Shown: in pieces, positions 1-64,000 of the stretch
Position numbering within the stretch: the first letter of the stretch is position 1
Layout: every line of letters begins with the position of its first letter
Assembly: GCF_000186865.1 (NCBI RefSeq)
Contig: NW_008705568.1
Coordinates: forward strand, 1,273,168-1,337,167
Direction of reading: 5' to 3'
Origin: Aureococcus anophagefferens
Taxonomy: Eukaryota > Sar > Pelagophyceae > Pelagomonadales > Pelagomonadaceae
Length of the DNA stretch: 64,000 bases
Made by a program: the position numbers and the translations under genes
The notes under the pieces: model-generated
Database searches by the model: none
Told to the model about the DNA's origin: nothing
Seen by the model: only the letters and a program-made list of their open reading frames with translations

Positions 1-250
1 TCCTTTCTTCGCGGGCTTCTTCCTCGAGCGCGGCATGGGTCGAGCTGTGCTTCGTTGGGCTAAATCAGTGCAAGCTCTCGCTGGGCATGCCGTAGACCAT
101 GGAGATGGCTGCCCGGCATTGGCAAGGCAACATCACCCGTCCGGACAGTGCAAACTTTCGAACAGAGCAGCACAGCTCGACTCGACCCGACGCCGGCGCG
201 CCTCGGATCGTTCGCGTCGTGTACAGCCCAACTCCAACCACCAAGACACC
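1..250. other. window edge, 5' flank of the F-box gene
   Basis: No gene is supported here. The open frame running in from the left carries no recognisable domain before the ATG at 251, and its composition (mixed Arg, Gln, His, Ser) differs from the clean low-complexity start of the downstream protein. It is read as 5' UTR and promoter. Confidence 0.5.
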
Positions 251-2104
251 ATGGCGAACACTGCCGCGGTCGAGCCGGCGCGCCGCTCCACACGGGTGAA
301 ACGCCCAGCGCCCAAGGCCATCGAGTCGGACGACGAGCCGGCGCCCGCCAAGAAGCCGGTGGCCAAGAAGGCCAAGGCGCCGCCAGCGGCGAAGAAGGCG
401 GCGAAGAAGGCGAAGAAGGCGCCCGCGCCGCCCGTCGCGCTCCCGAAGCAGAGCGCGCTCGTGCGCATCCTCAGCCACGAGCACGAGCTCCTGCGCGAGG
501 TCGCGAGCTACTGCGCCTACCGCGACGTCGTCGCCCTGTCGCTCGTCGACCGCGGCGCCACGGCCCTGCTCACGGAGGTCGACGACATCTGGAAGACCTT
601 CCTCAGCGAGTGCGACGCCTGGCAGGGATACAAGAAGATCTCCGCGGACCAGCGCGAGATGACGGAGCGCGCGTACGGCGTGCGGCGGGTCTGCGCGGCG
701 CTGTCGTCCGGCCACTGCGCGGAGTGCGGCCACGGCGCCGCGTGGTTCGACACGCTGACGTGCGCGCGGACCTGCCTGCGGTGCTGGCGGTGCCTCGACA
801 GCGGCGACCACGGCACGGAGGGCGCCGCGCCGAGCCAGCTCTGCTCGTACTCCTACGCGAAGGAAAGCTACCTCATCACGGACAAGGACCTCAAGGGCGT
901 GGCGGTCCTCAAGGTCGACGACGAGACCAAGGCTCACGGCCTGATGATGACGAAGATGAGCGTCGTGCTCGTCGCCGACGCGCTGAAAGCCGCCGTCGCC
1001 AAGCACGGCTCCGAGGACACGCTCGAGGCGAAGCGGGCCATTCGAAAGGCCACGGCCCAGCTCAAGCACGACGCGAAGCTCGTCGAGTACACCACCTCCC
1101 TCAAGGCCTGGCAGGCCCAGCCCGTCGGGACGAAGAGCATGGACGACTACCCCAAGTACCCGAAGAGCCCGTCGTCGTCGGGCAAGTGGAACTTCCTGGC
1201 CCGCAACCAGCGCTGCTGGGACATGCTCAAGGTCTGCGACAAGTACGGCCTCTGGGAGGGCGTGCCGCCGCCCGCGCTCAAGCCGACGAAGCGGGCCAAG
1301 GTCTACGTCGTCACCGATTCGGACGCCGCCGCCGCGGAGAAGGCGTTCGCGAAGCACGGCACCTTCGCCGGCTGCTGGTCGAACATCTTCGAATGCGTCC
1401 ACGACATGGAGAAGTCCGGCTCCGTGCTCGTCGTCGACAAGAAGTGCGACCTGAAACTGATGGAGCCCGCGTGCGACAAGGAGAAGGTGAGCGCGACCGC
1501 GCGCGACTGCGGCTACACGGTCGGCTCGACGTCGCAGATCAACACGCTGTCGCTGAACACGACGATCAAGGTCGTCGGCACGCCGAACGGATCCATCGTG
1601 AGCAACAACGTCGCGCTCTGGGTCTCGGCGCGCGACGTCTTCGTCGACCTCGAGGGCCTGCGCGTCCGCGTCGACCCCGACGGCGGCGAGGACTGGAGCC
1701 CCTGCGTCGTCTTCGGAGGCGGCCACGTGCGAGCCGTCGACTGCGTCTTCGAGTCGGGCCCGCGCACGCGCGGGTTTACGGTCCTCGCGCACGCGCCCGT
1801 GCACCTCCTGCGCTGCACCGTGGCCAACTACGGGTCCGTCTCGCGGGCCGGGGCCGCGCTGCACTTCAGCGACATCCCCGAGGAGCCCGCCGTGCGCATC
1901 AAGGAGAACAACATCGTCACCGACTGCGTCCACCTCGGCCTCGGCGGCTACTTCATCGCGAACGAGCCCGACGACGACGACGACGAGGGGCAGGCGAAGC
2001 TCGCCGCGATCCGCAAGAAGATCGAACGCGAGAACGCCGTCCTCGCCCACACCGACGCCCCGGACTACAGCGGCATCATGGGTCACATCTACGGCGACTA
2101 CTAG
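251..2104 (+). CDS. F-box-like protein with C-terminal beta-helix
   Basis: Single exon, 617 residues from the ATG at 251, chosen because the sequence before it looks non-coding. Residues 1-65 are a Lys/Ala/Pro-rich, probably nuclear-type basic tail. Residues about 74-118 look like an F-box (ILSHEHELLREVASYC, then an IWKTFL end), which in known proteins binds Skp1 of SCF ubiquitin ligases. A Cys cluster at 156-181 (CAECG...CLRCWRC) may bind zinc. Residues about 480-580 have the short beta-strand rhythm of right-handed parallel beta-helix proteins, a combination known from FBXO11-like proteins. The C-terminus is acidic and then ends GHIYGDY. Substrate recognition in ubiquitylation is an inference from the domain pairing. 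Confidence 0.72.
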   Translation: MANTAAVEPARRSTRVKRPAPKAIESDDEPAPAKKPVAKKAKAPPAAKKAAKKAKKAPAPPVALPKQSALVRILSHEHELLREVASYCAYRDVVALSLVDRGATALLTEVDDIWKTFLSECDAWQGYKKISADQREMTERAYGVRRVCAALSSGHCAECGHGAAWFDTLTCARTCLRCWRCLDSGDHGTEGAAPSQLCSYSYAKESYLITDKDLKGVAVLKVDDETKAHGLMMTKMSVVLVADALKAAVAKHGSEDTLEAKRAIRKATAQLKHDAKLVEYTTSLKAWQAQPVGTKSMDDYPKYPKSPSSSGKWNFLARNQRCWDMLKVCDKYGLWEGVPPPALKPTKRAKVYVVTDSDAAAAEKAFAKHGTFAGCWSNIFECVHDMEKSGSVLVVDKKCDLKLMEPACDKEKVSATARDCGYTVGSTSQINTLSLNTTIKVVGTPNGSIVSNNVALWVSARDVFVDLEGLRVRVDPDGGEDWSPCVVFGGGHVRAVDCVFESGPRTRGFTVLAHAPVHLLRCTVANYGSVSRAGAALHFSDIPEEPAVRIKENNIVTDCVHLGLGGYFIANEPDDDDDEGQAKLAAIRKKIERENAVLAHTDAPDYSGIMGHIYGDY

Positions 2105-2161
2105 ACGCCCTGTGGGACCCGCGCGAGCCGTAAGTTACCTTGTTGTCAGCAGCGTCTCCCC

Positions 2162-2853
2162 CTAGAAGGACCCCTCCGCGAGCTGGCGCTTGAGCTCGCC
2201 CTCGACGTCCGGCGGCGACCAGCCCGGCGGCTTGATGATCTTGCCGTCGCTCTCGCGCTTCTCGAACTTGCCCGTCGCCGGGTTGCGCTTGGCCATGTTC
2301 GCGCCGTGGACGACGCCGAAGACCGCGGAGAGGTTCATGCCCTTCTTCGCGGCCGCGTTGAGCGAGTAGTAGTAGACCTGGAAACGACCGAAAAGGGGTT
2401 CGCGCGACGCGTTGAAACGACGACGGGGGGTTTCGCGCGCGGCGCGTCCGAAAAGAGGCACGCCGGGCGACGCGCGTCGACGAGCGCGTCGGCCTGGTCC
2501 GCGCACTTGTGGATGTCGCGCTCCGCCTCCGTCGCCTGGTCGTACTTCTCCTTGGGCAGGTCCTCGGACACGTCGATCATCGCTTTGAGCGTCGACTTCG
2601 ACTCCGCGGGGGACATGACCGTCGCGAGGAGCTCCATGGTCTCGTCTAAAATCATCTTCGCGATGAACTTGACCTCGTCGGTCGTCATGGGGATCGGGCG
2701 GTCCGGCGTCGGCTGGCCCGCCTCCTGCGTGAACTCGCGCACGGCCTCGGCGTCGGTCTGGCCTGCTGCGGGCTTCGTGCTCAGCGAGCCCATGGACTTC
2801 TTGACCGTGTCCGCCATCTCCGCGACCGTCGACGGCTTGAGCAGCTTATCCAT
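2162..2853 (-). CDS. MazG/PRA-PH-like nucleotide pyrophosphohydrolase
   Basis: Two exons, complement(join(2162..2377,2476..2853)), 197 residues. The spliced protein reads DALVD-VYYYSLNAAAKK and then VHGANMAKR, DGKIIKPPGW and PPDVEGEL. This matches the all-alpha PRA-PH/MazG-type phosphohydrolases (often annotated Cof-like) that remove pyrophosphate from nucleotides. The split falls inside the helix carrying the conserved acidic residues and is restored exactly by the intron model. The ATG at 2853 faces the ATG of the next gene 137 bp away, suggesting a shared divergent promoter. Homologues are mostly bacterial or phage, so transfer is possible but not shown. The exact substrate is unknown. Confidence 0.75.
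2378..2475 (-). other. 98-bp spliceosomal intron, GC-AG type
   Basis: On the minus strand the intron begins GCGCGTCG after the Asp codon GAC and ends TTTCCAG before GTCTAC. Phase 0. It joins DALVD to VYYYSLN, the spacing expected for the enzyme family. There is no target duplication and no introner core, so it is an ordinary intron. Confidence 0.7.
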
Positions 2854-2990
2854 TGCAAATCACTTCTAGCTGCGTGAAGCTTGAAAATCTCAGATTTTGC
2901 CTTTGGCGAGCGACCCGAGCTCCTCGAGAGGCGTCTCGAGAGCCGCCGAACCGGCCCCTGAAACACACAGACCCGGTCCCCGTCCCCCCC

Positions 2991-4155
2991 ATGGACGCCA
3001 TCCCGACCGCTCCGAGCGCCGCGGCGCCGCCCGCGGCGCCCCGGGAGCCCGCACCGGGCCCCGACGTCGACATGGTGGCTTCGCCGCCGCCGGATTCGCA
3101 GAGCGCCGCCGCCGAGCGCCCGGCGCCCGCCGCGCCCGCGCCCGCCGCGCCGAAGACCGAGGACGCGCCGCCCCCCGCGGCGACGACGATGCGCGTGCTC
3201 GTGCGGTTCGCGGGCGCCGAGGACGCGCCGGGCGTCGTCGTGCTCGCGCCGGACGACTCGTCCGTCGCGGCGCTCCGGAGCCTCGTCGCGGCCTGTGTGG
3301 AACTCAAATCTTCAACCCGACCGTTTCGACGCAAGGCTTTCTGCTGTGCTTCGAGAACTCGACGAGAGCAATCGATTCGTCCAAAAATCAGCCGAATCGA
3401 CTTCGATTTGACCGAGATAGAGAGTTCCGAAGTTTGGTGGGGACCCCCCAAACCAGCGGTTGATTTCCGCACAGGTCGCGGCCCGGGTCGCGGACCGCTT
3501 CGGCCCCGGCGCCAAGGTCGCGGCGCTCGCCCTCGACCGGACGCCCGTGCGCGGCGCCTTCGCGTGCTACGACGACGCGGTCTTCACGGCGACGGTGTCG
3601 CGCGACGCGGAGACGCAGGTCGGCGCGGGCGCGCGGCACGACGACGAGGCCTCGGACGACGACGGCCCGCCGAAGCTCATCCCCCGCGTGGAGGTCGCGC
3701 CGCCCGCGGACGACCGCGAGCTCCGGGCGACGGCGCGGCTCCTCTACGCGGAGCTCAGCCTCCTCACGGAGGGCCGCGACAAGGGCTACAAGACGAACGT
3801 GCGCCTCGCGCTCGCGCGCGCGGGCTGGCAGGTCAACGACGAGTCGAACCAGGAGCTCGGCGCGAAGCCGCCCGCCGGGTGGCCGGCCGTGGGCCGCATC
3901 CTCGAGCGGTCCAAGAACGCGTCGAAGACGTCGATCCGCACGATCACGGGCTCCAACGGCGTCGTGCGCTACCTCGAGCTCATCGCCAACGGCGCGTCGG
4001 ACGTCGCGGCCGGCGGCCGGAAGCGCAAGGCGGCGCCCGCGCCCGCCTACGACGACGAGTCGGACTCGCCCCTCATCGAGGCCAAGGCCGAGAGCGCGTT
4101 CGCCGCGCCCGTCTGGAAGTTCGCCGCGATGGCCGAGGCCCAGCTCAACGCCTAG
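2991..4155 (+). CDS. unrecognised protein split by an introner
   Basis: Exons 2991..3284 and 3475..4155, 324 residues. The start ATG at 2991 follows a short leader. Residues 1-65 are Ala/Pro-rich. A folded stretch then begins at MRVLVRFAG and continues across the splice (SLVAARVADRFGPGAKVAALALD). The middle (DDRELRATARLLYAEL to RYLELIANGAS) looks helical, followed by a basic KRKAA patch and an acidic tail. I do not recognise the family. The exon junction is phase 0 and rebuilds uninterrupted sequence across the insertion, which supports the gene being real. An N-terminal ubiquitin-like fold is possible but weak. Confidence 0.7.
3293..3474 (+). mobile_element. introner element 1, CTGTG subfamily
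   Basis: 182 bp with terminal inverted repeats CTGTGTGGAA / TTCCGCACAG, flanked by the 8-bp duplication GTCGCGGC at 3285-3292 and 3475-3482. The intron runs 3285-3474. Its GT is the first two bases of the left duplication and its AG is the last two of the element. Removing it leaves one copy of the duplicated target and restores frame (phase 0). The shared core GTCCAAAAATCAGCCGAA lies near the middle. The core runs in the sense direction of the host gene. Confidence 0.93.
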
Positions 4156-4303
4156 GGCGTAAGTGGAATTGCAATCGGGACTCGTGAGGTAGCTCCGAAG
4201 ACGTCGGGTGCGCACGCGACCCCTTCAACTCGGGTTCAATCGGTATTTCGTTGAGTTTTGGGGCTGCTGCGCTATGAGCTCGTGACATTGTGATGAGTGC
4301 GAG

Positions 4304-5656
4304 ATGACCCAGCCTCTTGCCCGCCGCCGCCGGCGCGCGGCGGCGCTCTGCGCGCTGGGCGCCACGCACGCGGCGCGCTACTGCCCCGTCGCGTCCAACG
4401 GCACGTCGGCGCGGGACCGCTGCGTCGGCCGCGAGCTCGAGCTGCAGATCTGGAACGACGCGGGCCGGGCCGTCGTCGTCCACCGCGTCGACGCGCGCGG
4501 CCGCGAGCACACGGGCATCTTCCTGGCGCCGGGCGCCGTCGTGCGGCGCCTCGGCTGCGAGGGCACGCTCTGGCGCGCGCGGCGCACGGAGGGGCTGCCG
4601 TCGCGGGGCCGCGTGATCGCCGAGCGGTACCAAGGGGCGGAGACCGGCGACGACGCGGTGGAAACGCTCGTCGCGTCCGTGTCGGACCGGGCGCTCGACG
4701 CGAAGCACGGCGACGCCGGCGGCGAGCGCTGGCGCGTCGGTGCCTGCGACGCGCTGCCGCAGACGGCGACGTACTTTTCGTCGTACCGCGAGCGCGGCGC
4801 GGCCTTCGAGCTCGAGGTCGTCCGCGGCAACTGCGAGAGCCGCGCCCGGGAGAACGCGACGGAGCCCCTCGCCGGGCCCGAGATCTTCGCCGACGTGACC
4901 ATCGACCTCCTCGAGAGCTTCCGGGGCGGCAAGGAGGTGTCGTTCGAAGTCAAGCGCAAGGTCGTCTGCGGCGTCTGCGGCGGCCGCGGCGCGCTGCCGG
5001 AGAAGCTCGCGCCCTGCGGCCGCTGCGCCGAGGGCGGCGTGCGCCGCGCGGCCTGGGCCCCGGGCGCCGCGGTCGACGGGCGGCGGTCGACGGTCTGCGG
5101 GAGCTGCCAGGGCTGGGGCGAGACGTGGGCGCCCGGCGACGCGTGCCCGCACTGCCACGGCGCGCGGCTCGTGCCCGAGGAGCGCTGGTTCCGCATCCTG
5201 CTCCCCCAGGGCGTCTACGACGGCTGGGAGCTGCGCCGCGAAAGCCTCGGGGACACGAAATTGGAGCCGGCGCGCGGGCCCTTACAAGCCCAAATCGAGC
5301 CGGGCCCCCTCGTGCTGCGCGTCCACGTGGAGAGTCACGACAACTTCACGCGCGTCGGCGACGACCTGGTCATCGACGACGACCTCGACGCCGCGGAGAT
5401 GCTCTGGGGCTTCGTCCGCGTCTACGAGCACCTCGACGGGAGCCTCGTGGCCGTGGAGCGGAAGGAGCCCGCGCCGCCGGGCACGGAGATCCGCGTCGAG
5501 AAGCGCGGCTTCCGCCACTTCGACGCAGCCGACGGGCCGACGGAGGCCTGGGGCGACCTGGTCATTCGCCTCGGCCTCGCGGTGCCGTCCACGGACGGCG
5601 ACCAGCACGGCAAGGAGAAGCGGACCTTCTACGAGACCCTCGTCGGCGGGATTTAA
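4304..5656 (+). CDS. DnaJ-type zinc-finger protein without J domain
   Basis: 450 residues, single exon. Four CxxCxGxG-like motifs (CGVCGGRG, CGRCAEGG, CGSCQGWG, CPHCHGAR) between about 222 and 288 form a DnaJ Cys-rich zinc-binding domain, followed by a DnaJ C-terminal substrate-binding region up to WGDLVIRLGL. The N-terminal J domain with its HPD motif is absent. Instead residues about 45-95 (ELQIWNDAGRAVVVHR to GTLWRARR) resemble the VHL beta domain, a guess from pattern only. A basic stretch and short hydrophobic stretch at the N-terminus and several Cys suggest entry into the ER. Type I Hsp40s deliver substrates to Hsp70. Without a J domain this protein could bind clients but not stimulate Hsp70. 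Confidence 0.75.
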   Translation: MTQPLARRRRRAAALCALGATHAARYCPVASNGTSARDRCVGRELELQIWNDAGRAVVVHRVDARGREHTGIFLAPGAVVRRLGCEGTLWRARRTEGLPSRGRVIAERYQGAETGDDAVETLVASVSDRALDAKHGDAGGERWRVGACDALPQTATYFSSYRERGAAFELEVVRGNCESRARENATEPLAGPEIFADVTIDLLESFRGGKEVSFEVKRKVVCGVCGGRGALPEKLAPCGRCAEGGVRRAAWAPGAAVDGRRSTVCGSCQGWGETWAPGDACPHCHGARLVPEERWFRILLPQGVYDGWELRRESLGDTKLEPARGPLQAQIEPGPLVLRVHVESHDNFTRVGDDLVIDDDLDAAEMLWGFVRVYEHLDGSLVAVERKEPAPPGTEIRVEKRGFRHFDAADGPTEAWGDLVIRLGLAVPSTDGDQHGKEKRTFYETLVGGI

Positions 5657-5661
5657 GGGGC

Positions 5662-7074
5662 CTAGCCGCAGCAGAACAGGCCGTCGGGGATCGTCGCGCA
5701 CTGGTCCTCGGCGACCATCGTCGGCGCCGCGGCGAGCGCGGGCGCCAAGGAGTCCGCGACGCAGCCCGCGTCGAACTTCGGGCAGCCGATGCCCAGGAGC
5801 ACGTGGTCCACGGCGAGGTCCCGCGCGACGGCCGACACGTTCTCCGCGTCGTCGAAGTCGACGGCCACGGCCGCGCCGTCGACGTCGAACGCCGCGCGGC
5901 GCCACGACCGGCCCGGCTCCGCGAGGTCCAAGTCGTACATGTGCTCCGGGTGCAGGTTGAAGTGCCAGAACGCGTCGGCGGAGCAGGCCGTCCAGCGGCC
6001 CTCGAAGGCGTAGTCCGCGGGCACGAGCAGCCGCCGCTCGCCGCCGCCGGCCGCCGCGTCGACCAAAAGCGCCGCGGCGACGTCGTCGGGCAGGTCGCGC
6101 ACCGCGCTCCGGTGGTACGCGTCGCCGACGGCCGCCAGGGCCTCGGCCAGGTCCCAGGAGAGCACGTAGGCGTTGCCCTGGGCGAAGTCCGGGTAGGCGT
6201 CCGCCGGGTAGGCGCCGCGCGAGACGACCCAGGCCTTGTTCGCCCGGAGCCAGAGGTCGTCGGGCACGCCGTCGGGCGCCCGGGGCACCGACTCGGCCCG
6301 GGGCACGCGCATGGCCGCGCCGTCGACGAAGAGGCCGCCGTAGAGCCGCGACGGCGGGCCCGTGGCGAAGAGGAGCCGGGCCGTGCGCTCGAGCCGGAGG
6401 TAGACGTCGTCGTTCGCCCGCAGCGTGTACCAGCTGCCGCAGACGCGCGCGCCCCAGCGGAAGATGGCGACGGTCTTGTGGAACGTGGCGGCGTAGGACT
6501 CCGTGAAGTTGCAGACGCGGACGTCGCGGTGGGCCGCCATCTCGTTCACGAAGGCCGCGGGCAGCTCGCCGTCTTTTGGGACCGCGGCGAAGAAGCGGAC
6601 GACGGCGGACGCGGCGCCCGCGGCTCTGGCCCAGGTCGCGCGGATGGCCCGCCGGTGGGCGCCGTTGCCCGCGCCGGAGACGACGCCGAGCGCGATGGCC
6701 GCGCGCGCCGCGCCGCAGGCGTAAAGCGGGTCGAGGCCCGGGCCGAGCGGCAGCGCGTCGTACGACTGGGGAGAGCTCCCCGGCGCCGCGAAGGGGCCCG
6801 GCGGCCGCAGCGGGCCGCGCGCGGCGCCGCCGTCGTCGACCTCGCGCCGGCGCGCGATGTCGCGCGCGCGCATGGCCACCCAGCGCACCCAGCGAGCCTC
6901 GCAGGTCTCGGCGTCCTGAGAAGACCGCGCGCAGTTTTCTTTGAAGATGACGCCGTCGTTCGCGGACTGTGCCCAGGCCTCCTCGATGTCCAGCGCCGTC
7001 GGCGCCATGATGCGCGTGCACGCCGCCGAGGCGAGGCACAGCAGCGCGACGCCACGCCTCTGCGACGCCGCCAT
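5662..7074 (-). CDS. beta-1,3-galactosyltransferase-like GT31 glycosyltransferase
   Basis: 470 residues from the ATG at 7074 (an in-frame ATG 12 codons upstream is less likely). A hydrophobic N-terminal segment (GVALLCLASAACT) would act as signal anchor for a type II Golgi enzyme. Family marks include RRAIRATWARA, the metal-binding RANDDVYL, and YPDFAQGNAYVLSWDLA, equivalent to the YPxYxxGxGYxxS motif of GT31. The C-terminus is Cys-containing and ends GLFCCG. It should transfer a sugar from a UDP-sugar to glycoprotein or glycolipid acceptors; donor and linkage cannot be told. The stop is only 5 bp from the stop of the convergent zinc-finger gene. Confidence 0.78.
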   Translation of the reverse strand: MAASQRRGVALLCLASAACTRIMAPTALDIEEAWAQSANDGVIFKENCARSSQDAETCEARWVRWVAMRARDIARRREVDDGGAARGPLRPPGPFAAPGSSPQSYDALPLGPGLDPLYACGAARAAIALGVVSGAGNGAHRRAIRATWARAAGAASAVVRFFAAVPKDGELPAAFVNEMAAHRDVRVCNFTESYAATFHKTVAIFRWGARVCGSWYTLRANDDVYLRLERTARLLFATGPPSRLYGGLFVDGAAMRVPRAESVPRAPDGVPDDLWLRANKAWVVSRGAYPADAYPDFAQGNAYVLSWDLAEALAAVGDAYHRSAVRDLPDDVAAALLVDAAAGGGERRLLVPADYAFEGRWTACSADAFWHFNLHPEHMYDLDLAEPGRSWRRAAFDVDGAAVAVDFDDAENVSAVARDLAVDHVLLGIGCPKFDAGCVADSLAPALAAAPTMVAEDQCATIPDGLFCCG

Positions 7075-7232
7075 GCTTTGTGGAAGCCGTTCAACGTGGC
7101 GGCGCGGCAAACCGCAAGCGCGCCAGCGTATAGTTGTGTGTGTCGACGGCCAATCGCGGTGTCGCCTCGCGTCGTCGCGGGAAGCCGCCTTTGTCCTCTC
7201 GTCGCCCGCGCCGCGCCGCGCCGGCGGAGCCC

Positions 7233-7622
7233 ATGGACGAGTTCCCGGACTACGACCACCCGGTGACGAACGGCACGTCGTCCATCGACGCCGAGCTCCA
7301 GGCCAAGTGGGACGAGGAGATCCGCGTGCGCGAGGCCAAGGAGGCCGAGGTGCTCGCGACGAACCTCGCCGAGGCCAAGGCGGCCCTCGAGGCCTTCGAG
7401 GAGGAGCGCGAGGTCAAGATGCGCGCGTCCATGCAGACGAACCGCGAGAAGGAGCAGGTGCTCATGGAGCAGCTCGCCGCCGAGGGCGAGGGCGAGAACC
7501 CCTGGGAGCGCATCGTGAGCCTCGTGGACCTCCAGGCGTCGACGTCCGACGAGAACATGGACACGAGCCGCATGCGCCAGGTCTTCATCCAGCTGAAGAA
7601 CAACCCGCCCGCGTCGCCGTGA
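7233..7622 (+). CDS. clathrin light chain
   Basis: 129 residues. The start ATG at 7233 opens MDEFPDYDHPV. An acidic N-terminus is followed by a long charged helix (about 30-85, WDEEIRVREAKEAEVLATNL). The C-terminal signature NPWERIVSLVDLQ and DTSRMRQVFIQLKNNPP is characteristic of clathrin light chains. The central helix binds clathrin heavy chain on coated vesicles and regulates lattice assembly. The length is short compared with animal light chains (about 210-240) but typical of protist versions. It diverges from the GT31 gene with 158 bp between start codons. Confidence 0.88.
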   Translation: MDEFPDYDHPVTNGTSSIDAELQAKWDEEIRVREAKEAEVLATNLAEAKAALEAFEEEREVKMRASMQTNREKEQVLMEQLAAEGEGENPWERIVSLVDLQASTSDENMDTSRMRQVFIQLKNNPPASP

Positions 7623-7682
7623 GTTTCGAGACGCGCGGACGCCGCGGCGCGCAAAAGTAAGGGCCTTACCCGACCACGCGCG

Positions 7683-9233
7683 TTACGCGAGGGGCTTGGA
7701 CCCCAGGGGGAAGAGGATCCGGCTCAGCGTCGGCTCGACGGGCGCGAAGCGGAGCTCCACGCCAAAGTCCGCGCGGAACCGGCGGTGCGCGCCGTCCTTG
7801 CACGCTTTGTCCAAATCCGCCTTGCCGAGCGTCAGGACGCCGCCGTCGACGAAGGCCGTGTGGAACCAGAAGGAAAAGTCGGCCTTGCCCCGCGCGTAGG
7901 GCCCCCGCCGGTGGAACGTGACCTTGACCTCGTCGACGACGGCCGCGCCGAAGGGCAGCGGCAGAGAAACGAGCGCCGCGGGCGCTCTGAAAGACCGCGC
8001 GCCGCCCGCGGCCTTGAGCAGGTCCGCGGACCGGTACTCGAAGTCGCGGCAGGCGATGGTGAAGCACGGCTCGTAGTGCCGGCCCAGCAGGTCGTTCGGT
8101 CGGACGTTGCGGAGGTTGACCTCGGCGACGGCCAACACGACCGGCGGCGGCAGGTGGCCGCGGTGGCCCCGCGCCTGGCGCCGGTTCTCGGCGTTCCAGG
8201 CCGGGTCCACGAGGTGCCGCGGCGCCCGGCCCGCGACGAGGAACCGCTCGGGGTGGGCCTCGAGCGACGCGAGCGCCGCGCGCGCGGCGTCGAAGCCGGT
8301 CTTCCCGTTGACCTTCGGCGGCGCCGCGTCGTCGGGCGCGCGGGCCGCGACGCGCGGGGGCTTCGGGCCCAGCGAGGCGCAGGCGCGCAGGGGCGTCGCG
8401 TCGCCGGACGAGGCCGCGGGCGCCGTGAGGCTCGCGCGGAGCTCCCGCGGCGGCGCGGCGTCGTCGTCGTCCGTCTCCGACGCGTCGCCGTCGTCGGAGG
8501 CGCCGTCGAGCGGCGGCGCGGGCGTTCTGGGACTTGCGGACGCGTCCGAGGACCGCGCGGGCAGGCTCAGCGGCGCCCGCCGGTCCAGCAGCGCCCGGAA
8601 GTAGCGGACGAAGCGCCGCTGCGACGGGATCGTCACGCCCTTCACGTTCTCCGTGCGCGCGAAGCCGTAGAAGCGCATGGCGTCGTCGGCGTCGTCCCAC
8701 TGGCCGCTCCACAGGAGGTAGGCGCTCAGCATGACGCCCGTGCGGCCCTTGCCCGCCTTGCAGTGCACCGCGGCGACGGCCCCGGCGTCCGCCTGCAGGA
8801 AGTCGTCGACGTCCGCGCAGAAGAAGAAGAACATGCCCAGGGGCGGCGGCGCGTGGTCCTGGAAGGGGAACCGACAGAAGGCGCCGCCGAAGCGGTCCGG
8901 GCCGTAGGACCGCTCCGCGCAGAGGTTGTAGAGCCGGTAGCGGCCGGAGCCGTGCCGCTCCTCGAAGAGGCGCTCGAGCTCCGCGCCGTCGTTGCGGTAC
9001 ATGGCCTCGCGCTCGGCCGCGGGGAAGCCCATGGCGACGAGCCGCGGCGTCACGTAGGTCAGGTCGAGGTCGTAGCCGTCCTCGCGGAAGCGCCGCTTCT
9101 TCTTGCTCACTAGGGACCGCAGCGTGTCCTCGAGGAAGTTGCGCCGCGGCGGGGGGCGGCTCGGGGCCGCGACGGGCGCGTCCGCCAGGGCCGTCGGCGA
9201 CTCGCTCCGGCGCCAGGGCCGGAGCATGACCAT
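7683..9233 (-). CDS. PTEN: PTEN-like phosphoinositide 3-phosphatase
   Basis: 516 residues. The catalytic P-loop HCKAGKGRTG at 157-166 is identical to human PTEN, including the Cys nucleophile, both Lys and the Arg that select 3-phosphorylated inositol lipids. The basic N-terminal patch SKKKRRF (43-49) corresponds to the PIP2-binding motif. An acidic, Ser-rich insertion follows the phosphatase domain (about 220-330). A C2 domain then runs to the end (FRAPAALVSLPLPFG to FSFWFHTAFVDGG, matching the FW-N-F strand of PTEN C2). Expected to convert PIP3 to PI(4,5)P2 at membranes. The canonical C-terminal PDZ-binding tail is not evident. Confidence 0.93.
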   Translation of the reverse strand: MVMLRPWRRSESPTALADAPVAAPSRPPPRRNFLEDTLRSLVSKKKRRFREDGYDLDLTYVTPRLVAMGFPAAEREAMYRNDGAELERLFEERHGSGRYRLYNLCAERSYGPDRFGGAFCRFPFQDHAPPPLGMFFFFCADVDDFLQADAGAVAAVHCKAGKGRTGVMLSAYLLWSGQWDDADDAMRFYGFARTENVKGVTIPSQRRFVRYFRALLDRRAPLSLPARSSDASASPRTPAPPLDGASDDGDASETDDDDAAPPRELRASLTAPAASSGDATPLRACASLGPKPPRVAARAPDDAAPPKVNGKTGFDAARAALASLEAHPERFLVAGRAPRHLVDPAWNAENRRQARGHRGHLPPPVVLAVAEVNLRNVRPNDLLGRHYEPCFTIACRDFEYRSADLLKAAGGARSFRAPAALVSLPLPFGAAVVDEVKVTFHRRGPYARGKADFSFWFHTAFVDGGVLTLGKADLDKACKDGAHRRFRADFGVELRFAPVEPTLSRILFPLGSKPLA

Positions 9234-9411
9234 ATGCGATGCGGCGCGGACGAGTGGTCGCGCCGCGCAATTGCCTGAGGCGATTCGATTCTCACGACCG
9301 GTCCATGAAGCTCGGTTGCCGCGGAGTTGAGGAACCAGGGCCGTGCGCCACTGGTACGCAAAGGCAGAGAGAGAGAAGCATAAAGAAAAGAAGGGGGGGA
9401 GCGGCGTGGGG

Positions 9412-10683
9412 TCACGCCTTGGGCCGCGCGCCGACTTTGGGGAGGAAGCCGGAGAGGCGCTGGAGGAAGGAAGCCTTCTTCTTCGGCGCGGCGGCGGCGG
9501 CGGGCGCGGCCGGCGCCGGGCGCGCGGGCGCCGGCGCGAGCGCCGGCGCGTCCTCCGCCGCCTGGCGCTGGGGCCGGGGCCCCGGGAGGCGGTCGGGCGC
9601 GAAGCGGTGGCGGCTCGTCGGCGACGCCTGGGGGCTGCCCGCGAAGGGCGACGGCCGCGGGTGCTTGGCCGTGGGGCTGCTCGCTGGGCTCGCGCTGTGG
9701 CTGTGGCGCCGGGGCCGGTCCGCGGGCGGCAGCGCGGGCGGCAGCGCGGCGACGAGGCGCGCGGGCGTCCGCGCGCGCGGCGGCTCGTCCGCCGGGTCCG
9801 CGAGGTCGTCGAGATCGTCGTCGTGGAGGCTCAGCTGGGCGCTGGACCGCCGGCGGAACTCGTCGCGGTCCAGGTCGTAGTTCTTGCGCTGCCGCCGCGA
9901 CCGCGCCGGGTCCACGGGCGACCCGAGCTCCGACGGCGCGTCGCTCCGCGCCGTCGCGGGCCCCTCGCTCGCGTCGTCGGCGAGGACGTCGTGGGCGTCG
10001 TCGTGGAGGCTCAGGTTGCCGGATGAGCGGCGCCGGTACTCCGTGCGGCTCAGGTCGATCTTCCGCCGCCGGTTTCCCGGATGCTCGTCCGCGGGCGCCG
10101 CCGCGGGCACGGGCGGGTTGTCCTGGAGGAACTGCTGGACCTTGTCCATGAGCTTGAGCTCCGGCAGCGAGTGGCTCAGGCGCCGCTTGTTCGGCACGGT
10201 CATGTCGAGGTTCTGCGACGACGCGAGCTCGTCGCCCGCGTCCGAGCCCGCGTCGCTCACGTCGCGCGCGCTGTCCCGGCGCGCGACGCCCATGGACCGG
10301 CCGCCCTCGGAGAGAGCGAAGTCGCTGACGTCGCTATGATCGCTGAGCTCCGTCGACGACCGGCGCCGCGGCCGCGCGAGGGGCGGCGCGTCGAATCGAT
10401 GGTCGCTCGTCGCCGCGGACATGTCGAAGACCTGCTCGTGGCTGTCGCGCCGCCGGTGGAACTCGCCCCGCGTGTGGTGCGCCGTGCCCCGCCGCCGCAG
10501 GTCCGCGCCCCCGGGGTCCCGCTCGTCGTCGCTGTCGGGCCAGGCCGCCTCCTCGTCCTCGGGAATGCTCTCCCGCCTCAGGTCGCTGCCCCTCCGCACG
10601 ATCTCGGGCGCCTCGACGCAGGGCCGCTCCTCGTCGCCGGACAAGGCCCCGCCCCGACCGTGGGGCGCCCCGACCCGCGCCAT
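9412..10683 (-). CDS. Ser/Arg-rich putative phosphoprotein with repeated motif
   Basis: 423 residues. No known domain. At least three sites have the pattern basic-basic-basic-Ser (HRRRDS, YRRRSSGNLSLHDD, FRRRSSAQLSLHDD), and two of them belong to an about 30-residue internal repeat that ends LHDDxxDxLAD. These are textbook basophilic-kinase consensus sites (RRxS), so phosphoregulation is likely. A helical stretch LMDKVQQFLQDNPP lies near residue 180. The C-terminus is Pro/Ala-rich and ends FLQRLSGFLPKVGARPKA, a possible amphipathic helix. The function is unknown. Confidence 0.65.
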   Translation of the reverse strand: MARVGAPHGRGGALSGDEERPCVEAPEIVRRGSDLRRESIPEDEEAAWPDSDDERDPGGADLRRRGTAHHTRGEFHRRRDSHEQVFDMSAATSDHRFDAPPLARPRRRSSTELSDHSDVSDFALSEGGRSMGVARRDSARDVSDAGSDAGDELASSQNLDMTVPNKRRLSHSLPELKLMDKVQQFLQDNPPVPAAAPADEHPGNRRRKIDLSRTEYRRRSSGNLSLHDDAHDVLADDASEGPATARSDAPSELGSPVDPARSRRQRKNYDLDRDEFRRRSSAQLSLHDDDLDDLADPADEPPRARTPARLVAALPPALPPADRPRRHSHSASPASSPTAKHPRPSPFAGSPQASPTSRHRFAPDRLPGPRPQRQAAEDAPALAPAPARPAPAAPAAAAAPKKKASFLQRLSGFLPKVGARPKA

Positions 10684-11085
10684 GGCCCGCCCTTCTGCCG
10701 AGAAGAAGGTTGGAGGACGGGGGGCTCGGGCTGCCTTTGAGTTGTGTCACGACTACTCCCGCATTGAGCTCAAGGGAAAGGTGCAACATTGATGTTTTAA
10801 ATTTGAGACCGAGCCGCGACCGCGAGGAATGGCCACGAGGCGACCCGGGCCAAATTTAACAGTCCGTTGCAACCGACGAACGGCATTAGAGGGGGCAACG
10901 TTTGCTCGAGCACTTTTGTGTGAAGTGGCAGGCAGTGACTTCGCATGGCTGCCGTGGCAAAGCTTTCGCAGCGTTGCGCAGCGCCGTGATGGCGCAGCAG
11001 GACTTGCGCTAGCAGCAGCAGCAGTGATAGCGCAGCACTAGCGCAGCAGCAGCAATGGCGCAGCGCTAGCGCAGCAGCAGCAGCG
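10684..11085. other. intergenic region with AT-richer core and uORFs
   Basis: No gene in the first 300 bases, which are AT-richer than the coding DNA (10780-10880). From 10989 the leader of the next gene is built of GCGCAGCAGCAG-type repeats and contains two short upstream ORFs, described separately. Confidence 0.6.
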
Positions 11086-11101
11086 ATGGCGCAGCAGCAA
11101 G
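10989..11101 (+). repeat. imperfect CAG/GCG repeat holding uORFs and the start codon
   Basis: A run of slipped GCGCAGCAGCAG units. It contains the upstream ORFs 10989-11012 (MAQQDLR, stop) and 11055-11069 (MAQR, stop) and then the main start at 11086 (MAQQQDGSS). The three starts share the same ATGGCGCAG context but lie in different frames, so they arose by repeat expansion. If translated, the first two would lower initiation at 11086. Confidence 0.65.
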
Positions 11102-12276
11102 ACGGCTCGAGCCGCCTCGCGGCCGTGCTCCGGCCGCTGGCGCTGTCGCCGCAGGCCGCCGTGTGCCGCCCGCTCGCCGAGACCTGCCGCGCGCTCTACG
11201 ACAAACGCGACGACGTGCGGCGCGCCGTCATGGCGGCGCTCTTCGACGGCGAGCCGGCCGCGCTCCGCGCGACCGGGCCGTCGCTGGACTGGTCGCGCGA
11301 CGACGACCGCGACGACGACGCCGTGCGCTTCGACTTCTCCGTGGTCGACGCGCCGGCGCGGGAGCGCGCGAACGCGGCGGCCGCGCGGCTCGGCGTGCGC
11401 GACGTGTGGTCCGCGGGGGACCTCGCGGCCGCCGCGCAGCGCGTCTTCGACGAGGTGTCGCGGCCCGGCGGCGACTGGCTCGCCGACGCGTCGCGCGCGT
11501 GCCCGCGGCTCCTCGACGTCGCGCGCGTCGTCTTTCATTGTGACAGGTGTACGCGGACGCGCGACGACCGCGGCGACTTTCTCGCGCACGCGCTTCGCTG
11601 GCCCATCGACCTCGATGGGCTAACAAAAAAATACCCGTCGATCGGCGAGATCCTCGCGTCCCTCGACGACGCGGCGGTCACGCTGCAGCGCGCCGACGAC
11701 GTGCTGCTGTCCTACGCCGTGAGCCACGAGCGCTTCCGCTGCGACTTTTCGACGGCGTCCACCGGGCGCCTCCGCTACGCGTCCGGCGCGACGCTGGGCT
11801 CGCTCGCCGACCTCGCGGGCGAGGCGTCCATCGACGTCGTCGTCGCACTGCGGCTCCGCCTGTCGCGGCGCTTCGGGGGCGTCGTGGCCCTGCCCGCGAT
11901 GCGCTTCGCGCTGCGGCACGCGTCCGACGACGGCGTCGGCCTCCGCTGGCGCGCGGCGCTCGCGGACGTCGCGGAGCCGTCCTGGAGCGAGCGCGCGCTG
12001 TCGCTGTTCCTGCCCCTCGGCGCGCTGCGGGAGCTGCTCCGCGAGACGCTCGCGCTGGAGCTCGACGTGCTGCCGCGCGCGGCGGGGGACGCGGGCCCGG
12101 CGGACGCGGAGCTCCGGGCCCGGTCGGACGTGCCGCGCCTCGGCGGCTGCCTCGCGGCCATCGCGCGCGCGTTCATCAAGGACAAGATGGGCTCCGCGCT
12201 CGCGCTCCTCGCGGACCTGTTCGAGGCCCTCGACGCGGACCTCGCGGCGCTGGCGGCGCCGAGTAACGGGGGTTAG
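11086..12276 (+). CDS. unrecognised 396-residue protein
   Basis: Single exon starting inside a CAG-like repeat. The protein is Ala/Arg/Asp-rich, mostly helical in appearance. An N-terminal segment resembles a degenerate F-box (LSPQAAVCRPLAETCRALYDKRDDV, residues about 21-45), in which the Leu/Cys spacing fits loosely. No catalytic motif is visible. The C-terminal half (LSLFLPLGALRELLRETLALEL to LADLFEALDADLAALA) is Leu-rich and helical. The reading frame has consistent third-position GC bias over its whole length, supporting a real gene. Function unknown. Confidence 0.62.
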   Translation: MAQQQDGSSRLAAVLRPLALSPQAAVCRPLAETCRALYDKRDDVRRAVMAALFDGEPAALRATGPSLDWSRDDDRDDDAVRFDFSVVDAPARERANAAAARLGVRDVWSAGDLAAAAQRVFDEVSRPGGDWLADASRACPRLLDVARVVFHCDRCTRTRDDRGDFLAHALRWPIDLDGLTKKYPSIGEILASLDDAAVTLQRADDVLLSYAVSHERFRCDFSTASTGRLRYASGATLGSLADLAGEASIDVVVALRLRLSRRFGGVVALPAMRFALRHASDDGVGLRWRAALADVAEPSWSERALSLFLPLGALRELLRETLALELDVLPRAAGDAGPADAELRARSDVPRLGGCLAAIARAFIKDKMGSALALLADLFEALDADLAALAAPSNGG

Positions 12277-12375
12277 GTGATCGCGGCCGCGGTTTTAGGC
12301 GGTCGCAGCTCTTGGGTGATCGCGGCCGAGGTTTTACTAGGCGGTCCCGGCTCTTAGGTGATCGCGGCCTCGGCC
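12274..12375. repeat. about 40-bp tandem repeat between convergent genes
   Basis: Two and a half copies of a unit beginning GGTGATCGCGGCCG and carrying GGTTTT...GGCGGTC...GGCTCTT, at about 12277, 12316 and 12357. The last copy overlaps the C-terminal codons and stop of the minus-strand gene, so the repeat appears to have grown from that gene's 3' end. Confidence 0.75.
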
Positions 12376-12929
12376 GCGGCGACGGCGGCGAGGCTCGGTC
12401 CGTCGAGCGCGACGGAGCCGTCGTCGCCCGCGGCGCCGGCGAGGCGCGCGCGGAGCTGCTCGGGGCCGAACTGGAGCTCGTCGTCCGTCGCCGTCGCGAC
12501 GCCGGCCTCGCACCGCGCGGCGACGCCGTGGATCCAGCCGTGCTCGCAGTTGTGCGTGAAGACGAGCTGCACGAGGGTCACGAAGGCGAGGGCGATCTCG
12601 GGCTCGCCGTCGCCGACGGCGACGCCGTCGACGTCCCACGCGCCCGTCTGGTACGCGACGAGGTCGCCGTCCTCGAGAAACGCCGACGGGTGGTCCGCGC
12701 CCCGGCCGCTCCCGACGGCGGCGGGCCGAATCGCGCGGCCCCGGCGGTGGGCGCCGCGCACCATCCGTCGACGCGCGCCCCGCGGCGCGTCGAGCGCGCG
12801 CGTCGCCGGCGCGATCTGTGCGATGCATAGCAGCCTCGCGACGAAGTTGTTCATGCTTGTCGGGAAAGCGACGCTAAACAGTCCGAGGACGGTCGCAAAT
12901 GCACAGAGCCATGCCTCTCCTGGTTCCAT
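12354..12929 (-). CDS. small unrecognised protein with hydrophobic N-terminus
   Basis: 191 residues from the ATG at 12929. The start MEPGEAWLCAFATVLGLFSVAFP could be a signal peptide or membrane anchor. The middle is basic (RGARRRMVRGAHRRGR). The C-terminal half (FLEDGDLVAYQTGAWDVDG, LVQLVFTHNCEHGWIHGVAA) has a Trp/His-containing stretch but no motif I can name. Weak third-position bias in the middle makes the start uncertain. It diverges from the PC-esterase-like gene with 159 bp between start codons. Confidence 0.45.
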   Translation of the reverse strand: MEPGEAWLCAFATVLGLFSVAFPTSMNNFVARLLCIAQIAPATRALDAPRGARRRMVRGAHRRGRAIRPAAVGSGRGADHPSAFLEDGDLVAYQTGAWDVDGVAVGDGEPEIALAFVTLVQLVFTHNCEHGWIHGVAARCEAGVATATDDELQFGPEQLRARLAGAAGDDGSVALDGPSLAAVAAAEAAIT

Positions 12930-13088
12930 GGTGCCGGTCCGTGAATGCGGATAGCCACGGCTCATCTTCGATGCGGGGAGCAGCCGCGGGAGCTGTCATC
13001 GCCGTGCAAAAAGTCCCGAATCTCAAACATCGGCTCGTTGCATCACTTCGAGACGGCATGGCTGCCCCAAGGATGCCTAGCGGTCTGC

Positions 13089-14144
13089 ATGACCGCGCTC
13101 CTGCGGCGCGCGCTGCTCTCCTGCGTCGTCGCCGGCGCCGTCGACGTGGCGACGCTCCGCGGCTCCACGATCGCCATGGTCGGCGACTCGACCATGCGGA
13201 CCCAGTTCGAGCGGCTCTGCGGCCTCCTCAACGCATCGGCCGCCCGGACGCCGGCGAAGCCGCTCGTCTTCGCCTGCGCCGGTCGCAACGTCACGGTGGC
13301 CTGGATGTCGCCCAAGGACCGCGGCGACTTTGGGTTCCACAAGGGCCTCGAGGCGCTCGGCCACGTGGCAGAAGCGCTCGGGAGGGCGCCGACGGCCATC
13401 TACGCGAACGGCGGGCTTCATTATCTGCATCTCTTGCCGGCTAGAGATTTCGAGTGCTTCCAGTGCTGGGCCTCGGCGGAGTTTTTCCTACGGCGTTTTG
13501 TTGTTGAGAGCCGGCGGCGCTACGCGGGCGCGACGTTGGTCTTCATGACGGGCCACGCGATCTGCCGGGCAGGACACAAAAATGTTCGAAACGACTTCAA
13601 TATGAAAGTAATCGCACGGGTTTGACATATCTTTTTCGCAGTCTAAAGAGATTCCGAGAGAAAGCGATCCGTCCAAAAATCAGCCGAAACGACTTCGATG
13701 TGACCGAGCTAGAGAGGTTCGAAGCTTTCGCTGGACGGGGCGTTCCACTGGTTGTTTCCTGCCCAGGCGATCTGCGAGGACCGCTACAACCGCGACTACG
13801 CGCGGCTCGTCGACCAGCTCCGAAACGACCCGCACGGCTACGCCGTGTCCTGCGTCCGCGCGCTGCGGCCCAAGTTCCCCATGGGCATGGACGCGGAAAT
13901 CCGCGCGCAGTGCCTCGCGTCGACGTTCACGCGCGACGGCGTCGCGCGGCTCAACGCGCGGCTCCTCGCGACGCTCGGGGGCCTCGACGCGGACGTCGGC
14001 GTCGTCGACGGCTTCGGCCTCACGGACGGCCGCTGCGACGAGACCAAGGACGGCCGCCACTACCCGGCGCGCGAGCTCGCCGAAATCGCCGCGCTCGTCG
14101 CGCTCCTGGCGCCGGACGCCGCGAAGCGGCGGGGCGAGGGGTAA
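13089..14144 (+). CDS. SGNH/PC-esterase-like secreted protein, split by an introner
   Basis: Exons 13089..13556 and 13767..14144, 281 residues. The start at 13089 gives MTALLRRALLSCVVAGAVD, a signal peptide or anchor. MVGDSTMRTQF matches the GDS block of the PC-esterase/TBL/NXPE family, where the Ser is the nucleophile of acyl transfer or ester hydrolysis on glycans. The matching C-terminal DxxH block is not clear; DGFGLTDGR and DGRHYPARELAEI are candidates, the second having the D-x-x-H order. The introner falls between LVFMTGH and AICEDRYNRDYARL, phase 0. Likely acts in the secretory pathway on cell-wall or surface polysaccharide. The substrate is unknown. Confidence 0.7.
13565..13766 (+). 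mobile_element. introner element 2, CTGGGCAGG subfamily
   Basis: 202 bp with ends CCGGGCAGGA / TCCTGCCCAG, flanked by GCGATCTG at 13557-13564 and 13767-13774 (exact). The intron 13557-13766 uses a GC donor from the left duplication and the element's terminal AG. Excision restores TGH-AICED in frame. It carries the common core in the sense direction. The interior is closer to the CTGTG copies (GACCGAGCTAGAGA), so the two subfamilies share one body with different ends. Confidence 0.92.
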
Positions 14145-14346
14145 GCTGCGGCGATGTGTGTGTGTGTATGCTCGACACTGGCGCGCGCGCGGTCGGCAGG
14201 ACGCCAGCGAGGCCAAACTTGCCGTTGAGCTGCAGCGAGAGAGAGAGCTGCGCGAGCATGGGGCTGTGAAAAGCCTCCTACCAACCAGCCAAAAAAACAG
14301 CCCATCCCAGCGTAAGCCCAGCGAAAACCAGCCCCAAGCACCCGCC

Positions 14347-16567
14347 ATGCTCGCGGCCCGCGCCGAGAAATCGGCCCAGGCGACGTTCCGCGTCGGGACG
14401 ACCGTCGCTGCCAAGCCCATCGCATTCGGCGCGAAATTCGCCGCGTCCGTCCCCGGCGACGCGCTCTACCGCGGCAAGATCGTGCGCCTCGAGGACGAGG
14501 GCGAGACGGAGGAGGCGCGCGTCTGGGTCGTGCGCTACGACGACGACGGCTCCGAGTACGCGACGAGCGAGAAGCACCTCAGCGCCGTCGCGCCCGCCGC
14601 GCGGCGCCCGACGACAACCGCGCGGCCCAAGGCCGCCGCGCCCAAGGGCAAGCTGCACAACCCCTTCGTCGGCAACCTCGACAAGTTCCGCATCGCCAAG
14701 ACGAAGCGGCCCGACGCGCCGGCGGAGGCCAAGCGGCCCGCGACGCCCGCCGCCGCGCCCGCGCCCGCGCCCGCCGCGCCCGCCGCGCCGCGGCTCGCGG
14801 ACATGCCGAAGCTCGCCTCCGCGCGCGCGGACATGCCGAAGCTCGTGCCCGCGCGCAAGCCGTCGAACGAGGAGGCGAAGCCGCCGAAGCGCGCGCGGCG
14901 CGTCGACTCGATCCGCGCTCTCATCCCCGCGCCGGAACCCGCGAAACTCTTCGCGCTCCTGGACCTCGACGGCACGCTCTTCCACATGATGCCCGAGGGC
15001 GAGCTCCCGGGCGGCCTCGACGTGATCTGCGAGGGCGTCGTGCCCGTCGACGGGCCCGACGGCCCGCGCCAGGTCATGGCGGTCAGGCGCGGCGCTAGGA
15101 AGCTCCTCTGCGACCTGCACGCCGCGGGCGCGGTCGTCCGCGTCGTCACGGCGAACTTGATCGGCGTCGAGGCCATCGCCGCCCTCGCGGCGAGCGAGGC
15201 CGACGGCGCCGAGCCCAGGGGCTGGGCGCGCGTCGCGCACGTCGAGGTCGTCCGAGACCGCGCGGCGGGCTCCTGTGTGGAAATCAAATCTTCAACCCGA
15301 CTTCAATGTGAGCGTATGCGACGGTTTCGACGCAAGCTCTTCTTCCACGCTTCGAGAACTCGACGAGAGCAATCGATTCGTCCAAAAATCAGCCGAATCG
15401 ACTTCGATTTGATCGAGCTAGAGAATTCTCAAGTTTGGCCCCGACGTCCCAGCTCACTGGTTGATTTCCACACAGGCCGGCTCCAAGAAGCTCCCCGCGG
15501 ACGTCGCCGCGGCGCTGCGCGCGGGCAACGGCTCCAAGTGCGTCATCCTCGACGACAACCCGACGGCCTGGGAGGCCTACGCGGCGCGCTACGTCTGGGT
15601 CGTGCCCCAGTACGACGTCCGCCGGCCGCTCTCGTCGCAGGCGCTCGAGGAGGAGGTCACGCTCCTGCCGCGCCTCTCCGCGCGCTGCCGCGACCTCTTC
15701 GCCAAGGCCGACCGGCCCCGGGCCAACTCGCAGAACGGCCCGACGCCCCGCGGCGGACCGCCGCGGCCGCGGTCGACCTCGCTCGACGACGCCGCGGCGG
15801 CGCCGCGGCCGCGCGCGTCGTCCTTCGACGACGAGAAGCGCAAGCCCAACGTCATCCGCACCTTCTCCGAGTCGCGGCCCCAGCTCTCGCGCCGGGCCGA
15901 GCCGGCCCGGAACCTCCAGCCCATCCGGTCCTTCGACGCCAAGCCGCGGCCGTCGATCCGGACCTTCGACGACGCCAAGTCGCCCAAAGCGGCCGCGCGG
16001 AACCTCGCGCCGCCGGCCCGGGCGCCCGCGCCGGCGCCGCGGGCGCCGCCGCCGAAGAAGGCGCCGGCGCCGAAGAAGGCGCCGCCGAAGCGGAAGAAGC
16101 GCGCGGACGACTGGGACTCGGACGACGACTCGGACGACTCGGACGTGCCCCTGAGCCAGCTCAAGCGCCGCCGCGCGGCGCCCGCCGACGACCTCGCCTG
16201 CGCGCCGCGCCGCAGCGGCCGGGCGCGCACGCCGACCGCGGCCGCGGCCGCGCGCGACGACTCCGACGCCGACGACTCCGACGACTCGTCCGCCGGCGGC
16301 GGCCGCGCGGACGACGACGACGACGAGGACGAGTGGGGCAAGCCGCCGGCGCCCGCGCGGCGCCGCCGCGTCGTCGTCGACGACGACGACGACGACGACG
16401 AGGCGCCGGCGCCCGCGCCCGACGCGGCGGCCGCCGCCGCGGCGCAGGCGGACCTCGCGCGCCACGCGGCGCACCTGCTCCGGCCGCCCGCGGCGGCGCC
16501 GCCCGCGGAGGCGCCCGCCGACAGCTCCTCCGGCGAGGAGGAGGACATGGACGAGGGCGCCGTTTGA
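14347..16567 (+). CDS. FCP1-like (HAD) phosphatase with Tudor-like N-terminus
   Basis: Exons 14347..15264 and 15476..16567, 669 residues. Residues about 13-80 (VRYDDDGSEYATSEKHL) look like a Tudor/Agenet-type barrel. Residues 201-333 carry the FCPH catalytic set: LLDLDGTL with D206 and D208, VVRVVTAN, and VILDDNPTAW with D332/D333. FCP1-type enzymes dephosphorylate the RNA polymerase II C-terminal domain in the nucleus. The long tail (400-669) is disordered with basic blocks and acidic Ser/Asp runs (SDDDSDDSD), typical of nuclear proteins. The introner lies between the second and third catalytic motifs, so it must be spliced for activity. A BRCT domain, usual in FCP1, is not seen. Confidence 0.8.
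15273..15475 (+). mobile_element. introner element 3, CTGTG subfamily
   Basis: 203 bp, ends CTGTGTGGAA / TTCCACACAG (perfect 10-bp inverted repeats), flanked by GCGGGCTC (15265-15272) and GCCGGCTC (15476-15483), one mismatch in 8. The intron 15265-15475 is GC-AG and phase 0. Excision gives RDRA-AGSKKL. The GTGTGG at the element edge is not usable as donor because it breaks the frame. The mismatch lies in the intronic copy, as expected if that copy drifts freely. Confidence 0.93.
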
Positions 16568-16595
16568 TCTTAATTGAGAAGCGGGGCAAGTTAAC

Positions 16596-17297
16596 CTAGG
16601 GTCCGCGGTCCTTCTGGGCGAGCTTGCGCTCCTTGAGGTACTTCGCCGTCGCCAGGAGCGTCATCAGCGCCGTCGGCGCGTAGCACAACGGCGACGCGGC
16701 CGAGATGCCGCGGAGGCCGAGGGGCCCGCCGAGGGCGACGATCGTGCGGACGACGCGGTAGCCGACGGCGGCGCCGACGAGCGCGTCGCCGAGCCAGTGG
16801 CAGCAGAAGTAGACGCGCGCGAAGCTCGTCACCGCCGGCACCGCGTACCACAGCGGGCTGCCCGTCCACTCGGCGAAGAAGGCCCCGAAGCCCATGGATA
16901 TCATGGCGCCGCCGGACGGGAAGGACGTGTTGAGCCACTTGGGCGAGTCCGCGAAGCGGCTCCGCGCGGCGAGGCCCGCCGCCGTCCGCGGCGCGAGGCC
17001 GACGGCGTCGGGGTCCGGCCGCGCGCGCTTCAGGAGCGTCTTGCCGGCGACGACGGCGAGGTAGGCCGACATGGTGCAGCTCAAGCCCGCGGCCATGGCG
17101 TTTTCGCCGGGATAGAGCAGTTGGGCGACCATCGAGGCGCCCCAGCAGGTCGTCATGGCCGTGTCTTTTCCGAAGAAGCACTCCCCGTCCGGGTAGGCCA
17201 GCGCATTCTCGACGAGGGCCGGCAGCTGGAACTTTTGGATGGGCCGCGAGATGAGCTCGTCGAGGCGGTGGAAGGCCTCCAAAGCGCGGAGAGCCAT
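16596..17297 (-). CDS. PAP2-family membrane phosphatase with PSGG variant
   Basis: 233 residues, about five hydrophobic spans. The three PAP2 motifs are present in order: K86TLLKRARP94 (KxxxxxxRP), PSGG at 127-130, and R161VYFCCHWLGD171 (RxxxxxHxxxD). The canonical second motif is PSGH, whose His is the general acid. Here it is Gly, so activity may be reduced or changed. The family dephosphorylates lipid phosphates (phosphatidate, isoprenyl diphosphate) at the membrane face. The ATG is 62 bp from the ATG of the divergent PEP-synthase-like gene, leaving little room for separate promoters. Confidence 0.8.
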   Translation of the reverse strand: MALRALEAFHRLDELISRPIQKFQLPALVENALAYPDGECFFGKDTAMTTCWGASMVAQLLYPGENAMAAGLSCTMSAYLAVVAGKTLLKRARPDPDAVGLAPRTAAGLAARSRFADSPKWLNTSFPSGGAMISMGFGAFFAEWTGSPLWYAVPAVTSFARVYFCCHWLGDALVGAAVGYRVVRTIVALGGPLGLRGISAASPLCYAPTALMTLLATAKYLKERKLAQKDRGP

Positions 17298-17359
17298 CGT
17301 GATGAGGCAGCCCCAGGCCGACGTTGTCGCAAACGATCGTGCCGCGTTGGTCGGGCAGC

Positions 17360-20191
17360 ATGGGCAAAGGCCGCCTCGGCCTGGGCCGCGTCGCGCCCGC
17401 GCCGGCCTCGGTCTGCTACGCGCTGCCGTGCGCCGGCGGCGACGGCGAGCTCGGCGGCAAGGGCGCGCAGCTCAACCTCCTCTTCAAATCCTTCGGCGCC
17501 GGCAACCGGCGCCTCGGCGTGCCCGACGCCATCGTCGTGCCCGCGCGCTGCTACCGGGCCGTCGTCGCGTCGCCGGCCATCGCGGCGCTCCTGCGAACCG
17601 CCGCCGCCGCCGACGATCCGGCGGAAAGCGAGGCGGCGCTCGCGCGCGCGCGCGCGGCCGTCGAGCGGTGCGACCTGCCCGACGGGCTGCGAAGGGAAAT
17701 CGCGGCCTTCGCGGCGCGCCACGGGTCGCGCGGCGTCGCCTGCCGGTCGTCGGCGTCCTGCGAGGACGCCCTCGACGCGTCCTACGCGGGCCAGTTCGAG
17801 ACGGTGCTGAACTGCGCGTCCGCGGCGGCCTGCGAGGACGGCGTCCGAAAAGTCTGGGCGTCGACGCTGGCCGCGGGCGTCCTGGCCTACGCCGGCGGCG
17901 CGGCGCGGCTCCCCAAGTTCCTCAAGGCCGTCGCCATGGCCGTCGTGCTCCAGCGCCAGGTGCGCTCCGACGCCGCGGGGGTTTTATTTACGGTGAATCC
18001 GCGGAACGGCTGCGAGGCCGAGGCCGTCGTCGAGGCCGTCTTCGGCCAGGGCGAGGGCCTCGTGTCTGGCCTCGTGACGCCCGACTCCTACTGGGTCGAC
18101 ACGCTCGACGCCGGCAAGCCGCGGTTCCTCCGGGAGCGCGTCGCGCGGAAGGAGCAGATGATCGTCGCTTTACCGGGCGGCGGCGTCGAGACCGTGGACG
18201 TGCCGGAGGCGTCCCAGCGCGACCGCGTCCTCCCGCGGCGCGACCTCGCCCTGCTCTGCGGCGCCGGCGCCCAGATCGCCGACGCGCTCGGCCGCGGCGC
18301 GGACGTCGAGTTCGCCGTCGAGGCCTCGAAACGTTTCGGCGGCCGGAAGCTCTGGCTCCTCCAGGCGCGCGCGGTGACGGCGACGATGGACGGCCCGGCG
18401 AGCGTCGGGCCCTGGCGCGGCGCCAACGACGGCACCTGGGAGCGCGACGCCCACGCGACGCGGCCCGTGCCGCCCATGAACGACTTCTTCGGAGACGTTT
18501 TGGCGGACGAGGTCACGCGCGCGCAGACCAAGTACGGCCTGGGCCTCGCGAAGCTGCGCTGCGACCTCGTCAACGGCATTCCCTACCTCCAGCCCGTGCC
18601 CCTCGGCGCGCCGGACCCGCCGCCCGTCGGCCCGCCGCCGCCGGGCCCCGTGCTCGCGGCGCTCTCGCGGCTGCACCCCGCGCTCCGGAGAAACGACCGC
18701 GTCGCGCGGCGGACGCTGAAATGTCGGGGCTGGATGGCCGACATCCGCGCGTGGAAGGACACCGAGCGCGCCGCGCGCGAGGCCGCCGCGCGGGCGCTCG
18801 GCGCCGTCGACCCGAAACAGCTCGGCGACGGCGACCTCGCGGACCACGTCGAAACCGCCGCGGTCGAGATGGCAAAGGCCTGGGCGAGCCACCAGCGCTA
18901 CACGGCGCCCTGCCTCCTCACGACGGCCGCCGTCTTCGCCCGGTGCGACCCCGGCGACGCCGCGGGCCGGCGCGCCTTGCTCGCGGACGTCGCGGCGGCC
19001 GGGAGCAACAGGCGCGACTTCTGGGACCACTCGCCCGATCGCCCGCTCTACGAGGCCTTTTCCGCCTGCCCCGAGGCGCTCAAGGCCCTCGGCTGGGCCC
19101 GCAAGGTCGTGCGGTCGAAGAGCGACAGCGCCGCGGCGATCTACCTCGGCGAGGTCGTCGACGCGGCGTCGCCCGTGCGAGAGGCCGCGGCGGACTACCT
19201 CGCCGCGGTGAGCGACCGCGTCGTCGGCGCCTACGACGTCGCGGCGCCGGCGCTCCGCGAGTCGCCCGCGGCGCTCTTCGATTTATTTCACGCGGCCGCG
19301 ACGACGCCCCCGCCGGAAGTCGCGACGGCGGCGGCGACGGCGGCCGCGGACGCGGCCGTGGCGGCGCGCGCGAAGCCGGAGCATCGCAAACTCGTCGGCG
19401 AGCTCCTCGCCGACTGCCGCGAGGCCTACCGCGTCCGCGACGAGCGGGCCCTGTTCAACGACGCCTGGCTCAACGGCGTCGGCCGGCGCGCGCTCCTCGA
19501 GGTCGGCGCGCGGCGCTTCGTCGACGCGGCGCGCGGCGCGTGGCTCTCGGCCGCCGAGGCCGGCGAGCTGCTGAGGCACCGGAGTCGGCCGCGGTCGCGG
19601 CCGGAGAAGCTCCTCCACTGGGAGCACCGCTGCAAGGGCCGCGCGGACCGCGCCCGGGCCTTCAACCAGATGCTCGACAGCCCCGCGGTCATCAACGGGC
19701 CGCGCCACCCGCCGCCCCAGCTCGGGAAATGGTTCCCCAAGGGCGGCTGCGGCGAGCTCACGGACGCGTTCCTCGCGGTCATCAACGTCGCGCTCATGGG
19801 CTCGGACTGCGAGGACGAGTTCGCGGCGGGGAACCTGGCGCCGGGCGCGGCCGTGCTCCGGGGCATGCCCGCGTCTTCCGGCGCCGAGGGCGCGCTGCGG
19901 GCGCGGGTGCGGGTGGTGGACGAGGCCACGTTCCCCGAGCTGCGGCGGGGCGAGGTCGCCGTGCTCAACTTCACGAACTCGTCGTTCAACGCCTACCTGA
20001 ACCGCTGCGGCGCCGTCGTCACGAACACGGGCGGCGCGCTGAGCCACGCGGCCATCTGCGCGCGCGAGGCGGCGATCCCCGCGGTCTGCGGCTGCGCGCA
20101 CGCGACGGACGTGCTCGCGACGGGCGACGTCGTCGAGGTTGACGGCGCCCAGGGCACCGTGACCATCCTAAAACGCGCGGCGGACGCGTAA
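17360..20191 (+). CDS. PEP synthase / rifampicin-phosphotransferase-like enzyme
   Basis: 943 residues, single exon. The first ATG of the frame is at 17360 (the open frame upstream lacks one). The N-terminal PPDK-type ATP-grasp domain (about 10-350) shows GGKGAQLNLL, CRSSASCED, EAVFGQGEGLVSG and LWLLQARAV. A long middle region is divergent. The C-terminal phosphohistidine swivel domain has TNTGGALSHAAICARE with catalytic His896. This order (ATP-grasp, linker, His domain at the C-terminus, no separate PEP/pyruvate barrel) is that of rifampicin phosphotransferase-like proteins rather than full PEP synthase. The natural substrate is unknown. An origin by transfer from bacteria is plausible because the family is mainly bacterial. 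Confidence 0.82.
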   Translation: MGKGRLGLGRVAPAPASVCYALPCAGGDGELGGKGAQLNLLFKSFGAGNRRLGVPDAIVVPARCYRAVVASPAIAALLRTAAAADDPAESEAALARARAAVERCDLPDGLRREIAAFAARHGSRGVACRSSASCEDALDASYAGQFETVLNCASAAACEDGVRKVWASTLAAGVLAYAGGAARLPKFLKAVAMAVVLQRQVRSDAAGVLFTVNPRNGCEAEAVVEAVFGQGEGLVSGLVTPDSYWVDTLDAGKPRFLRERVARKEQMIVALPGGGVETVDVPEASQRDRVLPRRDLALLCGAGAQIADALGRGADVEFAVEASKRFGGRKLWLLQARAVTATMDGPASVGPWRGANDGTWERDAHATRPVPPMNDFFGDVLADEVTRAQTKYGLGLAKLRCDLVNGIPYLQPVPLGAPDPPPVGPPPPGPVLAALSRLHPALRRNDRVARRTLKCRGWMADIRAWKDTERAAREAAARALGAVDPKQLGDGDLADHVETAAVEMAKAWASHQRYTAPCLLTTAAVFARCDPGDAAGRRALLADVAAAGSNRRDFWDHSPDRPLYEAFSACPEALKALGWARKVVRSKSDSAAAIYLGEVVDAASPVREAAADYLAAVSDRVVGAYDVAAPALRESPAALFDLFHAAATTPPPEVATAAATAAADAAVAARAKPEHRKLVGELLADCREAYRVRDERALFNDAWLNGVGRRALLEVGARRFVDAARGAWLSAAEAGELLRHRSRPRSRPEKLLHWEHRCKGRADRARAFNQMLDSPAVINGPRHPPPQLGKWFPKGGCGELTDAFLAVINVALMGSDCEDEFAAGNLAPGAAVLRGMPASSGAEGALRARVRVVDEATFPELRRGEVAVLNFTNSSFNAYLNRCGAVVTNTGGALSHAAICAREAAIPAVCGCAHATDVLATGDVVEVDGAQGTVTILKRAADA

Positions 20192-20199
20192 GGATGTTT

Positions 20200-21415
20200 C
20201 TAGGGCTTAATGACCCCGCGGTGGGGCACCTCGCGCCACCACGTCCCCGGCGCGTTGGGGTCCGGCGCGACGCGCGCGTGCTCCGACGGCCAGGCGGCCA
20301 GCAGGCCCCGGAGCGCCGCGTTCGGCGCCTCGAAGAAGGCCTCGAGCTCGGCCTCGAGCGCCGGCGACAGGGGCGGCGTCCGGTAGGCCGCCTCGTTCGC
20401 GTGGAGCCGGCGCCGGCCCGCGCGGCCCGGGAAGAGCCGGAGTAGCAGCTCCGGGTCGCGCCAGTAGGACTCGCTCTCCAGCACCGCGACGTCGTCGGCG
20501 TCGTAGTGCGCGAGCCAGTTTTTGAGGAGCGCGTAGTAGAGCGTCGTCGCCAGGAAGGGGACGTGCACGGGGCAGGAAGGGGACGTGCCGCCGCCGCGGT
20601 CCACCGAGCCGGGCCCCGTGACGGCCGCGCACGACGCGGGCCGCTCGGCCGCGATCCAGGGCCCGAGGCCCCGGCAGAGGGCCGCGTAGGCCGCGTGCGT
20701 CGGCGCGGGCCCGAGGAGCGCCGCCAGGAGCCGCGCCGCCGCGGGCGTTTTCAAATAGTCGAGCTCGACGCGCACCTGTGTGGAATTCAAATCTTCAACT
20801 CGACTTCAATGTGAGCGTACGCGACCGTTTTGACACAAGCGCTTCGGCTGTGCTTCGAGAACTCGACGAGAGCAATCGATTCGTCCAAAAATCAGCCGAA
20901 TCGACTTCGATTTGACCGAGAAAGAGAATTCTGAAGTTTGGTCAGGACCACCCAAACCAGTGGTTGAATTCCACACAGACGCGCACGTGCGCGTCCACCG
21001 CGGCGCCGAGGCGCGCGCCGATGCGCTGGTCGGCCTTCCAGTAGTTGTGCAGGGACCGGATGCGCTTCGCGGGGCGGCGCAGGAAGAAGATGGACACGGC
21101 CTTGGGCGCCGCGGCGCGCGCGGCGGCCGCGGCGTCGACGAGGTACGCCCACGCGTAGTTCGGGGTCGCGTCGACGCTGGCACCGCTTTCGGGGAAGGAC
21201 CGCCGGTAGCAGCCGGCGACGTCGCGCTGGTAGAGGCAGCCCGGCTCCTTCGTCGCGCCCTCGACGAAGGGCGCCGCGTCGAGGAGGGCGAGGTAGGCCT
21301 CGGACGTGCCGCCCTTGTCGATGCCCGGGATGAAGAGCGACGGCGTCTGCGACGCGTTCAGGGCCAGGGGCGCGCCGAGTGCCATAGCGACGAGCGGGAG
21401 GAGGCGGAGGAGCAT
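20200..21415 (-). CDS. secreted/Golgi sulfotransferase, split by an introner
   Basis: Exons complement(join(20200..20775,20987..21415)), 334 residues. The N-terminus MLLRLLPLVAMALGAPLAL is a signal peptide or anchor. FIPGIDKGGTSEAYLAL corresponds to the 5'-phosphosulfate loop (PKxGTT-like) that binds PAPS, and SIFFLRRPAKRIRSLHNYW to the 3'-phosphate-binding RxxxxRxxSxY/H region. DATPNYAW is a further family block. It should transfer sulfate to a carbohydrate acceptor. The introner is inserted between VDAH and VRVELDYL, antisense to the gene. The stop lies 8 bp from the stop of the convergent PEP-synthase-like gene. Confidence 0.8.
20776..20978 (+). mobile_element. introner element 4, CTGTG subfamily, antisense to host gene
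   Basis: 203 bp, ends CTGTGTGGAA / TTCCACACAG, flanked by ACGCGCAC (20768-20775 and 20979-20986, exact). The host gene is on the minus strand, so its intron is 20986 down to 20776, with GT from the duplication (GTGCGCGT in sense) and CACAG from the element's other end. The core points against transcription. The frame is restored as VDAH-VRVELD. Confidence 0.93.
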
Positions 21416-21563
21416 TGTTGTGTTTGGGAAGGCTGCCCTCCCGACACATGCTGAGCAAAAGTTGCGAAACCCGAAAAGTTGTTGTTTGAGTACAAGAGCC
21501 GCAGCAGTATCGCCCCGCGGAGCGCCGATTTACGACATGGGGCTGCTTCCCTAACCGGCGCCG

Positions 21564-23081
21564 ATGCAGAAGTATTGTTTGGGGCACAGCTCGTCGGACC
21601 CCTTCGTGGGCCCGACCGTCGGCGGGCGGCGCCTGAGCATGGCGCGCCTCGGCCAGCAGATCGTCGACGAGCCCATCCCCCTCGCGGGCCCGCCGAAGCC
21701 CTGCCGGCGGCGCCACTTCGCCGAGGCCGAGCGGCGGCTCCAGGACCTGAGCCAGAGCCCGCAGAACCGGCGCGGCGTGCGGAGCATCCCCGCGCCCTAC
21801 GGGACGAACCCGTCGCCCCTCGAGAGCGCCGAGGACGCGCGGGACCGTTTGCGCCTGAAGCCGCCGCGCGCCGTCGAGCCGATGCAGCGCGAGTCCGCGG
21901 CGGTCGAGGCGCGGCGCGTGCGCAAGGCCGTCGACGGCATCGCCAAGTGGCAGCAGGTCGGCTACGACCTCGTGAACCCGAGCGGCGAGCGCTACCGCGA
22001 CGCGGTCAACCGACGGCCGCCGAGCGACGAGAAGACGGCGATCCACCGCTTCAAGATGGAGTGCTTCGGCGGCGGCGCCGGCGCGTCCATGGGTTTGCTG
22101 CGCCAGATCTTCAAGCGCTTCGACGCCAACGGCGACGGCAGCCTGAGCCGCGACGAGCTAAGATTAGCCCTCGAAGGCCGGAACCGGGACGTGACGCGCT
22201 TCGAGGACTTTTGGGCCGCGCTGGACCGGGACCACGACGGCCGCGTGACGCTGCTGGAATTGGCACGGGCCATCGCCGACGACCGCGAGGACTGCGCGCC
22301 CCTCGTCGCGGACACGTCGGCCGCGCCCGCGGGCGAGACGTCCCCCGTGGAGCGCGACCGGCGGCGCCGCGACGGCGGCGCCATCGCCGAGTGGCAGCAG
22401 GTCGGCTACGACATCGTCGTGCCCTCGGCGCTCGTCGACGCGCCGGCGGCGCCGCCGAGCCGGAAGAGCGAACCCGGCGGCTCGGCCGTCGAGAAACTAC
22501 GGAAGGCGATCAACGTCGCCTGCCACGGCGCGGGCGCGGGCGCGTCGCTCGGCCTTTTGCGGTCCATCTTCCGGCGCTTCGACGCGTCGGGCGACGGCGT
22601 CATCCAGCGGGACGAGCTCCGGAAGGGCCTCTCGATCGCCGGCGTCGACTTCTCCCAGGGCGCCTACGACGAGGTCATGGCCGAGATGGACATCGACCAC
22701 GATGGGGCGGTTTCTTTGCCCGAGTTCGCGCACGCGATCTGCGGGGGCATGGACTTTGGCGACAGCGAGCACGCGTACTACCGCGAACAGCGGCGGCCGC
22801 CGAAGTCGCTGGACGCGCTCCGGGACGACTTCGTCGCCGTGCCCGTGTCCGTGCTCGCGGACGTGTTCCACGCGCTCGGCCGCGCGGGCCACGGCAGGGC
22901 CGTGCCCGTCGATTTGCTGGCCGCGGAGCTCGGGCGGAAGGCGCTCGTCGACGTCACGGCCGCGGATTTGGCGGCCCTCGCGCCGGGCGGGACCCTCGCC
23001 ATGGACGCGCTCTACGCGGCCCTCTTCGGCGACGGCGAGGTCGGGCACCGGGCGACGCCCGAGCCGTCGCCCTACTGGTAA
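21564..23081 (+). CDS. EF-hand calcium-binding protein with duplicated module
   Basis: 505 residues. Four canonical EF loops: DANGDGSLSRDE (187-198), DRDHDGRVTLLE (221-232), DASGDGVIQRDE (340-351) and DIDHDGAVSLPE (376-387), each with acidic residues at positions 1, 3, 5 and 12. The protein contains an internal duplication. The block IAKWQQVGYDLV (126-137), a linker, then a GAGAS(M/L)GLLRxIFxRFDA segment and an EF pair is repeated as IAEWQQVGYDIV (274-285) and onward. The C-terminal 100 residues look like a degenerate EF pair. A Ca2+-sensor role is likely; the target is unknown. The arrangement is similar to flagella-associated EF-hand proteins, which is only a suggestion. Confidence 0.82.
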   Translation: MQKYCLGHSSSDPFVGPTVGGRRLSMARLGQQIVDEPIPLAGPPKPCRRRHFAEAERRLQDLSQSPQNRRGVRSIPAPYGTNPSPLESAEDARDRLRLKPPRAVEPMQRESAAVEARRVRKAVDGIAKWQQVGYDLVNPSGERYRDAVNRRPPSDEKTAIHRFKMECFGGGAGASMGLLRQIFKRFDANGDGSLSRDELRLALEGRNRDVTRFEDFWAALDRDHDGRVTLLELARAIADDREDCAPLVADTSAAPAGETSPVERDRRRRDGGAIAEWQQVGYDIVVPSALVDAPAAPPSRKSEPGGSAVEKLRKAINVACHGAGAGASLGLLRSIFRRFDASGDGVIQRDELRKGLSIAGVDFSQGAYDEVMAEMDIDHDGAVSLPEFAHAICGGMDFGDSEHAYYREQRRPPKSLDALRDDFVAVPVSVLADVFHALGRAGHGRAVPVDLLAAELGRKALVDVTAADLAALAPGGTLAMDALYAALFGDGEVGHRATPEPSPYW

Positions 23082-23217
23082 GGTCACAAGTTGTAGTGCA
23101 ACTTGACCGTTTGAACCGCACTCAAGCTTGGGCTCGAGCAACTGGCGCTCGCAGTGCACCGGAGCTCCACAGCTCGCGCGCGAAGGACGACATCTCGAAC
23201 ACGAGCTGCACCGGTAC

Positions 23218-24336
23218 ATGCTTCGTAGGACAAAAAAACCTGCCAGTCGATTCGGACCCCTCCATGATGACCGCCGGGATGCAAAGGAAGCGGCCATAGA
23301 TGCGCTGCTTGCGACCAGGAGGGATGAGGAGGTGCCCAAGGTGCTCGTCATCGGCGGCACGCAATTCATGGGCGTGCACACCGTCGAGTTGCTTTGCAAG
23401 AAGGGCTACGCCGTAACCGTCTTGAATCGCGGCGTGACGCCGTCGCCCTTCGGCGATGACGTCACGCACATCCGGCTCGACCGCTTCGCCCAACCCAACT
23501 TGCTGATGAAGGTCGTTCAGGAGGGATGTTGGGAGGCCATCGTCGACTTCGTCGCGTTTTCCGCCGACGACGTGGCCGACGTCGCGGCTGCCGCGCTCGA
23601 GTCGCGGTGGGACCCGTCGCCGTATTACGTCTACATCTCGTCGGACTCGGTCTACATGGCCTGCGAGCGACACCGCATCGACGCCGCGCGCGCCGCGGGC
23701 CGCGGCCTCGACGAATCCGACGCGGTCCGCGAGACGAGCCGCGCGGGCATCGCCGCGTGCAAGAAGCGCGACGGGTACCAGTACCGCTACGGCTCGGGCA
23801 AGCTCGCGGGCGAGGAGGAGCTCGCGAACTGGGCGACGCGAGGGCTCGAGTGCACGGCGCTCCGGCTCCCGGACGTCATCGGCCCGCGCGACAACCTCGG
23901 CGGCTTTTTGGACCTCGCCAACAAGGTGTCGCGCGCGTCCGTCGGCTGCCGCGTCGGCGGCGTCCGCGACGGCGCGGCGCATCGCGCGTCCATCGCGTTC
24001 GCGCCGGACGTCGCCTTGGCGATCATGCTGCTGATCAGGGGCGAAACGAAACCGCCGGTCCTGCACGTGGCCTGCGCGGAGACGCCGTCTTTCGCGGAGC
24101 TCGTCGAGCTCATCGCCGAGGCGCGGGGCCTCGACCGGCCGCCGAAGCTCGACCCCGGCCGCCGCGCGGAGCTGCTCTCCGTCGACGTCGGGCCCATCAG
24201 CGTGGCGCGCGCGCTCGAGGCCCTGCCGGCCTGGTGTCCGACGCCGCTGGCGGACGCCGTCCAGGCGACCTTCGACTGGTACACCGTAGACGCGAACGCG
24301 GCCTACACGCGGCGCCTCGCGGAGGACTCGGACTAG
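23218..24336 (+). CDS. NAD-dependent epimerase/dehydratase (extended SDR)
   Basis: 372 residues from the first ATG of the frame (23218). The NAD-binding loop VLVIGGTQFMGVHTVELL (GGTxFxG, as in the mRNA-binding/CSP41-like and NAD-epimerase groups) starts near residue 42. The active-site region has ISSDSVY and YGSGK in place of the usual YxxxK spacing. The C-terminal part binds substrate (LRLPDVIGPRDN is a conserved P-G-xxD block). Likely acts on nucleotide-sugar or a related carbonyl substrate in the cytosol or plastid. The first 40 residues are basic and not conserved-looking, so the start or a small upstream exon is uncertain. Confidence 0.75.
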   Translation: MLRRTKKPASRFGPLHDDRRDAKEAAIDALLATRRDEEVPKVLVIGGTQFMGVHTVELLCKKGYAVTVLNRGVTPSPFGDDVTHIRLDRFAQPNLLMKVVQEGCWEAIVDFVAFSADDVADVAAAALESRWDPSPYYVYISSDSVYMACERHRIDAARAAGRGLDESDAVRETSRAGIAACKKRDGYQYRYGSGKLAGEEELANWATRGLECTALRLPDVIGPRDNLGGFLDLANKVSRASVGCRVGGVRDGAAHRASIAFAPDVALAIMLLIRGETKPPVLHVACAETPSFAELVELIAEARGLDRPPKLDPGRRAELLSVDVGPISVARALEALPAWCPTPLADAVQATFDWYTVDANAAYTRRLAEDSD

Positions 24337-24373
24337 CCGCTCCGCGTCCGTTCTAACACGCCCAGTTTGCGCT

Positions 24374-25288
24374 TCAGTTCAGGTTATAGCGCCGCGCGGC
24401 CGTGGCGATGAAGAGGTCCTTGGGCGCCGTCGTCTTGGACTCGTCGTGGAAGAGGCCCTGGAGCGCCGCGGACGCGTGGTCCTGCGTCGTCCGCTCGCGC
24501 GCCTGCTTGGCGACGTCCGCCGCGGCGGACATGCCGATGGACGCCTGCTTCTTCGGCGGCGGCTTCGGCGCCGGCGCCCTGGGCTTCGCGGCGGCGCGGC
24601 CGTCGCCGTCGCCGGCGTCGCCGCCGGCCGCGGCCCGCTCCGCGCGCTTCCGCTTCTTGTCGTCCTTCTTGCGCCGCTTCTCCTCGGCGCGCCGCGCGAG
24701 CATGGCGTCCGCGAGGCTCTTGAGCTCATCGTCGGCGGGGCAGACGCGGACGAGGTCCGCCGCCGTGAAGGGCCCGTACTCGGCCTGGAGCGCGGCCACG
24801 CCCATCTCGGTGACGCACTTCTCCCCTAAGATCCACCCCGACGTGCGGCTGACGACGAAGGGCTTCGACCCGTCCAGGGGCTCGCCGCCCACCGGGCAGG
24901 CGCAGAGCGCGGCGCCCTCCCCGTTGAGGTACGCCGACTCCGTCACGGGCGCGAACTTGCAGTCGACGAGGTCCCGCAAACCCCGCACGTAGGAGAACCG
25001 CTCCGGGACGGCCTTCGCCGACAGCGCCTCCAAGAGCGGCAGCTTGTTGAACAGGTTCCCGAGCTCGTCGGCGACGACGGGCGCCGCGAGCGTCTGCGAC
25101 GTGAGCGCGCAGGACCGGACCTGGATGGCCTTCCGCCGCACGCGGAAGTCGCCCTTCTCCTCGTCGCCGCCCGTGCAGCCGGCGCCGTGGTTCTGGCCCC
25201 CGGCCCAGCCCTTGGCCTTGTGCGACGACCCGTAGGTGCCCCGCATGAATTCCCGCTGCGTCGCGATGCAGCCCCCATCACCACCCAT
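24374..25288 (-). CDS. RTF2: replication termination factor 2 homologue (RTF2)
   Basis: 304 residues from the ATG at 25288. The start MGGDGGCIATQREFM matches the invariant MGxDGGxIxxRxxL N-terminus of Rtf2, which is why the longer upstream frame is rejected. Cys/His positions typical of the C2HC2 RING-like Rtf2 domain follow (SCALTSQTLAAPVVADELGNLFNK, LCACPVGGEPLDG, FVVSRTSGWILGEKCV). The C-terminus is basic with coiled-coil character, then Pro-rich. Rtf2 acts at stalled replication forks and has been linked to splicing in fission yeast and plants. It diverges from the UPF0301 gene across a GGC-rich repeat. Confidence 0.85.
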   Translation of the reverse strand: MGGDGGCIATQREFMRGTYGSSHKAKGWAGGQNHGAGCTGGDEEKGDFRVRRKAIQVRSCALTSQTLAAPVVADELGNLFNKLPLLEALSAKAVPERFSYVRGLRDLVDCKFAPVTESAYLNGEGAALCACPVGGEPLDGSKPFVVSRTSGWILGEKCVTEMGVAALQAEYGPFTAADLVRVCPADDELKSLADAMLARRAEEKRRKKDDKKRKRAERAAAGGDAGDGDGRAAAKPRAPAPKPPPKKQASIGMSAAADVAKQARERTTQDHASAALQGLFHDESKTTAPKDLFIATAARRYNLN

Positions 25289-25299
25289 GGTCGAGGTTT

Positions 25300-25530
25300 T
25301 TTGGCGGCTTCTTGTCGGTCTCGGGGGCGCGGGTTGGCGCGCGGGCGCGGGGCGCGGCGGTGGGCGCGGGCCTCTGTGGCGGGCGCGGGCCTCGGTGGCG
25401 GCGCGGGCGCGGGCGCGGGCCTCGGTGGCGCGCGGGCGCGGGCGCGGCGGGGCCTCGGCGGCGGCGCGGGCCTCGGTGGCGGGCGCGGGCGCGGCGGAGA
25501 GCGCTGCGGCGCGTCGCGACGCGGCGAAGG
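25300..25530. repeat. GGC/GCGGGC low-complexity block in a divergent promoter
   Basis: Irregular iterations of GGGCGCGGGC and CTCGGTGGCG between the RTF2 start (25288) and the UPF0301 start (25614). All frames on both strands are nearly free of stops, which produces long but meaningless open frames rich in Arg, Ala and Gly. Confidence 0.6.
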
Positions 25531-25613
25531 CGGCGTCGACGGCGGTGTTGGAGCGGCTGTGCGACACGCTCTCTCCGATGGTTCACCCTCGAAGCGCCAC
25601 CTCAGGAGCGCCC

Positions 25614-26534
25614 ATGGCGCGCCTCTGCGCCTTCGCGCTCTGCGCGCTGTCCTGCGTCGCCTTCCAGGCCACGCCGCGACGATCGCTGCGACGCGCGCGA
25701 CCCCTGCGCGCCGGGGACGACGAGAGCATAGATGACGAAGCGGAGGCCGCTCGCATCGCCGCCTTCCGCGCGCGGCTCGTGAGCGGCGGCCTCGACGCCG
25801 TCGCGTCCGTCGCCGCGGCGCCCGAGGGCGACGAGGGCCCGTCGGAGTGGGCGCGCGCGGCGGCCAAGCCCGCGGCGGGCGTCGTCCTCGTGGGCAGCGA
25901 GAGCTACTTCTTCGCCGACGACCCCGGGCGCGAGGCCAAAGCGTCGCTGGCCCGCGTGGGCCTCCCCGAGGACGCGGCGGACCGCATCCCGCCCGAGCGC
26001 CAGGCGGCGCTGGCGCCCGTCGTGCTCCTCCTCGACGCGTCGAAGCGGTCGGGCTTTACGGGCGTATTGATGGGCCGGCGCAGCGGCTACATGATGGGCG
26101 ACTTCTCGGAGCTCTCCGTGGAGAACTTCCGGCTCCAGCCGCTCTGGATCGGCGGGCCGCACCGCGACGAGGCCGACGGGCGGCGCACGGTCGGCGCGGC
26201 CGGCGACGAGGCGACGACCACGGGCATCGTCGCCGTGCATCCCTACCGCACCGTCGTCGGCGCGGAGCCCCTCAACGACGACGGCCTCTTCGTCGGCGGC
26301 GCCTGGTCCAGCGCGACCATGCTCGCGGGCAAGGGCATGGCGAACCCCTTCCGCTTCCGCCTCTTCGCGCAGGCGACGACGTGGCGGCCGGGCGATCTGG
26401 AGCGCGAGATCAACGCGGGCGCCTGGTCCGTGCTCTCCGTGTCGACGGATCTGCTCCTCAAGGACCGCGACCGCGGCGCCCGGCCGTTGGCGCTCGACAT
26501 CCTCGACGCCGTCGACGCGGGGGCCACAAACTAG
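25614..26534 (+). CDS. plastid-targeted UPF0301/AlgH (YqgE) family protein
   Basis: 306 residues. The N-terminus MARLCAFALCALSCVAFQATPRR has a signal-peptide core followed by a VAFQA cleavage-type motif and an Arg-rich stretch. This is the heterokont bipartite plastid presequence, in which a Phe right after the signal cleavage site is required. The mature part (AKPAAGVVLVGSESYFF, GFTGVLMGRRSGYMMGDF, FVGGAWSSATMLAGKG) follows the UPF0301/DUF179 fold known from bacteria and plastids, whose biochemical role is unresolved. The stop is 11 bp from that of the convergent SET gene. Confidence 0.75.
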   Translation: MARLCAFALCALSCVAFQATPRRSLRRARPLRAGDDESIDDEAEAARIAAFRARLVSGGLDAVASVAAAPEGDEGPSEWARAAAKPAAGVVLVGSESYFFADDPGREAKASLARVGLPEDAADRIPPERQAALAPVVLLLDASKRSGFTGVLMGRRSGYMMGDFSELSVENFRLQPLWIGGPHRDEADGRRTVGAAGDEATTTGIVAVHPYRTVVGAEPLNDDGLFVGGAWSSATMLAGKGMANPFRFRLFAQATTWRPGDLEREINAGAWSVLSVSTDLLLKDRDRGARPLALDILDAVDAGATN

Positions 26535-26545
26535 GAGGCCCCGGT

Positions 26546-27313
26546 TTAACGCCCGGTCGGCTTCGGCGCGCCGCAGATCGCGCAGCGGCCCGCCGCGTTC
26601 CAGGACCCGCCGCAGCCGACGTGCGCGAGGGCGCCCCGGGCGCGCTCGTCGGCCGCGGGGTCGCCCGCGCAGCGCGGGCAGCCGCAGGCGAACTGGAAGT
26701 AGTCCCGGAGGAGCCGCCGGCGCGCGGCGCGGCCGTAGGCCGCGGGGACGTAGCTGAAGGTCAGCGCGCCGCCCGCGGGGATGTCCGCGAGGGCCGTGAA
26801 TCGCAGGTCGTCGCCGTCCTGCTCGCGGACGCAGTTCGGCGCGCACGCGTGGTTCAGCAGCCTCGCGACGGGAAAGAGACCCATGGACCGCCGCTCGTAG
26901 TCAACGGTCCACAGGGTGAAGACATTGCACTCGAGCCGCAGGCTCGCGCGCTTCGCCCAGGCCTCGTCGAACTCGTCGGCGTCGTCGTGGGGCGCGAAGA
27001 ACGCGGCGAGGTCGGCCGCGCCGTCGACGGCGTCCGCGAGGCGCCGCCGCGCGGCGCCGTCGAGCGCGTCGTAGGACAGCGAGCACAGCTCGTCGATGAC
27101 CGCGCGGGCTGCGGGGTCCGCGGCGCAGTTGCGCAGTAACTCGACCTCGTCGAGGCCCACGGCGACGGCGCGGTCCCTCAGAACAACGTCGCCCCGGGTT
27201 AGTGCCCTCGCGGCGACGAGTCCGCGTCCCTGGCCTTGTACGTCAACGATGGCGTAGGCCTTACCGTCGCTCGAGGCCGACGACTGCGACTCGGCGCGGG
27301 GAATTGTCGGCAT
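26546..27313 (-). CDS. SET-domain protein, SMYD/SET5-like
   Basis: 255 residues from the ATG at 27313 (the longer frame begins with GTG). The SET domain runs from GRGLVAARALTRGDVVL (about 31-47) to LLNHACAPNC (the NHS/C-x-PNC cofactor motif), then GGALTFSYVP with the catalytic-type Tyr, then a post-SET FACGCPRCAGD zinc-binding stretch. A final CGG...CAIC pair may be another zinc knuckle. No MYND finger interrupts the SET domain, unlike animal SMYD proteins. Such enzymes methylate lysine on histone or other proteins; the substrate here is unknown. Confidence 0.82.
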   Translation of the reverse strand: MPTIPRAESQSSASSDGKAYAIVDVQGQGRGLVAARALTRGDVVLRDRAVAVGLDEVELLRNCAADPAARAVIDELCSLSYDALDGAARRRLADAVDGAADLAAFFAPHDDADEFDEAWAKRASLRLECNVFTLWTVDYERRSMGLFPVARLLNHACAPNCVREQDGDDLRFTALADIPAGGALTFSYVPAAYGRAARRRLLRDYFQFACGCPRCAGDPAADERARGALAHVGCGGSWNAAGRCAICGAPKPTGR

Positions 27314-27403
27314 GCGGGGTTGCGACGCGTCAAACCCGTCGGGCGCAGTCAAGCAAGTCCGACGGGAGTGGATACGTTTCACGGCAAGTGTCGTGTCGAG
27401 GTA

Positions 27404-27924
27404 TTGCCGTAATTACCAGAGGGGGCCGACCACCAGGCATACACCAGCCACGGCATACACCAGCATAGCAGCCGCATAGCAGCCGCATAGCAGACGCATA
27501 GCGGGCGCATAGCGGGCGCATAGCGGGCGCATAGCAGGCGCATAGCAGGCGCATAGCAGGCGCATAGCAGGCGCATACCACCAGCATAGCAGGCGCATAA
27601 GACCAGCATAGCAGCCGCATACCACCAGCATAGCAGGCGCATAAGACCAGCATAGCAGCCCACCAGCATACCACCAGCATAGCAGGCGCATACCACCAGC
27701 ATAGCAGCCGCATACCACCGGCATAGCAGACGCATACCACCGGCATAGCAGACGCATACCACCCGCATACCACCCGCATACCACCAGCATACCACCCGCA
27801 TACCACCCGCATACCACCCGCATACCACCCGCATAACACCCGCATAAAGCCCGCATAAAGCCCGCATAGCGGGCGCATACTACCAGGCATACCGGCGGTC
27901 AACCCCCTCGGGTAATTACGGCAA
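27404..27924. repeat. 11-bp minisatellite bounded by inverted repeats
   Basis: About 40 tandem units of 11 bp alternate between GCATAGCAGGC-like and GCATACCACCC-like forms (27441-27890). Outer arms of about 35 bp are inverted repeats beginning TTGCCGTAATTACC at 27404 and ending with its complement at 27924, about 80 percent identical. No clear target duplication is seen. The unit has no stop on the minus strand in any frame, so three overlapping minus-strand open frames run through it. Each reads a variant of an 11-residue Cys/Trp/Tyr repeat and none is taken as a gene. Confidence 0.85.
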
Positions 27925-28449
27925 GTATCGACGATTTATCGGTCGATTCCGGCCGGTTCGGCCGGTCTCGGCCGAGGTGTCGGCCGGTCTCGGTCGGGGT
28001 ATCGATCGGAGTCGGTGGCGGTATCGAAAAATATCGATTGGTATCGACCGTCGTGCCTACGCGCCGCGGCCGCGGCCGCGCTCGTTGTACTGCAGTTGGA
28101 GGCTCAACTCGATGTAGTCGTTGAGCGACTGGGTCATGCTCGAGTCGAAGGTGTCGTTGAGGATGGAAAACACGCGCTCGGGAGGCGCGGAGTTCGTCGA
28201 GTGCGTGAGCACGCCGCGGAGAAGAAGCGCCGTCGCCGGCAATTGCGGCGCGGCGACCTTCCAAAACGACGCCGGGTTGAGGCGCTGCGCGCCATAACTT
28301 AAATGATGCGATCTTTGGTCCGAGACGCCTTTCTGGCCGGGGGTGTCGGTTGATGTCGCTTGGTGATGATCGCGCTGGCGCTTGGTATCGGTGGCGGTGG
28401 CGGTCGGTGTCGCCCAATCTACGGCAAGTGTCGGTCGATTTATCGGTCC
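27918..28449. mobile_element. degenerate element bounded by direct repeats
   Basis: The same 28-bp motif (ACGGCAAGT, then CGATTTATCGGTC) lies at 27918-27945 and 28421-28449 in direct orientation, enclosing the hAT transposase remnant. It may be the decayed subterminal repeat of the element or a chance of local duplication. Boundaries are approximate. Confidence 0.4.
28075..28278 (-). pseudogene. hAT-family transposase C-terminal dimerisation remnant
   Basis: A minus-strand frame (28057-28464) contains, over its last about 70 residues, NPASFWKVAAPQLPATALLL, then SAPPERVFSILND and LQLQYNERG. The order FW, then (S/A)PxERVFS, then N-x-R near the end is the signature of the hAT C-terminal dimerisation domain. 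The catalytic DDE region is absent and the sequence upstream in the frame is low-complexity, so this is a fragment. hAT elements make 8-bp target duplications, the same length as the introners in this window. Confidence 0.65.
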
Positions 28450-28650
28450 AAAAAACCTCGGCAAGTATCGGGTCGTTTGCGTCGTCTCCCGTCGGCCCTG
28501 CTTGGGCGCAGTCCATCACAAAGGGACCACCGTCTTTTTGTAAACGTTTCCCTTGACGTTGCCCTTCCTCTTGTCCCGGTTCGCAATCGCGCCTCGGACG
28601 ACGGAACCCACCGCGACCCCCACACTACCCCGCAACGATCCACAAGAGCC

Positions 28651-29847
28651 TTACCCGCGCAGCGCGCCCTCCGGGCTGAGGCGGTGGAAGCCGACGAAGC
28701 CCGCGAGAACCAGGACCAGCGCGGCGACGTCCGCGCCGTAGAGGCTCTCGGCGTAGCGCCGGCCGACGAGGAAGGGCGCGCAGAAGACGACCTGCTGCAG
28801 CGGCAGCGCCACGGAGCCCGCGACGACCATGGCCGACGCGCCGTACCGCTTGATGACGTAGAGGCCGTAGCAGTAGCAGCAGCCGTCGACGGCGACGTAC
28901 GCGAAGAACAGCGCCGTGTTCACGAGGTCGCACCCCGGGAGATCCAACCCCGCCGGCGTGGCCGCGGTGCGGCCGAGCGTGCACCACAGGCCGTCGCGCT
29001 CCACGGGGAGGATCTGCGGCGGCGTCAGCCCCCCGAGCGCCGGGAGCTGCTGCGAGGGCAGCAGGGGCAGGTACAGGACGAATTGGACCCACATGGTCCA
29101 GCAGAACATGGTCGTCGCGTCGAGGCCCTCGAGCGCCCGCGCGAAGACCGACTCCTCGAAGACGCGCTCCGCGGAGAATATCAACTGCGCGAACGCGAAG
29201 AGCGCGACGGCGTACCACTCGACGACGATGCCGCCGGCGCCGCCGTCGTCCTCGCCGCCGGCGTCGATGAGCGCGCGGGACGCGAAAAGCCGGGACCGGA
29301 ACGCGCTGCACGCCGCGCCGGCGACGACGAGCGCCGCGGCGGCCGCCGCCGTCCGCGACGGCCGCTTCCCGAGGAACAGCAGCGAGAGCGACAGGACGAG
29401 GGGCACGCTCAGCGTCGCGCTGAGGAGCGACTGCGTGATGCCCGGCGTGTGGGGCTGGCCCACGGCCTGGAAGAAGTTGCCGCCGCCGTTGAGCACGCCG
29501 ATGACGACGAGCAGGCGCGCCGGCGCGCGGCGCGGCGCGCGGCGCCAGAGCACGGCGGCCGTGCTCGCGACGCAGTAGCACGCGGCCGTTGCTAAATTCA
29601 GGTACTGGGCATAGATCTCGCCGAAGCGGTCGAAGAGGATCGCGCCCAGCACGATGTCGCCGACGGTCAAAGCGATCAACAGCGCGAAGACGCCGGCGCC
29701 GGCGGAGGCGTCGCGCTTCTGCGTCGAGACGGAAGAGGCGGAGATCGAGGCGTCGTCGACTCTGAGGAGCGGCGCGTCCAGGGCCGCCTCCATGTTCGAG
29801 AAGGCCATCGCGATGGAGCAGCCCGGCCGGAATGAGCACTTCAACAT
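28651..29847 (-). CDS. CRT-like transporter (drug/metabolite superfamily)
   Basis: 398 residues, about ten membrane spans beginning at FALLIALTVGDIVLGAILF. The block GNFFQAVGQPHTPGITQSLLSATL, then VPLVLSLSLLFLGKR, is characteristic of the chloroquine-resistance-transporter/CLT branch of the drug/metabolite superfamily, which moves peptides, glutathione or amino acids across vacuole or plastid membranes. The last span is followed by a short tail. Starts at 29847, 29808 or 29793 are all possible; the first 50 residues are soluble and variable. An assembly gap lies 107 bp upstream. Confidence 0.72.
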   Translation of the reverse strand: MLKCSFRPGCSIAMAFSNMEAALDAPLLRVDDASISASSVSTQKRDASAGAGVFALLIALTVGDIVLGAILFDRFGEIYAQYLNLATAACYCVASTAAVLWRRAPRRAPARLLVVIGVLNGGGNFFQAVGQPHTPGITQSLLSATLSVPLVLSLSLLFLGKRPSRTAAAAAALVVAGAACSAFRSRLFASRALIDAGGEDDGGAGGIVVEWYAVALFAFAQLIFSAERVFEESVFARALEGLDATTMFCWTMWVQFVLYLPLLPSQQLPALGGLTPPQILPVERDGLWCTLGRTAATPAGLDLPGCDLVNTALFFAYVAVDGCCYCYGLYVIKRYGASAMVVAGSVALPLQQVVFCAPFLVGRRYAESLYGADVAALVLVLAGFVGFHRLSPEGALRG

Positions 29848-29898
29848 CCCAACTTGCAGCGATTACGATGGACATGTCACCGCGATCGTAGCAGTCCC

Positions 29899-31235
29899 AT
29901 GGTCCTGTGGCGAGCCGTCGCCTGCTTCCTGGCGCTGGGCCGGCGGCGCGTCGNNNNNNNNNNNNNNNNNNNNNNNNNNNNNNNNNNNNNNNNNNNNNNN
30001 NNNNNNNNNNNNNNNNNNNNNNNNNNNNNNNNNNNNNNNNNNNNNNNNNNNNNNNNNNNNNNNNNNNNNNNNNNNNNNNNNNNNNNNNNNNNNNNNNNNN
30101 NNNNNNNNNNNNNNNNNNNNNNNNNNNNNNNNNNNNNNNNNNNNNNNNNNNNNNNNNNNNNNNNNNNNNNNNNNNNNNNNNNNNNNNNNNNNNNNNNNNN
30201 NNNNNNNNNNNNNNNNNNNNNNNNNNNNNNNNNNNNNNNNNNNNNNNNNNNNNNNNNNNNNNNNNNNNNNNNNNNNNNNNNNNNNNNNNNNNNNNNNNNN
30301 NNNNNNNNNNNNNNNNNNNNNNNNNNNNNNNNNNNNNNNNNNNNNGCGCGAACGCGACGCGGGACGCCACGCGCGTGCTCCTCGGCCACGGCTACGCCTA
30401 CGGCTACGACGGCCTCGCCGCGTGGGGCGGCGAGGGGGGCGCGAAAGCGGACGACGTCGCGCTCTATCTTTTGTGGCGCGCGGGCGCGGCGGCCGTGGAC
30501 CGCCTCGCCGACGCCGTCGACGACGACGCGACCTACGGCGGCCCCGCCGGCGCGGCCTTCGTCGCGGCGACGGCCGTCACCGCGCCCGCGGCGATGGCCG
30601 CGATCACGTGGGGCCCGAAGAACTGCAAGGCGCAGGTCCGGTCCGACGTGCTCGCGACGCTGCGGCGGCGCGCCGACGCGTTCCTGGACGCGCACGCGGA
30701 CGCGCTGCTGCCGCGTTTGCCCAACGCGTCGCGGGGCTACGCATTGGTCGTCGAGCGGAGGGCGCCCGAGCCGGAGCGCCGGCGGCGCCTCGGCGGCAAG
30801 GGCGACGCGCGGCGGCGCCACGTGCACAACATGGGCGACCTGCTGGCGGCGCTCCGGGCGGCGCGGCCCGAGCTGGACGTGCGGCCCGTGGCCTTCGACG
30901 GGTCCATCCCCTGGGCGCTCCAGGTCGCGCTCTGGCGCCGCGCGAAACTCGTCGTCGGGTTGCACGGCGGGGCGCTCGCGAACGCGCTCTTCCTCTCGCC
31001 GGGCCAGGGCCTCGTGGAGATCACGCCCCGGGAGCACTCCTGCGGCCACCCGTCCATGTTCGCCCACGTCGCCGTCGCCGTGGGCGCGACGTACCGGGGC
31101 GTGCTCTGCGCGGGCTGCACGATGCGGTCGGGCGGCGCCGTCGACGTCCCCGCGGTGCTCCGCGCCGTCGCCGCGGTCCTCGACGACGACCCGAAGCCGG
31201 CCCTCATGGCCGACGGCGAGTCCGGGGGGACGTAG
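29899..31235 (+). CDS. GT61-like glycosyltransferase broken by assembly gap
   Basis: The 5' end is taken as the ATG at 29899 (MVLWRAVACFLALGRRR, a signal or anchor), only 18 codons before the gap 29954-30345. The sequence after the gap is open to the stop at 31235 in a different frame, so exact joining is impossible. The C-terminal half has NMGDLLAALRAARPELDV and the diagnostic LVVGLHGGALANALFLSPG, then VEITP. This is the core of GT61/DUF563 enzymes (EOGT, xylan xylosyl/arabinosyl transferases), with the HGG motif near the nucleotide-sugar site. Expected in ER or Golgi; donor unknown. Confidence 0.7.
29954..30345. other. assembly gap of 392 N
   Basis: Unsequenced. It removes the N-terminal part of the GT61-like gene. 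Gap size may be an estimate. Confidence 0.99.
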
Positions 31236-31425
31236 GGGGGGGACGCAAGAATAGCGACCGCATGGACTTGTAGATGTCTCGGCCATGGCGAAGTCCTCAA
31301 ACATGAGCCTCACTGGCCGAGCCGTCGCACCACTAATGAGGCCCAACATCCCCGGACGGACACATTCGTGGCATCCCCTTCAATAACTAGTCCAACATCG
31401 ACCCGTCATCGATCTCGGTCGACTT

Positions 31426-32409
31426 ATGGGTTCCTCCACGCACTTGCTGTTTCTCAGCGCCGGGTTGGCCGCGGCCCTCGTCGCCCCCCCGGCACCAGCC
31501 CCGCGCTGCGCGCGCGCGACATCCACGGTCCTCCGCGCCGCGCCGCTGCCGTTCACGAGCCCGCGGAAGGTCGACGAGGCCCTGCGGCGCAACGACCCGT
31601 TGCTGCACCTCGCGTCGCGCCTCATCCGCGACGACGACGCGCGGCGGGGCATCCGGTCCATCTACGCCTGGTGCCGGCGCGCCGACGACGTCGCCGACGA
31701 GGTCGGCGTGAACAAGGGTTTGGCGCTCGCGAGCCTCGACGAGATCGAGGCCGATCTGGCGGCGGCGCTCCGCGGGAGCCCGCGGAACGCCATCGACGCG
31801 GCGCTCGCCGCGACCTTCGAGGCCTACCCGGCGCTGTCGACGGCGCCCTTCGAGGCCATGCTCGAGGGCATGCGCGGCGACCTGCGGCCGGAGAGTCTAC
31901 GGTTCGAGCGCTGGGACCCGGACCTGAAAACGTACTGCGAGCGCGTCGCGGGCGGCGTGGGGCTCATGCTGCTCCCGCTGCTCGGCGCGACACCCGACCC
32001 CGTCGTGGAGCGGCGGGCCGTGGACCTGGGCGTCGCCATCCAGCTGACGAACGTGCTGAGAGATGTAGGGGCGGACGCGCGCGACTACGACCGGGTCTAC
32101 CTGCCCCTGGCGGACCTCGCGGCCTGCGGCTGCGACCTGGAGGACGTGCGGAAGGGGCGGCTGACGGCGCCCTACAAGGACGCCGTGCGGCTGCAGATAT
32201 CGCGCGCGCGCGACCTCTACGCGTCCGCGCGCCTCGCGATCCCGGACCTGCCCAAGGCGTCGCGGCTGCCCGTGGCGGCCATCGTCGAGCTGCTCGAGAG
32301 CATCGTCGACGAGCTCGAGGCGCGCGACTGCGACTCGCTCTCGGGGAAGCTCCGGCCGTCGGCGGTGGCCGTCGCCCGGGCCGTGGTCCGCGCGTTCCTC
32401 CGGTCGTAA
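31426..32409 (+). CDS. PSY: phytoene synthase, plastid-targeted
   Basis: 327 residues. The N-terminus MGSSTHLLFLSAGLAAALVAPPAP is signal-like and followed by a basic stretch, consistent with a bipartite plastid presequence. The catalytic acidic motifs are present: YAWCRRADDVADE (first DxxxD) and QLTNVLRDVGADARDYDRVYLP (second, NxxRDxxxD plus the RVYLP continuation found in phytoene synthases). The enzyme condenses two geranylgeranyl diphosphates to phytoene, the first committed step of carotenoid synthesis. Length fits mature PSY plus presequence. A related squalene-synthase-like paralogue (for example the NDUFAF6 type) is less likely because that group has degenerate aspartates. Confidence 0.85.
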   Translation: MGSSTHLLFLSAGLAAALVAPPAPAPRCARATSTVLRAAPLPFTSPRKVDEALRRNDPLLHLASRLIRDDDARRGIRSIYAWCRRADDVADEVGVNKGLALASLDEIEADLAAALRGSPRNAIDAALAATFEAYPALSTAPFEAMLEGMRGDLRPESLRFERWDPDLKTYCERVAGGVGLMLLPLLGATPDPVVERRAVDLGVAIQLTNVLRDVGADARDYDRVYLPLADLAACGCDLEDVRKGRLTAPYKDAVRLQISRARDLYASARLAIPDLPKASRLPVAAIVELLESIVDELEARDCDSLSGKLRPSAVAVARAVVRAFLRS

Positions 32410-32435
32410 CCCCCCTTACGCGGCGAGGCCGGCGC

Positions 32436-33095
32436 TCAGCCGCTCCGGAGGCCGAGGACGACGCCCGTGGCGAAGCCCGTGCCCGAGGGCATGTTGTACT
32501 GGAGCACCTCCATGGCCTGGCCGTACAGGTTCTCCGCGTCGGCCATGTCGATCTTCCCGTCGTGGTTCACGTCGAAGCGGTCCTGGAAGTCCTTGCTCAG
32601 CTTCTCCTGGTCGACGACGATGTAGCCGTTGTAGGCGAGGGCCTGCATGAGCGCGAAGATGCCGCCGAGGCCCGCGGCGACGACCTTGGACGCCTTCTTC
32701 GCCGCGAAGCCCGCGCAGTAGCCGCTGCAGAAGCCCCAGCTCAGCTGGCTCGGCACGCCCGTCGCCAACGCCGTCGACGCGTGCTTGCCGATCTCCGCGA
32801 GGAGCTCGTCGCCGCCGGCCGTCATCGCCCGGTTCTTGGCCAGCGCGAGCGCGAGCGCCGCGTCCTTCTCGTCGACCTTGCCGTCGCCGTTCAGATCCAG
32901 CGCCGCGAGCACGCCCAGCTTCTCGCGCACGGCGGCCATCTCCTCCTCGAGCCGCTTCTTCTCCGCCTCGAGCTTCGCGGCCTCGCTCTTGCCGCCGAAC
33001 CAGCCGCAGTCGGCGGGCTTCTGCGTCGCGCCGGCGGCGCAGGCCGCGAGCGGGGCCGCGCGCAGGCCGCGCAGGGCGAGCCGCGACGCGAACAT
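32436..33095 (-). CDS. FUN14-domain protein flanked by EF-hands
   Basis: 219 residues. An Arg/Ala-rich N-terminus (MFASRLALRGLRAAPLAACA) looks like a mitochondrial presequence. A short coiled coil (about 38-60) is followed by EF loop DLNGDGKVDEKD (67-78). The FUN14 domain spans about 113-165 (VPSQLSWGFCSGYCAGFAAKK and GLGGIFALMQALAYNGYI). A second EF loop DVNHDGKIDMAD lies at 175-186. FUN14 proteins sit in the outer mitochondrial or plastid membrane; animal FUNDC1 is a mitophagy receptor. EF-hands on both sides suggest Ca2+ control, which is unusual for the family. Confidence 0.82.
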   Translation of the reverse strand: MFASRLALRGLRAAPLAACAAGATQKPADCGWFGGKSEAAKLEAEKKRLEEEMAAVREKLGVLAALDLNGDGKVDEKDAALALALAKNRAMTAGGDELLAEIGKHASTALATGVPSQLSWGFCSGYCAGFAAKKASKVVAAGLGGIFALMQALAYNGYIVVDQEKLSKDFQDRFDVNHDGKIDMADAENLYGQAMEVLQYNMPSGTGFATGVVLGLRSG

Positions 33096-33317
33096 GGCTG
33101 GTTGGTGGTGCAGGCGGGCGGCGCTGGATCCGCGAACGTTGACGAGGTGGGGAGTGGCTGATCCACCGAGTTTGATGGCTCAACGTTCGTTCACCTGGGG
33201 GTGATCATCGACTCGTTGCCCCACCCGTACACGATTGTTTGGGGCAGCCACTAGCCGCCGCGATCGCGCCGTCGCCGCCGTTGCGACCGCAAAGCCCGCG
33301 AAGCGCAAAACGAGACC

Positions 33318-34001
33318 ATGTCGGCGGCGCGCGCGCGGCGGGCGCAGAACGCGCAGGTCGCGTCGCGCACGCGCCGGTCGGCGGCCGCCGACGCGAACCG
33401 CAACATCCTGGACCGCGTGGGCCCGTCGAAGCCCAAGATGACGCGCCTCGTCGCGAAGAACATCGGCGCCTCCGTGAGCGCCGTCGACGTGCGGTCCCTC
33501 TTCGCCACCGTCGGCACGGTCAAGGAGGTCCGGGCGGTTTTGGGCGCGTCGTCGACGGTCGTCACGTACGAGGTCGACTTCGCGGACGCGGCGTCCGCGC
33601 GCGAGGCCTGCGTGCGCTTCGACCAGCGCACGCTCGACGGCCGCGTCATGGGCCTGAGCCTCGAGCAGGCCGGCGGCGCCAAGGCCGCGGCGCCCAAGCC
33701 CGCGGCGAAGGCGCCGCCGAAGAAGGCCGCGGCGCCGCCGAAGAAGGCCGCGAAGACGGCCGTCGCGAACAAGAGGGCGCCGGCGACCTTCGTCGTCGAC
33801 CTCAACGCGACGAAGAAGAAGGCGCCCGCGCCGAAGAAGCTCGTCGTCGAGCTCGGCAAGAAGAAGACGGCCGCGGCGGCCAAGAACAAGCCCAAGACCG
33901 TCAAGGCGCTCCGGGCCAAGGTCGCCAAGAAGGGCGAGCGCCAGGCGCCCAAGATCGCCAAGGCCGCGACGCGCCGCCTCGTCAAGGCCGCGCTCCGCTA
34001 G
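33318..34001 (+). CDS. RRM RNA-binding protein with basic tail
   Basis: 227 residues. One RRM-like domain at about 42-118: RLVAKNIGASVSAVDVRSLF corresponds to RNP2 and helix 1, and the RNP1 region is degenerate (STVVTYEVDFADAASAREAC). The C-terminal half is Lys/Ala/Pro-rich with histone-H1-like PKKAA blocks, suited to nucleic-acid binding. The arrangement (basic N-terminus, one RRM, basic C-terminus) is like ALY/REF export adaptors, but the match is too weak to name it. Probably nuclear. Confidence 0.65.
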   Translation: MSAARARRAQNAQVASRTRRSAAADANRNILDRVGPSKPKMTRLVAKNIGASVSAVDVRSLFATVGTVKEVRAVLGASSTVVTYEVDFADAASAREACVRFDQRTLDGRVMGLSLEQAGGAKAAAPKPAAKAPPKKAAAPPKKAAKTAVANKRAPATFVVDLNATKKKAPAPKKLVVELGKKKTAAAAKNKPKTVKALRAKVAKKGERQAPKIAKAATRRLVKAALR

Positions 34002-34130
34002 GCGCGCGGTCTTGGTGCAACATAAAAGTGATTGAGGTCAAGGTGCCTTTTTTGTGGCAATCGATGTAAGGGCTGAGGTGTTTTTTGTACGCGCCGCTGC
34101 CGCCGGGCTGACGCGACGCAAGAGACCACC

Positions 34131-35099
34131 ATGCGCTGCGCCATCACGGGCGCGCTGTCCTACACGGGCCGCTACCTAGCGGCGCGCCTCCTGGAGAAGG
34201 GCCACGACGTGCTGAATTTGAGCAGAAGAGCGACGCCCATCGCATTGGCGCCGCTCTCGCAGCGGCAGGCGGACGCCCTCGCCGCGGACCGCGTCGCGCT
34301 CGATTTCGACGACGTCGACGCGATGGCGCGCGCGCTCGAGGGCTGCGACGTGGTCTACTGCTCGCACTGGGTCCGCTTCGTCGCCGGCGACGGCGACCCG
34401 CACGCCGCCGCGGCCGCGGCGAACGGCCGCCTCTTCGCTGCGGCGAAGCGCGCGGGCGTCGCCAAGGTCGTGCTCATGTCGCACACGCGGACGTCGACGA
34501 GTAGCCCCTTTCCGTACATCGCCGGCAAGGCGAAGGCGGAAGACTTGCTGCGCGAGGCGGATCTCAACTACGCGATCGCGCGGCCCTGCGGCATCTTCGG
34601 CGACACGCCCGAGGAGTCGATCCTGATGAACAACGCCGCGTGGGTGCTGCGCCGCGTGCCCGTTTTTTTGGTCGCCGGCGCCGGCGACCACGTCTTCCAG
34701 CCCGTGCACGTCCGCGACGCCGCGGCGCTGCTCGAGGCGCTCGGCGACCCGGCGACGACGGGCGAGGAGCGCGACGCGTGCGGTCCCGACGCGCCCACGT
34801 CGCTGGAGCTCTTCGGCGCCCTCCGCGACGCCGTCGGCGGGCCGGGCGTCGTCGTGCCCGCGCGGGGCCTGTTGTCGACGCGCGCGATCACGGCGCTCAC
34901 GCGGCCCATCGACTGGTACACGGGCGACACGCTCCTCGACGCCGACGACCTGGACCTGCTCACCTCCGGCCTCACGCGCGCGGACGACCCCGACGACCCG
35001 GCCATCGCCGGGCGCCGGTCGCTCCTCGCGTGGATCGCGGACCGGGGCCCGGACCTCGGCCGGCGCTACGCGTCGTCCGTCGCGCGGTACTACAGGTAA
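34131..35099 (+). CDS. NDUFA9-like atypical SDR (NAD(P)-binding)
   Basis: 322 residues. It starts with a Rossmann loop, MRCAITGALSYTGRYLAARLL (TGAxxYTGR), typical of atypical SDRs such as NDUFA9 and NmrA-like proteins. Further family blocks are VVLMSHTRT, PYIAGKAKAEDLLREADLNYAIARPCGIFG (the YxxxK becomes YIAGK) and FQPVHVRDAAALL. A full catalytic triad is not evident. Roles range from respiratory complex I assembly to redox sensing. The final 10 bases overlap the last 10 bases of the convergent exostosin-like gene. Confidence 0.75.
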   Translation: MRCAITGALSYTGRYLAARLLEKGHDVLNLSRRATPIALAPLSQRQADALAADRVALDFDDVDAMARALEGCDVVYCSHWVRFVAGDGDPHAAAAAANGRLFAAAKRAGVAKVVLMSHTRTSTSSPFPYIAGKAKAEDLLREADLNYAIARPCGIFGDTPEESILMNNAAWVLRRVPVFLVAGAGDHVFQPVHVRDAAALLEALGDPATTGEERDACGPDAPTSLELFGALRDAVGGPGVVVPARGLLSTRAITALTRPIDWYTGDTLLDADDLDLLTSGLTRADDPDDPAIAGRRSLLAWIADRGPDLGRRYASSVARYYR

Positions 35100-36617
35100 C
35101 GATCGAGGTGCGCGCGCACGTCCCGGCCGAGCGAAACCTTCTTCGCGGCCCACGCCGCGGCGCACCGCGCGCGCCGCGCCTCGAGCGCGGCGCCGTCGGC
35201 GAGGAGCGCCGCGAGGCGCGAAACGTCGGCCGCGTCCCAGCCCGCCGTCGCCGCGACGAGCGAGCCCGCGAGGTCGTCCCCGAGGAGCGCGGCAAAGTAG
35301 GCCGGCCGCTCGACGACGGGGAGGCAGCCGCACTCGAGGGCCTCGTAGAGGCGGAACGAGTCCGGGTGGATCCAGCCCACGGGGCACGGCGCGAGCGCCG
35401 CGGACGCCAAAAGCCGCGCGTACGCGTCCGTCGCCAAATTGCCCGGCGCGTCCCAGTCGAGGGCCTCGGAGACGTGGGACGCCCGCGTTCCGGGGAGCGC
35501 GCCGAGCGCACCGAGCATGGCGCGCCGCGAGCTCTTCGTGCCCTGGCCCGCGAAGGCCCACGCGTTCGTCCGCGCCGCGCCGCCGGGGGGCTTTCGGAAG
35601 CCGGTCTTGTACCCGAGCGGGACCGCGAGCACGTTGCCCAGGTCGCCGTAGGCCTCGTCGCGGTAGCAGCGGAGCACGCAGCCGCACTTGCCGTAGAGCC
35701 GCCGCAGGTCCGCCGCCTTGGCCGCCGCCGGGTCCTCGCGCTCGAGCGCCTCGAAGTCCGCGCGGATGGCCTCGGGCCAGGACCTGGGCAGGAAAAGAGT
35801 GCGAAATTCCCAACTTTGGAGGCTCCTCTCTCGGTCGTTTTCCACTCGTTCGGCTAATTTTTGGACGAGCGATCATCTCTCGGAGCGCTCTCGACGCGTG
35901 GATGCTTTTTCGGAACGCGCGCGCGCGGAACACTCCCGTTGAAGCGAACTTGGAATCACTCTTTTCCCGCCCGGGCCACGACGGCTCCCAGGCGGCGAGC
36001 GCGTCGGACGTCCGCTCGTCGCCCACGTGGAAGAGCGCCAGGGGGCAGGGCGCCGCGTCTACGAAGCGCTCGACGACGGACCGGTCGTGCTCGAAGTCGT
36101 TCCAGACGACGAGGCACCGCGCCGCGCCCGCGAGCAGCCGCGCGCGCGCCGCGACTCTGTCGTCGCCGTTCGCCGGGAGCCACGCCGCGCGCCGCCGGCC
36201 GGCCTCGCCGAAGAAGTCGTCGCCGACGGGCACGAAGACGGCGTCGACGTCCGCGAGGAGCACGTCGCGGAGCCAGCCGTAGTACCACTTGGCGCCGACC
36301 TTCGCGTTGACCGCGTAGACCACGACGAGCGACGCGCCGCTCCGGCCGACGGCCTCGACGACGGACAGGGGCCGCAGCAGCTTCGCGGAGACCCAGCCCC
36401 GCGGCGACGCCAGCCGGAGCCGCACGGTGCCGCGCTCGTCCTTGGCGTAGGCGTCGACGGCGACCATGCCGTCGAGGCCGACCTCGCCGACGAGGGCCGA
36501 CGACTTGCTCACGCCGGCGCGCACGATGACGCCGGCCTTGTTCAGCACGACGTGCGGATCGCCCGCGGCCAGCAGCGGCTCGGCGTCGCTCGGGGCTGCG
36601 GCGGCTGTGGCAGCCAT
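35090..36617 (-). CDS. exostosin-like (GT47) glycosyltransferase, split by an introner
   Basis: Exons complement(join(35090..35783,35983..36617)), 442 residues from the ATG at 36617. The N-terminal about 90 residues (VVLNKAGVIVRAGVSKSSALVGEV to RGWVSAKLLRPL) resemble an SH3-like or bacterial-SH3 barrel. The second half is exostosin-like: KSSRRAMLGALGALPG, then CPVGWIHPDSFRLYEALECGCLPVV, the DSxRLYEALxxGxIPVI donor-binding motif of GT47. No signal peptide is visible, so the location is unsure. The splice (phase 2) gives AWEPSS-WPEAIRADF. An SH3-like domain fused to an exostosin domain is uncommon. Confidence 0.75.
35784..35974 (-). mobile_element. introner element 5, CTGGGCAGG subfamily
   Basis: 191 bp. 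In gene sense it begins CCGGGCGGGAAAAGAG and ends CTTTTCCTGCCCAG. It is flanked by GTCGTGGC (35982-35975, intronic) and GTCCTGGC (35783-35776), one mismatch. The intron is 35982 down to 35784, GT-AG, phase 2. The core is in the sense direction. The first 16 and last 16 bases are inverted repeats with 2 mismatches. Confidence 0.9.
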
Positions 36618-36803
36618 GCTGCCCGAACGATGATGCCGTGCAACTTGAACATCAAACCTCAACAATCAACCTTAAGAATGCAAAAACATACATAGGTTTT
36701 TACAGAAAAATTCATGCCACGCTGCCGGCAACATGCCGCTTGTTTTAGCAACCAGAAAGCCGAGGTCTCCCGAGCGGGTATATAAAAAAAACGGGCGCGG
36801 CGC
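36618..36803 (-). promoter_or_regulatory. AT-rich intergenic promoter candidate
   Basis: 186 bp, strikingly AT-rich for this genome, between the SAP-like gene stop and the exostosin-like start, both on the minus strand. It contains TATATAAAAAAAA on the plus strand at 36779-36791 and a TTTTTACAGAAAAA stretch. It likely holds the SAP-like gene's 3' processing signals and the exostosin-like promoter. No specific factor site can be named. Confidence 0.3.
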
Positions 36804-37886
36804 CTACGCCGCGTTCTGGGAGACGATGGCGTCGAGCTTCGTCGCGAAGGCGGCGACGATCTGGCGCGTGAAGAAGTCGGAGCGGGGCCGCTCGTAGACC
36901 TTGTACTCGATGGCGTAGACGAGGCGGGCGATGCGCTCCTGCTTCGTGCCGCCGACTTTGAGGCCCGCGGACTTGCAGTGCGCCGCGAGCTGGCCGAGGT
37001 TGAGCGCGCGCGCGTTGACGACGAACTGCGCGACGCGGCGGTCGCGGTCCGCGTCGTCGGCCGTCTTCCGCCGCTTGACGCGCTGCTGCTCGGCGTCGCG
37101 CTGGGCCGCCGCCGCCTCCTCCGCGGCGCGCGTCGCGTCGTCGACGCCGAGCTCCGCCTCGTCGTCGGACGCGATCTCGATGACCTCGCCGTTCGCGACG
37201 GCCGCCTCGTAGCGGCGCCGCGACAGCTCCGCGGGCGTGTACGTCGTCGCCTCGAGCTCCTCGCAGTCGCTGTCGTCCGCGCCGGCGCCGGCGCCGTCGC
37301 CCGCGAGGAGCGCGTCCGCGAGCGCGCGGCGCAGCTCCGCGTCGTCGGCGCGCGACGCCTCGTCCCGCCGGAGCCAGGCCGGCGGCGCGGGCGCGGCCGG
37401 CAGGGGAGACGCGGCCGGCGCGGGGGCGGGCGCGGTCGGCGGCGCGAGGCCTCGGGCGTCGGGGGTCGCGGCCGGCGCGTCGAGCGCCGGCGCGGCCGGC
37501 GCGGCGGGGGTCGGCGCGGCGGGCGCGGCGGGGGTCGCGGCCGGGGCGTCCCGAGCCGGCGCGGCCGGGGCGCCGGGGGCCGGGGCGTCGAGCGCCGGCG
37601 CCGGCGGGGCGTCGAGGGTCACGGCCGGCGGCGCCGGCGGAACCGCGGCGTCGTCGGCGGTCGCGCCGCGCCGCGCGGCCGCCGGGGCCGCGGGCGGGTC
37701 CGGGACGGGGGTCGCGCCCGGGGCCGCCGCCGACCGCGAAACCTCCGCGGCCGGGGGCGGCGCCGCGCCGCGCGCGGCGAGGCGAAACCGTAGGAGGTCG
37801 ACGGGGCTCGCGCCGAGGCGACTGGCCAACGCCTCGAGGAGCGAGACGTGCCGCTCAAGCTGGAAGATGCGTTCTGTCGAATCCAT
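36804..37886 (-). CDS. SAP-like DNA/RNA-binding protein with Ala/Pro-rich linker
   Basis: 360 residues from the ATG at 37886. The longer frame from 38069 adds 61 residues that look like 5' UTR. The start TERIFQLERHVSLLEALASRLG is helical. Residues about 50-175 are an Ala/Pro-rich linker with repeated PAAP and DAP units. Acidic Ser motifs (DDSDCEELE, EIASDDEAE) and a KRRK nuclear signal follow. Residues about 290-325 (RALNLGQLAAHCKSAGLKVGGTKQERIARLV) fit the SAP helix-turn-helix pattern, which binds AT-rich DNA or RNA. A chromatin or RNA-processing role is an inference. Confidence 0.65.
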   Translation of the reverse strand: MDSTERIFQLERHVSLLEALASRLGASPVDLLRFRLAARGAAPPPAAEVSRSAAAPGATPVPDPPAAPAAARRGATADDAAVPPAPPAVTLDAPPAPALDAPAPGAPAAPARDAPAATPAAPAAPTPAAPAAPALDAPAATPDARGLAPPTAPAPAPAASPLPAAPAPPAWLRRDEASRADDAELRRALADALLAGDGAGAGADDSDCEELEATTYTPAELSRRRYEAAVANGEVIEIASDDEAELGVDDATRAAEEAAAAQRDAEQQRVKRRKTADDADRDRRVAQFVVNARALNLGQLAAHCKSAGLKVGGTKQERIARLVYAIEYKVYERPRSDFFTRQIVAAFATKLDAIVSQNAA

Positions 37887-38198
37887 GGGTGGCGCGCCGC
37901 CCGGGGGCGGGTACCGGTGGCTGCCTGTAGCCGTACGGCGCGTCGACGGACGACGCGGGAGGCGCTCTCTGTGGCAGCTCTCTGGACACAGCGCCTTGGC
38001 CGGGGCGCCGGGGCGAACGTCCGGGGCGAGCGCCGCCACGACGACGACTGGCCGGTCTCGCGACGCCATCGCCGACGCCGCCCCCGCGCCGCACAGGCAA
38101 CCAGAAGCCTTTAATCTCCCCCGCGCGAGACCGACGCGCCGCCCGACGTCTCCGAGCGCCGCCGCGCGCGCGCGCGATCGGCCGCGCGCGCGGCCCGC

Positions 38199-38645
38199 TC
38201 ACTTCTTGACGACGGCGGCGATGTCCTGGTAGCGGAGGAAGGAGAAGCGGCGCACCTCGCCCTCCTCGCCGAACTGCTCGTCCTTGGGGCCGATGCCCCA
38301 GGGGAACTTGCAGTAGACGAGGTCGCCCGCGGCGACGCCCGCGTTCTTCGTCACCGCGCCCGAGTCGCCGACGGCGCCGTCGCCGACGGAGACGACGCGC
38401 GCGAGGTGCATGGGCGGGTCCTCGGGCTCGAGGAGGATGAGGCCGCCGGACGACGTCTGCGGCGGCGCCAGGCGCTCGACGTAGACGAGATCGTAGAGCG
38501 CCTCCTGCCGCGTGAAGCTCCGCTCGTTGACCGACGCCTCGGCGGCGCGGCGCGCCGGCGGCCTCAGCGACGTCGGCCCGGGCCGGAACGCCGACGCGAG
38601 AGCCGCGAAAGCGCACCACGCGGAGAGCGTCGACGAGGACCTCAT
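38199..38645 (-). CDS. plastid Cpn10/Cpn20-like co-chaperonin
   Basis: 148 residues from the ATG at 38645, chosen because it opens MRSSSTLSAWCAFAALASAFRP, a signal segment ending in the heterokont ASAF plastid-import motif. The mature part (YDLVYVERLAPPQTSSGGLI, LEPEDPPMHLARVVSVGDG, GDLVYCKFPWG) follows the GroES fold with the mobile-loop region TSSGGLIL, which contacts the Cpn60 ring. Co-chaperonins cap the Cpn60 cage during protein folding in the plastid stroma. The start is 50 bp from the start of the divergent dihydrodipicolinate reductase gene, also plastid-targeted, suggesting a shared promoter. Confidence 0.82.
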   Translation of the reverse strand: MRSSSTLSAWCAFAALASAFRPGPTSLRPPARRAAEASVNERSFTRQEALYDLVYVERLAPPQTSSGGLILLEPEDPPMHLARVVSVGDGAVGDSGAVTKNAGVAAGDLVYCKFPWGIGPKDEQFGEEGEVRRFSFLRYQDIAAVVKK

Positions 38646-38695
38646 CGCGTTCAACCTCAAGGCACAGGCCAAAGCTGCAGCGAGCGCAAGCAAGC

Positions 38696-39921
38696 ATGGG
38701 CGCCCTTGCCTTCATAGCTCTGCTCCTCGCGACTCCCACGTCGTCCCTCGCGGCGCCGCGGAGCGTCGCGCGCGCCGCTCACGCCCGGCGGTCGGCGCCG
38801 CGCATGGCCGTCGCGCCCGGCGACATCGTCGTCATGATGAACGGTTTACCCGGCAAGATGGGCTGCAGCGTCGGCGAGGCCATCGTCGCGCGCGGCATGG
38901 AGCTCGCGCCGACGGCGCTGACGGGCCCCGACTTCGCCGGCGACGTCGTCGACGTCGCCGGCACGAGTGTAACGCTCGTCGCCGGCGGCACGGACGCCGC
39001 GGACGCCGCGGCCGGCGCGCTCAAAGCCGACTGCGCGGCGCGCGGCAAGACGCTCGTCGCCGTGGACTTCACCGTGCCCGCGGCGGCGGAGGCGAACGCG
39101 CGCTACTACGCGGCCCACGGCCTGAGCTTCGTCATGGGCACGACGGGCGCGGACGCGGGCGCGCTGAGCAAGAGCGTCCTCGACGGGACGCACTCCGCGG
39201 TCATCGCGCCGAACATGTCGAAGCAGATCGTCGCGCTGCAGGCCGTCGTCGAGCGCGCGGCCAAGGACTTCCCCGGGGCCTTCGCCGGGTACGCTCTGGA
39301 CGTCACCGAAAGCCACCAGGCGTCGAAGATCGACACGTCGGGCACGGGGCAGGACAAGGGTGATTCAACGTCGCTTCAATGTGAGTGTTCCGCGCGCGCG
39401 CGTTTCGGAAACAGCACCCACGCTTCGAGAGCGCTCCAAGAGATGATCGCTCGTCCAAAAATCAGCCGAAACGAGCGGAAAACGACCGAGATAGGAGCCT
39501 TTGAAGTTGGGAATTTCGCACCCTTTTCCTGCCCAGGTCGGGCACGGCCAAGGCCGTCGTCGCGTCCCTCGCCGCGCTGCAGGACGAGCAGATCTGGTCC
39601 AGCGCCAACGCCAAGGTTTCTGCCGCCATCGAGCGCATCGACAAGGTGCGCGACGAGGCGTCCCAGCTCGACGGCGCGGGCGGCCTGCTGGGCAAGGTGC
39701 CGGCGGAGCACCTGGCGGGCCACGCGTACCACACGTACGGCCTCACGTCCGGCGACGGCACCGTGCGCTTCGAGCTCCGCCACAACGTCAACGGCCGGTC
39801 GACCTACGCCGAGGGCGTCTGCGACGCGACCCTCTTCCTCGCGGCCGAGCTCGCCAAGGGCGAGCCCTCCACGCGGCTCTTCGACATGATCGACGTGCTG
39901 CGCGCGGGCGCCATGAGCTAG
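38696..39921 (+). CDS. dapB: 4-hydroxy-tetrahydrodipicolinate reductase, plastid-targeted
   Basis: Exons 38696..39336 and 39537..39921, 341 residues. The presequence MGALAFIALLLATPTSSLAAP is signal-like and followed by Arg-rich sequence. The nucleotide-binding start VMMNGLPGKMGCSVGEAI (GxxGxMG), VDFTVP, VMGTTGA, VIAPNMSKQI and the substrate-site HQASKIDTSGTAK (the H-xx-K-x-D-x-PSGTA motif) are all characteristic of DapB. The introner interrupts exactly that last motif (DTS-G), phase 2, and only the spliced product is functional. The C-terminal part keeps HAYHTYG and VRFELRHNVNGR. The enzyme makes tetrahydrodipicolinate in lysine synthesis. Diatom and plant DapB are plastid enzymes. Confidence 0.9.
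39345..39536 (+). mobile_element. introner element 6, CTGGGCAGG subfamily
   Basis: 192 bp, ends CGGGGCAGGACAAGGG / CCCTTTTCCTGCCCAG, flanked by GTCGGGCA at 39337-39344 and 39537-39544 (exact). The intron 39337-39536 is GT-AG and phase 2. It carries the core in sense direction, with a GATCGCTCGTCC variant shared with element 5, so elements 5 and 6 form a close pair within the subfamily. Confidence 0.93.
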
Positions 39922-39983
39922 GGCCGCACCGCTAAAAGGAAAGCAGCCGCGTTCTACCCTCGTTCGCGCCCGCGCCCGCCGGC

Positions 39984-40119
39984 CCGGGCTCGGCCGCGGG
40001 CTCCGCGGGCGCGCCGGCACTTAAAAAAGCGAGCGGCCGCGTTTACCGGGCTAGTTCGCGGCCGCGTCCGCGGGCTCGGGCTCGGCCGCGGGCTCCGCGG
40101 GCGCGCCGGCGACGAGGCA
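39984..40119. repeat. duplicated 35-bp GC-rich segment at gene 3' end
   Basis: CGGGCTCGGCCGCGGGCTCC and the following bases to CGCGCCGGC occur at about 39984-40018 and again at about 40080-40112. The right copy codes the Ala/Pro/Glu-rich C-terminus of the SpoVS-like protein and the left copy lies in its 3' flank. Confidence 0.65.
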
Positions 40120-40854
40120 CTTGAAGGCGATCTTCGTGGACCACGCCTCGTCGGGCTCGGGCTTGCAGAACTCGGGCCGCACCGTGAGCGCGACGCCCTC
40201 CTCCGCGAGGTACGTTTTGGCCTTCCACACGGCCTTGATCCCCCGCGTGACGGCCTGGGCGCCCATGGCGAAGGCGACGACGCCGTCGCCCTTGCGCACG
40301 GCCTTGGCGATGGCGCCGGCGACGGCCGTCGGCACGGACCCGGACGCGACGTTGAACTCCTGCGCGTCCGCCGCGTCGGCCGCCGCGGGCGCGCCGTCGC
40401 GCGGCGCGGCGGCGATGCGGATGACGGCCTCGTTGGACGCCGGGCTCGCCTCCGTGCCGAGGAAGGTCGGGTCGACGACGAGGTCCATGCGATCCGCCTC
40501 GAGGTAGTTGCGCGCGAGGCAGACGGCCTTGACCGCGCGGTTCACGCTGGGGGGGCCCGCGGCGAGGAGCTCGACCTTGCCGTCGCTCCGCAGCGCCTGG
40601 GCGACGTAGCCCGCGACGGACTTGACGTCGCTCTCGCGCGCGACGGAGCCGCGCTTCGTCACGCCGTCGTCGCCGACGCCCGACGCCGGGGCCGCCGCCT
40701 TCTTCGGGCGCGAACTCTTTTGCTGCGGGGCGCCGTCGGCGGGCTTGCGCGGCCCGCGGCCGCTCCGGGGCTTGCTGGCCTTGTTTTTCGAGCGGCGCGG
40801 GGCGCTGCGCTCCTTGTCCTCCTTGGGCGCGGCGGCGTCGACGATGGAGCTCAT
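40051..40854 (-). CDS. tandem SpoVS/Alba-like domain protein
   Basis: 267 residues from the ATG at 40854. A basic N-terminus (SKNKASKPRSGRGPRKP) is followed by two copies of a SpoVS-like domain. The first, at about 68-150, has VKSVAGYVAQALRSDGKVEL and PSVNRAVKAVCLARNYL. The second, at about 165-250, has VPTAVAGAIAKAVRKGDGVV and AQAVTRGIKAVWKAKTYL. SpoVS of Bacillus is an Alba-fold protein of sporulation; related domains occur in protists, where Alba-like proteins bind RNA or DNA. The basic tail fits nucleic-acid binding. Tandem duplication within one protein is unusual for the bacterial form. Confidence 0.75.
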   Translation of the reverse strand: MSSIVDAAAPKEDKERSAPRRSKNKASKPRSGRGPRKPADGAPQQKSSRPKKAAAPASGVGDDGVTKRGSVARESDVKSVAGYVAQALRSDGKVELLAAGPPSVNRAVKAVCLARNYLEADRMDLVVDPTFLGTEASPASNEAVIRIAAAPRDGAPAAADAADAQEFNVASGSVPTAVAGAIAKAVRKGDGVVAFAMGAQAVTRGIKAVWKAKTYLAEEGVALTVRPEFCKPEPDEAWSTKIAFKCLVAGAPAEPAAEPEPADAAAN

Positions 40855-41115
40855 GCTTGACACCGAGGTCGGCGAGCTGCGTTCTCTTGGGCTTGCGCCG
40901 GCCTACGATGCCTCGTAGGCTGCCCGGCCGACTGTGCCGCAACATCATGTTGCCCGGAGAAGTTTTCCTTTGACGAGGTGGTGGCTCCTATCTCTGCCGC
41001 ATCAGCGACCGCATCCGCGAGCCTCCGCGTCCATCTTGCACCGTCCGCGCGCGTACAACGGGCATCCGCGGCATCGCGAGGACACGCCGACGCGCGTGAC
41101 TTCTCAGCAGAAAAA

Positions 41116-43759
41116 ATGATGCCGCTGTCGCGGCGCCTCCTCATCACTTCCGCGCTCTTCATGTTCCTCACGGCGCTCACGGGCGCCGTCTTCCGCTGGA
41201 TCGGCGCGGCGCGCGACCTGCGCGCGAAGAAGCTCGACGTCGCGCCGCCCTTCGAGCGCGTCGGCGAGGGCCCGCCGACGAGGACGCCGCTGGCCACCGG
41301 GCGCGTGGTGGACGAACCTGCATCTCGACGAGGGCGAGCAGGCCGTGCCGGGCCCCTACGCCGTGCGCGGGTCCGGGTCCGCCCTCGAGGTGTGCTACGG
41401 CGCGAAACACCGGTCGAACACGGCGACGGTCGTCGTCGACGCGTTCGTCGCCGACGTCACGGTGACCGCGGCGGGCAACGGCACGCGGTCCGTCGTCCGG
41501 GCCGACGAGCTCACGGCGACCTACGCCTTCGGCCGCGGCGCGCGCGCGCTCTTCGCGCGCGGCTCGCCCTACGTCACCGTCGAGCTCGACCGCGGCGCGG
41601 ACGTCGAGCTCGGGTCCGCGGCGGGCGTGCCGTCCGTCGTGGCGCTCGGCGCGGGCGGCGTGCCGGCGGACACGGGCGGCCGGGGGCCGCCGCGCGCGTG
41701 CGCGGCCCACGAGGGCTGCGGCGGCCTCTCGGGCGACTGCTGCCCCGCGGCGGAGGGCGTCTTCCTCGAGTGCTGCGGCGGCGGCTGGCGGCGCCTCGCG
41801 GAAGAGGCAACGGGCCGGAGCTTCGCGCTGACGCTCGGCGACGGCGCGCGCTGGCTGCTCTTCGCGTCGGCGGACGTGTCCCTGGCCAAGGCCGGGGCGT
41901 CCTGGCGCCTCCGCGCGCCGACGGACGTCGTCGCGCGGTTGGCCTACGCGCCGGACCGCGCGAGCGAGGAACTGCTCGTCGCCCACGCGGGGACCTACGC
42001 CGTCGGCGGCAGGGTGTCCTGGGCCGCGCGGGGCGACGCGGCGGTCCTGCGCTTCCGCTGGGCGACGCGGACCTTCGACGGGGCGCCGCTGCTCGGGTTG
42101 GCGCTGCCGCATCATGCGGACACGCTCGCGGGGTCCTCGAAGAAGACGAGCTGGGCGGGCCTCAAGGGGCCGCTGGTCGCCGTCGCGGGGCCGACGTGGA
42201 CGTTCAAGGAGCGGCTCGCCGACCTCCGCTGGGACCACGGCCCGCTGCCGCGAAGCGCGAAAAGCGACGTTCTGGCCGCGCTCGAGACCGTCGCGGACGT
42301 CGCGCCCAACGGCCTCGACGAGCGGGACCTCGCCGAGCGCACGGGCGTCTACACGTCGGGCAAGCGGCTCTTCCGCCTCGCGAACGTCGCGCTGACCGCG
42401 CGCGCCGCGGGCGACGACGAGACGGGCGCGAAATGGGCCCGCAAGCTCGCCAAGGCGCTCCGACCCTGGCTCGCGACGGGGAAGCGCGGGCTGCTCGTCT
42501 ACGACGGCGACGTCGGCGGCGTCGTGACGAGGAGCGGCTACAAGGATCCCGAGGCGGACTTCGGGAACGGCAAATACAACGACCACCACTTCCACTACGG
42601 CTACCTCGTCTACGCCGCCGCCGTCGCGGCACACCTCGGCGAGACCGTGGACCGCGCGGCCGTCGACGCCCTCGTGTCCGACGTCGCCAACGTCGCGGGC
42701 CGCGAGCGGTGGTTCGCCGCGGCTACCGATCCGAACTTCTACGCGCCGCGGTCGTCGCGCGTCGCGGCGTTCGCGCGCCACAAGGACGCCTACGACGGCC
42801 ACTCCTGGGCGTCGGGGCTCTTCTCGCTCGCCGACGGCAAGAGCCAGGAGAGCGTGTCCGAGGCGCTCCACTGCTACTACGCCGTCGGCCTCTGGGGCGT
42901 CGTCCGAAACGACCCGGAGCTCCGCGACTTCGGCCGCCTGCTCCTCGCGCTCGAGGCGCGCGCGGGCCGGGCCTACTGGCACGTCGACGAGGCCAACGTC
43001 TACGGCGGCGCCTTCGCCGCCGCGAACGTCGTCGTCGGCGTCGTCGGCGCGGCCGACGCGTCCGCGCGGACGTGGTTCGGGAGCGCGGCGGCCTACTCCA
43101 TCCTCATCAACGCGCTGCCCTTCACGCCCGCGTCGGCGGCGCTCCTCGCGCCGCCGGCCTACGCCGGCCGGGCCGCCAAGGCGGCGCTCGCCGGGCTCCC
43201 GGACCCGGCGGGCGCGCGCGCGCCGGGCGCGCCCGAGAGCGGCGCAACCTCCGGCGGCGTCCCCGGCGACGCCTACGACGCGCTCCAGGGGCCCTGGCGC
43301 GCGTTGGGCCTCCAGCTCCTCGCCGTCGCCGACGGCGCCGCGGCCTACGGCGAGGTCCGGGCGCTCGCGGCGGAGGCGTCGCCGCCGGCGCTCGACGCGA
43401 CGCAGTCGCTGCCCGCGCTGCTCTACTGGGCGTCGACGCGGCCCGACGCGGCGCCGCCGACGCCGGGCGCCGCCGCCGCGCGCGCCGCCGCGGACGCCGC
43501 GACGACGACGACGGCCGCGGCCGGATCGACGACCGCGGCCGGCGCTTCGACCGCGGCCGGCGCTTCGACGGCGGCCGCGGACGACGACGCGGCCGCCGCG
43601 CCCGCCCCGGCCACCACCGGCGCGCCCGCCTCCGGCAGCGACGCGTCTCCCGACTCGCCCGCCGCCTGCGCGGCCCACGCGGGCTGCGCGGCGCTCACCG
43701 GCGACTGCTGCCCCACGGCCGCGGGCGTCGCACTCGGTTGCTGCGACGATCGGCGCTAG
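41116..43759 (+). CDS. membrane-anchored GH81 endo-beta-1,3-glucanase with frameshift
   Basis: The frame from the ATG at 41116 gives an N-terminal membrane anchor (RRLLITSALFMFLTALTG). At about 41300 the reading frame must shift by one base: the upstream frame ends in PLATG, and the family motif WWTNLHLDEGEQAV follows in the frame that stays open to 43759. GH81 signatures follow: PTWTFKERLAD, FGNGKYNDHHFHYGYLVYA, YDGHSWASGLF and SQESVSEALHCYYAVGLWG (the acidic residues here include the catalytic base). Two Cys-rich repeats (CAAHEGCGGLSGDCCP and CAAHAGCAALTGDCCP) flank the catalytic region. GH81 enzymes cleave beta-1,3-glucan such as chrysolaminarin or wall callose. The shift may be a sequencing error. 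Confidence 0.78.
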
Positions 43760-43803
43760 ACGCGCCTTATAGAGAAGCATGACTATACAAGATACAGCGA
43801 GGG

Positions 43804-46800
43804 TCAGCCGAGCCACGCGAGGCTCGACCGCTTGAAGTGCGCGCTCGACTTCGTCCGCAGGAGGTCGCGCTCCGTCTCGAGGCGCCGGAGCTTCGCCTGC
43901 GTGCCGCCGCCGGCCCAGCCCCGCAGGCAGGCGCACGCGTTGACGAGCGCGACGCCGAGCGCGCCGGCCAAGACCATGGCGCCCAGGACGAGCGCCGTCC
44001 CCGTGGACCCGCGGCCGCCCCCCTCGGTAATCGCGAAGGGCAACGCCGAGACCGCGGGCCCGAAGACGAGGGGCGCGAAGGCGAAGATCTCCTCGAGGAT
44101 CGCGCCTTGTAGGTCTTCCTGCATGGCCAAAAACACGCCCAGCAGCGAGATGAGCACCTTCTTCGCGCGCGACACGTCCGCGAGCTGCTCGTCGATGCGC
44201 CTGTGTGGAAATCAAATCTTCAACCCGACTTCAATGTGCTCGTAATCGAAGAATTTGGACCAGACTCTTTCGCTTTGCTTCGAGAACTCGACGAGAGCGA
44301 TCGATTCGTCCAAAAATCAGCCGAATCGACTTCGATTTGGCCGAGCTAGAGAATTTCAAAAGTTTGGTCGGGACGTCCCACACCAGTGTTTGATTTCCAC
44401 ACAGCGATGCGCTGGTCGTCGACGACGTCCTCGATCGCGCCGTCGGCCACATCCGCGTTGCCGCCGGCGAGCGTGTTGATCTGGCGGCCGATGGGCGTGT
44501 GGCGCAGGTCCGGCCGCCGCAGGAGCACGTAGAACGTCGCCGAGCCCGGCAGCGTCGCCTCGTAGGGGAACGCGGCGCTTTTCAGCGGGTCCATGTGCGT
44601 CGACACGTGGTTTTTGACCGTCGCGGGAATCAGCACGAAGAAGATGGCGATGACGCCCGGCTTGATGATGAGGAAGTAGAGCGCCAGGGAGAAGCCGCAG
44701 TCGAAGAGCCAGAGCTTCGACTCCCGGCGGCCGAGGCCGCTGCCCATGGCCACGAGGAAGTACGCGAAGTACGCGTTGATGAGGATCGCCAGCGCCCAGG
44801 CGAGCGCGTAGGCCCTCGGCGTCGGCGGCTCCTCCGGCGCCTCGAGCTCGCCGCCGAAGCGCTCCTGGCACGTCCGGATGATGCGCCGCTCGGATCGCGC
44901 GAACTGCTCGCGGCGCACGAAGTCCGCGAGCTTGTCTTCCACGTCCCGGGGCGACCCGCCGCCGGCCTCGACGTCCGCGAGCTCGCGCTCCCAGCGCTCC
45001 GCGCGCCGGAGCTGGTGCTCGGCCTTGGCCGCGATGGACAACAACCACTGGCGCTCGTCGAGCTCGTAGTGCCAATAACCCAACATCTTCCGCTCCAGAT
45101 GGTCGCAGAACGACGCCGCGTGCGTCGCCCGCGGGCAGCCCTTCTTCCGGAGCACGGCGCCGTGGCGCCGGAGCTGGGCCCGCCGCGCCTCGATGGCCCG
45201 CAAAACGAGCGGCGCGAGTTGCTTCGCAAAGTGGTGGCACTCGAGCGCCGCGGGCGCGTGGCACGCCTCCAGCGGCGCGTCGCCGAGCGCCTTGCTCGAG
45301 CCCAGCGTGCGGAGCCCCCGCGCCGGCGCCTCCGACGCGGCCCGCGCCAGGAGGTGCGTCACGGTGCGCGCGGCGCCCGCCTGTGTGGAATTCAACCACT
45401 GGTTTCGGGGGGTCCCCACCAAACTTCAGAATTCTCTAGCTCGGTCAAATCGAAGTCGATTCGGCTGATTTTTGGACGAATCGATTGCTCTCGTCGAGTT
45501 CTCGAAGCACAGCCGAAGAGATTGCGTCAAAAATGTCGCATACGCTCACATTGAAGTCGGGTTGAAGATTTGAATTCCACACAGGCGCCCGCGAGCTGCT
45601 CGCCGACGCCGTGGCGGTCCGCGGCGCGCGCGGGCGCCGCGCCGGCCTCCTGCTCCAACTTGGCCAGGAGCGCGCACCGCCAGTCCGCCGACGGCGCCGA
45701 CGCTTCGAGCTCGAGGTCGTCGTCGTCGTCGTCGTCGAAGGCGCCCCGGAAGGCCGCGCGCTCGCTGTGGGACGGTCGTGCTTCCTCGGGCTCCATCGGC
45801 GCCTCGGGCGCGACGCTCAGCCGCTCCCGCGCGACCGAGAGCACGCCGTCGAGCCGCTCCCGCGCCTCGGACAGCGAATCGATGGTCGCGTGCCACTCGG
45901 GGGCCCGCGCGGGTTCCAGCTCGCGCGCGAGGCCCGCCTCCGTCGTCTCGAGCTGGTCGATGGCCGCGGCGAGCTTCTTCGCGGACGCGTCGGACGGCGG
46001 CGGCGCCGACGGCACGGGCGCCGCGCCCGGCGACGGCGGGCGGTCGCGGTTCCCGGCGACGAGCCGCGCCTCGGAGTCGCCGAGGCGCGCGATGGCGCTC
46101 GTCAGCGCCGCCCGCCGCGACTCGAGGGGCCCGCGGGGGTCCTCGTCGTCGACGGCGTGCCCCTCGTCGTCGTCGGAATCCGCGAACCGCGGCCCGGGCG
46201 CGACGAAGTGGTGGATCGTCGACTCGACGTCGTTGAAGTCGATGACGACGCGCCGCGGCTCGACGTCGGCGCCGGGCGGATGGTCGAAGATCTCGTCGTC
46301 GACGTCGCCGGACGTCCGGGGGTCGTGGTCCGCCCGGGGGTCGTGGTCCGCGGCCGGGGGCGCGCCGACGCGCCCGTCGTCGCGGTCCGGCGCCGGGGGC
46401 GCGCCGAAGCCCTCGTCGTCCCGGAGCTCCGCGCGGAGCCGCTTCGAGATGCCCTTGCGCAGGTCCCTGTTCTCCATGACGACGCTGCCCCGCCCGCGGA
46501 CGTGGCGCCGCGGCAGGCGGTCCGACGCGTCGCCGACGGAGTCCTTGCGGCCGAGCCGGAGCGACTGGCACCATCCGAACTCCGGCGCGGGCGCGAGGAG
46601 GTAGTTCTCCACCAAATGTTCGAAGAGCTTGACGGCCGGCAACAGGCAGAGCAGGATGAGGCAGAGCAGGAGGTAGTGCGAGCTCTTCGTCGTCGAGTCG
46701 TCGGGCACGGGCGCGGAGACGCACTCCTGCGAGCAGAGCTTCCAGTCGCACGCGCGCGCGGCCTCGAAGCGCGCGCCGGCGACGTAGGGGAAGCGGGCCT

Positions 46801-49800
46801 CGTAGTGGACGTGGAGCTCCCCGCGGAGCCAGTGCTTCGGGTCGCCGCAGTCGCGCGCGGTCCGCTGGCCCGCGCACCGGTCGTCGAAGTCCGGGTATTC
46901 GAGCGAGTTCTGGAGCGCCATGGCGTACATGAACATGAGGCACTCGAAGCCGCAGAGCAAGGCCCGCGCCGCGCGGCTCACGGTCCTCGAGTAGACGCCC
47001 CAGAAGTTGAGGAACGGGTGGCCCGTCCGCAGGCCCCGCGAGATGCGTCTCCGCCAGTCGCCGACGACGCCCTCGTAGACGTCTGACGCGTCGTAGGACG
47101 CCGACGCCGCCTGCGCCGCCGCCGCGCGCGCCGCGAGCGCCAGGGAGCTGCCGAAGTTGCGCCGCTTCAGCCGCCGCTTCCGGTCGCGCGCGTCGAGGCG
47201 TCTGCCGACGGCGCACATCGCGGCGACGAGGCCGACGAGCGCCGCGAGCGCGTAGAGCATGTAGGCCGCGCGGCGCGGGTCCGGCAACACCGCGAGGTCG
47301 CCCGCGTAGGACGCGACGAGCGACGTCGGCGTGAGCTCCGTGGAGCAGTCCTCGGGCGCGCCCGTCGCGACGTCGCAGTCGCACCGGGCCAGGCCCGTGA
47401 GCGCGTCGACGCTGAAGACGCACTTGGGCGCCTCCCAGATCGTGAAGCCCGTCGAGTAGATGGCGCAGGCCTTGACGCCCCGGGGGCACGCGACCTCGTA
47501 CGTGCCCGGGAGGCCGTTGCAGTATTTCGTGACGACGTCGCCGGAGGGGCAGGCGTAGGACACGTTGCCGACGAAGCCGCAGAGGCAGGTCACGTTCGCG
47601 AAGTCGCTCTTGTTGAAGGGCGACGCCACGGCGCCGCCCGCGGGGTCGCCGATGACGAGGGACGCGGAGACGTTGCGCGAGTTTCCCGCGGACGCGTTCG
47701 CGCGCGCGAGGCGCCGCCGCCGCGCGGCCGCGTCGCCGGCGTCCTCGACGGCGTAGACGCCGAGGCGCACGACGGCGCCCGCGAGGCGCGCGTCGGACCG
47801 GTAGTCGTCGGCGACCTCGGCGACCTGGACGTCGTAGTTTCCGGACCCGCCGAGCGCGTCGGGCAGGTCCACGGACGAGTTCGAGCCGGGCGGCCGCAGC
47901 GCGCGCGCGGCGCCCGTGGCGTTGGCCGCGAGGCGCTGCGACGACGTCTTGAGCATTTTGGACGACGTCGTCGCGGCGAACTCTCCCGGCACGGCGGCCA
48001 CGAGCTGGGCCTCGAGGAGCGCGTCGACGGTTGCCGCGAGCGCGTCGGACGCGTTCGAGTTGTTCCCCGGGGCCGAGAAGAGGTCGGACTCGAGCAGCGA
48101 GCTCAGCGTCCGGGCGACGGACGCCGCGGCGTTGGCCGTGACGCCGACGGCCGTCGACGACGCCGCGAGCGCGAGCGCGGTGTCCAGGGCCGTCGTCGCC
48201 GCGGCGCCGTTGTTCAAGGTCGCGAGCGCCGCGGCCGGGCCCTGGAGCGCGAGGGCCGCCTGCTCGACGAGGGAGCTGTCCGCGTCGAGGGACGCGGACA
48301 CGGCGGCGACCGACGCGACGAGGTCGCCGACGACTTTCGAGTCGTCGGCCGCGGCTTTCGAGGTCGCGACGACGACCTGGCACACGGTCTCCGACTCGCC
48401 GAGCGCGAAGGCCGTGGACAACCGCAGGTCCGTCGCGTTCGCGAGCGCCGCGCCCGCGAGCGTCGTCTCCGCGACGCGGACGCTCAGGCTCGCGCGCGCG
48501 TCGCCGCCGACGGCGTCGTAGGCGACCGCGGCGACGGTGACGTTGGGCCGCCCCGCGGGGAGGACGACGTCGCCGACGTCCGGCTGGAGCGTCGCCACGC
48601 GGAGCGTCGACTCGTCGCCGTCGTCCTCGAGGCTCGTGAACGCGTAGGTCAGGGGCAGGTCCTCCGACACCCAGCCGGACGTCCTGAACGAGAACAACGT
48701 CTCCAAGGCGACGCCGGCCGCGGGCGACGCGGAGATGCGGCCCGCCGCCGGCGGCGCGACGGCGACGAAGCGCACGCTCGCCGCGCCCCGGGCGTCCTTG
48801 TGTTGCAGGGAGGCGGTGAGCGTGAGCTCGTAGGCCGCGCCCGCGACGAGCGACCCCGGCGAGAGCACGAGGTCGTGAGCGTAGGCGACCGCGTTAAAGG
48901 CGATGGTCGTCGCCGTGTTCGCCCAGGCCTCGAGGGGCAACGCGTCCTCGAGGGCGCCGCCCGTGAGGCGCCACGTGCTGTTGAGCCCGAGCGCCGGGTC
49001 CGCGGCCGCGCCGAGGCTACTCGGCGCGACGGCCCCGTAGAGGACGACCTTGGCCGCGCTCGGGACGCGGCTCGGCACCTCGGAGGCGTCGATGGCGGCG
49101 AAGGGCGGATCGTCGTCGACGAGCTCGAGGGCAACGGACGCCGTCGACGACCGGCCGTCGGCGGCCGTGACGTTCACGGCGAACGTCGCCCGCCCGACTT
49201 GGGACAGGCCCGCGAGCCCCAGGGCCTCCGACGTCTCCGCCGCGAGCGCGTCGCCGGCGGGGCAGGCGGGGCCCTCGCAGGCCCAGGCGAAGCGCAGGCC
49301 AGCGGCCTCGCCGCTGACGCCCTCGACGTCCGCGTCGTACGAGGCCGAAGCGTCGACGAAGACGACCCCCGACAGCGGCACGACGCGGTCGCCGCCGAGG
49401 ATGAGCGCGACGACGTCGCCGCGGCCCACGTCGACGGCGACGGCCGCCGTGACGTTGAGCCCCAGGGACACGTCCGTGACGACGACGGCGAGCGTGTACG
49501 CCGCGGCCGCTTGTAGCGCGTAGGCGCCGAGCTTGAAGGCGCGCGGGTCCCGCGACGTCGACGCGAGGTCCAGGGCGCCGCCCGCGGCGTCGTAGGCCGT
49601 CCAGACGTAGGCGACGTCGCGGTCCGCGGCCGCGCGGCCGTCGCAGGACGTCGCGATCGCGTCGACGTTGACGGCGAGCGGCGTCGCGCGGTTCGCGAGC
49701 GACCGCGCGACGCCGCCGACGACGACGACGTTCGGCGGCGTGTCGCTCCGCAGGGCGACGGTGAAGGGCGCGGACGTCGCGGCCCCGCCCAAAAAGTTCT

Positions 49801-52524
49801 CGAGGCCGAGCGTCGCCTCGAGCGACGTCACGCCCACGCTCGCGAGCGCGACGAGCTCCGCGGACGTCGCGGCGAGGGCGTCGCCGCCGCGCGCGGCCAT
49901 GGCGTCGAGCGCGCTCAAAGCGAGCGACGCGTTCGAGCCGTTGCCCGGGACCCAGTAACTCGCGTTCGGCGCCGCCGCGACGGCCCAGGAGTACGTCATG
50001 GGCCGGCCGCCGCCGCCCGACGACTGCGAGCTCTCGAGGGTCAGGCCCTCGCAGGCCGACGCCGTCGTCGGCCCGGAGACGACGGCCGCGGGCACGAGGG
50101 GCGGGTCCGGCGCCTCCGCGGGCACCGCGGACGCGTTCGCGTAGTCGTAGCAGTCGCAGCGCGCGCCCGCGGCGCAGTAGAGCCTGGGCGGGAACAAAAA
50201 TAGTCGACACGGCGAGAGAAACGATGCGTCCAAAAATCAGCCGAAACGACGGCGATGCGACCGAGCGCGAGAGGTTTTGCTGGACCAGTCCAAGCTCGCT
50301 GGTTGTTTCCGGCACAGAGTAGAGCTTGACGACGCCCGCCCTGAGCGACACGGGCTCGCCGGGCACGAGGCCCCAGGCCGCCGACACGTCGCTCCGGAGC
50401 GTCGCCGCGTCGCTCCAGAAGCACGTCGCGGCGCCCGCGTCCGCGAAGGTGAGCACGGCGCCGCAGCCGAATTCGACGCCGGCCTCGTAGCCGAACTGGT
50501 CCGTGGGCGCGTCGAACTCGACGAGCATCTCCGCGCCCGTCGACGTGAACGTCGCGCCGGCGAGCATGGGCGAGTCGGGCAGGAGGCCCTGGTCCCGGAG
50601 CACGTAGCAGGGCACGGGCGTCGGCGCGGCCGACGGCGCCGACGTCGTCGGGAGGAGCGTCGGCGGCGCGGACGGCCGCGCGGTGGGGTCGCCGAGGCGC
50701 ACCGTGGGGCGCGGCGTCGCGGATGTGGGCCGCGGCGTCGGCCCGGGCGACGGGCGGCGCGTGGGCGGCGCGGACGGCGCGGGCGCGGGGACGCCCGTCG
50801 GCCGCGGCCGCGGCGCGGCCGACGGCGCGGCTGAGGGCGCGGGTATAGGAGCAGCCGTAGGGCTCGGGCTCGGAGCCGCGCTCGGCGGCGGGACGATGAC
50901 GAGCGAATCCTCGTCGATCGTCACGTTGGCGAAGGACGCGCTGTGGTTCAGCAGGTGCGCCGCCCAGGAGCCGTCCTCGAGCGAGAGCCGCAGCGAGGGC
51001 GCGAGCTCGACGAAGTAGCGCTCCGAGTCGATGGTGAAGCTGATGTAGGTCGACTCGCCCTCGTCGAGCCTCCGCCGCGCGGCGGACGTCACGCCCGTGA
51101 CGGACACGGAGCTCGCGCCGTCGTCGAGCGCGGCCTCCGTCGCGCTCTCGAAGGCCTCCGCTTCCTCGTCGCCGAAGTCGTCCGGCGAGAAGCCGCTAAG
51201 CGTCAGGGACGACGCGTAGGACTTGACGGCGAACGACGGCGCGGCCGACGGCGGGGGGGACGGCGGCGGCGACGGGTGGCTCACGACGGCGCCGCCCTCG
51301 AGGCAGAAGGTGTAGGCCCCGTCTCCCCCGGGGACCGTCTCGACGTCGCCGACCGTGAAGCTCACGTCCGCCGCCGGCCCCTCGTCGCCAAAGTCGAAGG
51401 TCGCCGTGTAGCACCCGTCGGCGGCGCAGACGTAGGTCGCGAGCGCCGAGCCGGGCTCGAGGGAGATCGACTCGTCCGAGCCGTCGACCGAGACCGAGAC
51501 GGTCGCCGACGCCCAGGCCTCGGCGGACGGCGCGCGCTTGAGCAGCAGCACGGACTCGCCCGACGCGCAGTCCGGCGTGGGGTAGGACGTGGGCGCCAGG
51601 GAGGGCGTCGGAGACGGCGCCGAGGTCGTCGGCGAGAGCGACGGGAGCGCGCTCGGCGCGCCGGACGGCGACGGGCTCGGCGCGTTCGACGGCGCGGGGC
51701 TCGGCGCGGCCGTCGGCGCGGCGCTCGGAGTCGTCGTCGGTAGCGCCGACGGAATATTCGACGGACTCGGGCTGGGATCCAGCGTGGGCGACGACGACGG
51801 ACTCGGACTCGGCGCGGACGACGGAGCCGCGGTCGGCACGGCCGACGCCGTCGGCGCGGACGTCGGCGCGCTCACGACGGACCCGTCCTCGTCGATGCAG
51901 AAGTCGTAGTAAGTGGTGCGGCCCTTGCCCAGCTTGAAGACGTCGCTGCCGGTGCCGTCGAGGAACCAGATGCGCTGCGTCAGACCGCTCGTGTCCTTGG
52001 GCTTCTTCGAGTGGAAGACGTAGGTGAAGCACGCGGCGGACACGCACGCGTAGCGGGTCGGCGGGTACTGGCACTGGCCGTCGTCGTCGCGCTCGCACGA
52101 GAAGAGGAGCCTCTCGTTCGTGAAGTTGCGGCTCGGCGTGCTCACGAACGTCGCGAACGTCACGTACTCCGACCAGAGCTTGTTGTTCTCGTAGGTGACG
52201 CGCACCGGGAAGCGCGCCTGGCTGTTGCCGTCCGGGTCGCAGGAGATGAACGAGGGTACGGGGGTCGGCTGGATGGAGGGGAGCGGCGTGGGAAGCCCGG
52301 TCGGAGATGCCGACGGAAGCGCCGACGGGCTCGGCGTGGGAGCGTGTGTCGGGACCGACGCGGGAATAGGCGTCGGTTCCGCCGAGGGCGTCCGAGTGGG
52401 CGCGCCGCTCGGAAGCGACGATGGAGCCTACCAAGCATGACGGTGACTCATTGTTTCCCCACCCAAAATCTCTCGAAAATCGTCACGGCCACAGGACGCT
52501 GGATGGAGCAGGGGTGGGTTGCAT
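43804..52524 (-). CDS. giant PSAPS-rich REJ-like polytopic membrane protein
   Basis: Exons complement(join(43804..44200,44413..45380,45593..50183,50326..52427)) keep one frame for 2,685 residues; a 27-nt first exon 52498..52524 is tentative. N-terminal Pro/Ser/Ala/Thr linkers (SAPTSAPTASAVPTAAPSS type) alternate with three Cys-containing extracellular modules, one beginning FISCDPDGNSQARF. A REJ-like region follows (SACEGLTLESSQSSGGG, PMTYSWAVAAAPNASYWV, repeated Ala/Val/Asp-rich beta modules), then a Cys-rich GPS-like stretch (CLCGFVGNVSYACPSG). At least seven hydrophobic spans follow, with a large cytosolic loop after the third. REJ modules occur in polycystin-1 and sperm receptors. No C-terminal channel signature is seen. 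Three introners interrupt it. Confidence 0.75.
44201..44404 (+). mobile_element. introner element 7, CTGTG subfamily, antisense to host gene
   Basis: 204 bp, ends CTGTGTGGAA / TTCCACACAG, flanked by CGATGCGC at 44193-44200 and 44405-44412 (exact; GCGCATCG in gene sense). The intron 44412 down to 44201 is GC-AG and phase 2; it joins VVDDQ to RIDEQLADVS. The core is antisense to the gene. Confidence 0.93.
45381..45584 (-). mobile_element. introner element 8, CTGTG subfamily
   Basis: 204 bp, ends CTGTGTGGAA / TTCCACACAG, flanked by GCGCCCGC at 45373-45380 and 45585-45592 (exact; GCGGGCGC in gene sense). The intron 45592 down to 45381 is GC-AG and phase 0; it joins GVGEQL to AGAARTV. The core is in sense direction, opposite to element 7 in the same gene 1 kb away. 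Confidence 0.93.
50184..50317 (+). mobile_element. introner element 9, short copy with hybrid ends
   Basis: 134 bp, flanked by AGTAGAGC at 50176-50183 and 50318-50325 (exact; GCTCTACT in gene sense). One end is CTGGGCGGGAAC (CTGGG type) and the other, read inward, CTGTGCCGGAAAC (between the two types). The intron 50325 down to 50184 is GC-AG and phase 2; it joins VVKL to YCAAGARC. It lacks about 60 bp of one half of the body but keeps the core GTCCAAAAATCAGCCGAA. Confidence 0.88.
52428..52497 (-). other. 70-bp ordinary intron in the giant gene
   Basis: On the minus strand it begins GTCCTGTGG after CCATCCAGC and ends TGCTTGGTAG before GCTCCATCG, phase 0, joining two PSAPS-type segments (TPAPSS-APSSLPSG). 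Without it the frame is closed by the TAG that forms the acceptor. A similar ending (TTCGGTAG) closes the 47-bp intron of the paralogous gene. Confidence 0.6.
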
Positions 52525-52550
52525 CGTGGGAAGACCCGACGGAGCGCCTA

Positions 52551-52660
52551 CGGTTTCGAGGGTCGTGATTGCGCGCGCTTTCGGCGGGAGAGAGGGCGCG
52601 TGACATTACATTATAACAAGGAGAAAGAAAAGGAATCCCGAGGGAGCCGCGTCCGCCGCC
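52551..52660 (-). repeat. 5' block shared by the two surface genes, copy A
   Basis: About 110 bp that matches 60799-60909 at roughly 80 percent: GGCGGACGCGGCTCCCTCG, a T/C-rich stretch, AATGTAATG, CACGCG, CCCGCCG, then ACCCTCGA and CGTAGGCGC on the minus strand. It covers the probable promoter and first codons. Here the ATG used in copy B is ATC. Confidence 0.75.
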
Positions 52661-52750
52661 GCCGTCGCACATCGACGCGTCGCCACGCCGCGCCGCCGTC
52701 CGCCACATCAAGCGGTAGCGCCCGCCGCCGCGTCACCGTCGCTTCTTCGA

Positions 52751-55700
52751 CTACGACTCCTCCTCCTCCTCCTCCTCCTCCGCCTCCTCCCGCTTCTGCT
52801 TTCGGCGCCTGTATTTAGCCTCGCCTCTGTGTTTCTTGTTGGCCTGTTTCCGGGAAGGCATGTCTCCTTGCACCGTCTGCCCAAGAAGTCGGGATAATTC
52901 CGCGGGGTCGCGCTCCTCGCGACCGCGCTTCGGCTTGGCCGCATGGGTGGCCTTCTTCGCTTCTTTCTCCGCTTCCTTCTCCGCCTTCTTCTTCGCGACC
53001 TCGGCCTGCGCGTCCGCGAGCACCTTCGGCCGCGGCTTGCCTTTGTAGTGCTTCACAGAACTGAGGATCTTGATGACCTCCACGTTCGTCTCCGACTTCC
53101 AGCGGATCATCTCGTTCATGGCCGCTTCGGTGCCGCCATCGTCGAATGCTTTCTTCAGGTCCAGCGCGGGTTTGGGTGTAGTCGCGTAGTAAGCCCCAGA
53201 CGTCACGGTGCTGTACGTCGCGTCCTTCTTGAAGAAATACGAAGGCGGCGGGAAATACTCGAATTCAAGATGTTCCGGTCTGGCCTCTCCAGGCCTCTTG
53301 CTCCTGTGCTGATACTTCAAAGCAACCGCGACCGTCCAGCCGTCCAGACCAAACGTCTCGCGTCCCTCGTAAGTGGGCTCGTACTTGTGGCCGCCGTTCA
53401 CCTCCTGGATGCGCGTCCCGCCCTTCTTCCCGAGCACGTAGCGGTACCCCGCCCGACAGATGCCCGCCTTGAAGCGAGCCTCGGGCGTGTCCGCGACGTC
53501 GTCGAGGGGCACTTCGTCGTCTTCGTTGAGGTCGCGGCTGGACTCTTGGACGATCTTGAGGATCCGCGACCGAGCCGCCGCCGGGTCGGCGTCGGCGGGG
53601 ATGTAGTAGTCCTGGGCGTCCTTCATGAAGGCCTCCAGCCCCGATTCCTCGTGGATCCGCGACGGCTTCGCCTTCTCGAGCCCGGGCACGTCGAGGCCCC
53701 CTTCGATGGACGCCACTATGACGTCGAGCATGTTCGTGTTGACGACCGGTTCCTTCGTCGCTAGATTCTCTTGCGAGCGCCGCTTCTTCTGTCCGGGGAA
53801 GTGGCGGTGGCGCCAGAGCACCTGCCGCGGGAGCAGAAAGTGGCCTCGGATCTCGTCGCCTTCCCGAATCGTGCAGAGGAAGAGGTGAAACGAGTCCTTG
53901 TCGTAGCCGGCTTGATGCATCGCGAATATATACCGGTTCCGGGTCTTCGTCTCCGTCCCCTTGGCCTGCAACTTGAGCTTGATGTGGTGGCCGTCGATGA
54001 CGATGAGGAGGTACGCGTCCACCAGTTGGAAAGGCACCGACGAGAGCCGCAGCTCGCCGTCGTCGCCGAGGAACGTCGCCAACGACGCGAGCTCCTTGTA
54101 CTCCATGGTGCTGAAGAGCTGGTCGTAGGTCTTCTTCTTCTTCTTCGAGGTCTTGAAGATGCCCTCGAGCTTGGCGACGGCCTCGTCCATCGTCGCGCAG
54201 CCGTGCGCCTCCCAGAGCTCGGCGCCGTCCGGGTGCCGTGGATCGAGGTAGACCTGGTACGCTCGGGAGACGTCGGAGTGGTCGTCCTTCTTGTGCCGTC
54301 GCTGGCACGCTGGAAGATCAACACGTCGGCCCTCCTTCACGAGATCCGCCAGGACCTTCCCGTCTCGCACGATGAGGAAGCGCCCCGTGGCGTAGTCGTA
54401 CTTCACGAAGACGGCGTCCTTGTACTTCAGGAGCAGGGCCTTGCTCGTCTGCGTAAACGAAGCGTCATGCTTGACACCACGCGACGTCTTCGCTTGGCCG
54501 CCGAGGACGCGGCCGTCCCAGAGCAGGTTTGGCACCCAGCCCTCCAGGATCGCCTTGGCCGCGTCCTTCGCGTCGACGATGACGAAGTCGTAGACGGGGT
54601 CGCCGTCCGGCGCCCGCGCGATTCGAACAGACGATTTCCGTCGCTCGAGCTCGCCCGCCAGCGTCGCGATCAGCGCGGCTTCAACGGCTGCCGATTTGCG
54701 CCCTCGGAAGCCCGGCGCACTCGTCATCTTCTCGATGCCCGCGTGCCGGTCGACGAAGCTCTTCATCTTCTTCTCGTCGTAGCCCTTCAAGTACTTGAAG
54801 ATGAGATTCCAGTTTTGCCTGCGCGTACGTCGACGGTCATTGCCCACCGTGAAATCGACGTCGGCCCGGTCCTCTCGCGCGTCGAACCCCCTCTGCGACG
54901 TCGACCCGGTCTCTGCTCGAAGCCCCGAAGCCCCGGCGCCCCGAACCCACCGGAGGCCTCGCAGTCGAGCGTGCTCTGGGAACGCGGCTCGATCGAAGTC
55001 CCGGCCGTCGCGACACAAAGGCCTCGAGGCTCGCGGCTCTCGCAGCTCGCGGACGACGTCGCCACGTCGGTCCGGGCCGCGAGTTCGCCGTAGGACCGGG
55101 CGTCGAAGGCGACGTCGCCGTACCACCAGGAGTCGTAGTTGCAACGCGGCTCTCTCGATCGAAGCTCCGGGACGTCGCGACACTCAAAGTCCCCGAAATT
55201 CGAGACGCCGCTGTCGCACGCTTGCTTCTTAACGGAGCGCTGGTGGCACTTCATCGAGAGATCCTTGTTCGCGGCCATCTCCTCGTCGTTCACGAGCATC
55301 CACGTGATCATCTTCTGCGTACGGTCGATGACGTTTCCTAAACTGTCCACGCGGATGTCGTTGTTCGTCACGCTGGGGTTCCACTTCCAGACGAACTGCT
55401 TCCCTACGAGCGTCGCCACGAGGCAGTCGGCGTCGTGGACGTACTGCGGTTCCCTTTTGAACTCCGGCTGGTACGTGACGTCGATATCGAACGACGCGCC
55501 GTCGACCTTCATCGTCAAGCACCGTAAGCGCGGCGACTCGCCGCGCTTGCCGTACTTGTAGCTCGGGTCGTCGAGCTTCGCGCGCTTCAGCAGATCCCTC
55601 ACATTCTTCTCGAGCGGGTCGAGGCGTGTGGTGCCCATGTACATGTCGAAGTCCGAGTCGTACTCGCGCTTCGGGTTCGCCATCCAGCAAGCTGACCCGC

Positions 55701-58038
55701 CGAAGATAGAAATCCGGGTGCTGAGCAGCAACAGGGTCAGTTTCTGTCGGAGAGTCAGTGGTTCCGTGGGGTCCCAAACCGACGTGACGTCCCACGTGAC
55801 AGATTCATTGGACCGCTCCGCGCCCGTGTAGAGCGCGGTCGCCGTCCGTTTTGATTTCCTCCGCGGCGGCGCCTTGTCGCCGCCCCAGGCGGTAGGGAGC
55901 CAGGCGCCGTAAAGGCGTTTCAGCTCCTTGTCGATCTTGGCCTCGTCGGCCTTGGACGCGTCGGCCATCGTCGCGTCGCCGCCGCTGCTCTGGTCGCCGG
56001 ACCCGCCGCCGTCGTTGCCGCCGGAGTTGCCGCCGTTGGACCCGTCGCCGCCCTCGTCGCCCTGGTCGCCGGGCTCCTCCTCCTGGTCGCCCTTCTGCAG
56101 GTTCTTGCCGCCCTTGGCCTTGCCGGCCTTGCCGGCCTTGGCCTTCGCGGGCCCCTTCTTCGCGGGCCCCTTCTTGCCCTTCGTCAAGAAGGCGATCAAC
56201 TCGTAGCCCGCGCCGCCGCAGCGCGTGCCGTCGACGCCCTCGCCCCGGTCGCCGGCGACGAGGCCCTCGTCGCGCGGCGCGGCCGCGTCGCCGTAGCCAC
56301 CCGCGCCCTTCGAGGACGCGCAGTCGTTCGCGCAGCCGCCGCCGCCGTCGCTTCGCCCCTCGCCGTCGACGCCCGCGCCGCCGCAGCTCGTGCCGTCGAC
56401 GCCCTCGCCCCGGTCGCCGGCGACGATGCCCTCGTCGCGCGGCGCGGCCGCGTCGCCGTAGCCGCCCGCGCCCTTCGAGGACGCGCAGTCGTTCGCGCAG
56501 CCGCCGCCGCCGTCGCTTCGCCCCTCGCCGTCGACGCCCGCGCCGCCGCAGCTCGTGCCGTCGACGCCCTCGCCCCGGTCGCCGGCGACGATGCCCTCGT
56601 CGCGCGGCGCGGCCGCGTCGCCGTAGCCGCCCGCGCCCTTCGAGGACGCGCAGTCGTTCGCGCAGCCGCCGCCGCCGTCGCTTCGCCCCTCGCCGTCGAC
56701 GCCCGCGCCGCCGCAGCTCGTGCCGTCGACGCCCTCGCCCCGGTCGCCGGCGACGATGCCCTCGTCGCGCGGCGCGGCCGCGTCGCCGTAGCCGCCCGCG
56801 CCCTTCGAGGACGCGCAGTCGTTCGCGCAGCCGCCGCCGCCGTCGCTTCGCCCCTCGCCGTCGACGCCCGCGCCGCCGCAGCTCGTGCCGTCGACGCCCT
56901 CGCCCCGGTCGCCGGCGACGATGCCCTCGTCGCGCGGCGCGGCCGCGTCGCCGTAGCCGCCCGCGACGTTCGCGGACGAGAAGAGGGGGCGTTTGCGAGC
57001 CCGAGGCGGCCGGCGCCGCCGACCTCCTGCGCGAAGAGGAGCGCCGCAGGGAAAGCGGCGCGCGATCATGAACGCGCGCGCCCAGTACAGCTCCTCCTCC
57101 GTCAGCTCCGCGGCCTTGTTGGGCTTGCCGGCCTTGGCCTTCGCGGGCTTCTTCTTCTCGCCCTCCTCGCCGTCCGGCGCGGTCACGCAGACCGTCGTCG
57201 CCTTGCCGCCGCAGATGCCCATGCGCGCGAGCCGCGAGACTCCACGAGCCACACCGCGAAGTGCAGCGCGGGCTTTGCGGAGCAGGCTCTTCGGCTTCTC
57301 GACCGCGGCCATCGTCGCCGCCGCCGGAGTCGTCGCCGCGGGCGCCGCCGTGGGGACCGACGCCGTCGATGTCGACGCTGAAGGCGGCGCCGCGGGGCAC
57401 TCCGGCGCCGCGCGCTCGTCGCCGTCGTCCGTCTTCGGCTTCTCGAGCTTCGTGGCCTTCTTCGTCGTCGGCTTCTTTTTCTTCTTCGACTGGAGCGCCT
57501 TCGACGGCGTCGGCTTCTTCTTCGACGCGCCGTCGCCGGGCTGCTGCAGGGCCAGGGCCGAGGTCAGCTTCGCGGCGCGGTCGTCGCGGTCGACGTCCTC
57601 GTCCTCGTCCGTGTCGTCGTCGCCGAGGACCGCGAAGCGGCCGCGGCCGACGGCGTGCGCGGCGGCGCCGCCGGCGTCGTTCTTGGGGTGGCCCAGCCGC
57701 CGCCGCGCGACGCGGCCGCCGACGCGCGTCCACAGGGGCACGCGACGCCGGAGCACGACCCGCCGCTCGGATTCGAGCACCGCGGGCGCCTCGAAGTGGA
57801 GGGGCGTGAACTCGACGCTCCCGCAGAACTCGTCTTTCTCGGGGACCGCGGGGAGCAGGGTGAGGTCGAGCGGCGCGATCTTGAAGTCCGCGGGCTCGTC
57901 GCCGAGGAGCGGCGGCGAGCGCGACGTCGCTCGCTCGAGCGCGCGCTCGAACATTTGGGCCAGGCCCGACCGCCGGGCGCGCTCAAGCCGCACCCGCCCG
58001 ACGCGCAGTCGCAGGCGCCGCTGCATGACCGTGGCCAT
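52751..58038 (-). CDS. nucleotidyltransferase-like protein A with 165-bp repeats
   Basis: The 5' part (58038 to about 55190) and 3' part (54818 to 52751) lie in different frames, so at least one intron (or shift) lies at 54819-55190; its donor is unresolved. Order: about 360 basic and low-complexity residues, 4.6 copies of a 55-residue Gly/Asp repeat, a Lys-rich linker, then a polymerase-beta-type nucleotidyltransferase core (about 770-860) with GGSACW, SDFDMYM and FDIDVTY, which supply the three expected acidic residues. The C-terminal 690 residues are an unrecognised conserved region with FHLFLCTIREGDEIRGHFLL and LWRHRHFPGQ, ending in a basic and poly-Glu tail. The same architecture is found in the paralogue at 61284. 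Confidence 0.68.
54819..55190 (-). other. unresolved intron or frameshift region of gene A
   Basis: An acceptor is likely at TACGCGCAG/GCAAAACTGG (exon from 54818), which gives QNWNLIFKYL, aligned with GNWKTMMENL of the paralogue. The stretch contains two imperfect copies of about 40 bp (GTCGCGACG, then CTTCGATCGAG and GCCGCGTT) at about 54975-55015 and 55140-55182. Its 3' end vaguely resembles the introner body (TTTCACGGTGGGC), but no target duplication was found. Confidence 0.45.
56205..56968 (-). repeat. 165-bp in-frame tandem repeat, 4.6 copies
   Basis: Period 165 bp (the anchor GCCGCCCGCG recurs at 56461, 56626, 56791 and 56956, with a variant at 56296). It codes a 55-residue unit starting AGGYGDAAAPRDEG and containing DGGGGCANDCASSK. 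The central copies are almost identical in DNA sequence, implying recent expansion or gene conversion. The terminal copy is partial and diverged (CGGAG then YELIAF). Confidence 0.92.
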
Positions 58039-59429
58039 CGGCGCTTGGCGTACCTAAAAAAGCGCACGAAATTTCGCACTTTCAGAGTGCCCGAGGGGGG
58101 GCTTTGGAGGAGGCTCAGAGCACCAAATTTCGCTCGGCGCGCGCGAGGGGCGTGTGGGATGCACATGCGCGAAGGCGGAGGCGAAAAAGAACTGACCTTT
58201 TTGATGCGGCGGGGCATATTTGGAGGGATCGCAACTCTGGGCGCCAACTCTTTGATAAAAAAAAGGCAAATCGGCGATTTGAGGAGCAGGGGGGCACAAG
58301 TCGCATTCGGCGCCGCCCGGGGAAGTATCGTGGACCCGGCGGGGAGCTTCGGGGGACCTCAGCCCGAGGTCGAGGCCCGCCAGCTGTCCGGGTCACCAAG
58401 GGGCGGAGTCGGGTCACGGGCGACCCGCGGCCTCTTCGGGCGCCACATGCCGCGGGTCGCGATGATAAACGCCATCCGGAGGTACAGTAGGGACCCCTCC
58501 GAGGCCCCGGGGGACCCGAGCCCCCCCGGCTTCGATGTTCGGCGACGACGCGACGCGCGGCACTCGCAGCCGTAGGAGTTGCGCGTGGCCTCGCGGAGGT
58601 GTCGATGACAGCGCGGCGCAGGGCGCCCTCGGGGGCTTCGATTAGTCATGTCGTCCTGCGGAGGATCATTTGCACGCCAGTTGTTGCCCCGTCGAGCGGT
58701 CCGCGCGCCGGCCGTCCGCGACGCTCGAAGTCGTACGGCGTGTCCGTGAAGCTCCAGAGCAGCCATCAAACCGTTGAAGACGGACCCAAAAGGAACGATG
58801 GCGCTCTCGACGGGAAGAGCCACCGCGCGCAGGGCGAGCCCTCGCGGCGACGGCCCCGCTCGGGAGCGCCGCCGCGCAGGGGCGAGCCACCCGCAGCGAC
58901 GGCCCCCGTCGGTGGTGCAGCGCCACGGCGCACCACGGCGCGCCTCGGTCACGACCTGAAGGTGGCACGGTCAACTGCCCGTCAAAATCGTGCTCGATTA
59001 GTCGTGTACACAAGGTTGAAGTGGCCCTTGATTCGACTCTCGGGGTGAAGTCGGGCGATCCGCTCTCCAACGATCGATTCCGGCGTCCATTTCGAGTCGC
59101 AAGCGCTGGTTCTCTCGAGCGTGCCCACGGAGGACGCACAAGGGCTTTGAGTGATCGGTGCTCGCTCGTGGTCAAGGGCGTGTCCGGAACCGCTGCTGTG
59201 TAGACTCTCGCTGAATCGCCGGGTGTTTCCGCGCTGCGCCGACAGTAGCAAGCGTCGGGCGGAGACCCGCGCTGGCCGGCGCTCCAGACGCGAGGACGCG
59301 TTGGATTGCCGGCCGGAAGCGCGCGGGCCGTCCGTATCCGCTGCCGTCGCGCTCGTCCAAAAACGAACGGCGAAGTCGCTCGGACGACGTATGGAGCCAG
59401 TTTGAAGTCCGAAGTACGAAGTCTGCGAA
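58039..59429. other. gene-free stretch between the two modules
   Basis: 1.4 kb with lower and irregular GC. Open frames on both strands lack steady codon bias and no domain was recognised. 58060-58300 is AT-richer and probably holds the promoter of gene A. The remainder is 3' flank of the second surface gene, and small exons cannot be excluded. Confidence 0.5.
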
Positions 59430-60814
59430 TCAAAAAGCGGACGCGGGGCGGCCGTCGAAGCCCTGGTCGACGTCGTGCCGCCGCAGCAACAGTAGGGCAT
59501 CGCCACTCCTCGGGATATCCTGCGGAACTTCGACGCAAAGACACACGTTTTGTTCGGACTCTCGGGCCAGACCAGACGGACTCGCACTCGGCGTATTCGT
59601 CGGCAGGAAGCTCGGCGCGGCCGTCGGGGCGTGCGTGGGAACCTACCGAAATGAGTCAACGCTGCGTCAGTGAGATGCGCTACGCTCACCGATGCGGGTA
59701 TGCGGGTAGGACCCGGCGACGGGAACAAGCTAGGATAGCTTGTGGGAGCCGCTTTCGGCTCGGCCGTCGGACACGCAGACGGACTCGCCGACGGACTCGA
59801 CGACGGAGCACCGCTGGGCTCGGCGGTCGTCGGCGAGCGCGTCGGCGCCGGCGTGTGGCTCACCTCAAAGTCCGCGGAATCGCCGACTTCCGGAGCGTTC
59901 TCGCAGACGACATCGAGCGTGTAATCGTCGACCTGCGCCGCGTCCGCGACGTTGACCTCGCTGTCGCCGTCGTTGGCCACGCCCGTCTGCGTCGCGACGA
60001 CGTCGCCGTCGCGCAGCGCGACCGTCACCTGAACCGTCGCGCAGGCGTCGGCGCTGCCGCGGTACGTCCACGTCGTCTCGCACGCGAGGCCCGCGACGCA
60101 CGTCCAGCCCGTGCCGATGCTCTCGATCTGGATGAAGGTCGCGGTCGGCGCGCTGGAGGGCAGGGCGCTGGGGCTGCTCGACGGATGCGGGCTCGGCGCG
60201 CCGGAGGGCGTCGAGCTGGGGGACGAGGACGGCGCGGGCATCGGGTGGGCCGAGGGCGTCGCGGAGGGCGTCGCGCTCGGTGGCGAGGACGGCGCGGGCA
60301 TCGGGTGGGCCGAAGGCGTCGCGGAGGGAGTCGCCGAAGGCGGTAGAGACGGCGCACCGGTTGGGTGCGCGGATGGACGCGAGCTGGGGAGCGTGGTGGG
60401 ACAACCAGAAGGCGCGCTCGAAGGGATTCCGCTCGGTGCCGCCGTCGTAGGCGTCTCCGTGGGCGCCGAGCTGGGCGTGGCGGACGGCTCGGGCATCGGC
60501 GCGGCGGACGGGGGCGAAGTCGGCGCGGCCGAGGGACAGGCGCTGGGTGCTGCCGTCGTTGGCGTTTCCGTAGGAGCGCTGAATGGCTGCGCGCTGGGCG
60601 CGCTCGACGGCGCGCCGCTCGGCGTTGCTGACGGAATCGACGACGGCGCCGCCGACGGCGCGGGCAGCGGTTGGACGGTGGGAAGCGGCACCGGCTCGGC
60701 CGACGGCGGCGACGTCGGCGCGTAGGACGGTTTGCTCGACGGGTTTGTTGTCGGCGTGTAAGATGGCGATGACGTCGGCGCGTAAGAGGGCGCGCCTACG
60801 ATATCGAGGGTCAT
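59430..60814 (-). CDS. PSAPS-rich surface protein, paralogue of the giant gene's N-terminus
   Basis: Exons complement(join(59430..59642,59690..60814)), 445 residues. The start MTLDIVGAPSYAP is followed by more than 200 residues of Pro/Ser/Ala/Thr repeats with duplicated blocks (SATPSATPSAHPMPAPSS twice). A Cys-containing beta module follows (ESIGTGWTCVAGLACETTWTY, VTVALRDGDVVATQTGV, LDVVCENAPEVGDSADFEV), then more linker. After the intron it reads IPAS-VPTHAPTAAPSFL, matching IPASVPTHAPTPSPSAL of the giant gene. The final 45 residues lose the composition, so the 3' end is doubtful. No signal peptide is visible, so an upstream exon may be missing. Confidence 0.6.
59643..59689 (-). other. 47-bp GT-AG intron
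   Basis: On the minus strand it runs from GTGAGCG (good donor consensus) to TTTCGGTAG, phase 0. Skipping it keeps the Pro/Ser/Thr repeat going; reading through loses the composition at once. Short introns of this size are usual for compact protist genomes. Confidence 0.65.
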
Positions 60815-60909
60815 GACTGCGCGTGCTTCCGGCGGGAGTGAGGTCGCGTGTCATTACATTAAAAACAAAAGGAGAAGAAATCCCGAGCGAGGGAGCCGCG
60901 TCCGCCGCT
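60799..60909 (-). repeat. 5' block shared by the two surface genes, copy B
   Basis: Counterpart of 52551-52660, with AATGTAATGACACGCG and CCCTCGATATCGTAGGCGCG on the minus strand. It contains the ATG at 60814 that is absent from copy A. Confidence 0.75.
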
Positions 60910-60914
60910 GCCGT

Positions 60915-61283
60915 CGTCGCGTTGTCGCCGCCGTCTAGGCTCGTCACCCGCCGACGGCTCCGGGCCGCGCCCCGCAGCCGTGGGCCTCGGCGATCGCGCA
61001 ACGTCGTCGGTCCCCGCCGACCGCTCCGTCGGTTGCCCGTGGATGGCTCCGGAGCAGCACGTTCGGAGCCGGAGCCGCGGTCCGGACTCTCGGAGCAGCG
61101 TTCCGGCCTCGGCCATCGCGGCTCGCGAGTCTAGACTAGTTATAGCTTGAACTAGTGGCCCAGGGATGCTAACAGGTGGCCCATGGATGCGGCGCGTCGA
61201 TGTCCGGGAGCGACGCTTCGACTCGGAGAAGCAACGGTCTGGATCGCGACGCTCTTCGAGGCGCGGCTTCGCGTGTCGCGACT
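60915..61283. other. intergenic, no gene seen
   Basis: Between the second surface gene and the 3' end of nucleotidyltransferase gene B. Mixed composition, including GGATGCTAACAGGTGGCCCA-like short direct repeats near 61155-61185 (GGCCCAGGGATGC / GGCCCATGGATGC). No domain recognised. Confidence 0.5.
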
Positions 61284-64000
61284 TCACGAGCCGCGTCTTT
61301 TGCCGGTGCCGCGCCGGCGGAAATCGGTGTACTCCAGGGGCGGCGGCGGCTCCGTCTTCGTTCGCTTCGGCGGCCGTGCTTTCGGTGGCGGCGACGCGCC
61401 TCGGCGGCGGCGCGGCGTCTCCACAGGCTCGGGCGCCGGCTCGGGAATCAGCGGGGGCGTGCCCACGAAGAAGCCGCTCTCGAGGATGCGCTTGACGAAC
61501 GTCGACTCGACGCCATCCTTCCTCGACTCGATGATTGCGGCAAGAGCCGCGTCCGCGACCAGCTTGTCGATGGCGCTTTGGTCGTCGGTCCGGGCGTCTT
61601 GGAGCGCGCTGGCGACGCGCTCCGCGAGCGAGAGGGCGACTAGCGGCGACTTCGTGTAACGTAAAAACGAGTTTGTGGCCTTCGGCGAGGTGTTCTTGAT
61701 GGCGTCGACGAAGGTCCCGGGAAACGCGGAGCCGAAGAGATAGTAGGCCGGTGGGTAGAAGTGATACACCACGTCTTTTGCGTTCTTCACATCGCGTTTA
61801 ACGATGTCGTCGCGTCTAACGACTTCGATCGTCCAGCCCGGCCCCAAACCGAAGTCGCGGCCGTCGTACGTCGACACGTGGCTGCGAGCCTTGTGGTTAT
61901 TCGACGTACCGACGTAGCGCGCCGACGTCCCGCCCGTCACGTAGGCATAGCGAGGGTGGTCGACGTGGGACTCGAAGAGCATCTGCGGTGAGATGGAGGC
62001 GTCCTCGTAGCCGCCGACGACGTAGGACTTGTCCCACGGCCGCGTCGATTCACGTAGGATCTTTGCAACATGTTGCTTCGCTTCGTCTCCCAATTGTAAG
62101 TAGCCCTCGCCGTCTTCTTTGACCGGTACGTAATACCCTTTATTCTTGATCTCCATCATGAATTCGAATAATTGGTGATCTTGGCCGAGGACCGTTTTTA
62201 ACCCAGGCAGCTCCAGCCCGGGGACGGACGCGAGCTTGATAGTACGCATACGGGGGTTCTGGAAGACCTCGCCCGTGTACGGGCATCGAAGCTTCTCTTG
62301 CCCTGGAAAGTATCGGTGCTTCCAAAGCATCGAAGTCGGCAGCAAGCAAAACCCAACGACGCGACCCTCGACGCGGACGTTGAGCAGGAACACGTCGAAG
62401 CTTTGCTCGTCGTAGTGCTTGCGCATGGGGAACGCGAGCCGATCACCACGGGGTGCGTTGGTAGATTTTTCTTGCATCTTCACTTCTAGGTCGTCGACCA
62501 GGATGAACGCGTCGATGATCTGGCATGGGAAATCCGTGATCTTGATGGCAATGTCGGTGACTTGCTGGAAAGCGCGGAAGTTTCCAGCCTCGTTTGACGT
62601 CATCATGTCCTCGTAGCACGTCTTCGTGGTCTCCCCGTCGACCCAGAGCGCCGCGAGCTTGGCCACGAGCTGCTCCTTCGTGATGCCCTCGGCGTCCCAG
62701 AGTGCCTTGCCCTCGTCGTGGTTCGGGTCGACGACGATCGCGACGGACGCGGGCATCGTACTGATGTACCAGGGGCCGTCCTCGATATCAGGCCGCTGCT
62801 GAGCGTGCCCAGTTGGCGTCATGCGGTCGAGGAGCTCCTGGCCCGTGCTGAAGAAGAGGAAACGGTCGAGCTCGTAGTCGTAGCGTACGTACGGGACGTG
62901 CGCGTAGGCCTCGACGTCACTCGGGTACAGCGAAAGCACCCTGGCGCCGCTCCAGAAGCACCGCTGCGTCTTGAACTGTACTCCAAGGGCGGCGCCGTCG
63001 AACCCGATGGCGGGCACGCGGCTGACGATCGTCGCCGCCTCGAAGTCGTCCTCGTGGACCAGCACCGCGTCCACGACATCGTCCTCGTCGAACCAGCGAG
63101 GGACGAGCCGGACGGGAGCGCCGGACCGGTCGCACTCGTCGGCGACCTCGGACATGACGAGGTTCTCCATCATCGTCTTCCAGTTCCCGAAGAAGCCCAT
63201 GCGCCCGGCGCCTGTGCGGGAATCAACCAGTGAGCCGCGACGTCGCGGTCGAAGATTCTCCAGCTCGGTCGAATCGAAGTCGATTTGACGAATTTTTCGA
63301 CGAGCGATCTTCCACCCCGACGAGTCCTCGACGGAGGACGAAAGATTCGCGTCGAGACCGCTCGAATGCGCCCACGGTGAAGTCGTGTTGACGTCGACGC
63401 GGCCCGGCGCCCGGGCAGGGCACCATCGTGTGCTTGATGAGGTATTCCTCCATGCCGTCAACGGCCCCCCTTGACAGCTGGCGTCCCCACACGACAGTCA
63501 GGCCTTGGTCGCGCTTCCGGCAGACTCGGTTGAGGACCGCGCGTCGGTTCCGGGGCTTCTCGAGCTGGGCCTCCGAGACGACGACCGTGGTCGTGCCCTG
63601 GGAGATCCGGTCCAGCGCCGGTGCGAGGTCGCCCACCTCCATGGCGTGGCGCTCGACGTCGGGGACCCACGAAAAGACAAGCCTTTTCTGAACCAAAGTG
63701 AGCTGCGTACAGTCCCCGTCCAGCCAACGGCTCAACTCGTGGCGGAACGCGGGCTCGTGGGCCACGCCGACCTCGAAGTCGCGGCCGCCGATCTTTACGA
63801 CGAGCGTGTAGAGCTTGGAGTTGTAGTACTTCGTGCGCACATCGAGGCCCGCGTCCTTGAAGACGCGCTGGACCGACGCGGCGGCTTTGTCTAGAGGTCG
63901 ACCGTACACGTGGACGTCGATGTCGCTGTTGCACTTTATCTTCTTGCGGTCCAGCGCGAAGTTGGCGGAGCTGCCGTAGACGTGGCCGTTGGCCACGAAA
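61284..64000 (-). CDS. nucleotidyltransferase-like protein B, 5' end outside window
   Basis: Exons complement(join(61284..63211,63411..>64000)), at least 838 residues; the frame is still open at the window edge. The first exon carries VYGSSANF, NSDIDVHVYG and DFEVGVAHEPAF, a polymerase-beta-type nucleotidyltransferase core in which the third acidic position is Gly (VGV, compared with IDV in gene A), so catalysis is doubtful. The C-terminal region matches gene A throughout: FDVFLLNVRVEGRVVGFCLLP, LWKHRYFPGQ, YAYVTGG, FGLGPGWTIEVV and HFYPPAYYLF. It has an added CPYTGEVF segment, and the tail is basic (RRRGASPPPKARPPKR). The introner joins MVPCPG to AGRMGFFGNW. Confidence 0.72.
63212..63402 (-). 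mobile_element. introner element 10, diverged CTGTG copy
   Basis: 191 bp, flanked by CCCGGCGC at 63204-63211 and 63403-63410 (exact; GCGCCGGG in gene sense). The 3' end in gene sense, GATTCCCGCACAG, is intact. The opposite end (CCGCGTCGACGTCAAC) has decayed, which is tolerated because the donor GC comes from the duplication. The intron 63410 down to 63212 is phase 1. The core is mutated (GTCGAAAAATTCGTCAAATC) but recognisable, in sense direction. Confidence 0.85.

Follow-up and report, generated by a model that had tools for sequence, protein, structure and literature searches.

Introner-type MITEs in Aureococcus exons: predicted introns with a GT or GC donor from the target duplication and an AG acceptor from the element

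The ten short repeated elements in the 64-kb window (the whole stretch of DNA analyzed) are very probably introners, that is, short non-autonomous MITEs that insert into exons and would be removed as spliceosomal introns. Border patterns support the Aureococcus-type reading, with a putative 5' splice site from the duplicated target and a putative 3' AG from the element. In the proposed mechanism, a MITE would insert into an exon and generate an 8-bp target duplication. The upstream duplication begins with GT or GC, and this dinucleotide, which is host exon sequence, would act as the 5' splice site. The last CAG of the element, preceded by a pyrimidine-rich stretch that is part of the terminal repeat, would act as the 3' splice site. 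The removed intron would span from the duplication start to the element end, and the mRNA would therefore be unchanged. We infer that transposition is of the cut-and-paste type with a transposase supplied in trans, that the copies are actually spliced and that unspliceable insertions are purged.

Ten copies and their host genes in the window

All ten elements claimed in the preliminary description were present at the positions given there, with the donor octamers as claimed. Two end-types were distinguished: type A carries CTGTGTGGAA at both ends, and type B has ends that are inverted copies apart from the second base. In the following list, the donor duplication and the element together form the predicted intron.

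3285..3474, + strand: copy 1, type A; donor duplication GTCGCGGC 3285-3292, element 3293-3474, exonic duplication 3475-3482
13557..13766, + strand: copy 2, mixed B-like ends CCGGGCAGGA...TTTCCTGCCCAG; donor duplication GCGATCTG 13557-13564, element 13565-13766, second duplication 13767-13774
15265..15475, + strand: copy 3, type A; donor duplication GCGGGCTC 15265-15272, element 15273-15475, exonic duplication GCCGGCTC 15476-15483 (7/8)
20776..20986, - strand: copy 4, type A; element 20776-20978, donor duplication GTGCGCGT 20979-20986, exonic duplication 20768-20775
35784..35982, - strand: copy 5, type B; element 35784-35974, donor duplication GTCGTGGC 35975-35982, exonic duplication 35776-35783 (7/8)
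38696..39921, + strand: gene for DapB (4-hydroxy-tetrahydrodipicolinate reductase), which contains copy 6; its spliced protein matches PF01113 and PF05173 and has homologues; the inferred start is the ATG in the spliced reading, and the stop codon of that reading marks the end
39337..39536, + strand: copy 6, type B, in the DapB gene; donor duplication GTCGGGCA 39337-39344, element 39345-39536, second duplication 39537-39544
43807..52292, - strand: REJ-domain coding region that contains copies 7, 8 and 9; codon model, borders approximate
44201..44412, - strand: copy 7, type A, within the large gene that has the REJ domain; element 44201-44404, donor duplication GCGCATCG 44405-44412, exonic duplication 44193-44200
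45381..45592, - strand: copy 8, type A, in the REJ-domain gene of copy 7; element 45381-45584, donor duplication GCGGGCGC 45585-45592, exonic duplication 45373-45380
50184..50325, - strand: copy 9, short (134 bp), mixed ends, spliced frame shared with copies 7 and 8; element 50184-50317, donor duplication GCTCTACT 50318-50325, exonic duplication 50176-50183
63212..63410, - strand: copy 10, decayed, A-like acceptor end; element 63212-63402, donor duplication GCGCCGGG 63403-63410, exonic duplication 63204-63211

A candidate GT or GC donor at the start and the element's own AG as the putative acceptor were seen in all ten copies, as previously described. The 8-bp duplication claimed for every copy is perfect in eight, and copies 3 and 5 match at only 7/8 positions. 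The copies had been taken for one small element; nine of the ten do share the core CGTCCAAAAATCAGCCGAA within 3 mismatches, but they are not uniform, as at least two end-types and a mixed third occur on this common core. In copy 10, the duplication and the acceptor-side CAG are intact, and the donor-side end has decayed. The density, presented earlier as the striking signal, proved ordinary for the Aureococcus genome, since the genome-wide rate predicts 4.9 core matches for 64 kb and the window holds 9 (Poisson P(>=9) = 0.065).

To assign strand and frame to the genes, we trained a codon model on four ORFs of the window that match Pfam families. In the first pass, each element appeared as a non-coding or frame-switch gap between coding sequence on the same strand, and after excision of the ten predicted introns the codon HMM read a single uninterrupted frame over 10/10 junctions. 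The earlier claim of exact frame restoration holds in this sense; however, an equal cut point in both duplication copies restores the frame arithmetically, and the result is thus evidence of exon location, not of splicing. What supports the predicted splicing independently is that, read in the called gene sense, the introns start with GY (GT or GC) and end with AG. The REJ training ORF extends 66 bases into copy 8 and 53 bases into copy 9; as this ORF and the DapB training stretch are the interrupted genes themselves, the call for copies 6, 8 and 9 is not fully independent. Among 14 other stretches of the window where the coding signal drops out, no clear non-introner intron was seen, by a method that short or in-frame introns could escape. 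Most of these stretches looked like gene boundaries, and 54815-55038 is the remaining possible non-introner intron.

The DapB protein is identical to that of A. anophagefferens at 316 of 318 compared residues. Excision of copy 6 restores ESHQASKIDTSGTAKAV at the junction, which is matched in two chloroplast DapB structures and in the aligned relatives. Seven of eight aligned relatives (P0001, P0003 to P0006, P0010 and P0011) have no insertion at this site, including P0003, a protein named A. anophagefferens. The P0001 sequence could derive either from genomic DNA with an empty site or from a transcript after splicing, and P0003 is a predicted gene in which 27 residues are missing elsewhere too; hence neither proves splicing. 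In P0002, an A. anophagefferens gene model, a GT within copy 6 is used and 11 residues are kept. Among the other hosts, the REJ-domain region gives a spliced frame of 2685 aa, stop to stop, over its three junctions, and the spliced protein of the copy 5 gene matches RXYLT1_C just above the cut-off and Exostosin_GT47 below it. The insertion of copy 2 is apparently shared by the environmental relative P0121, whose ORF runs straight through it; this read-through may represent genomic DNA or a retained intron.

The genome-wide family, its borders and its two end-types

The preliminary description had proposed counting copies, donors and orientations across the genome. This count gave 3,790 core matches (control, 0), GC donors in 107 of 181 copies (59%) and the core in both senses. 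Matches lie on both strands, which rules out a chromosome-scale strand bias. From 192 examined copies, 189 were delineated, with differing flanks, and 3 could not be; for the 189-copy set, 8 copies near a locus end and 4 duplicates were set aside. The modal element lengths are 192 or 203 bp.

A GY donor at the duplication start together with an AG at the element end, in the sense called from codons, was found in 181 of 189 copies, against a background of 20% for GY (P about 1e-114). The frame was continuous after excision in 173 of the 179 copies with long enough flanks, and retention would shift the frame or meet a stop in 170/174. In a restricted set, without the window and without loci picked by similarity or ends, the values were 146/153 for GY/AG and 138/144 for frame continuity. 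The duplications of the 181 copies are perfect in 136, with one mismatch in 34 and two to four in 11. Eight copies were exceptions to GY/AG by script. Four of them fit by eye once small indels are allowed; two (L082 and L083) agree with the rule only when read against the codon-called sense, and their flanks are weakly coding; L008 is truncated; and the type-B copy L119 lies in the orientation that has no AG at its end.

The features of introners are found in this family: many similar copies at unrelated intron positions, 8-bp duplications and terminal inverted repeats. At the sequence level, one splice site lies in the element and the other comes from the duplication (181/189), and removal is predicted to leave the mRNA length unchanged (173/179 genome-wide, 10/10 in the window, and the DapB motif).

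The sense relative to the core is 46 and 42 in type A and 67/26 in type B. Judged from their ends, 60 of 88 type-A copies could splice from either end, whereas 91 of 93 type-B copies would be spliceable only as they lie and 2/93 either way. This one-way spliceability is due to the single mismatched base in the terminal repeat. Among type-A copies, the donor-side CTG has changed in 28/88 and the acceptor-side CAG in 1/88 (Fisher 1e-8; restricted set, 22/68 against 1/68, 9e-7). The type-B acceptor is CAG in 93/93. The ends begin as inverted copies, but the acceptor-side end alone is conserved, not its mirror image.

On a tree of 63 type-B copies, 7 changes account for the polarity labels, whereas 500 shuffles of the labels required 12 on average and never so few. 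Nevertheless, 5 of 13 minority-polarity copies have a majority-type nearest neighbor, which counters the view of type B as two independent lineages. Type-B polarity is thus mostly inherited, with mixing.

We also searched for an autonomous partner. Neither the hAT domain PF05699 nor KDZ PF18758 had a match in the genome, and the search control was silent for both; the MULE domain PF10551 had no match with a control that did respond. Absence is therefore not shown for hAT and KDZ. The type-B end pattern with a different interior occurs at 9 places, against 2 for the reversed control, and the 7 of these 9 that were read are all ordinary B copies, with no autonomous type-B element among them. The type-A pattern occurs at 3 places (control, 0), all of them A-type copies by eye and none an autonomous element; a script located the right-end duplication in 2/3. 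No transposase with introner ends was found at the 10 end-pattern places read, all of which were MITE-like copies.

Alternative explanations and known elements

Splicing might instead use sites inside the element and leave extra codons, as in one family from an Aureococcus MAG (Gozashti 2022, Fig. 2F). Type B does contain an internal GTGAGTG in one orientation, and the gene model P0002 takes an internal GT in copy 6, which adds 11 residues. However, the seven DapB relatives named above have no insertion at that site, and internal sites leave the GY at the duplication start unexplained in 181/189 copies; we regard this alternative as very unlikely. A transposase preference for GY-containing targets, which would make the GY rule a matter of target choice and not of selection for splicing, is highly improbable. 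It could account for the enrichment of T as the second base of the duplication (41%, compared with 22% among background GY octamers), the slightly raised A at position 7 (16.6% against 11.8%, p = 0.064) and the duplications ending in RC (54/181 against 22% background, p = 0.016). Yet the GY rule tracks gene sense and is needed on the donor side only, whichever way the core points, and a symmetric element blind to the gene strand cannot produce a rule in gene sense. The type-B polarity and asymmetric end decay are also hard to explain without splicing.

RNA-level copying, by reverse splicing and reverse transcription, would agree with copies that lie mostly in genes and are frame-continuous in nearly all testable cases (173/179), but it conflicts with the 8-bp duplications and inverted ends. 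Reverse-spliced RNA should also keep its sense, and the core lies in both senses relative to the gene in type A and type B; we give this explanation almost no weight. Ordinary MITEs that break genes and stay unspliced are equally implausible: the read-through ORF of P0121 and the end of L119 without AG would suit them, whereas the GY/AG rule, the conserved acceptor ends and the frames intact on both sides, including those of DapB in the lysine pathway, speak against them.

Removal as introners is the reading retained, and the class is already known for A. anophagefferens, since the host matches this species and its introners are in print; the agreement claimed earlier is in line with the sequence tests run. 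Introners of A. anophagefferens reportedly carry one splice site and co-opt the other, as Huff, Zilberman and Roy are said to have described in Nature in 2016. By protein match, they belong to the same species as the copies here. They are described as having direct repeats and terminal inverted repeats of constant length (PMC7789003), as here, and a characteristic length of about 210 bp (PMC9481584); for comparison, element plus duplication in type A most often come to 203 + 8 = 211 nt. Introner family 4 of Aureococcus sp. MAG TARA_AOS_82_MAG_00129 (Gozashti 2022, PMC9860276), from the same genus, likewise has an 8-bp duplication; however, it is described as carrying both splice sites and adding 12 bp to the transcript, whereas the copies here carry the 3' site only and are predicted to add nothing. 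The introners of the unrelated Symbiodinium microadriaticum are given a 4-bp duplication in the same source, against 8 bp here. Amoebophrya introner elements share direct repeats at exon/intron borders and inverted repeats with our copies, but the account in PMC7789003 gives them 3-5 nt repeats and mostly non-canonical sites, in contrast to the 8-bp duplications and GY-AG borders here.

MITEs of the hAT superfamily generate 8-bp duplications and prefer nTnnnnAn targets. The elements here share this duplication length, and the type-B donor end reads CAGGG; with regard to the target preference, a signal of T at position 2 cannot be separated from GT splicing, and the p value for A at position 7 is that given above.

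GC donors and implications

In host exons, GC outnumbers GT 3.6 to 1, and GC insertions are computed to survive about 0.40 times as often as GT insertions. Iwata and Gotoh (2011, PMC3033335) reported that 39.6% of A. anophagefferens introns are GC-AG, which they called an 'enigma', and described the U1 5' end of this species as normal. The splice motifs of A. anophagefferens and its introners are called canonical in the account of PMC7789003, in contrast to the 107/181 GC donors here. An Rfam search of the genome for U1 snRNA was empty, and its control was silent as well; the U1 5' end ATACTTACCTG occurs twice in the genome against 3 times for the reversed control, and Rfam recognizes neither place. 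We consider it somewhat probable that GC-AG introns are a by-product of introners, with the donor being whatever GY the exon supplies, and that the family is split into an ambidextrous A and a polar B, in which a lone mismatched end base fixes the usable orientation and two lineages are polarized at opposite ends.

Introners are a leading case of transposons that make introns wholesale, and the Aureococcus genome holds thousands of copies. Because type-A ends begin as mirror images, comparing them measures 3' splice-site selection inside single elements, and the introner donors measure how well GC serves relative to GT. Gene models can misplace such introns, as in P0002. The copies also suggest why many A. 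anophagefferens introns start with the rare GC.

The ten copies and their place in coding exons

We located the window at C8:1273168-1337167, within a genome of 49.05 Mb in 86 contigs. All ten elements listed in the preliminary description were found at their sites, and each predicted intron comprises the donor-side 8-bp duplication, which starts with GT or GC (GY), and the element, which ends in AG. The duplication claimed for every copy is perfect in eight, whereas copies 3 and 5 match at only 7 of 8 bases. The 19-base core CGTCCAAAAATCAGCCGAA is carried by nine of the ten at up to three mismatches; copy 10 is too decayed for a core match, and its duplication and acceptor-side end are intact. 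The density, presented as the striking signal of the window, proved ordinary for the genome (nine core matches vs 4.9 expected, P = 0.065). The copies and gene discussed individually are:

13557-13766, plus strand, copy 2
15265-15475, plus strand, copy 3
35784-35982, minus strand, copy 5
38696-39921, plus strand, gene for 4-hydroxy-tetrahydrodipicolinate reductase (DapB)
39337-39536, plus strand, copy 6

Other stretches of the window were recorded as follows:

27392-27934, tandem array of 11-base period with a low coding score
29954-30345, 392 N (unread bases)
50748-51776 and 59572-60694, separate stretches with partly common 24-base repeats, probably low-complexity coding sequence
54815-55038, 224-bp low-coding stretch in a minus-strand coding region, one frame open by eye, perhaps a rapidly evolving exon or an ancient intron
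56036-56995, 165-bp tandem repeat, with a 300-bp stretch in five copies spaced 165 bp (four 93-100% identical to the reference, one 66%)

Four ORFs of the window that matched Pfam families served to train a codon model, which then called strand and frame over the window. The resulting profile has a gap at every element, flanked by same-strand coding stretches. The training ORFs include interrupted genes, and one of them overlaps copy 8 by 66 bases and copy 9 by 53; the calls for copies 6, 8 and 9 are therefore not fully independent. After excision of the ten introns, all ten junctions lie in one continuous frame, which bears out the placement of every copy inside a coding exon. The exact frame restoration was thus seen at 10/10 junctions, but it is no evidence of splicing in itself: it arises because of the duplication and hence shows exon location.

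Splice-site rule and element ends across the genome

Genome-wide, the core had 1,925 forward and 1,865 reverse matches at up to two mismatches (control, 0 and 0), and 2,184 matches were exact. Once 8 copies close to a locus edge and 4 duplicates had been set aside, the window and 147 loci yielded 192 different copies, of which 189 were delineated. This sample is non-random: 146 of the 189 copies lie on contig C1, most were found by the exact core, 18 came from similarity-picked loci, and nine from end-picked loci. With the gene sense of each copy called from flanking codon usage, the duplication starts with GT or GC and the element ends with AG in 181/189 copies, against a GY background of 20%. 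The restricted set, which leaves out the window and the similarity- and end-picked loci, gave 146/153.

Among the eight exceptions, four fit by eye after small indels (loci L064, L129, L145, and L147), two follow the rule if the sense called from codon usage is reversed and have weakly coding flanks (L082 at 3039, and L083), and one is truncated (L008). The last, L119 (about 400-620), is a type B copy in a coding flank, oriented without AG at its end; it is possibly unspliced or cryptically spliced. The frame is continuous in 173 of the 179 copies with long enough flanks, even though some 12% of the introner-free part of the window scores as non-coding; the copies are therefore concentrated in genes. 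Retention would shift the frame or meet a stop in 170/174 frame-continuous copies.

The copies were split by end similarity into types A and B, and a mixed third end-type was counted under either. Type A (n = 88) has the same end, inverted, on both sides. In gene sense, however, the acceptor side reads CAG in 87/88 vs CTG on the donor side in 60/88 (Fisher 1e-8; restricted set, 67/68 and 46/68). To our knowledge, these ends differ in role only in 3' splice site use; their unequal conservation is selection within single elements. Type B (n = 93) has acceptor CAG in 93/93, and its donor-side end is CAG, CGG, CCG, or AAG in 91/93 (restricted set, 77/78), which leaves those 91 copies without AG in the other orientation. 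Relative to the core, type A orientations are near equal (46 and 42), whereas those of type B are unequal (67 and 26). Its two polarities fall into largely separate lineages with some mixing. We infer that only one end is usable in each B lineage and that copies inserted the opposite way are lost; L119 seems to be one that has persisted.

In the mixed end-type, one end resembles CTGGGCAGGA and the opposite end resembles GGTTGTTTCC...CAG, which suggests end exchange between types A and B. It was seen in copies 2 and 9, L042 at 214, L067 at 4040, and L072 at 795.

Insertion sites compared with homologous proteins

Copy 6 interrupts the DapB gene, whose predicted spliced protein matches both DapB domains. 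The junction falls inside ESHQASKIDTSGTAKAV, which has a close match in two chloroplast DapB structures and is uninterrupted in seven of eight aligned relatives. The eighth, P0002 from A. anophagefferens, is identical to the window protein at 316/318 compared residues, both differences lying in the altered C-terminus of its model. Ten of its 11 additional residues equal the read-through of copy 6, so the same insertion is present in another assembly. In the P0002 model the donor seems to have been set wrongly, at an internal GT of the introner, and other annotated introner borders in A. anophagefferens may carry the same error. Neither P0003 (named A. anophagefferens; without 27 residues elsewhere) nor the environmental P0001 has an insertion at this site.

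The sole match for copy 2 is the environmental protein P0121, which reads through an introner at the same site that looks like the same insertion. The donor-side codon is Val (GTN) in P0121 vs Ala (GCG) in the window, indicating a GT donor in the former and a GC donor in the latter. Since the donor duplication is intronic, this change is free for the protein, yet it matters for splicing.

Element identity and a proposed origin of GC donors

By their anatomy, the elements are classed as MITE-type introners. The 8-bp duplication and the type B CAGGG end recall hAT elements; a hAT-like target signature, A at position 7, was not significant in the sampled duplications (p = 0.064). No transposase was found in the genome by family (hAT PF05699, KDZ PF18758, MULE PF10551) or end-pattern searches, two of the three family-search controls being silent. 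The match with published introners was upheld, as the DapB species match and the MITE-type anatomy place the copies with the A. anophagefferens elements described in PMC9860276, PMC7789003, and PMC9481584. The original finding is real and correctly interpreted. Elements of this class have been published before for this species, and what the sample adds is statistical: the survival of donors, the comparison of mirror-image ends, and the polarity of type B.

Among the 181 rule-fitting copies, 107 donors are GC and 74 GT, against 78:22 at GY positions of the flanking exons, which puts the survival of GC donors at about 0.40 times that of GT donors. The 59% GC donors here exceed the 0-50.0% given per introner family by Gozashti (2022), a gap perhaps due to annotation favouring GT. 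Iwata and Gotoh (2011, PMC3033335) reported 39.6% GC-AG introns and a normal U1 5' end in A. anophagefferens, and called this abundance an enigma, with high genomic G+C noted as part of the cause. Donors taken from GC-rich exons would explain it.
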